From the NCBI GenBank assembly GCA_947561715.1, contig OX387200.1, positions 4,280,501 through 4,344,500 of the forward strand: DNA of 64,000 nucleotides, written 5' to 3'. A program made the translations under genes and the position numbers. The notes beneath the pieces are model-generated. The model saw only the letters and a program-made list of their open reading frames with translations. It was not told where the DNA came from and made no database searches. Source of the stretch: Ascidia mentula (taxonomy: Eukaryota > Chordata > Ascidiacea > Phlebobranchia > Ascidiidae). Shown in pieces: positions 1 to 64,000 of the stretch; positions within the stretch are counted from its first letter, which is position 1, and the number at the start of each line of letters is the position of its first letter.

Positions 1-410
1 CCAAATGCTATTGTTAACCACCGTCTTAACGGAGACTGGGCTTTATGAGCCACACGCAACAAGACGCCCCGGGCACAAAGTGACCAATGGTGATCACCGT
101 TACCGCATTTTACCTTGTCTCGCCATTTGCAGCACTTAACTAAGCGAAATAAGGCCCAGGAAAGTTCGTGTGAATAAAGTTTTTGGACAGTTAGTCTGTC
201 CCAAATAATGCATCAGCAACTACTGAAAGTTATTAATATTGGTAAAACACACCAATATTTGCCTAAATTAATATATGCTTTCGAGAATTTGTTGATAAAA
301 CTGCTTGGTTCTATAGTTGCCCGCAAGCAGGTTTGAAAAATCGTACTTGGCGTGTACGTTACGCAAGATTAGGTCGAGACCAGGCGCGTGCCGAACATAC
401 CAGTCTCGCC
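1..410. other. Upstream flank of first kinase gene
   Basis: No coding exon, RNA gene or clear promoter element is recognised here. An open frame enters the first exon from position 333, but without an ATG before 411. Confidence 0.4.
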
Positions 411-2884
411 ATGACCAACGCTTTTGACCGGTTTACTATGGAGGGAGCAATCAATTTGGTACAAAAGGAATACAGCATTGATGTGACAGAATTTAAAGTG
501 TTGGATGGATATATTGACAAAAATCTGTGGCTGAAAAGCAGCGACGAGAAAGAATACGTGATGAGAATTAAACTGCAAAGTTTTAACGAAAGTTTGGGTA
601 AGTGAAGAAGGAACAGATGCTGAAACTTAATTGTTTGTGCAACGATGGACGTCGTAGGTGGCGCTTATAACTAGGTTAGACGTGGAGTTCCCAAGTAAAC
701 TGAAATTTGGGGCTGAAATTTAGCAATCTCTTTCCTTCTGAAGTAATTCAATCTTCCAACGTAATATGTACAATTTTATTCTTACCAAGTGCCAATATCA
801 GGACCCAAGCCAGGCAACTTTAACTTTAATCCTTTTCACACAAGCAGTTTACGTGGCAATCGATAGAAACAGAATAGAATCAGACTAGAATGAATAAATA
901 CAGATTGCAACGCAGGAAGCCCAGAGCACAGGAAATAATTTACTGGTATTAGCCGGACAAGTAAAGTTTTTGCTACGACCGAGGCGCCACCTTGCGGTAA
1001 AACTTGCGTCACACGAAAATAGTCCCTTGAAGCTCTATTTGGGTTGTCTTAAGAATAGCAAACAACTGTCATATATCATTTCAAACAAATTGAACCTAAA
1101 TTAAAAAATTCCAAACATTTCGTTATGCCCAAAACATCACAACACCGAATGGAAATTAGCTAAAAAACGACACAAAATACAAATTATTGTGTTTTTTTTT
1201 CAAGAGCAAATGATAGAGGATGGTTTGGTTCACCTCAACCGAGAAGGTTTCCAAGTCCCCATGCCAATCACATCCTTTCTGGAGGGAAAATCACGCGTTA
1301 AATACATAACAAGTATGTAAGGATCGACCAAAGTTTTTTTTTTATCGTTTATTTAAATCTCAGGCGAATGTTGCAGAAAGAGTCCCATAATTAAAAAAAT
1401 TTGGGACTCGGAAGATCAATGTTTACTATTTCTTGGATCCACTGTTTGTACATTTCTAACAAAAATCTTTAGTAATTTTTCATTTTTCCTTTTATGTAGA
1501 AAGCCGCGACAATTCAATTAAAAGCATTCCCGTTCAAGTCGCACGCTTTATTCCCGGAAAAACGGTTTATAATTCCAGTTTCACTGATGAGGAACTTTAC
1601 ACGCTTTCCTGGAATATTGGCGCCTACGGTGGAAGTATGCAGCGTCATCTAACGGTACGACTAAATAAAACCTTGAATGCAGTCGAAATATATCGGATTT
1701 TGCACAGACCTTTTCCAGCTTAAAACGCATGAGAAGGGACGATTTTTACGTCTGGTACACGGAAAACTTCCCGGAGCTTCAGGGGCTGCTACACTTTGTT
1801 GACGACATTGAACTCAGGAGGTTAATAAAAGATTTCGTTTTGGGGTTTGAAGAAAACGTTTCAACGAAGTTACCACGGTTGCGCCAAGGTAAGTGGTCAT
1901 GGCATATATGAGGATATTGTCAATCTGTGGCCAATGTATAGAATGGGTCGGGATCAACCTTTTGATGGTTTTACGAAACCGAGGTTTTGTTTAAAACACC
2001 GTCTCACGAAGAAGAAAGCGATTTAGCAACTCTTAATGGAAAATTTTTTCATAAAAAGTTAAGCCATGTATCGGATATTTGAATTCCTTTGAATCTTTAC
2101 TGGAGAAATTCTCCAATCCACTATATAACATTGGACTGAGCGTGGTTTGGCTGAACAGCACCCATCACATTGCATCTGCAAATATTTGTTTTATGTTTTT
2201 GTGTTTGGCGTGCTTAAAACCTAATCAGTAGTAAAAGACAGTGTATATAAAGCAGGTCTACAAATTTTACAAAACCAAATTGCAGAGCGCGTTCTCGTTT
2301 GTTTCCAAACACGCAAAGTGTGCAGACAAATAAATCTCCCTGCAGCACAATACTTCCATAACAGTATGGAAGTCAACTGGCAATCAAATCGTCTGTTTTT
2401 TGCTCTAGGCTTCGTGCACGGCGACTACAGCAACACAAACATCGTTGTAGTCAACAGAGAGAAATCCACAACTTCTCATCTCACGGGAGATGAACTCATT
2501 AGAAGCCTCGGAACGATCGACTTCGAATACTTTCATCATGGTTACATTGTTTTCTCCTTGACAGTATGCATGGCGTACATGATGACCCAGGCGTCTATTC
2601 AGTGCAACGATCCACTTGTGGTGGCTCGTGAAGTATTGCAGGGGTACTTGCGGGAATTCTCTTTAACCCCAGACGAGCTGGAAGTGGTGTTTTGGGGTGT
2701 TGTTGCCCGTCTGTGTACCACGGTTGTCATGGCTTCACGCCAAATTGCAAGTGTTGATGTGGATGTAGATTATGTAACGTGTGCTTCGCGACACGCCCCG
2801 GCTCTGCTCCGTTCGATAGTTTCCCAAGGACGTAACAAGGTCACGAGCATATTGCTGAATGAAGACAAAAATAATTCCGCATAA
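411..2884 (+). CDS. Hydroxylysine kinase-like protein 1 (APH fold)
   Basis: Five exons: 411-597, 1205-1312, 1500-1654, 1708-1888, 2409-2884. All junctions are GT-AG and in phase, giving 368 residues, close to the roughly 370 of animal hydroxylysine kinase (HYKK/AGPHD1). That family phosphorylates 5-hydroxylysine using GTP in lysine and collagen breakdown. The Brenner loop H-G-D-Y-S-N-T-N (residues 214-221, catalytic Asp216) and the metal-binding I-D-F (Asp248) are present, followed by the family's G-Y-I-V-F and A-Y-M-M-T-Q segment. The start is the first ATG in the exon 1 frame; no in-frame ATG lies further upstream. It is the most divergent of the three local copies in its C-terminal half, so a changed substrate is possible. 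The family call is firm; hydroxylysine as substrate is inferred. Confidence 0.85.
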
Positions 2885-3784
2885 ACATCGTGCGTTTCGC
2901 TCAAATTTTTGGTGAAAGTAACTGCAATTAAACTTTCCCATTCATTTAACCTACCTTATCGTACTGTACCATAACCACTTTGCTTTAAGTACATGTTAAT
3001 TGAATACCGCGGATAACATAACAAAAATCTTTTAAGGTGCACGGATCAGCTGATGAATTTTAGTAGTCGTGCGAATAATGGAAAAATTCTTGCTTGTTTG
3101 GTTTGCCCTGTTTAAATTCAGCTTACAGAAAAATCAAGCAAAGAGAAAAGCTTTTGTGTAATTCCGCTGATGATAAAAATAATATACGGTCGTTTTTATC
3201 AGCAGGTTTTTGGTTTTATCTGGTTTTAAGACTTTAGTTTTGCATCAAGGTTAAGCGCATTTAGTTACTACCTTACCCACGCAAACAGAGTATTAAAAAA
3301 AAACTTAATTTAAATCAGTGTAATATTTTTTTATCTTCGACATTCACTGGACAAAATGTTGGAAGTTGGTAAAAAATTATTATTCCAACAATTTGCGTTT
3401 TGCGTGACACAGTAATTTTACTCGCAGCCTACATTTTACCTAACTCCTATATTTCTCGTTTCCATGCTCTCATTACCAAAATTTATTCCATAAACTAACA
3501 AAACGTGTATTTTTTTTAATTTGGACCGTCCATGGGATCTTGTTAAAGCTAAAGCCTCTGTTGCTTTAAATAAGCGGAAAGCGAGAGAACACGTGACAAC
3601 GGGCCAAGGCATTGTGATTCTTACAACTGCATATTTGGAAACAATAAAGTAATATAATGGTAACTTGACCGAAATTTTTGAGGATGCACTAACATACTTG
3701 CGCATTTGTATAACCACACGGCTGTAAACATCATATCTTCCAGAGAATAGATTGTGGACAAACTTCATCGGTTTCTTGAATGCT
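2885..3784. other. Convergent intergenic gap
   Basis: This lies between the 3' ends of two convergent kinase paralogs. It is AT-rich with homopolymer runs and will contain the 3' UTRs. I see no gene, structured RNA or recognisable transposon end. Confidence 0.5.
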
Positions 3785-6696
3785 TTATAGTTGAAACATG
3801 GAAGCCATTGATTTGTCTTTTCCTTGATCAAAAAGCATTTTCAACAACTCGGGGCACTGAGCGGCCTGCGCGGTATTGTTATAGTTCATATCGGAATCAG
3901 GAATCGAAGCAACCTTCTCCAAATACATCACGTACGACAAAGATAAGCGTGCAGCGATCCCCCAAAACACAACTACCATCTCCTCATCTGTTATTGGGAA
4001 AACATTCAAATATCCTTTAAGAATTTGGGAAGCAATTTTCATGGGGTCAGCCCGGCGTGAAACGGCTTGCGTCATCATGTAGGCGATGCAAACGGTGACA
4101 TCGAATACGATGCAACCATAGTAAGCTTCGTTAAAGTCGATGATTCCCATGTTGGCGAGAATTTCGTCTTCTGCTAAGTATCGTGTGGTCGGAAGAGATC
4201 GGTTCACGATTATTACGTTAGTATCGCTGACATCTCCATGAATAGGTCCTGTGAACAAGAATTTGTTGCTTAAACGTTAAAATAGTGTGTGTAAATACAC
4301 GAAAACATGAGATAGTCAGCATGCGCAAAAACAACAGCAAACTACGGCTATATGTGAACAAAATTCAATTTGAAGTCAACCCTTTTTGTTTGTCGACCCC
4401 TCCTCGATTTGCCTTTGCGTCACACATCATCGTATATACAATGTATGACAGCAAATCTCGGGCTAACCAACATGCTTTGAAAAGATGTTGCAAAAAATGG
4501 GTTCATTTAAAAATACAGACTTTAGTGTTTCGCGGTATTGCAATAATTATATTGTCTTCAAACAATACAATATTGTTGGAGCAAATTCTTATTCCAGTTA
4601 AAGGTGTAAAAAAGATTGTGCTTTAACCTTTGCGTAATTGAGCCAGCTTTGGAAGGACTTCCTCCTCAAAACGTGTGATAAACGTTTCAATAATCTTGTA
4701 AAGTTCTTCGTCCTTGCAGTAGTGCAGGTATTTTCGGATAAAGGGAAAATTTTCGGTGTACCACAAGTACTCCTCGCGTCTGACTGGTTTACACCTGCAG
4801 GACTGCAAATGAAAAGCGTGCTAGCTTTTGTTTTAACTTTCCCAGCATAAATAAGCATGGGGTCAATAATATGAATATTGTGAGCTGCAAACAGATGCCC
4901 TTTTGTCCGGCAAGATCGTTCATAGTCTCACCAAGACGATGCAGCATACAAAAATTACCCATGTATACCAACATCAACCACAAAACGATTGTTACTTAAT
5001 CTTCAAAGGGTTTACTAGAATTGCTGCTGCGTGACCAATAAATTTGTGGCTGTGGTTGGAGTGATGTACAAACTTTGTTCCTGTAAACTTACCATTAGTC
5101 GCTTTTGCATCATCCCTTGCAAAGTCCCTACATTTCGGGCTACAATGTACAGTTCATCAACCGTGCAGTTTGAGTGAAAGATCGTGTTTCCTGGAATGAA
5201 TACCAGCAGTTGCACCGGAAAGCAAGCGACAGATCCATCTTCACATTCTAGTATTAAGAGAAGTTAGCCAACAAACACAAACTATATAAACTTGCACGCT
5301 TAGCCCCTCAATGAATTTTTCAAACATAAGCTCATTCAGGAAGATACAAAGTTATACGTTGTAAATTCGCCCAAAAAGGCTGTTCCTTAGTGAAGAACGA
5401 AATCTTTTTTTCAATGGCAGAATTGCCAACTTACGATTGTGCATTTTATTTGTTTGGTGTTTTTGTTTGCAAACAATAAATAGTATTGTTTAGAAGCCTC
5501 CAAAAAATATTTAATTTCTGGCCGCAATTTCAACGACCGGTGCTACATACAAGTAACCAATCAGTACCAGCTTCATGTTGTCCTAGGATTTTTCCATCCA
5601 GAGTAGGAACAATGCATGGAACTAAGAAACCAGCTTTGTGCAGATGCCCGATCTCTGATGCAATCAAATCTTCTGCAACAAAATGTATATTTCTTTATAT
5701 TCTGCTTGTATTTAAGAAGGGATACAAAATTAGAAGCGTTCTAAAAATGTGATTATGCCAAACGGGCAAAAATGATACGATGTTTTGTAAAAACCGTATA
5801 TCAGTATTTGTATTAAAACAAGTTTGGTCTGCGTTAAATATTCTTCTTGTGCTATATCACAATGAATCCGCCTTGAAACAAAACAACCGGTGATGCGTGG
5901 AGGTCAATCTTACGGTTGAATGAACATGGTATGTTGCTGTTGCTATGGTGATTTTTTTGTGTTTTGCCGGTTTCAGTAACAATTCTTTCTAATAACCAGT
6001 CGGTATATTTATCAATCTTTTAATTTTTGTACTGATGATATTATGCCCAAAGAATTGGTCCTATAGCTATATGGGTAAAAAAATACAAATAAACACTTCA
6101 TAGGGTCTGTAGAGTAGACGTTGACATGTATCAATACAAACAGCAAAATAAAGCTTGTATTTAATTTTAGCAAAAGGTTCGGTATATGCTTTATTAAAAC
6201 CCAACAAAGCGACCAACACACTAAAACCACAGGTAGACGTAGTCGTACCGTTGGTGTGTCCAAGAAGAATAAACATTTGTCTACCAAGCCCCAGAATTTG
6301 TTATTTACAGGTCTTGGTGGACAAATGTTTGCTTTTGCTTGGACACACCAACGGAATGACCAGCACGTCTACCAGTCGTTTTAGTGTCCGCGCACTCTGA
6401 GACCCCAGTAATGATTAACAACATCTTAGCTTTGGCTTTTTTATTAACTCCACTTATTTTGCACCTAAAACTCATTTTTGTGCAGAAATACACGGTATTT
6501 ACTCTTTACCGAGGTCAATATTCAGTGGTAGAAGTTTAATTCGCAAAAGATATTCCATCTTGTTGTCACAACCAACTTTCACGTTGCAGTCGTCGAAGGA
6601 AGGAAGTGTTCTAATTTCCAGAGCATGAAGTCCATATACTTTCTTCATAACGTTTGCGGCCAAGTTAAACGTGACGCACGGCTTGGAAGAAGGCAT
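3785..6696 (-). CDS. Hydroxylysine kinase-like protein 2 (APH fold)
   Basis: Exons on the minus strand: 6696-6510, 5672-5568, 5247-5093, 4802-4628, 4248-3785. Phases chain as 1-1-0-1, the same as in the first copy, and give 361 residues. The N-terminus has L-P-S-F-D-D-C-N-V, matching the glycine-poor nucleotide loop L-P-S-Y-D-D-x-N of HYKK. The catalytic loop is H-G-D-V-S-D-T-N (Asp213) and the metal site is G-I-I-D-F-N (Asp245). The protein is likely a cytosolic small-molecule kinase of the hydroxylysine kinase family. It converges with copy 1 (tail to tail) and is in tandem with copy 3. I chose the ATG at 6696; an in-frame GTG lies 15 bases upstream. The exon 4 donor, G|GTTAAA, is non-consensus after GT. 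Confidence 0.85.
6218..6385. repeat. Long imperfect inverted repeat (foldback element)
   Basis: Arms at about 6218-6289 and 6310-6385 are reverse complements with a few mismatches, separated by about 20 bases. Both arms contain the word for GTTGGTGTGTCCAAG or its complement. It lies in the first intron of the second kinase gene. The structure looks like a MITE or foldback element, but I cannot identify a target-site duplication. Confidence 0.7.
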
Positions 6697-9013
6697 TTTG
6701 GATGAAGGCACCCTTGCTTACTCTGTTAATTTTATATAAAAGGTATGGTAGGCAATATGCTTTTCTGGTTTTGGCCAATAATAAGGTACTAAGGTACCTG
6801 CAGGTATTAAGGCCTACTTAGCAAAAACCTATAATTAAAAAGACGTTGGGTTGTTGCCAATTGGTAAGAAAAGTTTTTCGTGGTTTGTGCGACACCAGCA
6901 ATGCAAGTACAGCTTGCATTGCAGTCTGGTATAATCGGTTATTTAACTAAGCCTCATAAAAATGATCAGCAAAGTTGAGCCAAAAATGTGAATTGTGTAA
7001 ACTGCAGACAGATGGCCACTGTTTCGCCCTACCTATAGGTATAGTTTAATGCCCAACGGATGGCGGTGATTAATTGTATAGTCACCACAAAGTGAAAGTC
7101 TTTGCTTTGCCGTTTGGTCAGCTTAGTGATAACGACCCAACCTTCACATCATTAACTGCAACCAACCACGTAATTACACTGAAGACATGCACAGCACCTG
7201 TGGCGACACATTCTCCACGCTATATATGTATAGATAACGCACACAAATCACCTTCAGTTTTACAAACGCAGTATTATCAATTAAGTTTTGCATTGCTATA
7301 ATTTTGTTTTCGCAGTTTATCACAACATAAAACACAACATATCACAACAAACATTTTGTACTATTCTATGTTCCAAACAGCTGCTTAAAACTTTCAGATC
7401 AACAGCAGGTCAAATTTGAGAAAGTCGGGATGACGTATCCCCTTTTTTCTTTTCTGGTTAACTTAATACACTGCTCTTCGGCGACTGTAATGTACACAGA
7501 ACAACATTTTTAAATTTAACACATAACAGGGCACAAGTTATCTAAGAGCAAACCTAAGCAACCAAAGTATTAACGTGAATGTCGTTCGGTTTAAAAATAC
7601 CAAGTAAGTTCCAAAACATAAGAGGAAACTGGTAGCCAGGATTGGCTGTCGCCGGTGGTCCATATGCCAGTGCTATAACAATTTTAAAATATTTCGTTTA
7701 ACTAAGGGACATAATTTAAAAACACATATACGCCACCGTGCTTGATTATAGGACTCCGCTGGTCCTGAGGCAAACTGTAACCAGTGACCAGAAAGAATAC
7801 CTATATTGCTCTCACCAAGATCAAGGGCCAGATTCACAAAATAATAAAATCCGTCAATTAAATTTCATTGCGAAGAAAGCGTTGTTGACCGTTTGACTTC
7901 AATCCTGAACTTACGTCACAAAGTCATTAATTCGGTAACCTGAAATTTTGGGCAACCCAAAGGTATTTGCCTTCTTTGAATCCGTCGTTAATTGAGTATT
8001 TTGTATACTTGGTTTGCAATCTTCCTGCTGCCCTGAATCAATACAGGAAAAAACGCCAGATACGAGTCAAGGAATAGATCTAATGGGTAAGGGAGGCGTG
8101 ACCGAAAAAAGTATAAGCACCACTGACCTAATATGCCATATATTGCAAATACTTCTTGCAAGTTCGCTTTCACATTTTCTTCACAAATCCAATACATATA
8201 CCATCATGAACCACTAGGTAGGCCTACTTTTGAAAATGAATTTGTCACAAAATTGCAAAAAAAAGGTTTCAAAAAGCACTTATATAGGCCTAACTATGGA
8301 TTGTACTGTTAAATAAAAGTACGCTCCAACAGATGCCACTGGCGCAACTACTGTGCCTGATGCTGTCGACAACTTCCTTTACTATCTGCTAAAATAATTA
8401 TAGTACAGTGCGACAAAAACATTCGATAGGACTTCCCTTGCATAACGACAATACACAGTGGTTTGTAACATGATCTACGTTGCATGCAAAAGTCAAAGCA
8501 CCGGTACAACAGAAAAAGCTTTGGTTTCGCATTTTTCATGGGTTGACGAGGAATTTCCGCCAATATACTGCAAATTTACAGTGCTGTCACTAATGTACAA
8601 AAAATTAACATTAGATTAGAATCCAAATTACAGCTACTTAGTTTTTTTTTTAATTAGAATAAAATTACCAACGAACAAATAAATCAAGTTCAGTCCATAT
8701 TATCGGAATTAATTCTTGCTAGAATTAAATGGGCATAGGCGATATGGCACGTTTTGCGCTGATATGATAAATGCCGTTGTACAAAGAAAATTTTTCGGCA
8801 AAACTGTAAATTAGACTCAGTTAGACTTTGAGCTCACTGAATTTTGCCGAATTACATTAGAATTGGGGGAATTTTGCTGCATGTCGAACTAACTAGCAAA
8901 TTAAAATAGTTTTATTGTCCAAGTTTGCTTGTGTGGCCCAATAACGCTACAAACGCCCACGAAACACAAAAAATATGCAAGTCTGCAAATACATTGGAGG
9001 TCTTTTAATTTCT
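6697..9013. other. Intergenic region between kinase copies 2 and 3
   Basis: No supported gene. Around 6985-7050 the minus strand holds the 3' half of the hammerhead-type repeat that is complete near 28836-28888 (CGAAA followed by the CCATCTGTCTGCAG arm). The rest is AT-rich without recognisable structure; short open frames near 8014-8217 and 8348-8563 have no support. Confidence 0.4.
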
Positions 9014-12000
9014 CTAGAGTTGCAACATGGAAGTCATTGATTTATCTTTTCCCTGATCAAAAAGCATTTTCAACAACACGGGGCACTGAGTGGCCTGCGC
9101 GGTAACATTGTGGTTAAGGTGGGAATCTGGAACCGTAGCAACCCTCACCAAACACATCAAGTATGACGTAACAAATCGTGCAGCAATCGCCCAAAACACA
9201 ACTTCCATCTCTTCATCCGTTACTGGGAAAACATTCAAGTATCCTTTAAGAACTTGGGAAGCCGTTTTCATGGGGTCAGTCTGGCGTGAAACGGCTTGCG
9301 TCATCATGTAGGCAATGCAAACACTGACGTCAAATATTACATAGCCATAGTGAGCGTCGTTAAAGTCGATGATTCCCATGTTGGCAAGAAGTTCGTCTTC
9401 TGTTAAGTATCGTGTGGTTGTGAGAGACCTACTGACGAGGACGACGTTGGTGTCGCTGAAGTCTCCATGAAGGTTCCCTGAATGTGGAAAACGAAATACT
9501 CAACGCGAGTTTATGCATTGTGGAAAAAGGTATGTCCAAAATGGCTGCAGTAAAGGCGCAAACACCAACGCCATTAGCTACCGGACGCGCTGGTTGCCGT
9601 AAATTCCAAAGTTTTTCTTCGCCTAAACGTAATTTTTCGTTTATGGCGCTTGGTATTTATATTCTTTGAGAATTTCTGCTATGACTACATGTAAAATTTT
9701 ACTAAAACGGTTATACCGCCGCGCTACATCACGTATTTCAATAATGAACTCCTATCTAAAGCCAACCTCTACCTTTTTGTGACGTTAGACTCATTGATGT
9801 CGCGGCGCTGGTACCATGGATAGTTGGAAAAACAATTATTTCATCAAAAATAAACAAATATTTCATCAAAAATAGGCAGTTCTTGGAATGCAAAAATGAT
9901 TGCAAGCTTACCTTTACGTAATAGTGTCAGTTTTGGAATGACTTTGTCTTCAAACTTCGTAACAAACCATTCAATGATCGAATATAGAACTTTGTCAGTA
10001 CAGTAGTGCAGATGTTTCCGTAGAGACGGGAAATTTTCTGTATACCACATCATGTACTCCTCTCGTCTGGCTGGTTTACACTTGCATGTCTGCAAACAGT
10101 TTTTGGCAAGATAATTATTTTTTTCCTTGTCGGGGCAAAGCGTTAAAGTGCATATGGCGCGGCCATGACAACTTTATAACTAAAGGTACATCTACAACAA
10201 ACATATATCCAAAGTTTTACGGTTGTAGGTCAACTAAAAAATGTAGAAAACTGCACGAAAAGTAACGGCGACCAAAAATCGTAAACCTTTTGCGCTGAGG
10301 AGAAAAGGACATCACATAAGGCGCTTGCGTCGAAAAAATGCATTGTTTAGAGCGCCTTTTTTTGCAGATATCGAATAGTTTCAAACATAGGAGAATCCAC
10401 AGATTACGTTACCTTAAAGGTCAGGACAGGGTTTTGCATCACACACAAATTTGTCTTTGTGACGAATCAAAGTTATATTTGTCCCTAATTAACGGAAGAC
10501 CATAGGGTATAGCAGAAACGACATAACTGTGAGTGGACAAAACGACAATGCTAAACTAACGGTTTGTCTCTGTCGTGTTTTCAAAAGTTCATATTCAACG
10601 TTAGCGATCATAAATGCTGTAACAACAAGAACACCCTGTCCGAGTAACTGTTTTATTATTACACAACTAAATAAGATATAGTCGGTCGAACAGCGGCCAT
10701 CTGTCTTTAGCTTAAATTAACATCAAAATCCGTTTATTGTACTTGTTCACTTTTTGTCGCCTGTTTAATGCAATATTATGCTTAAACCAGTTTTACATGT
10801 TTTCCATTCCTACGCATAAGGCTTGCTGCCAGCATGCACTCGCGCTCGACCGAAGCACCTTCTATGACGTCACGCAGCAATATCTCACTTTCGCACGCAG
10901 CGGCAAAAGTGCGACTTTGATCAGCTGTATTTCAGAAACCAGTCGCCGTATCAAGCTACTTTTTTCTCCAAAAATGTTCTAAAGTTATGAACATCTCTTA
11001 GTTTGATTATTAACATGTTTTGTTTTTACGTGTCATATGCACTTTAAAAGCCAAATAGTTTTCAACGTGTAATTTGCAGCATGTTTGTTGAACAAAAAGT
11101 TGTTTATTAAACTTTTCACAAACTTCTTTCACCTAGCAACTGTGAGAGTTTATGTATTACCATACACAATTCATAAGAATTGAAAACGTCAAGACACAAT
11201 TCGGCCAAAGACATGTTTTAAATTTTTGTGACGTAATGCCTGGGAAACGATGGAGCTGACGTTTCGGCATCACATATGCTGTAAACTTACCATTAGTCGT
11301 TTTTGCATCATCCCTTGCAAAGTCCCAACATTTCGGGCTACAATGTACAGTTCATCAGCCGTGCAGTTTGAGTGAAAGATCGTGTTTCCTGGAATGAATA
11401 CCAGTAGTTGCACCGGGAAGAAAGCGACAGATCCATCTTCACAATCTAGTAATCAATTTCACAAAAATAAAATACTGATGCCAGAGCTTGTATCTCTAGT
11501 ACCAGCTTCATGTTGTCCTAGGATTTTTCCATCCAGGGTGGGAACAATGCAGGGAACTAAGAAACCAGCTTTGTGCAGATGCCCGATCTCTGATGCAATC
11601 AAATCTTCTGCAAAACACAACAGATTCCCAAATCAAAAGAACTACATACGTCTAAAGTTCGTTTGTTGCAACGTCATAAATACTTGGAAAATAGCTAGAT
11701 TGGGCAAGGTCTTATCTGGCACCGCTGATGCACTTGGACTCGGCTGAATAAAGATTGTGTCAATCATATTGTTAGGTTATTGGGAAAATTTAACACATCT
11801 CATGAAATGGCGTCACAGGCGTGTTCGGGAGTTTTTGAGTGGGTCCAAATGTTTTTAATTTTTTCTTTTTTTGATTACTTTTTGGATTGGTTGTGGTCGA
11901 GCTTTACGAAATGCGCACGCCGCGTCTGTGCTAATTACCTCTGAAGGACGAATTGCGCAATTACGTTACGTTTCGTTTGGCAAAGATATTATTAACGAAC

Positions 12001-12639
12001 GTGTGATTTGTAGCGAGTTTGTTGAATATGAAATGTATTGAGGTTAATATGGAGTGTATCAACACACGTAAACTAAAAAAAAAACTTTGAGATACAATTG
12101 GCCCAGTGACATGTTTCAATCCTTACCCTTATCTATACTCGCAAATTTTTTTCGTAATTTTTGTCTAAACATTGTAATTAAGACTCTGATAACGCGTTAT
12201 TCAAATCAACGAATAGATATTACGACAAACTCCCATTTATCTACTCGACAAGAAGTAAGTTTACTGCGGTTTCCGCATATGTGCGCTTACGAAAAAAAAT
12301 GGATGCAGCACCCACAGGCTCCCCCCGTACTGGGCGCCTACAGTTCTGTACATTTCCATTACTTAAATTTACAAGGTAGATAGGGTAAACTTAAAATTAA
12401 AAATCTATTTTTTTTTAAAGAAAAAGTCGGTATTACATTATCAGTTACTTCTTACCCATTTCAAGATTCATTGGTTGCATTTTAATTCGAAAAAGATAGT
12501 TTTTGTTGTTGTCACAACAAACTCTCACATTACAGTCGTCGTAGGAAGGAAGTTTTTCAATTTCTACAGCATGAAGCCCATAGACATCCTTCATAATGTT
12601 TGCAGTCAATTTAAATGTGACGCACGGCTTGGAAGGCAT
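9014..12639 (-). CDS. Hydroxylysine kinase-like protein 3 (APH fold)
   Basis: Minus-strand exons: 12639-12456, 11607-11503, 11445-11291, 10089-9912, 9477-9014. All are GT-AG and in phase, giving 361 residues. Exons 2, 3 and 5 are exactly the same length as in copy 2 (105, 155, 464 bases), so this is a recent tandem duplicate. L-P-S-Y-D-D-C-N-V near the N-terminus, H-G-D-F-S-D-T-N (Asp213) and G-I-I-D-F-N-D (Asp245) mark an intact APH-type active site. The ATG at 12639 opens M-P-S-K-P-C-V-T-F. Exon 4 has one extra Met codon beside Y-M-M-W-Y-T compared with copy 2. Introns are larger than in copy 1, the third about 1.2 kb. Predicted role: phosphoryl transfer to hydroxylysine or a related amino compound. 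Confidence 0.85.
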
Positions 12640-13291
12640 TGTTGTTGCTGGGACTGTTTACTTGATGAAAATTCACTGCTGAATCAAAATGCTTTGCCAG
12701 CAGGACTGTTGCTGTTTCTTCTGTAGTAGTTTCCCACAAAGCTAATATATTGTTCTGTTACGTTCCTGGCTTTTCTCAACAAGTGATAAATGCTTTACTT
12801 TATTTGACCATCACATGCTTACTAGCCTGCTGGTAATCAGTGTTTCACAACCATATGAACACAGCTACGTCAACAATGTCTACTGTCATGATAAATAGGG
12901 TACATTCGTAGACTGATACGGCACGTTTAATAATTTGATAATAAATAGGGTACTTTCGTTCTGTAGCACAATATTGCAAACTATAGAAAAACCACAACAG
13001 ATTTTAAAAGTCTACGCAATGCAGTATGCCTGCTGAACAGTTTGTTGCTGATGCTGCCAGGCATATTTTCGCGCTTCTTTTGTGCCTTTTTCATGCGTTA
13101 CTATTTATCGAGTGTTGAATAACGACCGAAACGTCGACCAAACAAGACTTTTTTTGCCATAAAAGCCTTAAATTGAAGCCTGCTGAATGTTATCAGCCAA
13201 ACCCAGCGCGATTTTTTGGCGCAGATAGTGCGTTCACAGCGTGTCGAACACTTTCGCGCTTGACTGCATTGCCGCGTGTACCAAAGGCACG

Positions 13292-13447
13292 TAAATCGCC
13301 GGTTAATAAAACTTTGAACGGAGGTAACGCGGCCACCTTACGAGGTAGCGGCATGATTTTTTTACGCGCTACAGACTTTAGGCTAAACTTTCTAACAATA
13401 CTAAAATTATTTAAAAAAAACATATTCATATACGGTTATGAATATGA
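13292..13447 (+). repeat. Truncated, diverged copy of the MITE at 13901
   Basis: This stretch matches the reverse complement of most of the 13901-14111 element: a shared AATCGCC-GTTAA start, a CTACGAGGTAGC-like block, a poly-A tract and the CATATTCAT...ATGAATATG palindrome. The outer terminal repeat is missing on the left, so it looks dead. Confidence 0.6.
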
Positions 13448-13900
13448 TATGCGTATTATGACATAAGTTGCGAAAACAAGATTCACTAGCAAAAATTGAA
13501 ATAAAAGCAGAGCATTCTACGCGCTCCACCCTTTCCAAATGATATTAAATATCTGCAAAATTCAAACAGAAAAGTTCAGAAAGATGAATTTTTAATTTGA
13601 AAACATAAATGATTTTTGTATGACAACTTTCGATGAATGTTCGTACCAACAGAGTCGCCATTTCTCCCTTTGAGTATTCAATATTATACCATACTGCTAT
13701 CGAATGAAATCAAACTTTGACCAATTCGGCCGAGAATGCTATGCGAAATTCAACGATAACTTATGCGCGTGTTTAGCTTTTTAGCGAAACTGTTTTAGGA
13801 AGCACCATAGTAATGCAATTGGAGATGCTAAAAAAGGCGATCTTATACAGACGAGACTGAAATTTGCGGTGGTTCACGACTTCGCACCGGCACCACCTCA

Positions 13901-14111
13901 CCAGAGGGATGTTAGTTGACAAAAAAAATATATACATATTCATAATCGGTTATGAATATGTTTTTTTTAAATTTTGATATCGTTAGAAAGGTCAGCCTAT
14001 GAACTTTTACGTGTAAAAAAAATCAAGCTGCTACCTCGTAGGGCGGCCGAGTAAACCGCGTTCAAAGTTTTGTTAACTGGCGATTTTTTTTGTCAACTAA
14101 CATCCCTCTGG
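13901..14111. mobile_element. MITE with terminal inverted repeats and TCA duplication
   Basis: A 211-bp element begins CCAGAGGGATGTTAGTTGAC and ends with its exact reverse complement; similarity of the termini extends to about 28 bp. It is flanked on both sides by the trinucleotide TCA (13898-13900 and 14112-14114), a plausible 3-bp target-site duplication. The interior holds a palindrome centred near 13948. No transposase is encoded, so it is non-autonomous. I do not assign a superfamily. Confidence 0.75.
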
Positions 14112-15467
14112 TCACCACCTCGGGGCGTGGAATTGTGAATATGTTGACAATTTGTAAAAACCTAATTATTGCATGGTTTCAACTACACAATTTGGTCTCA
14201 GTTTAAAGCTGAACGAACTATGGGTGATAGTTGGGCATGTATCCGACGTCAGATTTCTCATACGTTATGTTGTGTTTTCGTGGTATCAACTGTATTTTTA
14301 TTAACGTCGGATAATAATCACGTTCTGAACCCGTATATCAACTCATTTACGGCGAACATGATATTCGCTCGTATGCACGGAAGATAACTAAATATCCGGT
14401 CGACACATTTTATGACTAACTTCCTGCAACAAGCTGCCTGTTCAAATCAGTCAGGGATTAATCCTAACTAACGCCCTACAGGCGTTACATATATATACAG
14501 ACACATATATATTTATAAATGTGATTAAAGAACGAAAAAAACTGGATCAATTTAAAAAACCAAATAACCCTGACAGACTTTCGATTACAAATGCCTTTTT
14601 TAGGCGAAATATATTTTTCTTAATAAACATCCACCATCTGAACTATCCACAGATCGCTTTTGTGGAATTTAACATATAATCACATATTTATATATGTTCC
14701 TTATTTTCTTGACGGACGATTTGTTTCACACACACAAAATCACAATCACAAAGGCACAATGATTATACAAAGTGCATGAAAACGATTTCGCAATAATTCT
14801 CTCTTAAAAACTGCAATGAAAGATGCAACGCTACAAAGCTTGAGAAAGCTACACAGTGAAAATACAAGGCATAAAGTTGAGCACGATATAAAGAGTAAGA
14901 TTAAAACATATCGATACACAATCTACGTTTCTCAATACAAACACAGTAGGCCAGGCGACCCTGCGGAGATTATTACATCACAATGCAAGCCTTCGACTGC
15001 TTATTCCTCTGATAGCGTCGCGGTAAAGAAGGCAAATCGTCGTCAGGTTTTCGACCGACTGGCTCGGCATCTGTACTTTCCCTTCTGTTTAAACAAAAAA
15101 TAAGTTTATGTTTGCAATCGTTATAATGGTGGGTAGGACAATATCAATGAGCTCAAATACAAATAATGACAGTTGTGTCCGAAGTGGATGCAGTCAGCCC
15201 TGCATCAGTTACAGGGTTAGCCAACCTACGGCGAGTCGCACGATAACAAGCGGCGCACAACACCCCCAGGGAAAATACAAAAAAACCAGCCCTGCCTTAA
15301 AAAATCATAATACCTGGTTTTCAGAAAAAATCTACGCCTGAATCAAAAATTTAGGTCTTTTTAAAGATAAAAGTAAGTTTTATTGTAAGTAGTTGATCTG
15401 GAATAAGAAGACCAAAACCTTTGTCACGCTGCATCGACTGTGTCCACACCAGTCGTTTAGTTCAGCA

Positions 15468-15515
15468 CTGATGACGAACTTAGGCGTGTTTGAAACGTCT
15501 ACTTAACATGTCCAG
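15468..15515 (+). ncRNA. Degenerate hammerhead-ribozyme-like motif
   Basis: CTGATGA (15468-15474) is followed by a potential short stem and by GAAA (15492-15495), then ACGT...ATGTC, which could form stem III. I do not find a convincing stem I, so activity is doubtful. It is probably the end of a dispersed retroelement. Confidence 0.35.
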
Positions 15516-15707
15516 CATCCTAGCTTTGGCCTTCTTGTTTAAAGTTATTCAATCCAAGTATTTTGCACCTAATTCTAACCTAAAATTAACATAATCCCAA
15601 TGCATGGAAACTTGTGGCGCATCTGTATTTAAAAACAAAAGAAATAGCGCATGGGTAGCCAAGGTTGGCCGCCCTTGTTGTAATCGATTCAACAACAAAA
15701 CATTAAC

Positions 15708-18700
15708 TTACACTACTTGCTTGGATTCGTCAGTGGGCTGCGAATTAAACGTTGTATAAAGAGGGGTCGCCTCCGCATCTTCGTCCTGGTTAACATTGTT
15801 ATGTTATTGTGGATATGCAGGGTACAACATTTACCACTATAAATATTTTAAACTTATACCACAAAATTTGCCTAATTTTTTTTTGTGAAACATTGGTGAT
15901 ATTTATAAGACCTTACAGGTTGAAACAGTATGTACACCCTGTCTGCAGCTCTCAATGAGTTCGTAATATTGTTTTACAAGATTGCTCACAAAAACATTCA
16001 TAAAAATTATAAACAGTGCAGAGATATCACAGTAATTACCAACAAAAAGGATTCGTTGGCCACTCACTACATACATGCAAATTAAGGAGTGCTTTTCACA
16101 CAATAAAACAATGCACCAAAATGGCTGGCTTTAACTAATATGAACAATCGAATCAATACCGCCTCCGCTGGTGGAACGTCGTACACAGCATCTCCACTGC
16201 TGGGTACTGGAGTCTTGGGAACATTGCCGGCCTCGGCTGCGCTCACAGTTTCCCGTGAATCACGTGATTTCACCGAAGCGTAAAGATGTGTGGAGCCTGC
16301 AACGAAATCGCAGGAAGTTAGTTTATTTATGAGTGAATTGCAAGTAACAGTCAGTAAACCTTCAAGCGGTTGTTCATCTTGGAACCTCAGACTCTTCTTG
16401 GCCCCTCCGGGCTCTCGCTCGCTTTCGGAGGACCCAGGACGCTCGTAAGTCGCCCCCAAGTTCGACCGTGGCGGTTTCGGTGGGGCGACGCGCGGCATCG
16501 ATTTGGGGACTTCACCGACATTTGCATTGATAATATCTGCACGATTTTGTGGTAAAAGAACACAAAACAGCAGTAGCAAAAACAAACGGTGTGCTCGCAT
16601 TTTAAGGAACTGACATTTACAATGCCTTGGAATCGCACATATCCTATTACAATTTGCCTATCAAAAACCGAACCTTCCGGGACAGTGCTATCATCCGACG
16701 AACTAAAACCGGATGAGCTCTTGCGCGGCGTATTATCGGGTTCTTCAATCGACTCGATCTGTTTCCTGAGGAGTAAAGAGGTACAACAGTTCGTTATATT
16801 AACTTGGTAGATTGTTGATGCACAATATTGCATACTTGTAGTGTCCCGCGTAATCTGTATCGCTTTTACGAGAGCGGGGAGTGTCAGAGTTGTCTGAAAA
16901 CGTAAACAGTGGTGGTTGAACTCGTTTTCCACGAGAAATATTTGGCGTAATCGAAAATCCACATGCAGTTGGGTATTTTTTTCAAGTATTTTTACGTGAA
17001 TATCATTATTTTGGGGCCGAAAAACAACTAAATTATCAAACCGTGTTGATTGGGACTTGATTCCTCCTCAACGAACGAGAGTTGAGGCGACAACTTGGGG
17101 TTGATCGTGGCGTAAGATTTCGGTTCTTAAAAGTGGAACAAAATTGAGTTAACGATTTTCTTTACATCGGATCTTTGTGTGAGTCAGTAAAGATAGCTCG
17201 TTACCATTTCTGCGTCTTCTGCTTGCAGTTCGGCTCGCGCCACTGAAAAATATGTTGAGTTAGAAACTGCTTAAACAACAGCTTATATTTTCATTATTCA
17301 ATTAAAGGATATTTTTATTCACCGACGTTTCGCTTGCTATTTAGCTAGGCTTCCTCAGGGTATAATGGTACTGAAAAATACAATAGGGCAGCAACAGCAA
17401 CATAACATTAGGACAACTTTGCACAAACAACCACTGACGGAATCAACCGCAAAGTCAGATAGGTATTTTTTCAATGTATTTTGATGGAAGAAAATTTCCA
17501 CGTGGTTTCTTCTAACTTATTATATTTGAAATAATGCAGACCACACAAATACCTGGACATGGGTCGAAAAATATCTTCAAGTGACGAATCTGAGTCGGTC
17601 GGTAAAGACCAGGATACTTTACTCATCCCGCTCTCCTTTTTCTGTGAGGAAGTTCATTTGAATTAACCCAACAGTGACAAGATCAGCAGTTTTGCATAGA
17701 AGCGGCAAGCATTAAACACTACATCACGTTTAATTCCTATCTATGGTCTATGGCGTTATTAAAGGGAGCCAATGCCCAAAGGGATTGTGCGCATTTGTGA
17801 CGTAATAACAGTTGTCAACAAAACAACACACGGGAGCCCGCAAGTTTCAGATCAAACTAAGTCACAAAAAAGCACGAGAAATGTTGCCTACATTGAACCG
17901 GTGAGAACGTGAGCTGCTAAACGATCTTTCAGTGACCGAGGAGAGGCCTCTCGCCACTTGAGGGGGTTTCCAGCCCTGGTCGTCATCGCGATAATCCCTC
18001 CTTCCGGCTTTGTATGTCTTAGTGGTGCTGGAACCGGAAGAATCCTGAAGACTGTTTAAAAAAATCAAACTTTCCGTCTGTGCGAATGAGAAAAAAATTC
18101 TAGGGTAACGAATGCTGTTGAAATGTATGTTTTCTGTTGCAGCCAACAATATTGGCCTAAAGTTCTACTGTAAATGTCGGAATGGTCTCGTCATTTTCCC
18201 AATATGGACGCGGATGAGTTGTAATTTCGTTGGTAGATTTTTCGAGGAAAGAAAATATCGACTAACGTAACAATGCCACACAAAATACGCGAATACGAAA
18301 AATTGGGGCAGCAGGATAGCTTGATATTAATTTACTTACGCGTCAACTTCGGTTATGGATTCCTCCGGAGGTTGCTGAGCTTGTTTTTGAGGGGTTTTGA
18401 TATTAGGGTCTCTTAGTTTCGAAGATTCGATCGCCATCGGTCCATCGTCGACGCTTGGTTACAAAAATACTACATTTAAGTTTTAAAAACAAGCTTGTAC
18501 GTGTACTCATCGTCAAAGTACCAAAGCTCACATGTGCGCACATGATATGCCAAGAAACGGCAAAATAGAGAAACCATTTGTGGGAATAATAGTTTCAAAA
18601 TCAAAGTTTTTCAAAAATACGCTACGTTCAATTTAACATTACCACCGCCCGCTATGAGCTCAATACAAAATTCTGGCGACCATTAAGTGAAATGAAACAA

Positions 18701-21700
18701 AAACATCATTCTTGCTGCTTACGATTCAATGGCGGGCCGGTTACGGGAGTTCTTGGAGCGGTGATATTGATCGATCGCCAGCACAAGTTTGTCAATCAGT
18801 CGATCTTGTGAATCCGACGTCAAATCCTGCAAACACACGATTCAACCAATAATCAGGCGACGGAATTTGCAGACCTGCAGGTTTGACATCCAGAATAGGA
18901 GCCACCAAACTTTTTTCACAAAGGGCAAATAAGTTATATGTAAGCAGTGAGGATCGGTGGCCGGATAACCGAATAATACAAGTTAATTTTCACCCAAATG
19001 GCCAACTTGTTTAGTCTATTTCGGGACGGATGCGAACTAGCCATGTGGGCTGTAGTTCGGTGACCCTCGATCTAGATCAGTGTTTCTCAAACTTTTTCCA
19101 ATCACGTACCGCTCATTTGTTTTTTAATACACTGCGTACCACCGTATTACTATACCATAACTGTTATGACATACCACCAATGAATAACAATTTAGCCAAT
19201 ATCACCAGTTGCTTGTTTTTCTTTATTGTGCATTTGTGACGCAATAGTATCAACGTGAAATTGTTGCACAATTGAATACACGATGTCAGAATTACTTCAA
19301 CAGTGCAACAATTTCACGTTGATACTATTGCGTCACAAATGCACAATAAAGAAAACCGACATCATATATTTGCAGCGGTTTTGGCTTCTGCAAAGTGCGG
19401 CAAATTGTATAGAGTAACAGTAGACTAAATCGCGTACCACTAGTGGTACGCGTACCACAGTTTGAGAACCACTGATCTAGATTCTAGATCGTAATTCGTA
19501 GATTACGTTGAAAACAAGGAAAAAACGTAATAGCAGTGGCCTTTGATTTTCGATGAAAAAATGCAGCAAAGTATATCAGTGCATACAACAAAAGTTGATC
19601 TTTCCCACCTTGGCATTCGCTTGATGTTTTATAGCTCGCTTGTAATGCTCTATAGCCCGAGGGAAATCCCCTCTTACCATACTCAGCCCGGCCAAGCTTT
19701 CGTACACGTGCCACCTGCCGTACATGTTGTCTGTAAAGACACAGAAGATGTGACGTCATGATTTATTACGTCACTAGGCAAGAAGTAGCCTACCGCAGTC
19801 TCGGAACGCTTGCTTGGCGTGCATGTAACTCATTTCGGCGTCGTCCAGATATTTCAACTGTATTTCAGCGTAGGCCTGGTTGCAGAAACTCTGTCCCTGG
19901 GCATTTCGGTTTCCCTGTTCTCCTGCAAAGTAAAATCAAACCATAGACGATTGCTAGGACACCGCAGGACGATTAACACAGTGATTTTTTTGATAGAAAA
20001 AGAGTTTAATTTGTGTGATTATGCGGATTGTGATAATATATACACAGAATTATGTAAGGTAAAAGTATTAGGATTTCAAAACAAAAGTTAATCATTTCTG
20101 TGCAAATTTACTTTTTCTTGTCCTCACCTAAATTCAAATTTAAGTTCTTTTTGCTCTATGTATCTTACAGTGAAAGAAAATAATTAATTTACACTATTTA
20201 CATACCATGTATTTTGACAGCTTTTTTGTGGTACTGGATAGCCAGAAGATAATCCCTGAGTCTGTTGTGGATTGCTCCCAAGTTTTGACACACGTTGGCG
20301 TAGAGGTTCCTGTCTTTATTCTTGCTGAGCCCCTCCGCTTGCTCAAAGCAGTGCAGTGCATTGTCAAAGTCGGACACCAGTGTATATTTCAGCGCCATTT
20401 TGTAAAAGATGTTTGCTGTACAAAAACAAATGGATAATCTAACAGCAATTTGTGCTAAGCATATATGTGAATTTAAGCACACTGTAAATACCCTTTATAG
20501 TTAATTAGTCACCCAGAAGTACGAGTTTTCTTTGATTTACCTTGCTCAAGATCATCTCCAATACGCAAAGCCTGTTTTTGGCATTGAGCCAGCACTTCGG
20601 AGCACTCATAGGTGACTACCGGCGAAGTAGATATCAAGAGATCTGCCTATATTTTAAAAATTGTGTAGGTTTTACTTATTATTTACCAGCAATATGCTGT
20701 TTTAATTACATGAAAGTACAAAAAAAAACAAATTTTAACATTACACAACTTTTCGGAGAAAAATAGGTGATACTGATCATGCATTTACCTGAGCCAATAG
20801 CAAATCACATGCTTTTTCAAACTTGTTTAAATCCGAGTACAACATTGTTGCTTTTGAATAGCAGGCTCTGGCTTGCAAGGCATCACCTTTGCGTTCATAT
20901 ACCTTTCCCATGTTAAGTAGAGTTTCACCCAACAGTGGACCGGAAGGCTGTGATCTTAAATGAAAATCCACTGTTAGCCAAGGCAGTTGAAAACAGACAG
21001 GTGATTGCTTGACATAGCAATGATCAGGCCAAGTTTTTCTTTGTTATGTTATACAGCTGCTTGCTAGAAATACTGGTAATGGGTCATTTTTTTAAAATTT
21101 ATAGTTGGTCGTCGCAATAAATGAATGTGGATGAAGCTCAGATAGTAACTGTCATGCCAAGAATGTATTTCACGATTAACCTACTCATATTCATGTCTTG
21201 CTTTGTCATAGTATGAAAGTGCAGCATCATCTTTTGTCATTTGGTCATAAGCAAAACCAATGTTAAACAATATGTCTGCCTGGCTTGGTGAAGAGGAAGC
21301 TACATCTAAAACACAGATTTGCTCAGTGACATTTGTAATTCTTAGAGCAGTGATAATATTTAGATTGAGTGAATACCAAATGCCACATTCTAGAAACATT
21401 TGCCATTGCCATGCAATAAATGCAACTTATGGTCATTTGTGCTTTAACTGATCAATTTAAACTGTATTTACATCAATACAATAATACATAACATTGTTCC
21501 AAAATATCTCAATGACAAATAAAACAAGCAACATGTAATACTTCTCTGTTTGATAAGTTGTTCAACTGATTTAAGGACATCGATACCGCGGTCATAGTAA
21601 CCAGCTGCTACATAAGCTGAGCCAATATTAAAGAGACAAGAATGTTCTGTTGCCCTGTCCTCGTTCAAGAACAAAGCATTCTTATAGGCAAGTATAAATT

Positions 21701-22179
21701 CCTGTAATGCAAAATTGTTTTTCAATGAAACTTACAGAAGTGATACCGTAAAGCACCAGTTTTTATAAAATGAATTTTATCAGAATATTATTTTTTATTT
21801 TATTAGCAATCTGGGCAAAAGTAAACTAATACCACAATTGCACACCATCTGTGCAGTCAGTATATATAGCCTATCTGCAAAATTCAAAAAATTTCAATGT
21901 TTAAGTGCAAATGAAATCATGTCTACTTTGCGCATAAAATAACTACGCTGCATACATTTTATTACACAACATAAATGAAACAAGAATGTATGTCATTTTT
22001 TGCCGTGAAATTGCTATGAACAGTACAAATAAATAGATCAACATTAAAATGTAAAACACAACCTTTATTGCATTATGAAATAGATCTTTCGACCCCGACC
22101 CCGAAGCTTCCCGCAGATGTAATTTTCCTTTTTCCGTGTGCTGGGTGATTAGTAATCTTACATCTGTATCTTGGGCCAT
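15708..22179 (-). CDS. TPR protein with phosphotyrosine/proline-motif tail
   Basis: Nineteen minus-strand exons, all phase-compatible: 22179-22063, 21701-21542, 21305-21185, 20954-20789, 20646-20541, 20415-20206, 19922-19794, 19730-19609, 18826-18723, 18453-18340, 18051-17892, 17641-17553, 17242-17205, 17125-17042, 16893-16836, 16765-16674, 16536-16360, 16296-16160, 15785-15708. They give 753 residues. Residues 1-377 are tetratricopeptide repeats (for example L-F-N-I-G-x-A-Y and L-L-N-M-G-K-V-Y helices), a scaffold for protein binding. Residues 378-753 look disordered and carry S-Y550-A-T-I, L-Y688-A-S-V, V-Y721-D-V-P-P, L-Y738-T-T-F, T-Y654-E-R-P and the SH3-type A-P-P-K-P-P-R (641-647). A cytosolic signalling adaptor is inferred. 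The TPR part recalls TTC24/GPSM-type proteins but I cannot assign an ortholog. Least certain are the donors at 17892 and 16674. Confidence 0.75.
17325..17385 (-). ncRNA. Hammerhead-like repeat end, CTGAGGA...CGAAACGTCGG
   Basis: On the minus strand CTGAGGA is followed by a short hairpin-capable stretch and CGAAACGTCGG. This resembles dispersed hammerhead-type ends seen in retroelements of many animals. It lies in an intron of the TPR gene, in sense. The core deviates from consensus (G for T), so activity is uncertain. Confidence 0.4.
19078..19474. mobile_element. Non-autonomous hAT element with internal hairpin
   Basis: A 397-bp element starts CAGTGTTTCTCAAACT and ends AGTTTGAGAACCACTG. It is flanked by perfect 8-bp target duplications ATCTAGAT (19070-19077 and 19475-19482), the size that hAT transposases create. 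It contains no transposase. The interior carries a perfect 53-bp inverted repeat (19217-19269 and 19303-19355) around a 33-base loop. It sits in the intron between exons 8 and 9 of the TPR gene. Confidence 0.9.
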
Positions 22180-23296
22180 GATCGTTGAACCAATTTAAAG
22201 GTCAGTATTTTTACAGAAATAATAATTTATCGAAATTTGCACACAATGTACATTTAACGAGTAAATAAAAAGCGCCAGTCAATGTGTCCCATGATCGAAA
22301 AGTGTTGTTAAAACCTTTCTTGAAAAACACAACGTTTTAGCTTCAACAGTTGTATTAATGTTTATTTATTTTATTGCCTAAACTTTTTATTAGGAAAGCT
22401 GCAGCATAATAATTGAAACAAACTTGTAGTTTCTATCAATGAAAGATTTAAGCTACATATAAATTACCATAACTTTTTTCTCATTGGATTTTGGAAATAT
22501 GTTGGTTGTCCTGACAACCACCGCTAGGCGAAATAAAAGGGTAATTTTTTTGGAAAGGTAAACGATGCATGATGCTAAAATATCCAAATCACGTGCTGAG
22601 TAAGTGAATATTTCAATATTGGTTTTACCAGTAACAAGATACATATTTTTCTGGCTAAAACATTATTGTTTGATTAAAAGAGAAAGGCACAAAATTAGCC
22701 TGAGGGCATGCTAACGTATCACTCTGCCAAGACCAAATGACGTAACGGGTCAGGTAATTTTACGCATCTAAACTGAAACTTACACGGAAGAAGTAGGCAC
22801 GAATTCATGCTTTATTTTTAACATTGGATGTCACGGAACTGTACAATCCAAATTGGGGTTGTTGGCTGTTACATTGTTTCACAAAACTTGCCCGGCTGCA
22901 TCACAGAAGCAGGTATTGTTGTACTCCATGACTGTGCAAAATCACTACATAAGTTACCGGTGTAATGTCACCGTGACAATGCATGCTGGGAAAATCCCAT
23001 CTGTTTACTTCACTTCGGCGAGTACGACACGTGTATTTTCGACTGTTTTTCATCTGTGTTAAGATTTCCGAAGCTAGCACGATTTTTTTGCAAATCACGA
23101 TGACACAGAACGCCCAACAGAGGATTAAACCAAACAAATTTGATTGTTGTTGTTTGCGAAAGTGGTTATATAAATCCCTGTCGACGGTACATCGAATCAT
23201 ATTCGCCAGCAACCAAAGATCGTCTACATCCGAAGATCAACCTCAGAAGAATCTTCCAGAACGAAATCAGAAGAAATCAAATATTCTAACAACAAT
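22180..23296. other. Divergent intergenic region, promoters of TPR and TIL genes
   Basis: The two flanking genes point away from each other. No coding exon is supported. The right end carries a TATA box for the TIL gene; nothing comparable is visible ahead of the TPR gene. Confidence 0.5.
23168..23176 (+). promoter_or_regulatory. TATA box of TIL peptide gene
   Basis: TATATAAAT lies about 120 bases before the start codon at 23297, fitting a TATA promoter with a 5' leader of roughly 90-100 bases. No other gene lies close by on this strand. Confidence 0.5.
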
Positions 23297-24133
23297 ATGA
23301 ACTTTCAACTTTTCGTCGTTTGCCTCGTTTTGTGCGCATCTGTCGCATTTGCCCTGCCCAGGCAACTACGTGAGTAAATTTTGTTTTGATTTTATTGTTT
23401 CAATTACGCAAAAAAGAATTATTATTTTGTTACGAAAAAATAATCCAATTTGGTATGCGCTATATAAATACCATATTCGAATCGCCGAGCACCAGCGCGT
23501 AAATATATTTCCGCTAATATTTCGACAACTCATAATCGCAATGCATTTTTATCGCAGAATGTGAGCCTAGTTTCGAGTTTTCCAACTGCGTGTTTTGTGT
23601 TCCTGAATGTCCTGGTCCAGTACTAACGGAATGCCCCATCACCAAATGTACACCCGGATGTACTTGCCCGAAAGGCTTCGCTGTTCTCAACAAAATTTGT
23701 GTTCCTGAAAACACGTGTCCGCCGTTAAGAGGTAAATCTATGAAACAATATTACTATGTAGCTAAGTCACTATGAACGATTTAGCTGAAGGGATCTTCAC
23801 ATTATGTAACACCGTTTAAAATAAATGCTTCGGCAAATACTTTAAAGGTGGTCAGGGTTATTTTTAAACGTACAAATGTACATCCATTTCTAATCAAATA
23901 AATTTATATAATTAATTTATAATTTCAAAACTGACTTCAAAAATTGGGATCTAACCAAAACTGCCGATGCAGGCGTAGCGATCATACTATCGTAATCACA
24001 CAAAAAAGCATTAAAAAACCTGCATTTTTATCTGTAAAAACTACTGATCCTGTAGTAAAAAGCTATTGCTTTTTTTGTGTTTTATGATTTTAATAATTTA
24101 TATTTAAAAATATATTTTTACATTGCAGGATGA
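23297..24133 (+). CDS. Secreted trypsin-inhibitor-like (TIL) cysteine-rich peptide
   Basis: Three exons: 23297-23369, 23558-23731, 24129-24133. The last holds only the end of a Gly codon and TGA. The product is 83 residues. Residues 1-20 form a signal peptide with a leucine/valine-rich core ending A-F-A. The mature part has ten cysteines in TIL order: C-E, S-N-C, V-F-C-V-P-E-C, T-E-C, T-K-C, P-G-C-T-C, K-I-C, N-T-C-P. TIL domains have five disulfides and typically inhibit serine proteases, or occur in mucin-like and venom proteins. With a single domain and TATA promoter, a secreted protease inhibitor is the simplest role. The reactive-site loop should lie around T-E-C-P-I-T-K-C; the target protease cannot be told. 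Confidence 0.85.
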
Positions 24134-25643
24134 AGAGGAACCGAACGGAATGCCGACAAATAAGAGCCAGTACATGAATTTCTGCTTGTATATTTAACAT
24201 AAAAAAAACAACATCGCAGCGACATTGTGCTTCAGATTTAACAGGCAATTTTGAAAGTCACAGAAGGAATCACATATTGACAGGTTAATTATAGAGAAGG
24301 CCAAAGAGTTGCTCTGCCGGTTAGGGAAGCTTTTTAACTGCAAGGCATCAAACCAAACCAAACCAAACGTCATTGATGCACGTTAAGTTACAACTTGCAC
24401 TACTTCGTGGTGATATATTAGTGCAGATGATTAGGATGTGTTTATCTTTCTTTGTGATAAAAAATGTGGTTTGCCGCCAAAAACGTTAAAGAGTGCAGAT
24501 TTATATAATCCATTAGCTCCACCAAGCGGATGTTACGTAAAATAGTCCTCTAGCTTTCCTGCACGGATGTTATACTTACTTTAGATGTTAAATATCCACT
24601 TTGATTAGACTTTAAAATCGCTTTTGCGAATCCTTTAACTAGTTGAGCAACTAAATACAGCACATTTTCCAAACGCACGTCATTCCCGGATTTGATTCAG
24701 CACAAAAATATTAGGAAACAACATATGAAAAAATTAAATATTAGTTTCAAGCTTTTAATAAATTGCTACTGATGCTGCCAGGCATGTTATATTGCAGAAT
24801 ACTGCCCTTCTGGAGAAACTTTATTTTATTTTCGTTTCTCAATGTTCGGCTGTTATGCAACAGCCTTCATCATGAGGTAAGAATGTAAGTTTAAAAGTGG
24901 ACACATTTGAGGCATATAAACAAAAAGCTTTTAATGTCATCAAACTCACTTGAAAACCATCAGTTACGTAAGCAGTGACATTGACTATTTTCACAATAAC
25001 GTCATAGGTTAAATTCTAGGCTATGTATTTTTTCATAAGCTTTCGGCAGAAACACTAGAATCAAAAACGTTTAAACTTGAATCTAAAAAAGCGACCAGGG
25101 TGGAAAAGAGCACGCAAGACAAAAACAACAAACATTGAATAATTCGGACACTTTCCAAACAACAACGCTGTTTGTTCATTAGATTTTTCAATGTTCACGT
25201 AAATGTATATATACGTTTATCTATATTGCCGCTTACGATTTCAAAATTTTCCAATGCATTTACTATGATTTAAAACGGCGAATTACTTTCCTAAGTAATA
25301 ATGCACCAATAACCATTGCTAAGACAGCAATTGGTTCGAAATCGCAGATGAACTTTTTCACTTGAGACAAAACTAGTTCCGTTTTTCAACAGTGGGTCGT
25401 TTACCGTGTTTACCACGAGGGCAGTGGGCGAGAAAAAAAGGTAAAAGGGTCAATAAACAAACAAATGCCACATTCAGCAAGAAATGTAAACAAAGTTGTG
25501 AGTTAAGTAACCACGTATTAGTGTTTTCCTTGGTCCAATGTTTTTCACGGCAAGAAGTAGAACTTTCTGTAGTGCACTTACGATTGGCAAGAAAACAGTG
25601 CAACTGGCTGATGTGTCGACAAATACAAACAAGGAATAACTTT
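24134..25643. other. Intergenic region between TIL gene and GPCR 3' end
   Basis: No coding exon is supported. Near 24765-24890 there is a repeat sharing the word GATGCTGCCAGGCAT with 13050. It continues into a minus-strand hammerhead-like end in which ATGATGA is followed by a stem of GGCTGTT paired with AACAGCC. The remainder is AT-rich without recognised elements. Confidence 0.45.
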
Positions 25644-28600
25644 TCACAAACCCTCTGTAGAATTGTCACGCATGAGCGGTTTAGTGACGTTATTGGGCGA
25701 CACGGTCTTTTTGTTGCCTGACGCGTGTCGCTCTTCCTCAAACACATCGTCGGCTTGGCTGGAGAGTGGGACATCAGTGCGGGGATTGGAGCTGGGAAAG
25801 TCGGTCGACGGCTTTTGGGGCTTTCGTTTGCGGCGGATTGAACCGGCCGGACTCGAGAAATGGAAGGTGGAAGCGCTAAAAAGTCGCCGCGTCTTTCGGT
25901 GGCACTGACACTTTCCCCGCACTTTTCTGTATGACATGAATAAGATTGAATTGTAATATTTGCACCGCGAGTATGCTTTTGCACCAAAGTATCTATTGAA
26001 CATATATCGACGTATTAAAATAATTTTGCTGTGCATAAGGCAATATGGAAGCTACGCCCATTGCCTGGCAATTCCACTGGTTTTGATTACACCACAAAGT
26101 ACACTTTTTATCACTGTAAAACACGTAAAATTTGATTACTTGTATCTTTGTGTGAAATTATCTCTGTAGTGGGGATTGAAGAAGACGTAAACGATGGGGT
26201 TGAATAGAGGGGAGAGAAAGGGTCCAAACAATGTGATGATCTCGACTGCTTCCGGTACGTACACGGTGCCGTATGTGGTCGGTACAAGTTGAATCAATTT
26301 TCGTATCTATCACCAGAAAATACCATTTTAAAACCGAATTCAGTTTTGAAGAGACCTGTACTGTCCGTAGAAGAAGCATTTTATGTCAACAACTTTATCA
26401 GATGAAACAAAATTGTCAACAAAACTAGCATTGGCTATTTGTTATAAGTTGCAACAATCGTGTGCCATTGCGGAAAATCTTACCAGGAAGGGAAGGTAAA
26501 GGACAACGAAGACCATACAGATAGCAGTTGTCATCTTTGTGATGCGACTAGCACTCTTGCGCACCATGCGGTTGCGCTTTCGCTTCTGCGTATCCCGCTT
26601 GGTGGAGCCACGCAGCGAGGCATTAAATGCAAACGGGAAAAATGACGACGTGGACGAGTGAAAGAATCGACGACGAGATGCATCACTCTACAAAACACAT
26701 GCTTAAGTTGTTCGTACTAGAATCAATCCAAAGTGGGTACCAGAACCAATTCAGACAGCGCACACAGTTTCGACCCTATCGGGTTCCATTATTAGAGCTT
26801 ATGGCTGAGAAGGTCATGCCGACCAGCAAGGCAAAAGCTGTTGTCCATTGTGGCCACTTTGCAGAAGTTTATCCGGTTTAAAGTCACCAGCTGCACTGAT
26901 AGACTTGGTAGGGCGAAAGAGTGTGCACTGGTTTATTTTCTTCTACAAATCAAAGTAAATTCAGGCTATTTTTTAATTTTGTATATTACATCCTTCGTGG
27001 GCTAAGTTAAGCCGATGCCCGAAACCCATAACTTGAAGACAGAGAAAAAATACCGATAAAACGTACTTTATTTCTAGAGTTGGTTTAAGTGTATATACGT
27101 CTTTTCCAAATAACCCAAGAAAGAAAGTAGTGACGTATACGCTTTGGCTTTAATACAGGTAACAACGTTGGCAGCTTGCTACAAGCTGATATGCATCATA
27201 CGCAACAACTTTGTATGCATGTGTAGCCTTGACGCACTTTCCTGTTTTCGTAAAGTGAAGCCAGTGCGGTTGGCGGAAGAAGGTTGCCTTTGGTTTTAAG
27301 CAAGCTCAGCAACACTTGTTAATGCATTGCTGTATACACGTGCGGGGTACTGCAAACAGTACTTAGCTCAAATCTACCCAATGCACTGCTTAACGTTAAT
27401 GCATTTTCCTGCAGCTTGCACTGCGTTTAACATTAATAGTCGATCACGCAGTTTTACCTCTTTGGTTTGAGTTACCACTAAAACAATATTGACCTTAAAC
27501 CTGGAAACCAAAACCTTTCTGGGAACATTGCAACAGGTTAAAGGTGATTTCGAAAACTTGTTTATAATACATCTTAACAATCCGCTATACTACAGTACAG
27601 GATATACCCTCTTTCGTCACAGCTTGAGGCTTGCGTCATTTTTACGTCAAGGAAATACTGCGTCTTGCTCCTTACGTGCAAGGCCTAAATTAACCGCCGT
27701 TTAAGAGGTCACTACCTCAGCCATGTTCATAATTAACCCCCTCCCAACCTCGTGTGTGTGATTGTAACCACGTTTACGATGACGTGTTTGTGGTTGCCAT
27801 GGCACCCTGTTTGAAACTTACCTCATCACTCGACTTTGTTCCGACCGAGAATTTCCCTGATTCATTGTCGGCCATTTTCGCTGAAACGACATTTAGCCAT
27901 TCGCGTTAATCAAACCACAACCGGTTATTGCACATATCCTGTAGCCAAGCAGCACACACATACTGTGCTGTTGCACCTAATTTTCATCACACAATATTTT
28001 TCGTACTTAACGTAATGATGTATTACAATAACGATAAAAATGAGTAGGCATTATTAGTGCAACAGACCCCATGGGAAAGGGGATGCAGCCGGTGCTGCGT
28101 ACCAGGATCAAAGCCAATCTAGGGGGCCCACGAACACCATTGCTTTCTTTAAAACAAGGTCATTTCTATCGTTAAGTTTGGGTCCCACCCTACAATTTCA
28201 TATGAACTGCAAAATAGTTCTCGCGCCTGCACGCTTGTTTGCTCTCAAGGGCCCTATGTAATAATGTTATTATGCCACAAACATTTTGACCAAAATACCT
28301 ATAACAAGTGTATGTGTCATCAAAGACACTCGCAAAAGTGTTGCATATTCGCATGCATGCAAGAGACATCGTGTAAGTTTTGCCGTAAGGCTTGTGGTTT
28401 ACCTGCAGGGTAATCGAGTACTTGACGAAGCAGGTTCGGTGTTTGTGGCTTGACGGGTACAGTTATTGCTTGCAGAATGTTGTCTGCGCTTGAACATCGG
28501 CGAAGAGACCTTGGGTGCGCTGCTGCAACAAGAGATAACAAGCTGCTTTGTTCAAGTAATGCGAGTTACTAAAAGCAAGATGCTATGTGTCAGTAATCAT

Positions 28601-31600
28601 GATATTTTTTGGTTCCCAGTATGATGACGCAAAATTATACAAAAACCCTAATACAAGCAAAAATTTTAGACACTGGATATTTTATACTGACTTATTTATG
28701 CAAAACATTATAGAAAACCACCCTTAGAACAGTCACAAGCCAGACAGAAACCTTCAGAACAATCACAGGAATGATAAGCAAAATGGAAGTCTTTGCTTGG
28801 CCGTTTAGTCAGCAAAGTCGTCTTATAGTCACACCAGCTGCACTGATGAGACCTTTTAGGTCGAAATAGTGGCCATCTGTCTGCAGCTTACACAAATCAT
28901 ACAAATGCATGACAAAATCTTTCCATTACTATGTAGAACTTGTTGTTCATTTTAAACTCCCTGCTTAGTCATTAATTTGAGATACAAAAGTTATTACCCG
29001 CCGAACTTCGGGTTCGTTGATGTGGATTTGGCCACTCAGCGTATTGCGTGTGTGCCACCAGAGGGGATGGGGGCCTCGGATTTAGAGGGTCCAGCGCAGG
29101 GGGGGTAAGAAGGCGCTTGGCCCCTGACTGGATAATTCCGGACCGTGGGCGACGGGAGCTCCCGGAACTCGTCTTGGCTCGGGGGATGGGGGCAAACGGT
29201 GGGGTCAAGTTCGCAGTCGGGGGGGTGCGGCTAAACCGACCGCTGTTCGTCCGCGGTTTGGGTGAAATACTGTTCGAGAAATCACTCGCGAAATCTTTCT
29301 CGATCTTGGGAATGTTGAGAGGAGGAGGACGGGTCTTCGACATGCGCTTCCGGAAATTTGAAGTGGGAGTCAGGTCGCCTTGGGGAGTGGTGGCCGGGGA
29401 CTCCTCCCCTCCAGACATGTCGATGATGTCATCGGCACTTTTGTGCATCCTGCGATTGATTGACAAGTCTCAAGGTGAATTGAAACACAAAAAGTAAAAA
29501 AAAATCTTCCGATAAAAGACAAAGTCGGTTACTTTTTTCGTTTAATCGACCATTTCGTGGAAGGCTGTTTCGCTTTCTCGTGAATGCTTCGCAGTTTTTT
29601 CATTTGTTTTTGACGTTTCCGTATCTGCAGAAAATAAATCGTAAACGCGTGTGGATTACAAAAACTGCAAAAGGCCCGAACGACGTAATTAATCTGCATG
29701 AGCACTTTTTACACGTTTTCACAATCAATGCGACAAGAAAAGTACGTAGAACTGTGGGAAGGAATGACGTTTTGTACCGACGTTGCTTTTCTCACCTTCA
29801 CAACTATCGCGATATTTGCAGCCAGCAGTATGATTAGTAGGATGGCGTTGATGAAGGCGAGAATCAAGTTAAACGTCCTGTATTGTACTCCCCACTCGAA
29901 CGAGCATACGTCCAGCCATGGCACAGCCACGTATTTACTGAAATCGGTGTAGAACGGAAGGGTGAAGTAGAAACCATACATCCCCATCACTCCAGCTAGA
30001 ATTCCCCACTTGGCCTGGAATGCGTAGAAGAATGGTCGCTTGTATTTCAGTGGTAAAAAAGAAAATGAATAGATTTAGAAATGGTGTCCCCATATGGTTA
30101 TGTTAGGCCAGGAATACTGTTGTTTAAGCAATCTTGACGTTACGCAGGCATCCATTATAATATTAAATCTTCAAAAAAGGAGAAAAAATTGCTCGGTCAA
30201 ATGGTTATTAAAGTCCGTGTCTTTACGAAGATGGTAAAACACCATAACACAGTCAGGTCGGCGTTTTCGACCCATATATAAGTCTGTCGAACATAGAAAT
30301 CTGTGCGAATATTAATGCTATATTTTAGTGCAGTATTTCAATTGAAAAACATGGCAAAACAACAGGTGGTTGCTTTGTTCACACCTAACCGTTAACGTTT
30401 TCAATGTTTCACAGAGTTCTATGTTCCACATACTCATATGTGAACCGAAAATGCCGACCAGTCTGTTTTGTGGTGTTTTAGCTTTTCCGGCTGTGTGTTT
30501 ACCCTGAGGTACGGGTGACTCTTGTACCACACATGAAAATACACGGCCACGGCGCGATCTACTGCCATGATGATAGCAACCAGTGGTGAGAGGAGAGTGC
30601 TCGTCGCGAACAGATAACCGCTGATGTTGCACAAGGCAATGTTCGGGTCACAACTATTCGGCATGAACATTGGAAACAGGAACAGTACGACGCACTAAAG
30701 CACAAAGAAATGCATAAAATTGCAGTGAATAACGAGAAATATGCGTGCCTGATAATTTTATTTTTGGATTTAACTATTAATAAAAAATTTAAAAATTTTC
30801 TAGAAAAAATGTTGATCTATAAAGTAACATATATGTATAAGTGAGGTATACGAAGAAAGCACGTATTTGCCAACATCACTTATTTGTTGCATACCAGACG
30901 TACGTGTATGGTTCTTGATAAACCTGGCGTATGGTGAACAAAAAACTGAACGGGCATATTTCGCCCTACAACTTGCCGCAATATGAAAACGAAGTTTAAA
31001 TTTAAACTATTATCCCTTCTATAGTTTATTTTTGAGTGGCAGTTTGTTGTACATCGGAAATCACAAATCACAAATAGTCAGGATCCGCTTCCCGAATACT
31101 TAAACATATCCGGTTGTCCATACGATTGACTGATGCCAACACTTAAATTGTTATGTATGTTGCCCATAACGTCAGTGGCGGGATACGTGACATGTTGCGG
31201 GCGCAGACGACCTTTACATGCGACCCCGCACGAGTCAAGCCTCCAAGGACGTAAACTTGGTGCGAATGGTTTGCCCTGGAGACCTGCTGGCAATTTTGAA
31301 GTCTTGCCAAACAATATATGCGATGCCAAACTAACACATGCGATGCCGAAAAGAGGATTGAACGTACAGATTTTAAAATAAATGCCAACAACACACACGC
31401 TCAATTTCAGATAGTTCACACCAAACATTGCACGCGTGTACGTAAAATGGTTTGTAAAAGTATGAAATATTGCTATCATGTCTATTTCTAATTTTGTGAT
31501 GACCCCATATCACAAAACGCACATCTAATTGAAACAGGAAATTTGCAAAACGTCAAAAAAACAGTATTTTAAACAAATTTGGACCAGATTTATTGGAAAG

Positions 31601-32563
31601 AGTTCAAAGAACAAACACAATTGTTTTATTAACCTGCATAATATCCAATACATTGAGTGTCCTCACGCAGCCGAAAAGGAAAGACACATGCTTGCCACGC
31701 ACGTTTATTGGAACACTGAATACTATGATGGCAGCGGCGATGTTGACAAACAGGATGAGCAGAAGAATAATCTGCAATATAATATTTTGGGTAATTTACG
31801 TGAAAAAGTTTGGCCACCACCATGCAGCACACTATACTGTGTCGAACAAGCGTGTACGTTGCTATCACTCCTATGCACAGAAGTATCTTATGTCAAAAAA
31901 TTAGCACGTGGCCTTGCAATGACGTCGTAGGTAACCCCACTAGTTAAATATTCTGGGAGTTCTAGGGAAAGTCTTGGAGTGAAAATACATAAAAAACATC
32001 TTAATTTCATACTATAAATATGCGCCCGTACCAAAGCTCAAAGAATAGTGTAGCGCTGGAACATGTCGCGTATAGCAATACCGGACATCCCACGTTTACG
32101 TCAAAGAAACATTACTCTTACTGCTCCTCTGTGTCGTTATAACCGTTCCCCAATTAAGCGCCCTAATGTAACATACTGCTTTAACTTGCATAAACTAGCA
32201 CTGTTACCCAGCATGAGGTAACTTGAGTTTTGTACTTATCTGTTATACAGTGCTTCTGAGAGTGAAGACAATTTGTTGATTCACACATTTGTAAACAATT
32301 AGTGCAATTTGCTTGCTAACGAGGTTTCTCAGAAGCCCGCCGTTCGTTTTTACCTGCAACGCAATCCGAGAAGCATCTCCCCAAACATCACAGTTCAACG
32401 TCAGAACTTCCTCGGTGGGAAAATCCGAAATGTTGTTGGCGTAAGTCGTGGCCACAACCAAAACTCGACCGCCCTGGGATAAATTTGTTGCCTTTGTTGT
32501 TGGCTCAAAACCAGATCCAGTTACAAAGCTTGAAAAAGTGTTCAGCACTGCCTGGGTTGCCAT
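25644..32563 (-). CDS. Rhodopsin-class GPCR with very long third intracellular loop
   Basis: Eleven minus-strand exons in phase: 32563-32354, 31771-31634, 30694-30503, 30038-29796, 29624-29533, 29449-28998, 28522-28403, 27880-27822, 26687-26484, 26306-26140, 25926-25644. They give 719 residues. The N-terminus (1-70) has N-x-S/T sites and no clear signal peptide. TM1 is about 71-90; TM2 continues across exons 2-3. TM3 has Cys138 (3.25) and D162-R163-A in place of DRY. Cys225 lies in extracellular loop 2, and TM5 is about 233-261. The third loop, about 262-545, is basic, Ser/Pro-rich and about 280 residues. TM6 has F-V-V-L-Y-L-P-F (P6.50). TM7 ends N-P-I-V-Y (606-610) before a tail of about 109 residues. 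A G-protein-coupled plasma-membrane receptor is clear; the ligand family is not. The loop is spread over five exons, so isoforms are plausible. Confidence 0.85.
28836..28888 (+). ncRNA. Hammerhead ribozyme (complete core, GUC cleavage site)
   Basis: All parts are visible. Stem I is AGCTGCA (28836-28842) with TGCAGCT (28882-28888). The core CTGATGA is 28843-28849. Stem II is GACC/GGTC around a TTTTA loop (28850-28862). GAAA is 28863-28866. Stem III starts at the final A of GAAA, ATAG/CTGT around a 7-base loop (28866-28880), and C28881 completes the GUC cleavage triplet. It lies antisense to the GPCR gene, in the intron after exon 6. Related degenerate copies occur near 6985-7050, 10670-10712 and 26885-26935, so this is a dispersed retroelement ribozyme rather than a gene-specific one. 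Confidence 0.85.
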
Positions 32564-33352
32564 TCAGGTTCGCTATTGCATTTTCTGATTGCACATAGTT
32601 ATTAACCGCCCTTACCTAAAATATACAGCAATAGAAATACTTTAAACCACCATATGTTATTGTTTCCTCTAAGTTGTTGCGTTGTCTCTTTGCTTAGCAC
32701 ATGCAGACATCCTAGCCTGCTTAACAAAGGAAGAAGGGATATTATCAGGTACTTGGTAACACATATACTTTAAAACAATGTTAAACATTTAAAGCAAGAT
32801 AACACTGCACCAAACCAGCTGAAGCCGCGCTTTCAATAGCGAACTTATGCAAGCGCCTCTGTTGTTTACGTTTCTCGGCACACTGGATCACGCATTTTTG
32901 CTTTCCATACTAAGCGTTCGGATCAGCGATACCAGCAGCCGCCGAAGACTCAATGGTGAACAGGAAGAGCTTTCTCATTCATCAGAGGTGCTTGCGCGTG
33001 CAATGACGCATTGCCCCTTATCCCGGTTAATGCTCGTCCGACAATTTTTCTACCTTGCATGTACATTTAGGGCAGAGGTTGCCTGGCCAGTAAGCGTAGC
33101 TGATTTTTCAACGCCTATCAAGGTAAAATGCTGACACTGTACATAACACAGTTCAATTACGTGACGGTAAAACTTGGGAACTTTAAAGCACTTATTTGAC
33201 CAATGAATCAGTTCTGTACCTACATAGCGACATCAAACGGCCAATTCATTGTGGACACGATTTAATAAACACAAGTTCATTGCAATTACTACAAGCAGGC
33301 GGAATTTTTAAATGAAGCAATATGCATGAAGCAATTAATCACCGTGGTGACG
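32564..33352. other. GPCR promoter side and hydrolase-cluster left flank
   Basis: No coding exon is supported. A 95-codon open frame at 32847-33134 has no start context or family resemblance. Nothing else is recognised. Confidence 0.4.
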
Positions 33353-34380
33353 TTAACACTGCGTGCCCAGCGCCACGGGTAGGAGCTGTCGAACTTCTTT
33401 CTTCCACTTTTTGCAGCGCACGTAATCTTCGATGTAGTGAGGAGAATGGGCTGCACTGAATGAAGTGCTACGCACTGACGAAATACCTGAGACGAAATAT
33501 TTGAGAAGAACTGTCACTCCGCATAGATGTTCGTTGATCCCTCGGTTGGCAACCTGGTATTCAGCATCTTGACATTTCGTCACCCCTTTGCAACATTTAC
33601 ACTTGCCGTCCACGAACGGCCCCACGCGGAAAATATCTTGACAGCCTCGGTCACCAATGGCAGCAGATCCTCCCTTGGCACAATCATCGTTTTCGAATTC
33701 GATGTTTAGGACGACCTGTCGGTGAAACATTTTAATTTAAAATCTCTAAAAAGCGAATTAAAGTTGCTGGGAATAAACTGAAAAAATCAATCTGGTAGAC
33801 AGATGTTTAAAATCACAAAAATATATTTCGGCCGGTAAAGGGCATCATCAGTTTCTATGGAATCAAACCCATTATTCGTGACGGAAACAAGTTAAAAACA
33901 TCAAGGCCATTTTTCTTTCAGTATAACTAATTAAACAAGCTTAGATATGCATCTGTATTTCTGGGCATAACAGAACGTTCTCAGCAACCTTTGCAATGCC
34001 GGGTGTTGCAAGTGAAATTCCACCGATGCATATAATTGCTGACATCTCCTTGATTTTCGAAAATCCTGGATAGACCTGTAAGTGCTTATAGGCTTCACAC
34101 ACCATCTTTGCCCCTTGGCTATGACAAAACCACACTAAGCTTATCAGGTCGCACGTTTTACATTCTTTTGCAATACAATTCTCGCCATCAAGTTCTCATC
34201 TTCTTTTAGCAGCGATGGACTTTTGTTGGGCAAGACTTGCAACACCGGGTCAAAATCGAGTCCGAAAATGCTTTGGACCATTTGTTGGAATAACGTCTCG
34301 TAGTCTTCAGTCTTCAAGCCACCGTAACCAGCCACGTAACAAACAGTGGCGTTTGGATAAAGCATGGATGGTTTTAACAT
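33353..34380 (-). pseudogene. Alpha/beta-hydrolase-like family gene, frameshifted copy
   Basis: Exons 34380-33989 and 33715-33353 match the two-exon family but exon 1 is 392 bases, one short of a whole number of codons. The frame breaks next to a TTTT run on + (34166-34169): before it the product reads toward a premature stop at 34144, and after it the conserved L-V-W-F-C-H-S-Q-G-A-K-M-V resumes one frame over. Exon 2 is intact, with N-D-D-C-A-K, C-K-C-C and H-Y-I-E-D-Y. Also divergent: V-A-G-Y-G-G for V-P-G-L-G-G and Gln for His after the nucleophile Ser. Either a young pseudogene or an assembly error in a homopolymer. Confidence 0.7.
33826..33855 (-). ncRNA. Hammerhead-core-like motif
   Basis: On the minus strand CTGATGA (33851-33845) is followed by a short GCC/GGC stem and GAAA (33829-33826). 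The two conserved core boxes are exact, but I find no convincing stem I or cleavage triplet. It is probably the remnant of a dispersed element. Confidence 0.35.
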
Positions 34381-34779
34381 GCTTGAGACACAAACCCTTT
34401 TGCAATCCTTCTAGAAACCACATTTGTTTACACAAACAATAAAATGACATAATACAACACACCACGTCTTTGTATGTTAGCACAAAAGCGTTCTGTACCA
34501 CCTTCTTGATACAAAATAGTTTGGCCCTGCCCGGTACTTGGTAATCCTTGCAGCACTGCACTGTTACTATGCAGCAACATACTGACTTTCTCACAAGGAA
34601 AAATAAATACCATTTGTTTAAACAGTTTGTTTGCTAAGCGAAACCTTACTTTCCACACTTGAATAACATCACTCATGTTTTTTTTATGATACAGCCAGCA
34701 TATGAAACAAGGAACAAGAATACAGAGTTTGTGCGTTTCATATATCCATTAGGTTTCAGCAAGTCACAGCATATACTAA

Positions 34780-35150
34780 CAGAGTCTAAAAAAATACACC
34801 CGGACAAAGTTACAAATCGCTGTGGATACCTTGCAGGCACTGTAGTACCACTTGTTACAGCGCGCATATTCTTCGATATAGTGAGGAGAATGCACAGTAC
34901 TTGATGAAGCACTATATAGACTGGTTTGACAGAGCAGACAATCCGCAAAAATATTTATTTGTGCCTCGGGTGGAGTTGTGTTATCTTGCATCGTTATAGG
35001 TTAGTTTATGCACCGTTGCAACATTTACACTTGTCCCAACAGGAATAACTAAATTGTTTTGGAAAGATGGCAGTGGATCCGCACATCGCGCGTAAATGAC
35101 ATGTGGATGATAATCGAAAGTTCACAATCACAAATTCACCAACTTGACCC
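34780..35150 (-). pseudogene. Dead exon 2 of hydrolase-like family (unit A)
   Basis: Out-of-frame remnants read I-V-N-F-R-L-S near 35130, C-K-C-C-N-G-A near 35010-35030 and H-S-P-H-Y-I-E-E-Y near 34870-34900. That is the order of landmarks in a normal exon 2, but stops and frameshifts separate them. No functional exon 1 lies next to it. Confidence 0.65.
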
Positions 35151-35479
35151 TTTTGAACTCCTCGTGTTCTACGATTACTTAACGACAATACGCGTTCTCT
35201 TGGATCTAAAGCAGCTGGTGTTTTCTAATTCAAACTTGTGTTTCTTTAAAATACGTAGGGACAAAGGCTTGTAATATACCTTCCATAATTCTGCACATAA
35301 GTTTGTCCCTACCTTTTACTTAGTATAAGCCTTACAACATGACATTGTTACTGTACAGTATATAACATACTACTGCTTCATTGTAAGCAGTAGTGTTGGC
35401 CAAGTGTGTATGTGGGCGTCGCCCACCTCTTCGCAAGTAAACATAAATACCATTTGTTTATACAGTTTGTTTGCTAAGT

Positions 35480-35752
35480 TCAACGAATCCCTTGCGCCGA
35501 AAAACTCGCCGTTACTGGGGAATTCCTAGTCAGTTTCATTTCCTCCGCTTAGTAATATACTTCAATTCAGCAGGTAGAATTGGCCGACTTCAGGTCATTT
35601 CTCCAGTGCCTCGCTGCAAGAAACAAGCGCGCGCCACCGAAGCTCCTGGGAGCGTCGCGCCGAACGCGAGGTATGGGGCTCGTGTCGATGATGCTGTTTG
35701 AGGCCGATTCATAAAGAGACGCAAGTCGCGTTTGGTTCCGCACAATGTTACT
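35480..35752 (-). rRNA. 28S rRNA 5' end plus probable ITS2 fragment (unit A)
   Basis: On the minus strand, CTGCTGAATTGAAGTATATT, then ACTAAGCGGAGGA, and CAGTAACGGCGAG (within 35504-35575) are the hallmark 5' end of metazoan 28S rRNA. The GC-rich stretch up to about 35750 precedes it in the right position for ITS2. 28S similarity fades after about 35500, where the fragment joins a unit-specific sequence. This is a captured piece, not a working rRNA gene: no 18S, 5.8S or rest of 28S is present. Confidence 0.8.
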
Positions 35753-36439
35753 TTTTAAGCCCTGTTTAACAGAATAGCATTTAAATACATTTTATTCTTC
35801 ATGTAAATCGATTCATCATCCTTCACAATGGCGTGCATAACAGCACGTCACCATTGTACATATAGTTATTCGCCACTGTGTGTGGTAAAAAGAAAACTAA
35901 TTACGTTACAACACATTACATTCGGTTATTCACTCCACGGTATTTAATTTTTGTCGAAACTTAATTAAATGCTACTACTTGTTTTTTGATAAGGACATAC
36001 AGAGTATTTATTTTTTGTGTGTGCACAAATATGAGTGCTTTGATGGCGATTGAAAAAGTTAAAGTCTTCTCACTGCTTTATGGTCAATTTGATAAATAAT
36101 GTGTCCACAATATAGGATATACACCCTGACATGGTGTTACCATAGCCATTTTCATTGTACATCCAATATTGTTGACATATGTTTCTTACCATAGCATTGC
36201 ATATAGCATGTTGACAAAAAATATTTTTTTAGTCGTCGCCGTTACAACAGAAGAAACGGTAAAACGCACAAGGTATCATGAATTTACACAGAAACTATTT
36301 TTGCTTTCTTCTGTCAGTTTCTGTTGACGTTCGATAAATGCGGTGAAATACACAAAGCATCATGATAGTACACAGAAACGATTTCTACTAAAATTAAAAC
36401 ATTTTGTCCGAAACTCGCTTCAAAAGTAGAACCAAACTT

Positions 36440-37338
36440 TTAAGAATGGACTTGGCATTCAGTGTCGATGGCTACTGGTAAAAGTTTACGTACTTCTTTC
36501 TTCCATGATTTGCATTGCACATATTCGTCGATCAGATGGGAATATTCGGTGTTGACGCTTGTAGAAGGAAAAGACCTCACAAGCTCTTTTGCACTGACAG
36601 ACAACCCACAAGCGACTTCGGCCACACCCTTGCTGGCAGGTTTATATTCGACCTCGCGACGAGATTTGCCAGTGCAACATCCACACATTCCATCCTTGTA
36701 CGGGCCGATAACCAAAAGGTGGCCGACTCTTTTGCCAACTGTCACAGATCCACTTTTGGAGTATTGGTCATTTTCGAACTCGACGTTAAGAGTGACCTGC
36801 AAGAAAATATAAGTAAAATTTCATGCACTGAACTTTCTAAATCAGACAAAAAGTAGTTTGAAACATGAATGTATTTGTGGGTTTAAAAGACCGAAATAAA
36901 ATAAATACTGTATCAAAAGCGTTCAGGTGTATTACTTCTGCCATATCATCCGTTGCCAGCGAAGCTCCCCCAATGCAAATAATAGCCGAGCTTTCTTTGA
37001 TCTTGTCAAATACTTGAGGTTGAGATTTTTGTAGCTCCTTGTAAGCATCGCAAACCATTTTTGCACCATGGCTGTGGCAAAACCAAACTGTACTAATAAG
37101 TTCGCAAGCATCAATGTCACCAGCGGTTCTTTTAATGAACTGATTGAGCTCTTGGTCCACACTTTGCATTAGGACACTCTTGTTCGGCAAAACCTGGAGG
37201 TTGGGTTCAAAATCAAGACCAAATATACTTTCAACGAGTTGGTGCAAAATGGCTTTAAAAGGGGGAGGTCGTTTTACCGCCGATTCCAGGTACATAATAA
37301 ATTGTTGCTTTCGGGCACAAGATGTCTGTTTTCGTCAT
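36440..37338 (-). pseudogene. Hydrolase-like family gene in unit A, one-base insertion
   Basis: Exons 37338-36936 and 36796-36440. Exon 1 is 403 bases, one more than the 402 of its twins in units B and C. The extra base is in the T-run coding P-F-K (AAAA at 37257-37260 on +), giving a stop right after T-S-P-F. Downstream codons are otherwise clean: C-H-S-H-G-A-K nucleophile motif, intact exon 2 with C-G-C-C and S-H-L-I-D-E-Y. Since the rest is nearly identical to intact twins, the break is very recent or a base-call error. Confidence 0.7.
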
Positions 37339-39301
37339 GGTTCTGCTAGAATAGTACAGATCTATAAACCTATCGACCAGCCTTTAAACCTATAAACATA
37401 AAATAACTGTGTTCTTCATGTTTGCTGAATCTGAAGAGTTTCAAGTGAGTTTAGGTTTTAAACGACATGTATCATCGTGGCCGCGTATATACAAACAAAC
37501 TTAACGCCCTTTGTCGAATGGTAAAGAAAGACTCGCGTATAAAAAAATTGTTAAACCACGATAAACAACAGATGTTATCAAGATTGCAATATGTGCACGT
37601 ACTGGTAGATTTTTTTTTATGTAAGTAACACTTATTCTATGAATGTCCTTTGTTTTAAATAAACAACCAGTACAGTTTAAAACGTACGTAGTAAACACTG
37701 GCCTTTGGACACATCTTGGCGTTTTGGTCAGTCATTTCCATACATACAAAGGTCCTTCAGGAGCAAACAGAAATAAACATGTTTTGTTTCTTCGTCCCCC
37801 AAACAATGCAATGTATGATGAATTACATCAACAAGTTATTTATTTAGTTTTTTAACTGGAAACCATAATAAAGATCCAAATGCATTACAATCCTTGCAAA
37901 TCACACATTCATAAACCAAATTTAAGTAATAGGCTTTGCCGTCAAATTTTTTGCTTAAATTAAAGAAATGACAAATATTGTTCGGTCAGTCTCTAAACTC
38001 ATCCTGGTTCAACAAACCTGCTAACTCTGCGTTGCCGTTGCGAAGCCTTTTCGCAAAAGCAACCTGACACTTCATTGTCTCCTTTTGTATCGTCCGTTAT
38101 GTACTTTTGTAACTTCAACGATATTCCCGGTAGCGTGCACTCTGTGCCGAAACAGACAAGGGATTCTATTACGGTTCGCAAAGCGTAACCAAAACACTCC
38201 GGACAAAAGAACGGGTCAAATTTATTTTGAAGCAGCCAATGGAGATCGCCAAGAAACGGCACGTGACGTTGCGTTGTAGCACAGGGGTTTGTGTTGTGTA
38301 TACAAGGCGCTACGGTTTCCTCTTAAACAGGTGAATGCAAAAATACAGAGATCAAATATACACTGGTCCTTACCCAACTATTACAGGACCAGAGAGTCAC
38401 AAATCAGGCTTTTCCGAATATCTATTTTATCGCTATAAATAAGTTAAAAAATCCGGTCGAATCTGGTTGCGTTTTGACTCGACTTCAATGCTGCTGTGGT
38501 TATTGTCGTTTTGGATGGGTTTGATTTCGGTACATTGCTCATTGTGACTTTCCATACCCCAGGGTTGCCCCGGACATTTTTCATGTCGCGTATATGCAAA
38601 TAATTGACGAAAAGGTTCCTCATTTCGGTTTCCCCTTTGCGCTTGCGGTTTGAAAGAGGAACTACAGTTTCGCTGGTGCTGCGTGATTTGAAGTAGGGTG
38701 TACTTCGCCTGCCGACACGCCTGCAGGCGTAAATTTGGCTTTCACAAAAGACAGGTTTATAGGGCAGTGTTATTATCGCGTTTGCCGTACAGTATTATTA
38801 TGGATAGTTCTTAATTCGTTGAAATGTTCTCGTGCCCGTTTGCAATCGAACAAACACATGACCTTTGCATTTGAGAACTTTGCAGAACTTGAGTTGTAGT
38901 TCGAGAAATAATATTGCTTGTTGTTAACCGTCGTCTTGCCGCTCCAATTACAAAGAAGTGTATGTATCTTAGCTTGGTGAATACCTATTTGCGAAACCAT
39001 TGCGGGTTTGTTAAAACGTAGATTGAAAGGAGAAACAATTGCGATATGTTTTCCGAAATAACTAAAGAGTTGAAGTAAGAAAAAACTCAACTTTGTAATA
39101 AATAGTGGCCTCGCATGTATTTGTGAGATAACAATAACATTATAGACAGTGAAGTGTGTGTGATTGTTGACTGTATTTCTTGTGAACAACTTCTGACTGG
39201 TTTGGAGCTTGGCGGATGTAAGTATTTTTCCCGCGGACTTGTGTAATAGCGGTGTAGCGATACGGTGATACGACACGAATGACGATGTGTTTTTTGCATA
39301 G
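37339..39301. other. Inter-unit region with duplicated divergent promoter segment
   Basis: 37690-38760 is a second copy of 55340-56460. It starts with a truncated minus-strand exon 1 (codons for M-T-D-Q-N-A-K-M-C-P-K-A-S-V-Y-Y-V, about 37730-37688). It then carries about 0.9 kb of spacer and the 5'-flank repeat (about 38610-38805) that also occurs near 50620, 56290 and 57480. A minus-strand open frame at 38262-37999 is broken by an early stop in the other copy, so I do not call it a gene. Confidence 0.5.
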
Positions 39302-39697
39302 GTTACCATCAACGTGGAATTTAAAAACGATGAAATAGCGAAGGGCGGCGCAAACCTGATCGGTGCGCGGAGGGGACAAATTCTGAAAGTTGGCCCGTTC
39401 AAAAATAGATCGTGCCTTTGTTGCGTCGAGGATTCGAAGCACGAACCCGAACTCAAAGCAACGAGGAAAAGTTTTGATGGGATTTCCCTCGGTATATCCA
39501 CGGCATTGCGAGGTGCGTCGACCACAGCCAGCTCTAGTTCCGCCGGTGACCTCGACGAAGAGAAAGCACATTACATTGTTGAATGTAAGAAGTGGAGACA
39601 ACGCGTACAACAGATGCTACCGATAGGTCAACCCTGTCAAACCCATTCGAGGAGTTCAACCCTAATTGAAGAGACCTTCGAGTTTATCTTTGCGTAA
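39302..39697 (+). pseudogene. Orphan exon 2 of hydrolase-like family
   Basis: A TTTTGCATAG acceptor precedes an open exon 2 very similar to that of the 48.6-kb gene. It has N-V-E-F-K-N-D, C-L-C-C and K-A-H-Y-I, and an open tail to TAA. A 9-base deletion changes H-Y-I-G-E-Y-L-Q-C to H-Y-I-V-E-C. No exon 1 with V-P-G-L-G-G or H-S-H-G exists in the 1.5 kb upstream, so it lacks the nucleophile half and is probably dead. Confidence 0.75.
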
Positions 39698-40284
39698 TGC
39701 ACACATTTACATAGATTTTCTCTCTTTGTGTAAACTAATTGTAAGCAAATATGACCCATGTTCCAAATTTTAACCGTTCACAAATTTGTACATACTTATA
39801 TACGTGTGGGCATTATTTAATGCCAGTTAAATTTTCGTGTGGAATGCAGTAGGCTTTTGGGCAAAGCATGGATGGTTTTAACATGCTTGAGATACAAACC
39901 CTTTTGCAATCCTTCAAGAAACAACATTTGTGTACACAAACAATAAAATGACATAATACAACACACCACGTCTTTGTATGTTAGCACAAAAGCTTTCTGT
40001 ACCACCTTCTTGATACAAAAAAGTTTGGCTCTGTCTGTTACTTCGTAAACGTCACAGCATTGCACTGTTACTATACAGAAACATACTAACTTCCACGCAT
40101 GAAAGAAAATACCATTTGTTTAAAAAGTTTGTTTGCAAAGCGAAACCTTACCTTCCACACCTGAGTAACGGCACTCGTATTTTTTTTATGATACAGCCAG
40201 CATATGAAACAAGGAACAAGAATACAGAGTTTGTGCCTTTCATATATCCATTAGGTTTCAGCAAGTCACTGCATATACTAACAG

Positions 40285-40670
40285 AGTCTAAAAAAATATA
40301 CCCGAACAAAGTTACAAATCGCTGTGGGTACCTTGCAGGCACTGTTAGTACCACTTGTTGCAGCGCACATATTCTTCGATATAGTAAGGAGAATGGACAG
40401 TACTTGATGAAGCACTATATATAGACTGGTTTGACAGAGCAGACAATCCGCAAAAATATTTATTTGTGCCTCGGGTGGAGTTGTGTTATCTTGCATCGTT
40501 ATAGGTTAGTTTATGCACCGTTGCAACATTTACACTTGTCCCAACAGGAATAACTAAATTGTTTCGGAAAGATGGCAGCGGATCCGCACATCGCGCGTAA
40601 ATGACATGTGGATGATAATCGAAAGTTCACAATCACAAATTCACCAACTTGGCCCTTTTGAACTCCTCGT
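40285..40670 (-). pseudogene. Dead exon 2 of hydrolase-like family (unit B)
   Basis: Same remnant as in unit A, with C-K-C-C-N-G-A near 40515-40535 and the same stop and frameshift pattern. The shared lesions show that it died before the units were copied. The H-Y-I-E-E-Y region is further disturbed here. Confidence 0.6.
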
Positions 40671-40984
40671 GTTCTACGATTACTCAACGACAATACGCGT
40701 TCTCTTGGATCCAAAGCAGCTGGTGTTTTCTAATTCAAACTTGTGTGTCTTTAAAATACGTAGGGACAAAAACTTGTAATATACCTTTCATAATTCTGCA
40801 TGTAAATGTGTCCCTGCCTTTTACTTGGCAAGCCTTACAACATGGCACTGTTACTATCAGTATATGACATACTACTGCTTCATTGTAAGCAGTAGTGTTG
40901 GCCAAGTGTGTATGTGGGCGTCGCCCACCTCTTCGCAAGTAAACATAAATACCATTTGTTTATACAGTTTGTTTGCGAAGTTCA

Positions 40985-41365
40985 ACGAATCCCTTGCGCC
41001 GAAAAACTCGCCGTTACTGGGGAATTCCTAGTCAGTTTCATTTCCTCCGCTTAGTAATATACTTCAATTCAGCAGGTAGAATTGGCCGACTTCAGGTCAT
41101 TTCTCCAGTGCCTCGCTGCAAGAAACAAGCGCGCGCCACCGAAGCTCTTGGGAGCGTCGCGCCGAACGCGAGGTATGGGGCTCGTGTCGATGATGCTGTT
41201 TGAGGCCGATTCATAAAGAGACGCAAGTCGCGTTTGGTTCCGCACAATGTTACTTTTTAAGCCGAGCGTCGCGCCGAACGCGAGGTATGGGGCTCGTGTC
41301 AATGATCCTGTTTGAGGCCGATTCATAAAGAGACGCAAGTCGCGTTTGGTTCCGCACAATGTTAC
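40985..41365 (-). rRNA. 28S 5' end plus ITS2-like fragment with 112-bp duplication (unit B)
   Basis: The 28S part matches unit A. The ITS2-like part has a block beginning GAGCGTCGCGCCGAACG at 41152 that repeats at 41264, a period of 112 bases. Fragment only; no intact rRNA gene. Confidence 0.8.
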
Positions 41366-41956
41366 TTTTTAAGCCCTGTTTAACAGAATAGCATTTAAAT
41401 ACATTTTATTCTTCATGTAAATCGATTCATCATCCTTCACAATGGCGTGCATAACAGCACGTCACCATTGTACATATAGTTATTCGCCACTGTGTGGTAA
41501 AAAGAAAACTAATTACGTTACAACACATTACATTCGGTTATTCACTCCACGGTATTTAATTTTTTTCGAAACTTAATTAAATGCTACTACTTGTTTTTTG
41601 ATAATGCATCAAAATCATGTGTGCACAAATATGAGTGCTTTGATGGCGATTGAAAAAGTTAAGGTCTTCTCACTGCTTTATGGTCAATTTGATAAATAAT
41701 GTATTTACAATATAGGATATACACCCTGACATGGTGTTACCATAGCCATCTTTGGGGTTCATCCAATATTGTTGACATATGTTTCTTACCATAGCATTGC
41801 ATATAGCATGTTGACAAAAAATATTTTTTTAGTCGTCGCCGTTACAACAGAAGAAACGGTAAAACGCACAAGGTATCATGAATTCACACAGGAACTATTT
41901 GTACTACAAATGAACCATTATGTCTGGTGCTTTGCTTCAAATGTCAAACCAAACTT

Positions 41957-42854
41957 TTAAGAATGAACTTGGCATTCAGTGTCGATGGCTACTGGTAACA
42001 GTTTACGTACTTCCTTCTTCCATGATTTGCATTGCACATATTCATCGATCAGGTGAGAATATTCGGTGTTGACGCTTGTAGAAGGAAAAGACCTCACAAG
42101 CTCTCTTGCACTGACAGACAACCCACAAGCAACTTCGGCCACACCCTTGCTTGCAGGTTTATATTCGACCTCGCGACGAGATTTGCCAGTGCAACATCCA
42201 CACATTCCATCCTTGTACGGGCCGATGACCAAAAGGTGGCCGACTCTTTTGCCAACTGTCACAGATCCACTTTTGGAGTATTGGTCATTTTCGAACTCGA
42301 CGTTAAGAGTGACCTGCAAGAAAATATAAGTAAAATATCATGCACTGAACTTTCTAAATCAGACAGAAAGTAGTTTGAAACATGAATGTATTTGTGGGTT
42401 TAAAAGACCGAAATAAACTAAATACTGTATCAAAAGCGTTCTGGTGTATTACTTCTGCCATATCATCCGTTGCCAGCGAAGCTCCTCCAATGCAAATAAT
42501 AGCCGAGCTTTCTTTAATCTTGTCAAACACTTGAGGTTGAGACTTTTGTAGCTCCTTGTAAGCATCACAAACCATTTTTGCACCATGGCTGTGGCAAAAC
42601 CAAACTGTACTAATAAGTTCACAAGCATCAATGTCACCAGCGGTTTTTTTAATGAACTGATTAAGCTCTTGGTCTACACTTTGCATTAGGACACTCTTGT
42701 TCGGCAAAACCTGGAGGTTCCGTTCGAAATCAAGACCAAATATACTTTCAACGAGTTGGTGCAAAATGGCTTTAAAGGGGGAGGTCGTTTTACCGCCGAT
42801 TCCAGGTACATAATAAATTGTTGCTTTCGGGCACAAGATGTCTGTTTTCGTCAT
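41957..42854 (-). CDS. Alpha/beta-hydrolase-like protein, unit B (Ser-Asp-His split over two exons)
   Basis: Exons 42854-42453 and 42313-41957 with a 139-base GT-AG phase-0 intron; 252 residues. Exon 1 has Y-Y-V-P-G-I-G-G (14-21) as a likely oxyanion loop and W-F-C-H-S-H-G-A-K with candidate nucleophile Ser89, then S-A-I-I-C-I-G-G-A-S-L-A-T. Exon 2 gives V-T-L-N-V-E-F-E-N-D (candidate Asp144), C-G-C-C (172-175) and S-H-L-I-D-E-Y (candidate His221). The order fits the alpha/beta-hydrolase fold and a small cytosolic esterase or lipase. No substrate can be inferred and no named family is recognised. There is no signal peptide or membrane segment. It is almost identical to the unit C gene, implying recent duplication or gene conversion. 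The ATG opens M-T-K-T-D-I-L-C-P-K, a C-P-K start shared by several copies. Confidence 0.75.
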
Positions 42855-43114
42855 GGCTCTGCTAGAATAGTACAGATCTATAAACCTATCGACCAGCCTT
42901 TGAACCTATAAACATAAAATAACTGTGTTCTTCATGTTTGCTGAATCTGAAGAGTTACAAGTAAGTTTAAGTTGAACGACATGTATCATCGTGGCTGCGT
43001 ATACAAACAAACTTAACGTCCTTTGTCGAATGGAAAAAAGATTCGCGTGTAAGTTTGTTAAACCACGATAAAAAACAGATGTTATCAAGATTGCAATATG
43101 TGCACGTACTCATC

Positions 43115-43290
43115 TTCTTTTAGCAGCGATGGACTTTTGTTGGGCAAGACTTGCAACACTGGGTCAAACTCGAGTCCAAAAATGCTTTCGACCATTTGTT
43201 GAAATAACGTCTCGTAGTCTTTAAGCCACCGAAACCAGCCACGTAACAAAAAGTGGCTTTTGGGCAAAGCATGGATGGTTTTAACATGCT
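43115..43290 (-). pseudogene. Truncated exon 1 fragment, 33-kb gene type
   Basis: The minus strand reads D-Y-E-T-L-F-Q-Q-M-V-E-S-I-F-G-L and on to L-L-K-E-D-E, nearly identical to the start of the 33-kb gene. It is frameshifted ahead of that segment and cut off at the B/C unit boundary before the nucleophile motif. It marks a duplication breakpoint inside an exon. Confidence 0.75.
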
Positions 43291-43655
43291 TGAGATACAA
43301 ACCCTTTTGTAATCCTTCTAGAAACAACATTTGTGTACACCGACACCGACCTTTCTATGTTAGCACAAAAACTTTCTGTAGCACGTTTTTGATGCAAAAA
43401 AGTTTGGCCCTGTTTGTTACTTCGTAAACGTCACAGCACTGCACTGTTACTATACAGCAACATACTGACTTCCACGCATGAAACAAAAATACCATTTGTT
43501 TAAACAGTTTGTTTGCTAAGTGAAACCGTCCACACCTGAGTAACGACACTCGTGTTTTTTTATGATACAGCCAGCATATGAAACAAGGAACAAGAATGCA
43601 GAGTTTGTGCGTTTCATATATTCATTAGGTTTCAGCAAGTCACTGCATATACTAA

Positions 43656-44035
43656 CAGGGTCTAAAAAAATATACCCGAACAAAGTTACAAATCGCTGTG
43701 GATACCTTGCAGGCACTGTAGTACCACTTGTTGCAGCGCGCATATTCTTCGATATAGTGAGGAAAATGCACAGTACTTGATGAAGCACTATATAGACTGG
43801 TTTGACAGAGCAGACAATCCGCAAAAATATTTATTTGTGCCTCGGGTGGAGTTGTGTTATCTTGCATCGTTATAGGTTAGTTTATGCACCGTTGCAACAT
43901 TTACATTTGTCCCAACAGGAATAACTAAATTGTTTCGGAAAGATGGCAGCGGATCCGCACATCGCGCGTAAATGACATGTGGATGATAATCGAAAGTTCA
44001 CAATCACAAATTCACCAACTTGGCCCTTTTGAACT
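43656..44035 (-). pseudogene. Dead exon 2 of hydrolase-like family (unit C)
   Basis: Third copy of the same dead exon 2, with H-Y-I-E-E-Y near 43750 and C-K-C-C-N-G-A near 43890. It shares its inactivating lesions with the unit A and B copies. Confidence 0.6.
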
Positions 44036-44346
44036 CCTCGTGTTCTACGATTACTCAACGACAATACGCGTTCTCTTGGATCCAAAGCAGCTGGTGTTTT
44101 CTAATTCAAACTTGTGTGTCTTTAAAATACGTAGGGACAAAAACTTGTAATATACCTTTCATAATTCTGCATGTAAATGTGTCCCTGCCTTTTACTTGGC
44201 AAGCCTTACAACATGGCACTGTTACTATCAGTATATAACATACTACTGCTTCATTGTAAGCAGTAGTGTTGGCCAAGTGTGTATGTGGGCGTCGCCCACC
44301 TCTTCGCAAGTAAACATAAATACCATTTGTTTATACAGTTTGTTTG

Positions 44347-44737
44347 CGAAGTTCAGCGAATCCCTTGCGCCGAAAAACTCGCCGTTACTGGGGAATTCCT
44401 AGTCAGTTTCATTTCCTCCGCTTAGTAATATACTTCAATTCAGCAGGTAGAATTGGCCGACTTCAGGTCATTTCTCCAGTGCCTCGCTGCAAGAAACAAG
44501 CGCGCGCCACCGAAGCTCCTGGGAGCGTCGCGCCGAACGCGAGGTATGGGGCTCGTGTCGATGATGCTGTTTGAGGCCGATTCATAAAGAGACGCAAGTC
44601 GCGTTTGGTTCCGCACAATGTTACTTTTTAAGCCGAGCGTCGCGCCGAACGCGAGGTATGGGGCTCGTGTCGATGATGCTGTTTGAGGCCGATTCATAAA
44701 GAGACGCAAGTCGCGTTTGGTTCCGCACAATGTTACT
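44347..44737 (-). rRNA. 28S 5' end plus ITS2-like fragment with 112-bp duplication (unit C)
   Basis: Nearly identical to unit B; the duplicated block starts at 44523 and 44635. The 28S portion is about 44370-44445 on the minus strand. Confidence 0.8.
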
Positions 44738-45330
44738 TTTTAAGCCCTGTTTAACAGAATAGCATTTAAATACATTTTATTCTTCATGTAAATCGATTCA
44801 TCATCCTTCACAATGGCGTGCATAACAGCACGTCACCATTGTACATATAGTTATTCGCCACTGTGTGCGGTAAAAAGAAAACTAATTACGTTACAACACA
44901 TTCGGTTTTTCACTCCACGGTATTTAATTTTTTTCGAAACTTAATTAAATGCTACTACTTGTTTTTTGATAAGGACATACAGAGTATTTATTTTTTGTGT
45001 GTGCACAAATATGAGTGCTTTGATGGCGATTGAAAAAGTTAAAGTCTTCTCACTGCTTTATGGTCAATTTAATAAATAATGTGTCCACAATACACCCTGA
45101 CATGGTGTTACCATAGCCATCTTCATTGTACATCCAATATTGTTGACATATGTTTCTTACCATAGCATTGCATATAGCATGTTGACAAAAAATATTTTTT
45201 TAGTCGTCGCCGTTACAACAGAAGAAACGGTAAAACGCACAAAGTATCACGAATTTACACAGAAAGTATTTCCACTACAACTAAACCATTTTGTCGGGAG
45301 CCGCGCTTCAAATGTCAAACCATCAAACTT

Positions 45331-46228
45331 TTAGGAATGAACTTGGCATTCAGTGTCGATGGCTACTGGTAACAGTTTACGTACTTCCTTCTTCCATGAT
45401 TTGCATTGCACATATTCGTCGATCAGGTGAGAATATTCAGTGTGGACGCTTGTAGAAGGAAAAGACCTCACAAGCTCTCTTGCACTGACAGACAACCCAC
45501 AAGCAACTTCGGCCACACCCTTGCTTGCAGGTTTATATTCGACCTCGCGACGAGATTTGCCAGTGCAACATCCACACATTCCATCCTTGTACGGGCCGAT
45601 GACCAAAAGGTGGCCGACTCTTTTGCCAACTGTCACAGATCCACTTTTGGAGTATTGGTCATTTTCGAACTCGACGTTAAGAGTGACCTGCAAGAAAATA
45701 TAAGTAAAATATCATGCACTGAACTTTCTAAATCAGACAGAAAGTAGTTTGAAACATGAATGTATTTGTGGGTTTAAAATATCGAAATAAACTAAATACT
45801 GTATCAAAAGCGTTCTGGTGTATTACTTCTGCCATATCATCCGTTGCCAGCGAAGCTCCCCCAATGCAAATAATAGCCGAGCTTTCTTTAATCTTGTCAA
45901 ATACTTGAGGTTGAGATTTTTGTAGCTCCTTGTAAGCATCGCAAACCATTTTTGCTCCATGGCTGTGGCAAAACCAAACTGTACTAATAAGTTCACAAGC
46001 ATCAATGTCACCAGCGGTTTTTTTAATGAACTGATTGAGCTCTTGGTCCACACTTTTCATTAGGACACTCTTGTTCGGCAAAACCTGGAGGTTGGGTTCA
46101 AAATCAAGACCAAATATACTTTCAACGAGTTGATGCAAAATGGCTTTAAAAGGGGTGGTCGTTTTACCGCCGATTCCAGGTACATAATAAATTGTTGCTT
46201 TCGGGCACAAGATGTCTGTTTTCGTCAT
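45331..46228 (-). CDS. Alpha/beta-hydrolase-like protein, unit C
   Basis: Exons 46228-45827 and 45687-45331; 252 residues, same intron position and phase as unit B. All candidate catalytic positions are kept (Ser89, Asp144, His221), as is the C-G-C-C cluster. Differences from unit B are few and conservative, for example T-T-T-P for T-T-S-P and E-P-N for E-R-N. The reading frame through the T-run that is broken in unit A is intact here. The 3' side carries the same spacer and rDNA fragment. An intracellular hydrolase role is inferred from the motif order only. Confidence 0.75.
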
Positions 46229-48600
46229 GGTTCTGCTAGAATAGTACAGATCTATAAACCTATCGACCAGCCTTTAAACCTATAAACATAAAATAACTGT
46301 GTTCTTCATGTTTGCTGAATCTGAAGAGTTTCAAGTGAGTTTAGGTTTTAAACGACATGTATCATCGTGGCCGCGTATATACAAACAAACTTAACGCCCT
46401 TTGTCGAACAGTAAAAAAAGACTCGCGTATAAAAAATTTTTAAACCACGATAAACAACAGATGTTATCAAGATTGCAATATGTGCACGTACTGGTAGATT
46501 TTGTTTTATGTAAGTAACACTTATTCTATGAATGTCGTTTGTTTTGAATAAACAACCAGTACAGTTTAAAACGTATGCCTTCTGTTGTGATTATTAAAGT
46601 GTGACATTTTTCGTACCATGTATCGTATGATTTCGCACCCTGTAAACATTCCAACGTTAATTGCACAGGAATGTGATTAGCCGCGTTCCCTATACAACCA
46701 CGGTTGCATTACCCAAGGGGCAGTCATAATTTGTACGTGCTATTGCTTGATGCGTCTATCGAATACAAGAATACAACACCTTCTAACCAAATTAGCCTTT
46801 ACAAAACGTATGCTGACACTTACAGTTACCGTCGTTTCTCAACTCTGCACCAAAATTCTGGTATAATGAAGATACGTTGTATAACCCTTCTGTGATGTTG
46901 CATGATAAATATTAGCAATTGAACCCTATACCAACAAATGAAATGAGGAACTAGAATGCAGAGTTTGTGCGTTCTGAAAACCCATTGTGTTTGAAAGTTT
47001 ATGGGAAGCGGAGTGTTTGCCATTCTCGCCTATAAAATAAACGGGCATAAGATAACTATAATCTACGAATCTCCTTCTACCCTTACCGCTCTAGTTTGCA
47101 ACCTTGACATTTTTTATTTAAAGCTTGGTGAGTAGACAAGTGTGTCTTGCTGTCAAATTATTTTTAATGAAAAATCACTTTGCTAGACGAAAACCTACAC
47201 TAGCACCTTTCTTTTTATTGCAATACTGCTTGTCAGACACAGCAAAATACACCAATCCTGGCATAAAAAAATCTACCTCCAAATATGGCAAGCAGGAACC
47301 ATGTGTTAACATATCACTGTGTTTTGTGTGTGGCCACACGTATTTTACGGGCGAGTTGTCTCGAGAAGGTAGTATACGGCATGGAAACCATGCTCTGACG
47401 TTCAAGGTTCACTGGAGCGTATCATGCTCAGACGACCAAGCGCAAAGAATGAGCTTAAACTATTATTCCGCAAAGATGAAACGGTTTTCGGACAAATCAC
47501 GAACTAATTTGTTGGCCACTAATTTACCAAATGCAGAAGTTGCAACAAGACCTTTAAGAATATCCTCACAAAAACAGTCCACCAAGGCTATTTTTGCCCT
47601 TATCTTTATCTAACACATACATATGACAACATAAATCGTATGTGTATATATACACCGCAGCAGCCATGGGTATTGGAGAAGGTTTAGGACACAACGTGGA
47701 AGTATTAAGGGGTTGCTTATTTACCTACATATTACTTTACACCAGAAGGGCAAAAAATCGTAAATATACAACATGTTAAAAGCTGACGTTGCTACAAAAC
47801 GACGGAGGTTCGCGAAAAAGGTCAAAGTGTCATCAAAACAAAATGTTGCTTAAACAAGTAACATTGGAATTTTGGCCAGTCTGGTGAACAGCAAAGTGTT
47901 AATTCAAACGAATAATCACCCTTCTGGCCATCCATAAACAACATCAAAATAAATCTCCAGGACAACTATTACGAGGAACCTTCAACCTGGAAATAACCGC
48001 AGGCCGCCGAGGTTTCTAAATTTACGTCCCCGAAGGGGAAACTTTAGTTTCGCCCTTGCGAGTTTTGCCTTGGAAATACCTCACCGCAAAAGATTCCCGC
48101 ATATTTCCTGCAAATCACTTTCCTTCTTTTACGCCAGTTATCGTTGCAGTGAAGAAGGGTTGATGTGTTGGCGTATTTGAAGATGAACAAGTTTAAATTA
48201 AAAAATACTAGCTGCATTAGACACAGAGAAACCGTATTGCTGTTACGTAATCGTCGGCCAGACGTAGTGAGGAGAATATTTAGCGAGTAGCGTTCGTTGT
48301 CAAGCGTATTGACGGTGTAATTGTTGTTTTGCTCACATTTAGTTCATAGTGGTTATATGAAATCCATGAACGTGCCCAGTATTAAAACCGCTTGAGCAGG
48401 ACATTAGTGAAATAAAATTGTTCAAAGAAAAGGGCATTGAATCCAAAGCATTAGTTTAAGTTTTTAGCTTGGGTATTATTTGACAAAGAAATCTGACCAA
48501 ACACGTACCTCAAAAAATATCCTAATTTTGCACCGTTTAAAAGTTTTAATCTAAAGTTTTTTCGTTTTGTACACTGGTCAAAATCTTAGTACTTAGAAAT
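46229..48600. other. Spacer between the two halves of the hydrolase cluster
   Basis: The first ~350 bases belong to unit C. Around 46930-46990 lies a diverged copy of a short repeat also present in each unit (near 34690, 40200 and 43570). An open frame at 47170-47613 has no recognised domain and no strong start; I leave it uncalled. Nothing else is seen. Confidence 0.4.
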
Positions 48601-49765
48601 ATGGAAATGGTCATGTTGTGTCCAAAGGCCAGTGTGTATTACGTACCTGGGTTAGGGGGCTGCAACCCTGATGACTTCAAAGCTCCGTTTCGACAATTGA
48701 TGGAAAGCATATTCGGTCTCACCTTCCAACCAAAGCACCAAGAAATTCTTAAGAACGAGTGTAAATTTGCACTGAGTCCAGACGAAAAGTTGATCCGGAA
48801 AATACAGGATATTGTCAATAATCACACTTTCTGTAACCAAGTGAGCTTGGTGTGGTTTGCTCACAGTCACGGTGCGAAGATGGTTTGCGACGCTTACAAG
48901 AAACTTAAACGCACTTCAACGTTCGCCAAGATGAGGACAGACTCAGCTATTATCTGTATCGGGGGAGCTTCGTTGGCAACCGAGGACTTAGCCCAGGTGA
49001 TAGTATTGATTTTTATTGCATCATCATATCTGCTTATCCATAATATGCAATATTTCCAGTTTCACAGAAACTTTAATTTCAGGCTAAAATCTGTCAGCCT
49101 TCGTGAATGTGGTATAATTATATAAAAGGTGGAAATCGTCAGGGCGAATTGCAACAGAATAGAGAATGATTTCCAGAATCGGGTGCAAAAACTGGGAGTA
49201 TTCTAAACATTCCCACACAATCAATTAAAGTTATTTCCAGTGTTATCTTTGTAAAAGCAATACGAATGAAGAATTTTATTGGCCTGGGAAACATGTACTT
49301 CCAAAGGTTAAATGTGTTCCAACGTTCATTCTTAAGCAACTAATTTGTGTTTTTGCATAGGTTACCATCAACGTGGAATTTAAGAACGATAAAATAGCGA
49401 AGGGCGGTGCAAACCTGATCGGTGCGCGGAGGGGTCAAATTCTGAAAGTTGGCCCGTTCAAAAATAGATCGTGCCTTTGTTGTGTCGAGGATTCGAAGCA
49501 CGAACCCGAACTCAAAGCAACGAGGAAAAGTTTTGATGGGATTTCCCTTGGTTTATCCATGGCATTGCGGGGTGCTTCGACCACAGCAAGCTCTAGTTCC
49601 GCTGGCGACCTCGACGAAGAGAAAGCGCATTACATTGGTGAATATCTACAATGCAAGAAGTGGAGACAACGCGTGCAACAGATGCTACCGATAGGTCAAC
49701 CCTGTCAAACCCATTCAGGGAGTTCAACTCCAATTGAAGAGACCTTCGAGTTCATCTTTGCGTGA
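48601..49765 (+). CDS. Alpha/beta-hydrolase-like protein (48.6-kb copy)
   Basis: Exons 48601-48996 and 49361-49765, phase-0 intron of 364 bases; 266 residues. Landmarks: Y-Y-V-P-G-L-G-G (13-20), the family insertion F-G-L-T-F then E-I-L-K-N-E-C, W-F-A-H-S-H-G-A-K with Ser89, I-C-I-G-G-A-S-L-A-T. In exon 2: N-V-E-F-K-N-D (Asp142), C-L-C-C (170-173), a short Ser-rich linker (205-214), K-A-H-Y-I-G-E-Y (His222) and K-K-W-R-Q-R-V-Q-Q-M-L-P. The tail extends about 15 residues past the usual T-H-S end, as in the orphan exon at 39.3 kb. The two exon 2 copies are close relatives, so the orphan was duplicated from this type. No targeting signal is visible. Confidence 0.75.
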
Positions 49766-50909
49766 ATCACACATTTTTGTGCATTGAATCGTTTCGAATT
49801 AAGGTCTTACCTTCAATTTTGTACGTGCCGAATTTTATTTGTGGAAAGCAACATGAACTTCTTTTTTTTAAGTTGTACTATAACGCAATTTTGTTTACTG
49901 TTACTTGTTATAAAATGTTGCTACAACAGTTAAAAGTACAAAAAATAAACATACTTTTTTATTTCGGCGCAATGGTTCATGAAAACCAAACATGGTTTTT
50001 AAAATCATCCCAACCGCAACTTCATTGTAGACAATAGTGTCCTGATGAGTTATGTCATGGTGCAAAATTCGAAGATAATCTTTACAAAATAATGATTTTC
50101 AGCTCATTGTATGTTGGTGTTGTGCAAAACGATGCGATATCCTAGCAACTACAAGTACTGACAGGACAACTAGCTGCACTGATATGAACAGTAGAGAAGG
50201 TAAGGGCGGCAACCTCTGTGTGTTGCTGCAAAAAGTTAAACAACTGCAACTTTATCTAAGGAAAAAAAATTAATGGATTTTAGTGGTTATACGAAAAGTG
50301 TTCGCAAAAACACGTGCGATTATGGTCGATTAAACAAAAGTCAAAACCAATACATCATATTCTTACAAGTTATCGCTTTCTTGTATCGAACAAATTGTAA
50401 TGGAATCTTCCTACAACAATTAAGGCAAACCCAGCAACGTCGTGAAGATGATCAAAATTCGCCCCGTTAGGGTTCGAACCCGCGACTTTTAGCATTCAGT
50501 CTTTTTTCAGAACCATTGAATTGCATTATGTAGCCGAACAGCCGAACAGCCGAACAGACTGTTTGTTCTAGTGCTCAGTGCGTAAACTTAAAATATAGCT
50601 GCTCTGTTGTGCGTGCAAATAACGGATAGGTTCCTCATTTTAGCTGAGGAGGGAACTACAGTCTCGCTGTTCAGCGTGGCTTGTAGTAGGTTGGACTTCG
50701 TTTGCAGACAGGCTTGGCATTTTTAGAAAGGACAGGTTTATTGTGCAATGTTATTATCGTGTTTGGTATACATAAAGTGTGGACCAGAAATTTATGCGGT
50801 GTTAAGTTCGATCATATGTTTCTGAGCTCATTTAAATATCGGACAAACACGTCATGACGCAACCAGATTTCAGGTATTTACAGAACGTAAGTTGTAGCTC
50901 AAGGAAAAA
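49766..50909. other. Intergenic region with SINE-like and 5'-flank repeats
   Basis: Contains the tRNA-like repeat at about 50455-50560 and the hydrolase 5'-flank repeat at about 50615-50770. A partial hammerhead-like 5' half (AGCTGCACTGATATGA) lies near 50170. No gene. Confidence 0.5.
50455..50560 (-). repeat. tRNA-derived SINE-like fragment with GCCGAACA triplet repeat
   Basis: GGGTTCGAACCC (about 50469-50480) is a perfect pol III B-box/T-loop motif, embedded in tRNA-like sequence (GCTAAAAGTCGCGGG on the minus strand). Next to it, GCCGAACA is repeated three times head to tail at about 50533-50557. A similar B-box, GGTTCAATCC, occurs near 57130 on the minus strand. No intact cloverleaf is seen. 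Confidence 0.45.
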
Positions 50910-51300
50910 ATGAACTTGTTGTTAAATGTTGACTTCCTACGCCAATTAAAAAGAAGCGCAGATCTAGGCATTGTGAATAGCCAACTGTTCAATGCAAATA
51001 TTGCGGGTTTGTTGGGCGTAGATGGAAAGGAGAAACGGTTACAAGAAGTTCTTCCGAACGAATGCAAGTTCGCAATGAATCCTAACCGAAAGTTGTTCAT
51101 GACGATAAGGAATATTGTTTACAAGAAAGCTTTCTGCGATGGGGTTTGTTTGGTGTGGTTTGCTCACAGTCATCGTGCGTAGATGGTTTTCGACGCTTAC
51201 AAGGAACTGAAACGCACTGCGGTGTTTAATAAAATATGGAAAGGTTCAGTAATTATCTGCCTGTGTCGAGTAGTTTATGCATACACTAGGCTCTTGTGGG
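50910..51300 (+). pseudogene. Exon 1 pseudogene with nonsense codon in the nucleophile motif
   Basis: From about 51040 the sequence matches exon 1 of the 58-kb gene from E-V-L-P-N-E-C onward. Its 5' part is instead the upstream flank of that gene, so an internal deletion joined flank to mid-exon and removed V-P-G-L-G-G. W-F-A-H-S-H is followed by Arg and then TAG (51180-51182) in place of G-A-K. Decay continues after it, and no donor or exon 2 follows. Confidence 0.8.
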
Positions 51301-51388
51301 TAATATGCCTACCAACATCAGCAATAGTATGTACTTTTACTTTAATTTTGTGATTTGTTTAGGCATAAGGTGTTTCGAATACTAAACA

Positions 51389-52337
51389 ATGTGCCCTAAA
51401 GCTGAATTATGCCCCAAATTTGGCACGTACTTTGTGCCTGGTTTAGGAGGAAGCAACCCAAATGACTTCGAGAAACCATTTAAAACGATTGTATCTACTG
51501 TCTTTGGTCTTGAGTTTCAGGAAAACATCGAAGAAGTTTTACCTAACAGATGCAAATATGGTATAAATGACGATGTGGAACTAAAGCAAAAGATAAAATA
51601 CATTGTCGAGGGCCACGAATTTGGCAACGAAATTAGTCTGATTTGGTTTACTCACAGTCATGGTGCAAAGATCATCTGCGTTGTTTACAGCGAGCTTCGC
51701 AAAAGTTCCAGATTTCCTGCTATCAGGAATGGCTCAGCTATAATCTGTCTTGGTGGTGCCTTCCGTGCAACTAAAGATTTGGCCAAGGTAAGGACCATAA
51801 AGTATGGCCATTTCTAATACAACAGAAAATATCAGTTAAAGAAAATAAAAAAAATTAATAAAATACAAAACATTATTATTTCCCTTATGACAGGTTGTTT
51901 TCAACGTCAATCACAAGAACGACGACATTGCAAAAATCGGTTCAACAATTTACGGAGGTAGAGAGGGGGAAATTTTGAGCATAGGACCCTATGAAAACGG
52001 ATCATGCAGCTGTTGCGATGAGTCAAATGAGTCACCTTCGTCTTCGTTTCCGTCTTCGCCTTCGTCATCGCCTTCGCCTTCGTCTTCGTCTTCGGCTTCG
52101 TCTTCGTCTTCGTCTTCGTCTTCTTTTGGCTGCGATGCTCATTATATGGACGCATATCTCGCATGTCGAAAGTGGAGATCGAAGTTAAAAAATATGTTTC
52201 ACCTGAAAAACACAGAAAAAGGGGAAAAGGGTCAAAGTTCAAACGTATTAAAACAAGCAGTCCTAATGCTGTGCCCTTTATTTCTGTTTTACGTTCTCTT
52301 CTTGTTTTTTAGATTGGTTTTTCCGTCTTTTGGATGA
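51389..52337 (+). CDS. Alpha/beta-hydrolase-like protein with Ser-tract and C-terminal membrane segment
   Basis: Exons 51389-51787 and 51894-52337 with a 106-base intron; 280 residues. Exon 1: Y-F-V-P-G-L-G-G, W-F-T-H-S-H-G-A-K (Ser90), I-C-L-G-G-A-F-R-A-T. Exon 2: N-H-K-N-D (Asp143), C-S-C-C (171-174), then a Ser/Pro tract (about 178-211) encoded by a TCTTCG-type repeat, D-A-H-Y-M-D-A-Y (His216). Uniquely in this cluster the C-terminus (about 255-280) is strongly hydrophobic, Leu/Phe-rich, with one Arg near the end. That is what a tail-anchored or C-terminally inserted membrane protein looks like. Its closest local relative, at 60.3-61.2 kb, lacks this tail, so it arose by a change in the last codons. 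A membrane-bound hydrolase is inferred. Confidence 0.7.
52028..52130 (+). repeat. Coding TCTTCG-type microsatellite
   Basis: Interrupted repeat of TCTTCG/CCTTCG hexamers inside exon 2 of the hydrolase-like gene, read as Ser-Ser and Ser-Pro. The hexamer keeps the frame when it expands or contracts, so linker length can vary without breaking the gene. Confidence 0.85.
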
Positions 52338-53291
52338 AATGCTGATGTTTCGGTGTAAATATTAACTCCATCTTTCAGAAATATAACAAAAAAGAGTATA
52401 TGAATACTGACTCAACCGTTTACTAAGCAGTGAATTTTATACAGCCATTAGCTGGGCTTCAAACCAACGTTGGCCAAACTACAAGTTTTCTCCCCATTTA
52501 AACACAGCTGAGTTCACTGTCGTGAAGATTACACTCATAGCCATGCAAATCTATGGCAAACATTTTTTGAACAATAAAGCTGTGTAAAGCGCTCCACGTG
52601 CCTTGAATGTTTTTATGTTAGTGGGTGTGTTTTCGTATTTGGTTCTTTAATACTGATTCAACTTGGCTCATTTTAAAAACTTCTTGTGTTTTGGTTGTCC
52701 CTTTCTACTCCAACAAGCATCAGACTGAAAATCAACTCTGCGTCGACGTTGTGTATTCATAAAACCACCTGTAGGGCAATGATTAACGTTGCCTGAGATA
52801 AATGTGTTTGCATGACGCACCGTCAAAGATGGTTTTCAAGGCTTATCAGCTTTGTTGCAGTCATGATTTGAAGGCTATCTGACAACTGAAGTTGCGGAAG
52901 TCGAGGTGCAAATACAACAGTTGAATCTGTACAACGCAAACCTCAACATGGCAGATAAAAAACGTCTTTCATGCCTGTTAAATGCATAAAACAGACTTTA
53001 TCACTGCAGCCTGGTAATCAAAATCAACAGTGCAGAACGTGGCTAATCACAGTGTTGTCGGAATTGGTTTTGGACAAAACATGATATGAGGTATGGAATG
53101 TATACCATATTGCATTCTTGAATATACCCCGGATGACAACGCCGAGTATAATTGATTTGCAGACCAATTGCTCATTGTTACACAATACACCACTACTGGT
53201 TTCAACAGATTTTTGTTGGTTTGGTTAGTGTTGCTTCAAATTTAACGCAGAAAATTTCAGCAATATACCCTAATAATTTCGGTAAGCAAGT
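52338..53291. other. Intergenic, no recognised feature
   Basis: This is 3' flank of the 51.4-kb gene and AT-rich sequence. I see no exon, RNA or transposon terminus. Confidence 0.4.
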
Positions 53292-53445
53292 TATGTTCCA
53301 ACTCCAGTTCGTTCTAGTTCCAACGAGGAAAAGGCCCACTATATCGATGACTACCTCGAGTGGCTCGAATGGAGACATCGTTTGCAAAAAATGTTGCCAC
53401 TACGTGACAAAGCGTGCATATTTCATTCGATCAAAAAGTTTTGAT
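53292..53445 (+). pseudogene. 3' remnant of a hydrolase-like exon 2
   Basis: Reads S-S-S-N-E-E-K-A-H-Y-I-D-D-Y-L-E and then W-R-H-R-L-Q-K-M-L-P-L to a TGA, closest to the copy at 63.3 kb. The N-D-x-I-A and C-x-C-C parts are missing upstream and the conserved Cys before K-W is lost. An isolated dead fragment. Confidence 0.75.
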
Positions 53446-54408
53446 AATATAAAGTATCATTAATCTCTCAATTTGTTTAAGCGACAAATATCTTGGTTAA
53501 ATAAATGATCTGCGTTGAAGTGTCATAGTATTTAGTTTTTGTTTATACTGACTGTTGGTATTATAAGAGTATCCTAGTGCTTTACCTCATGTGTCACGTT
53601 TCTCGTTTTTCTTGCTTCTTATGCAGTAATATTGTGAAATTTATTCGTTCTGTGTTGTCGATGAGCTATAAGATACGAACTTATGTGTAACCATACGAAG
53701 AACAATATTAACTTGGTACTGTTAACCTCCTTGACCTTGACCACGAAGTGCTTGACCAATGTCACTCAACCGTATTAAACGTTTTAATCAAAGTGCACAA
53801 CTGAAAGGTTAACGTGTCTGGTGGTCCTGAATTAGGTGTTACTTCAAACTTATCACAAACCGCAAGCATCATAACAGAGTACACTTCGAGGGCAATTTGG
53901 CATTCCACTGCGCAAACATTACATTAGGTTATACAGGCCCTGGTTACAGATGTTTTATTGATTTTAGCAAGGAAACTGGAGGGGCATCACCGATAACTTC
54001 AATCCAGTAAACATAGCTGACTTCATGAAGTAGGCAAAATATTTCAACGAAGTGAGCTTTTAAGCAAGTCCTAGGTTGAAAATAACTCTGAACATTTTCT
54101 AGAAAGTAAGTAAACATTTTATTGGTCATGTCCGACAAAAATAAGGACTGGCGAAAACTCGGCAAGTGTGTGATACCAACGACAACACGAGTGCAAACAC
54201 AAATATTACACAGTAATATTTCATGCAATGGCATGATCGCTCCACTGCGCAGGTCCTCAGTCTTGTCAATAAACAGTGGCTGCCAAGTCTGAAAACCTAA
54301 TGATCACAAATATTACAATCACACATTGATGCATTAGGAGAGATAGGCACTCACAGGCCCAGATACAAAGTTCGGTGTTGTTAAGGTTTGTTGGTGTAAG
54401 CGTTCACT
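53446..54408. other. Intergenic, no recognised feature
   Basis: This lies between a plus-strand exon remnant and the 3' end of the minus-strand 54.4-kb gene. A 96-codon minus-strand frame at 54234-53944 has no recognisable domain and is left uncalled. Confidence 0.4.
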
Positions 54409-55400
54409 TTAGGAATGGGTTTGACAGGGTTGACCTATTGGTAGCATCTGTTGTACGCGTTGTCTCCACTTCTTGCATTGTAGATATTCATCAATGTAAT
54501 GCGCTTTCTCTTCGTCGAGGTCGCCAGCGGAACTAGCACTAGACGCGCCGGCTGAGGTTGAAGCACCCACCATTGCAGCGGATATACCGAGGCCAAATCC
54601 ACGAAGGCTTTTATTCGTTGATCTGACTTCAGGCTTGTGACTCGAGCCGTCGACACAACAAAGACATGATTTATCTTCAAACGGGCCGACTTTCATTATT
54701 TCTCCCGTGCGCTCACCAATCAGGTTTGAACCGCCCTTTGCTATTGTATCGTTCTTGAATTCAACGTTGAGTACAACCTACGGACAACAGAAATCAGTTG
54801 CAGAAAGAGAAAGGGAAGCACACTGAAGTTTCATTTGCAAACATTAACACGTATTTAAACTCCACGATCGTTTAATTGTTTCGTTGCTATGGGCAAACAT
54901 GAAACATTTAGACACGGGGAATAATTGACAATACTCAACCTTTAGACAGGACCCACGTAAGGTTTAGTTTTTTATACTACTGTTACCTGGGCCAAGTCTT
55001 TAGTTGCCAGAGAAGCTCCTCCAATGCAGATAATAGCTGAACCTTTCCATATTTTGTTGAACGAAGGAGTGCGTTTAAGTTTCTTGTAAGCGTCGCAAAC
55101 CATCTTCGCACCGTGACTGTGAGCAAACCACACCAAGCTCACCTGGTTACAGAAAGTGTGATCATTGACAATATTTTCAATATTTGCCAATAATTTCATA
55201 TCTGCGTTTATTGCAAAGTTGCATTCATTCCTAAGAATTTCTTGGTGCTTTGGTTGGAAGAAAATGCCGAATATGGTTTCCATCAATTGTCGAAACGGAG
55301 CTTTGAAATCATCAGGTTTGCTGCCCCCTAACCCAGGTATGTAGTATAAACACTGGCCTTTGAACACATCTTGGCGCTTTGGTCGGTCATTTCCATACAT
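54409..55400 (-). CDS. Alpha/beta-hydrolase-like protein with frame-changed N-terminus
   Basis: Exons 55400-54987 and 54777-54409; 260 residues from the ATG at 55400. Core motifs are intact: Y-Y-I-P-G-L-G-G (19-26), W-F-A-H-S-H-G-A-K (Ser95), N-V-E-F-K-N-D (Asp148), C-L-C-C (176-179), Ala/Ser linker, K-A-H-Y-I-D-E-Y (His231). The N-terminus differs from all siblings. Compared with the related fragment at 37.7 kb there are two extra bases near 55345-55348, which put the usual M-x-M-T-D-Q-x-A-K start out of frame. An upstream ATG in the new frame restores an open start with a novel sequence (M-Y-G-N-D-R-P-K-R-Q). So the gene may survive with a replaced N-terminus, or the ATG context is fortuitous and it is dying. 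Confidence 0.65.
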
Positions 55401-56487
55401 ACAAAGGTCCTTTAGGAGCAAACATAAATAAACATGTTTTGTTTCTTCGTCCCCCAAACAATGCAATGTATAATGAATTACATCAACAAGTTATTTATTT
55501 TTTTTTTTTACTGGAAACCATAACAAAGATCAAATTGCATTACAATCCTTGCAAATCACACATTCATGAACCAAATTTAAGGTAATAGGCTTTGCCGCCA
55601 AATTTTTCGCCCAAATTAAAGAAATGACCGTTGTTCAGTCGACCTCTAAACTCAACCTGGTTCAACAAACCTGCTATTGGTGCAACTCTGCGTCGCCGTT
55701 GCGAAGCCTTTTCGCCAAAGCAACCTGATACTTCATTGTCTCCTTTTGTATCGTCCATTATCTACTTTTTGTATCGTCCATTATGTACTTTTGTTCAACG
55801 ATATTCCTGGTAGCGTGCACTCTGTGCCGAAACAGACAAGGGATTCTATTACCGTTCGTAAAGCGTAACCAAAACACTCCGAACAAAAGAACGGGTCAAA
55901 TTTATTTTAAAGCAGCCAATGGAGATCGCCAAGAAACGACACGTGACGTTGCGTTGTAGCACAGGGTTTGTGTTATGCATACAAGGCGCTACGGTTTCCT
56001 CTTAAACAGGTGAATGCAAAAATACAGAGATCAAATACACACTGGTCCTTACCCAACTATTACAGGACCAGAGAGTCACAAATCAGGCTTTTCCGAATAT
56101 CTATTTTATCGCTATAAATAAGTTAAAAAATCCGGTCGAATCTGGTTGCGTTTTGACTCGACTTCAATGCTGCTGTGGTTATTGTCGTTTTGGATGGGTT
56201 TGATTTCGGTACATTGCTCATTGTGACTTTCCATACCCCAGGGTTGCCCCGGACATTTTTCATGTAGCGTATATGCAAATAATTGACAATAAGGTTCCTC
56301 ATTTCGGTTTCCCCTTTGCGCTTGCGGTTTGAAAGAGGAACTACAGTTTCGCTGGTGCTGCGTGATTTGAAGTAGGCTGCACTTCGCCTGCAGACACGCC
56401 TGGCTTTTACAAAGGACAGGTTTATAGTGCAGTGTTATTATCGCGTTTGCTGTACAGTGTTAGTATGGATAGTTCTTAATTCGTAGA
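55401..56487. other. Divergent flank segment, duplicate of 37.7-38.8 kb
   Basis: About 1.1 kb separating the minus-strand 55-kb gene from the plus-strand exon at 56.5 kb, closely similar to 37690-38760 in the same orientation. It includes a local duplication of a TATCGTCCATTAT phrase (near 55750 and 55775). It is likely a shared promoter region for divergent gene pairs. No coding exon is supported. Confidence 0.55.
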
Positions 56488-56857
56488 AATGGTCCTGTGC
56501 CCGTTTGTAATCGAAGCGAAAGGGGGTTCGCATCTAATCGGTAAGCAAAGAGGCGATATTTTCAAAGTCGGTCCGTTTAAAGATGGATCATGCCTTTGTT
56601 GCAACGAGGACTCGCCGCACAAACCCGTACTCAAACCAACCAGGAAAAGCTTTCGTGGGGTTTTCGTTGGTATATCCGCAGCAACGCGAGGTGCGTCAAC
56701 GTCAGCTGGTGGGTCCAGTTCTAGTTCTGCTGGCGGCCACGGCGAAGAGAAGGCGCATTACATTGGTGAATATCTGCAATGCAAGAAGTGGAGACAACAA
56801 GTGCAAGAGATGCTACCCATGTGCCAACATTGTCCTACCTGTTTGGCGACTTTGTAA
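56488..56857 (+). pseudogene. Truncated exon 2 fused to 5'-flank repeat
   Basis: An ATG in the 5'-flank repeat (M-V-L-C-P-F-V-I-E) runs in frame into exon 2 beginning at A-K-G-G-S. The strand with N-D-x-I has been lost, so the candidate catalytic Asp is missing. Exon 1 with the Ser is absent too. C-L-C-C, a Ser/Gly linker and K-A-H-Y-I-G-E-Y remain, to TAA. It is an open frame of about 120 codons with a plausible start, but without two of three catalytic positions it cannot be a working hydrolase. Confidence 0.7.
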
Positions 56858-57973
56858 AACTTTTCAATTCAAGTATTATTGTTACGGTTTGGTTGCTGAT
56901 GTTTATGTACAAAAAAGTTACTAAACCCTCACAACTGTTTACAACTGCTGTTTGTAACAAACAAAAAATACTAAACTTGTTTTATTTTAGCAATTATAAG
57001 AAAGGTGTTTACAAACCGACCCGGTTAAAAACGTTCAATGTGATTGATTTTTTCTACATTTTAAAACCACATCATGAAAAACCTTGCGAGGTCGTCATGT
57101 TGCAGGCTAGAAGTTTCAAATTCACGCCCGGTCGGATTGAACCTGCGCCCGTCAGTAAACCGCCTGTGTTTTCAACGGGGTACAGTTGCGTTCTCACCGA
57201 ACTTAGCACTAAAGAGTTGAGTTTAAGCACAGCCAGCGTCAGGCGTCAGACGTCACAGTCTTACAAGAATAGTAACCACCAACGCAGGTAACATACAAAA
57301 TGAGTATGATGCCTGTTCATCATTTTCCACATCGTTTGTTAACGCTACCAAAGCCGTTTAACAGCAGTATATGCAGCTTACAGGTTAAGAAACGTTTGGG
57401 CGATGCTGCTGTGGTGGAAATGGGGTTAAGTGTGCGAAACTTGTAAATAGCTGCTCTGCCGTGCGCGTGCAAATAAATGACTAAAAGGTTCCTCATTTCG
57501 GTTCCCCTTTGGGCTTGCGGTTTAAAAGAGGAAGTACAGTTTCGCTGGTGCTGCGTGGTTTGTACTGGGTTGGACTTCGTCTGCAGACACGCCTAGCTTT
57601 AACAAGGACAGATTTATTGTGCAATGTTATTATCGTGTTTGTAGTACAGTATTAGTATGGACAGTTCTTAATTCGTTGAAATGGTTCTGTGCCCGTTCGT
57701 AATCGAACAACTACATGTGATGACTTGCAGCCTTTCGAGGACTTTACAGAACTTGAGTTGTTATTCGAGAAATATTGCCTGTTGTTAACGTTGTCTTGCC
57801 GCCCCAATTACAAAGAAGTGCAGATCGTGGCATGGTGAATTATTAGTGAAGCCATTGCGGGGTTGTTGAAGGTAGTTTGAAAGAAAAACGATTGCGATGT
57901 GGGTTGCATTGTCACCGTATATAAATAATATCACGATTTTACGCAGACAAAGGTTGTTTTTATTGTAATAAAC
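56858..57973. other. Upstream flank of the 58-kb gene
   Basis: Contains a tRNA-like B-box fragment near 57115-57150 (minus) and the fourth copy of the 5'-flank repeat at about 57480-57730. A long open frame at 56779-57291 overlaps the preceding exon in another frame and has no recognised domain. Confidence 0.45.
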
Positions 57974-59011
57974 ATGGACATGTGTCCAAACGCCAGCGTG
58001 TATTACGTACCAGGTCTGGGGGGAAGCGACCCTGCTATCTTCAAAACTGATTTTCGGCAATTAATCGATACAGTTTTCGGTCTTACTTTCAAACCAAAGA
58101 CCCAAGAAGTTCTTCCGAACGAATGCAAGTTCGCAATGAATCCTGACCGAAAGTTGTTCATGACGATAAGGAATATTGTTTACAAGAAAGCCTTCTGCGA
58201 TGGGGTTTGTTTAGTGTGGTTTGCTCACAGTCACGGTGCGAAGATGGTTTGCGACGCTTACAAGGAACTGAAACGCACTCCGGTGTTCAACAAAATATGG
58301 AAAGGTTCAGCAATTATCTGCATCGGCGGAGCTTCGCTTGCTACTGGTGAACTAGCCCAGGTAAAAGATACAGAATTATCAAATCATTTTACTTCTAGGC
58401 TATTAATGCATGTTTTAAAGACACGTTATTTCCATTTGCTAATAACCTTCGCATGACCAAACCAAACTAAAACAGAGGTTTTGCAAGTGGTGAATGATTG
58501 CATAACATAAGCAAACTAAAATAAAATTTTTCCCAAATACTCAACTGATGTATTTTTGCTAATTTTCCTTCATAATTTGGCAAACATTGAAAAAAAACGC
58601 GTCTCTCGCGTGCAGGTCGTCCTCAACGTGGAATTCCAGAATGATGACGTGGCGAAGGGAAGTTCCAACCTGATCGGAGAACGAAATGGCGAAGTTCTAG
58701 AAGTCGGTCCGATTATCGACGGTTCGTGTCGTTGTTGTGAGGGAAACTCCCTCGGACCCCAACTCAAGCAAACAAACAAAAGCCTTGAGGGTATTTCCCT
58801 CGGTATAACCACAGCAGTAAGGGGAATCTCGGGAGTCTCGACTCGCGTTTCCAATTCCACCACTTCTGGAGATGAAGAGGAAGGGAAGGCGCATTATATC
58901 ACGGAGTACATGAAATGCAGGAAATGGAGACAACGAGTCCGACAGTTGCTACCGATGGGAAAACCTTGCTGCACACATTCGACGGGGCCTTTAAGTGCCT
59001 ATTTCTCCTAA
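57974..59011 (+). CDS. Alpha/beta-hydrolase-like protein (58-kb copy)
   Basis: Exons 57974-58360 and 58616-59011, phase-0 intron of 255 bases; 260 residues. Start M-D-M-C-P-N-A-S-V-Y-Y-V-P-G-L-G-G, W-F-A-H-S-H-G-A-K with Ser86, I-C-I-G-G-A-S-L-A-T. Exon 2: N-V-E-F-Q-N-D (Asp139), C-R-C-C (167-170), a Ser/Thr-rich linker ending in an acidic G-D-E-E-E-G, K-A-H-Y-I-T-E-Y (His222). It is the intact parent-like relative of the 51-kb pseudogene, with which it shares both exon 1 and the upstream flank. A small TTATTGTAATAAAC palindromic stretch lies just before the ATG, without known meaning. Confidence 0.75.
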
Positions 59012-60288
59012 TGTGGATATGTGTGGTAGATGGGAAAAGCCGATGGGAAAAACTGTTTGACAAACCACATGGGAAGGCAGTTTTGTTTAGTCTTATATAA
59101 TTTTTGACAAGCATTTTGACCGGCAATTTGAAACAGCGTTTAAGAAATCTTGCTCCTGACAGTTATTTCAGGGCATGACCAATAAAATGTTCAGTTATTT
59201 TGTATGTTTCGCATGCAACCAAAAACGAGATATCTAAGCAGATTAATACGTCCAATTGCCTTGCCGAAATCAATAAAAAATCTGCAGCATAAGGGATTTT
59301 GCGAAATTGAGTCCAAAAATGTCCCTATATACAGTCTTGGAACTAAGGATGCTTTGATAACGCTTGTGGTGTGTTAAGTGCAAGAAAATCCAGATTGCAA
59401 CCATTTTTTTCGATAATACAACGTAAGAGGCAACAAACATCACCAGCACCGGACATTTCAATGAAAAAAACAACAGAAAACAAGAAACATGAAAATGAAT
59501 ATTGATCGAGCAGTTAGCGTTGGCAGCTGCTGGGATAGCAAACAACTGCTACAACTTTATCCTTACAAATATCGAACTAAAATGAATTTTTACCAACGCA
59601 ATTTAACACTGCTAAAAGTAGATTTCATCTGGCTTTGCATAATAATTTAGGTTATGTAGCACGGTAAACTATTGCGTTCGCATTTATTTAATTGGGATAT
59701 TTGGTACGGCAATGTTTGTTACATTGGTATATATAATGTCAAAAAGAAAACTTTTTTTATGTAGCCTACAATGAAAAAATTTACATTTTAGGAATTAGGT
59801 TTATCTACTATTCATGCCAAAATTTTGTTGTTTTGTTTCTTTATTTCTAAAAAAACGACACAGTAGTACAAAAAAATTTACAAGCAAAAAAAACAGGATA
59901 TAAACGTAAAACAGAGATACTGGTAACAAAAAAACTTTAAGTGTGCTTAGCAAAACACAGTTGTAAGACTGGAATAAATGAAAGTGCACACAGAAGATGT
60001 GAAACAAACAAACAGCAATCAAACTATGTACATCACAAAACAATTACAATGTGAAACGAATAGGCCTTAAAACTGCAATAGTACGCGCAATAAGTGGCGG
60101 TTGCCTTTGTTTGGATGAAGTGGCAATTTGGCTCTTGAGAAATAATTCAAAGTTATATTTACAAACCACGTTTCAGTACAGGCGGATGTCCCCAAAACCA
60201 ATTTCTTGTGTAAAACAACGCTGCCAAAAGTTCTAAATTTAACAATAATGACGAGTAAGAGAAGTTAACTTTTAGGACAAATTCATGA
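59012..60288. other. Intergenic region with dispersed ~115-bp repeat
   Basis: About 59418-59530 matches 62443-62555 (shared words ACAACGTAAGAGGCA and ACATCACCAG). It is otherwise AT-rich with long A/T runs. No supported gene. Confidence 0.5.
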
Positions 60289-61183
60289 TTAATTCATGCA
60301 AAGTCGGCGTAAACGTTGCCTAAACCTTTGACAGCACGTGACAGTTGCTAAATCTTCTCCTATGATAAACATATTTCCTAACATTATTCGCCAATTTCGA
60401 CATGCCAGATACCCATCCAAGTAATGGGCGTTCTTGTCAATCGATACGGAACTGGAAGCAGAAAAAAACAGAGAAGAAAAAAAGGAGGGCGCCCATGAAG
60501 AAGTATTTGGGTTACCTGCAATGACTTCAGGGTTTGACTTGTCGCAACAGAGGCATGTTCCGTTTTCATACGGTCCAATGCTTAACATTGTCCCCTCTGT
60601 ACTTCCGTAATATTTTGAGCCGATTTCCGCTATTTTGTCGTTCTTGTAAGTAACGTTGAAAACAACCTGTTAAAATGATTGAAGTTTTTCAGAAAAAATA
60701 TTGCTTTTTTATTTAAATTTTCGTATTTTCTCAAATAGGTTTTTGTTATATCAGAATTGGCCATGCTTTGTGTTTGGTGCTTACATTCGCCAAATCGCCA
60801 GTTGCACGGAAAGCACCACCAAGACAGATTATAGCTGAGCCATTCCTGATTGCCGGAAACTTGTCACTTTTACGAATATCGTTGTAAACATCACAGATCA
60901 TCTTTGCACCATGGCTGTGTGCAAACCAAATTAAGCTAATTTTGTCGCCAAATTCATGTCCCTTGACAATTCCTTTTAGCATTTGTTTAAGTTCTACATC
61001 GTCGTTAAGACCTAGTTGACAGTTGTTGGGTAGAATTTCTTTGATGTTTCCTTCATATTCGGTGCCGAAGACAGTGGACACAATCGTTTTAAATGATTTC
61101 ATGTAGTCCCGTGGATCTCTTCCTCCTAAACCAGGCACAAAGAATGTGCTAAATCCGGGACTCACTTTAGCTTTACTTGTCAT
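60289..61183 (-). CDS. Alpha/beta-hydrolase-like protein (60-kb copy)
   Basis: Exons 61183-60785 and 60666-60289, phase-0 intron of 118 bases; 258 residues. Exon 1: F-F-V-P-G-L-G-G, I-W-F-A-H-S-H-G-A-K (Ser90), I-C-L-G-G-A-F-R-A-T. Exon 2: N-V-T-Y-K-N-D (Asp143), C-L-C-C (171-174), a Phe/Ser-rich linker, N-A-H-Y-L-D-G-Y (His214). It ends in an arginine-rich tail (Q-R-F-R-Q-R-L-R-R-L-C). With the 51.4-kb gene it forms a subgroup marked by F-R-A-T and G-P-Y-E-N-G. The sister copy ends in a membrane segment where this one has a basic tail, so the C-terminus evolves fast. The gene is isolated from its neighbours by about 1.2 kb on one side and 2 kb on the other. Confidence 0.75.
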
Positions 61184-63322
61184 TGTTTTGTATTCGATAC
61201 ACCTTGCGCTTCAACAATAAAAACAAACAAGGTAATATGAAGTGATACTAAACGCAGTTTCGTACACGAGATTCATTTGTATAACCGGTGGTCACAAAGA
61301 TTACCTGACTGAAAAGTAGAATTCATTGTTACTATTCAAAACATTTATTGTTACACTCTTTAATTGTGGTAGGAAGTTTAGAAGTCCAAGTATCTTACTG
61401 TCACACATGTAGTTTCAAGTTATTTTGCATACTAATGTAAATTATTTTAAAATTTTGACTATCAGTTGTAATTCAGATTACTTAACTTGAGCATTACTAA
61501 ATTCAAAAAACCCATCAGCTGGTCATAATCAAACAGAAGCAGCCAACATATAACACATTAGTTTCCAACGTATAATATTTTCAATCTCACTCAAATATAA
61601 CATTTTTCCAGTTCTTTTGCTAACCACTGAGTGCGGAGTAATTTAACTATTTTTCGGAATACCGGCTTAGAAAATAATCTCTTTTCGTCAGGGAATGTGC
61701 AAGCTTTGGAAGATGGGCTGCTTCTTATACCCACACTATTTAAAACTCGAGTCTTACCCATTGTTCTGTTTGGTACGTGTTTTGGCTTGTAGGCTATCAA
61801 ATCACAAAATATGTGTCCAGTGAATGAACTGATTTGCTGTTGCCTACTCCGTTACCTTTGTGTTATCATGTGAAAGTTTTTCGTCGCTGCAATTCAAACA
61901 AACACCTTTGAAATACGAAACGTTTTAGCGTTTGTTGTTCTGGTTGATTTCGTCAGCAAACTGAACTTTAAACAAGGTCGCCATTCAATTGTTTTACTGA
62001 GTTTCGTTTTAATGAGCAAATAGCTATGATGTCGGAATGTATCAATTAACAAGATTTTTTCGGTTAACTTTGTGAAAATTCTTGACATGCAAAAAGACTT
62101 GGTAAAAAAAATCTTACTCGGTTGTATAGAGTCAGCTAAGATGGCAAGACAGCGTCTTTCACAAAATCGACGAAAAAATATGCAAAAAACGGTATGTGTG
62201 TCCTTAAACGTCCTTGTTCTTCATTTAAAACGTCTGATACGGTAGAATAAAAAAATTGGTGCAGCAGTTGGTGTTTGACATTTGGAAGGTTGAGGGGATT
62301 AAGCTTACATTGATTATAAACATATTAGTAGGCATAATCTCCACAAGTACTTTCATAACTTATCGAAAACACAGGTTCAACATATCGTCATGTCACAATA
62401 ACTAGTACAGAAAATCCACATCGCAAATAAGTTTTACAAGACTACAACGTAAGAGGCAGGAACATCACCAGAATCGAACATTTCAACCAAAGAAAAGAAA
62501 ACAAGACGCATAAAAATGTATTTTGATTGAGACGTTTTTGTTGGCACTGTAACATCCGCCCATTGCAAACCATATACATAGCGATATAATGCGTTGTTGA
62601 CAACAGTGCACAAGTATTGTATGAAATATTATCCTGTTTACATTCAAAATCCGTATAAAACTAACCAATTTAATGTGACCAAAATAACTTTTTGAATTCT
62701 AGCGACATCATGTGACTTTATTGACCAATCAGCTTTCAGCAGGGAGAGCATAAAAAGCTCAGTATACACTTATAATCCCATTCTACTTTGCCACTGCTAT
62801 TTACTCTGAGCTACTTAAATCTGGTAGAATCAACGTTTGCAAAGTTATAACTGCAACAAATACTTCAACCGAAGATTTCGTGATGTACAGTTTTGGTAAA
62901 CCGAATGACTTCATCGAGTATAACAGTTCTCCAGAGAATTCGCAAAGCTCTGCTTAGCTTATCAGGCGAGGCAGAAGGATTCTAAACAGACCTAGAGAAT
63001 CACCACGCGCTCGCGCCATTCAGGCACTGTTAAATATCTCTGAAACACTTAAAGTTTTTAACAGCGCTTGAATTTGTGGAAAAGTATGGGAGCATAGAAT
63101 GAGTTCGCACGAAATAAATAAAATATTGCAAAATTACACAAGCCAAAACAAACAAATTTCACACTTTTGTTGGGCATTTAAATACTGTAGTATTGGCAAC
63201 CAGTACATAAACATACCAAAATACTAAAAACATTCAAACACCGGCTTATTTGTCCAAAACGTTTTGTCGAAGGCAAAAATTCACGGTAGTGTGAATAATA
63301 ATGTATTATATTATCAAAAATT
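61184..63322. other. Intergenic region
   Basis: Holds the second copy of the ~115-bp dispersed repeat (62443-62555). Several short minus-strand open frames (61591-62668) show no domain, start context or splice partners. Nothing else is recognised. Confidence 0.4.
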
Positions 63323-64000
63323 TTAAATCGAGTGAACTCTGCACGTTTTGTGATGCAGTGGAAGCATTTCTTGCAAACTTTGTCTCCATCTTCGGCACTC
63401 GAGGTATTCACCGATATAGTGGGCCTTTTCCTCGTTGGAACTTGAACTGGATTTGGAACTGAATGAGGATTTGGAATTGGAGCTCGAGCCACTGTTGGAT
63501 GAACCCTGTACACTTATAGACAATCCGTGGGAGATTCCCAACGCAGATTTCTTCGTTTGCTTCATAACTGGTTCGTGCGATGTGCCACTGTCGCAACATA
63601 GACACGAACCTTTCTTAAATGGGCCGATCTGAAGAACTTTCCCATTTCTGTCACCGATCAAGTTGGAGCCACCGTGGGCAATTTTGTCGTTCTTGTATTC
63701 CACGTTAAGCACAAGCTATGATTAAAACAAGTAGGTTTTAGAAGAACTGTGCTTCTGGCGTAAGGCTGCGTAAATTCTATTTCTAACCGACGTTTCGTCT
63801 GCCATCCAGCGAGACTTCTTACAGGTTAGCAACAGTAACACTACAACACAGGCATTATTTTAACATTGAAAAGGGTGATTTTAGAGTTTGAAAACTAAAG
63901 TTTAAAGGTTTGATTTGCTTGGGCCATGTAAAAGATATTGTGACAAAATCAGCTTATTTGTTTTACATTTAACACAGCTACCTTTGCTAAGTTTTCTGTT
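63323..64000 (-). CDS. Alpha/beta-hydrolase-like protein, partial at window edge
   Basis: Exon 2 is 63715-63323 (130 residues and stop). The last 19 bases of exon 1, 64000-63982, read T-E-N-L-A-K before a GTAGCT donor, matching the D-L-A-Q/K exon end of siblings. The intron is 266 bases. Exon 2 shows N-V-E-Y-K-N-D-K-I-A with the candidate Asp, C-L-C-C, a long Ser/Asn/Lys linker, K-A-H-Y-I-G-E-Y with the candidate His, and R-R-W-R-Q-S-L-Q-E-M-L-P. The nucleophile half lies beyond the window, so completeness cannot be judged. The 53.3-kb fragment is its closest dead relative. A hammerhead-like retroelement end lies in the intron. Confidence 0.65.
63775..63835 (-). ncRNA. Hammerhead-like repeat end, ...GAAACGTCGG
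   Basis: On the minus strand a GTCT...AGAC stem sits directly before GAAACGTCGGTTAG. The upstream box is CTGTAAGA, not CUGAUGA. Same class of dispersed element as at 17.3 kb; probably inactive. Confidence 0.35.

What the first reader, a model, noticed from the sequence alone, without database searches (positions are those of the whole stretch)
33353..64000. Unnamed two-exon alpha/beta-hydrolase-like family in a birth-and-death cluster
At least a dozen copies, whole or broken, share V-P-G-L-G-G, (A/C)-H-S-H-G-A-K, N-D-x-(I/V)-A and H-Y-(I/L/M)-x-x-Y in fixed order. The Ser, Asp and His are kept in every intact copy, and the order and spacing fit an alpha/beta-hydrolase triad. Exon 1 ends right after G-G-A-(S/F)-x-A-T, so one intron splits nucleophile from Asp/His. 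I do not recognise a named family. Such lineage-specific amplification of a small hydrolase suggests diet, defence or reproductive function.
Basis: partly seen in the sequence, partly recalled or inferred. Interest (0 to 1): 0.8.

Follow-up and report, generated by a model that had tools for sequence, protein, structure and literature searches.

The report
Unnamed serine-hydrolase gene cluster in ascidian
A sea-squirt chromosome carries a tandem cluster of two-exon genes whose predicted proteins fold like small lipases and keep a Ser-Asp-His catalytic triad, yet they match no named protein family that I searched.

The parts
41957..42313 (-). gene G42, exon 2 (Asp, His, CxCC; stop included)
42453..42854 (-). 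gene G42, exon 1 (oxyanion loop, nucleophile Ser) from the first Met of the frame; 252 aa with exon 2
45331..45687 (-). gene G46, exon 2
45827..46228 (-). gene G46, exon 1; near-identical tandem copy of G42 (dS 0.091, dN 0.007)
48601..48996 (+). gene G49, exon 1; 266 aa with exon 2
49361..49765 (+). gene G49, exon 2
51389..51787 (+). gene G51, exon 1; 280 aa with exon 2
51894..52337 (+). gene G51, exon 2; Ser-rich loop before His and a hydrophobic C-terminal tail
54409..54777 (-). gene G55, exon 2
54987..55400 (-). gene G55, exon 1; 260 aa with exon 2
57974..58360 (+). gene G58, exon 1; Ser codon 58229-58231; 260 aa with exon 2
   Evidence: folded
58616..59011 (+). gene G58, exon 2; Asp codon 58643-58645, His codon 58892-58894
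   Evidence: folded
60289..60666 (-). gene G61, exon 2
60785..61183 (-). gene G61, exon 1; 258 aa with exon 2
63323..63715 (-). gene G64, exon 2; exon 1 lies just outside the window (C67:4344485-4344874)
33353..34380 (-). broken copy: exon 2 open, exon 1 in two pieces not in one frame
36440..37338 (-). broken copy of the G42/G46 type: exon 2 open, exon 1 in two frames
39302..39697 (+). lone exon 2, 92.5% identical to that of G49, with a 3-residue gap two residues after the catalytic His
43133..43287 (-). exon 1 fragment in two frames
50964..51263 (+). exon 1 fragment (71% to G58) with a stop just after the nucleophile motif
56516..56839 (+). lone partial exon 2

Best explanation
The cluster encodes an unnamed family of small (about 250-280 aa) serine hydrolases with the alpha/beta-hydrolase fold, in an ascidian tunicate. 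Exon 1 supplies the oxyanion loop (V-P-G-L-G-G) and the nucleophile Ser in an H-S-H-G elbow. Exon 2 supplies the acid (N-D at the end of a strand) and the His (H-x4-Y before the last helices). The enzyme most likely cleaves an ester or thioester by the usual acyl-enzyme route, with a lidless minimal-lipase/cutinase-like core. The first core strand begins at residue 3 in the G58 model, leaving no room for a signal peptide, so it probably acts inside the cell. The genes multiply and decay by tandem duplication under purifying selection. Shown: gene structure by homology, conservation, selection, and both exons in one joined protein. Predicted: fold. Inferred: catalysis, location, substrate class.
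Against: No Foldseek match of the G58 model reaches E 0.001 (best 2.1e-3, cutinase-like 7cc4). For the P0004 model Foldseek ranks RadA-, RAD51- and KaiC-type ATPases first (best E 5.2e-4, TM to query below 0.3 in the rows shown, rmsd about 8-12 A). The G58 model carries 85 intron-derived residues, and its exon-2 blocks are less sure (pLDDT 34-87). 12 of 17 weak Pfam families are not alpha/beta hydrolases. V-P-G-L-G-G is lacking in C70 and C67_18M. An upstream exon or signal peptide is not excluded: the start codons are simply the first Met of each frame, and P0001's predicted start gives a hydrophobic N-terminus. Triad distances were not measured. No transcript, protein or activity data were seen.
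Confidence: 0.82

Rival explanations
1. Pseudo-enzymes: the fold and triad are inherited, but the proteins now bind a ligand or partner rather than hydrolyse, as some plant alpha/beta-hydrolase receptors do (recalled).
Against: Ser, Asp and His are kept in all 13 other models, although identity to G49 falls to 31% in the ten-sequence alignment, and in P0004 at 18-32%.
Confidence: 0.12
2. A P-loop/RecA-like nucleotide-binding protein rather than a hydrolase.
For: Foldseek ranks RadA first and KaiC among the top rows for the P0004 model.
Against: I see no Walker A motif (GxxxxGK[ST], recalled) in the alignments. Those matches have rmsd of about 8-12 A and TM below 0.33. Realignment of 995 of the same 1000 candidate chains puts a cutinase-like protein, a cutinase and small lipases first. 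For the better G58 model hydrolases come first in both searches.
Confidence: 0.03
3. A dead cluster of decaying copies with no current function.
For: 16 of 31 exon-like matches belong to broken or partial copies.
Against: Eight intact genes with GT-AG introns, and dN/dS well below 1 even between old copies; relatives also occur in public contigs of unnamed source.
Confidence: 0.03

Closest known systems
Bacillus subtilis LipA (1i6w/1isp), 'minimal' lidless alpha/beta-hydrolase lipase
   Different: About 14% identity. Here H-S-H-G in place of the LipA motif A-H-S-M-G (recalled), a cysteine- and Ser-rich stretch before the His, no evident signal peptide, a eukaryotic two-exon gene.
Cutinases and cutinase-like enzymes (2czq, 7cc4, 5x88; Pfam PF01083)
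   Different: Below the Pfam cut-off; cutinases are secreted enzymes with disulphides and a GYSQG motif (recalled).
Pfam DUF900 (PF05990), alpha/beta hydrolase of unknown function
   Same: Best near-hit among hydrolase families, around the nucleophile (E 0.0028, 17.6 bits); also weak in P0002 and P0004.
   Different: Below the 20.5-bit cut-off; 34 residues matched in the best case; 2 of the 10 A1 members.
Human RBBP9 (2qs9, 9fcr), serine hydrolase
   Different: Lower Z than cutinases and LipA; not in the 50 rows shown for the G58 model.

Membership tests
alpha/beta-hydrolase fold superfamily | nucleophile at a sharp strand-turn-helix elbow, small-x-Ser-x-small | tested here: met
   (A/C/T)-H-S-H-G in 13 of 14 models, G-F-S-G-G in the C70 member; strand 78-85, Ser 86, helix 87-99 in the predicted model
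alpha/beta-hydrolase fold superfamily | order nucleophile, acid, His, with acid after a later strand and His before the last helix | tested here: met
   Asp 224 after strand 215-221, His 307 before helices 309-313 and 316-325 in the predicted model
alpha/beta-hydrolase fold superfamily | overall fold | tested here: met
alpha/beta-hydrolase fold superfamily | Ser, Asp and His within hydrogen-bond distance | not testable with these tools
   no coordinates are returned by the structure tool
alpha/beta-hydrolase fold superfamily | hydrolase activity | not testable with these tools
   needs bench work
Cutinase (PF01083) | Pfam profile above curated cut-off | tested here: not met
   only P0002, 15.2 bits against 25.9; not listed for the ten A1 members
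DUF900 (PF05990) | Pfam profile above curated cut-off | tested here: not met
   best 17.6 bits against 20.5
Chlamydial DUF687 (recalled as a lead) or another bacterial family | sequence relatives in prokaryotes or viruses, or a Pfam/NCBIfam hit | tested here: not met
   none of 44 pattern matches in GTDB genomes and none of 9 in viral contigs encodes a relative; no Pfam model above cut-off and none named DUF687 listed; no NCBIfam hit for the 2 proteins given. The pattern scan sees only relatives that share the core motifs
Lipase A (LipA) family | sequence-level family membership | tested here: inconclusive
   fold match only, about 14% identity; no PDB sequence match with alignment A1 at E up to 10

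The most novel reading that the evidence does not exclude
An alpha/beta hydrolase in which a metal (zinc) or redox cysteine cluster has been built between the last core strands and the catalytic His. CxCC, the Cys eight residues after the His and, in 9 of 14 models, a C-terminal CxxH or CxC would tether the His-bearing segment and could switch activity. The four core cysteines behave nearly all-or-none: all four in 13 of 14 models, none in the C70 copy that also lost Asp and His, one of four in P0004, which keeps the triad and a C-terminal CxC. P0004 shows that the set is not needed for the triad to be kept.
Probability: 0.25. Interest if true: 0.6.

Novelty: new member of a known kind. Interest (0 to 1): 0.42.

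Why it matters
It adds an unnamed serine-hydrolase family with a recent tandem expansion to the tunicates, the closest living relatives of vertebrates (recalled). Intact and broken copies sit side by side, with a probable pseudo-enzyme on another chromosome, which makes it a compact case for studying how a catalytic family grows and decays, and a ready target for activity-based profiling.

Tried and rejected
Bacterial origin or horizontal transfer: no prokaryotic or viral relative found by the pattern scans; only four relatives in three searches of about 5.8 billion proteins, all from 'lgn' contigs without names. This does not show that the family is tunicate-only: animal coverage of that database is unknown to me, and the search needs shared five-residue words.

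Known family by sequence: Pfam, NCBIfam (2 proteins) and PDB sequences gave nothing above cut-off or convincing. The lowest-E Pfam matches outside hydrolases, RepB_C (E 0.0056 in G49, over a stretch that includes the Ser), SR-25 (E 0.0062), MCD (E 0.014 in P0004) and OS-D (two members), are below cut-off and in one or two members; I take them as chance.

RecA-like fold: rejected as told under the rivals. Viral structure library: no match at E 0.001 or better; several of the weak ones are hydrolases.

An alignment of separate exon rows with P0004 as the only full-length row misplaced the nine exon-2 rows; it was dropped and remade with the read-through row.

Non-coding RNA in the window: no Rfam family at gathering score. 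Literature (open-licence PMC papers only): 2 listed of 2; 10 of 83; 8 of 1,594; 1 of 1; 1 of 1; 1 of 1; the letters HSHGAK, 0. None of the listed titles or abstract starts describes this family. I saw listings only; of PMC7986045 I saw passages.

Tree: only 2 of 15 inner branches are well supported, so finer history is not claimed; P0004, C70 and C67_18M are long branches.

Full report
What is there. Joining open frames at GT-AG sites placed by homology gives seven complete genes inside the window, G42, G46, G49, G51, G55, G58 and G61 (252, 252, 266, 280, 260, 260 and 258 aa from the first Met of each frame), and an eighth, G64, whose first exon lies just past the right edge. tblastn with the exons of 12 gene models (C70 and C67_18M were left out as queries) leaves 31 separate matches: 14 in the seven genes, one in G64 and 16 in broken or partial copies at about 11 places. 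Direct repeats at 34.7-46.4 kb, in three copies spaced about 5.5 and 3.4 kb, show recent duplications.

Genome. The window lies on a 22.7-Mb contig of a 196-Mb, 79-contig assembly. That genome holds 2,157 exact copies of the Ciona spliced leader (1,091 forward, 1,066 reverse) and none of the reversed control. PMC7986045 (passages seen) gives that sequence as the single spliced leader of Ciona intestinalis. The host is therefore a tunicate, very probably an ascidian; the species was not identified.

Family extent. With one exon 1 as query, 17 places match, 13 of them within 32 kb in this cluster, the others on C71 (two), C72 and at C67:18.26 Mb. A divergent exon 1 adds one on C70. Exon-2 searches agree for the others. 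Such counts are lower bounds, as the tool says. I assembled 14 models: eight from the window (G64 in part) and G66, C71a, C71b, C72, C70 and C67_18M. The last begins after a stop, without a Met, and lacks the GLGG part, so it may be broken. In all 14 the intron is GT-AG, phase 0, at the same alignment point, 106-364 bases long.

Selection and conservation. Of 78 gene pairs (C70 left out), eight have dS below 2; their dN/dS is 0.07, 0.18, 0.25, 0.34, 0.37, 0.37, 0.39 and 0.43, the values at dS 1.5-2 being rough. G42 and G46 differ by dS 0.091 and dN 0.007. The nucleophile Ser and the Gly two places on are present in 14 of 14 models; Asn-Asp, His and four cysteines (CxCC and one Cys eight residues after the His) in 13 of 14; the Tyr and Trp near the C-terminal helix in 14 of 14; the Gly of the GLGG loop in 12 of 14. 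C70 keeps Ser in a G-F-S-G-G elbow but has lost Asp, His and the cysteines; it is probably a pseudo-enzyme.

Relatives. Three protein searches in about 5.8 billion sequences returned four proteins in all, from 'lgn' contigs without names. P0001 to P0003 look like exon-1 frames that run into or stop at the intron. P0001 falls with the cluster genes, and P0002 and P0003 lie beside C71a, C72 and G66, in a tree whose relevant forks are not well supported. P0004 is a 262-aa protein in which exon-1-like and exon-2-like parts are joined exactly at the predicted junction, with Ser, Asp and His kept. Short of RNA data this is the best evidence at hand that the two exons form one protein.

Mechanism. 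The most likely working is the classic one: the Ser, activated by the His and Asp, attacks an ester or thioester carbonyl; backbone amides next to the V-P-G-L-G-G loop and after the Ser hold the oxyanion; water releases the acyl group. The best structural matches are lidless enzymes (recalled), which suggests an open active site. This is inference from fold and conservation. Cell location is inferred from the lack of room for a signal peptide: the first core strand starts at residue 3 in the G58 model. Against that, an upstream exon cannot be excluded without RNA data, and P0001's predicted start is hydrophobic. G51 ends in a hydrophobic tail and might be membrane-anchored.

Known or new. No Pfam, NCBIfam or PDB sequence match reaches its cut-off or convinces. 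By predicted fold it belongs to a very well-known superfamily; by sequence it is unnamed in the libraries searched. The part without a parallel that I know of is the cysteine set between the last core strands and the His. The literature searches listed in Tried and rejected showed nothing on this family among the listed papers.

Noticed in passing
C70:12235133 (L046:4133-5140): Single diverged family member with the same intron position; Ser kept in a canonical GFSGG elbow, but Asp, His and the cysteines are lost while the frame is open: probable pseudo-enzyme.
   Followed up: partly
52250-52337: G51 ends in a strongly hydrophobic C-terminal tail (LMLCPLFLFYVLFLFFRLVF) that its nearest relative G61 lacks; possible tail anchor.
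   Followed up: no
2225-9499: Three open frames on both strands resembling APH-type kinases (Pfam PF01636, E 0.0064, 5.1e-4 and 1.7e-5; only the last above cut-off); perhaps a second small duplicated family in the window.
   Followed up: partly
38285-38584 and 55964-56263: Segments 99% alike, 17.7 kb apart, each carrying a fragment of a G66-type exon 2: recent copy of already broken material.
   Followed up: no
51894-52337 and 63323-63715: The loop before the catalytic His is a Ser-rich low-complexity run that differs in length between copies.
   Followed up: no
G000 C1 about 15239666-15297871: Tandem spliced-leader sequence at 719-720-base spacing in several blocks.
   Followed up: no
20198-20494: Open frame with tetratricopeptide repeats (TPR_1 E 2.7e-9).
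   Followed up: no
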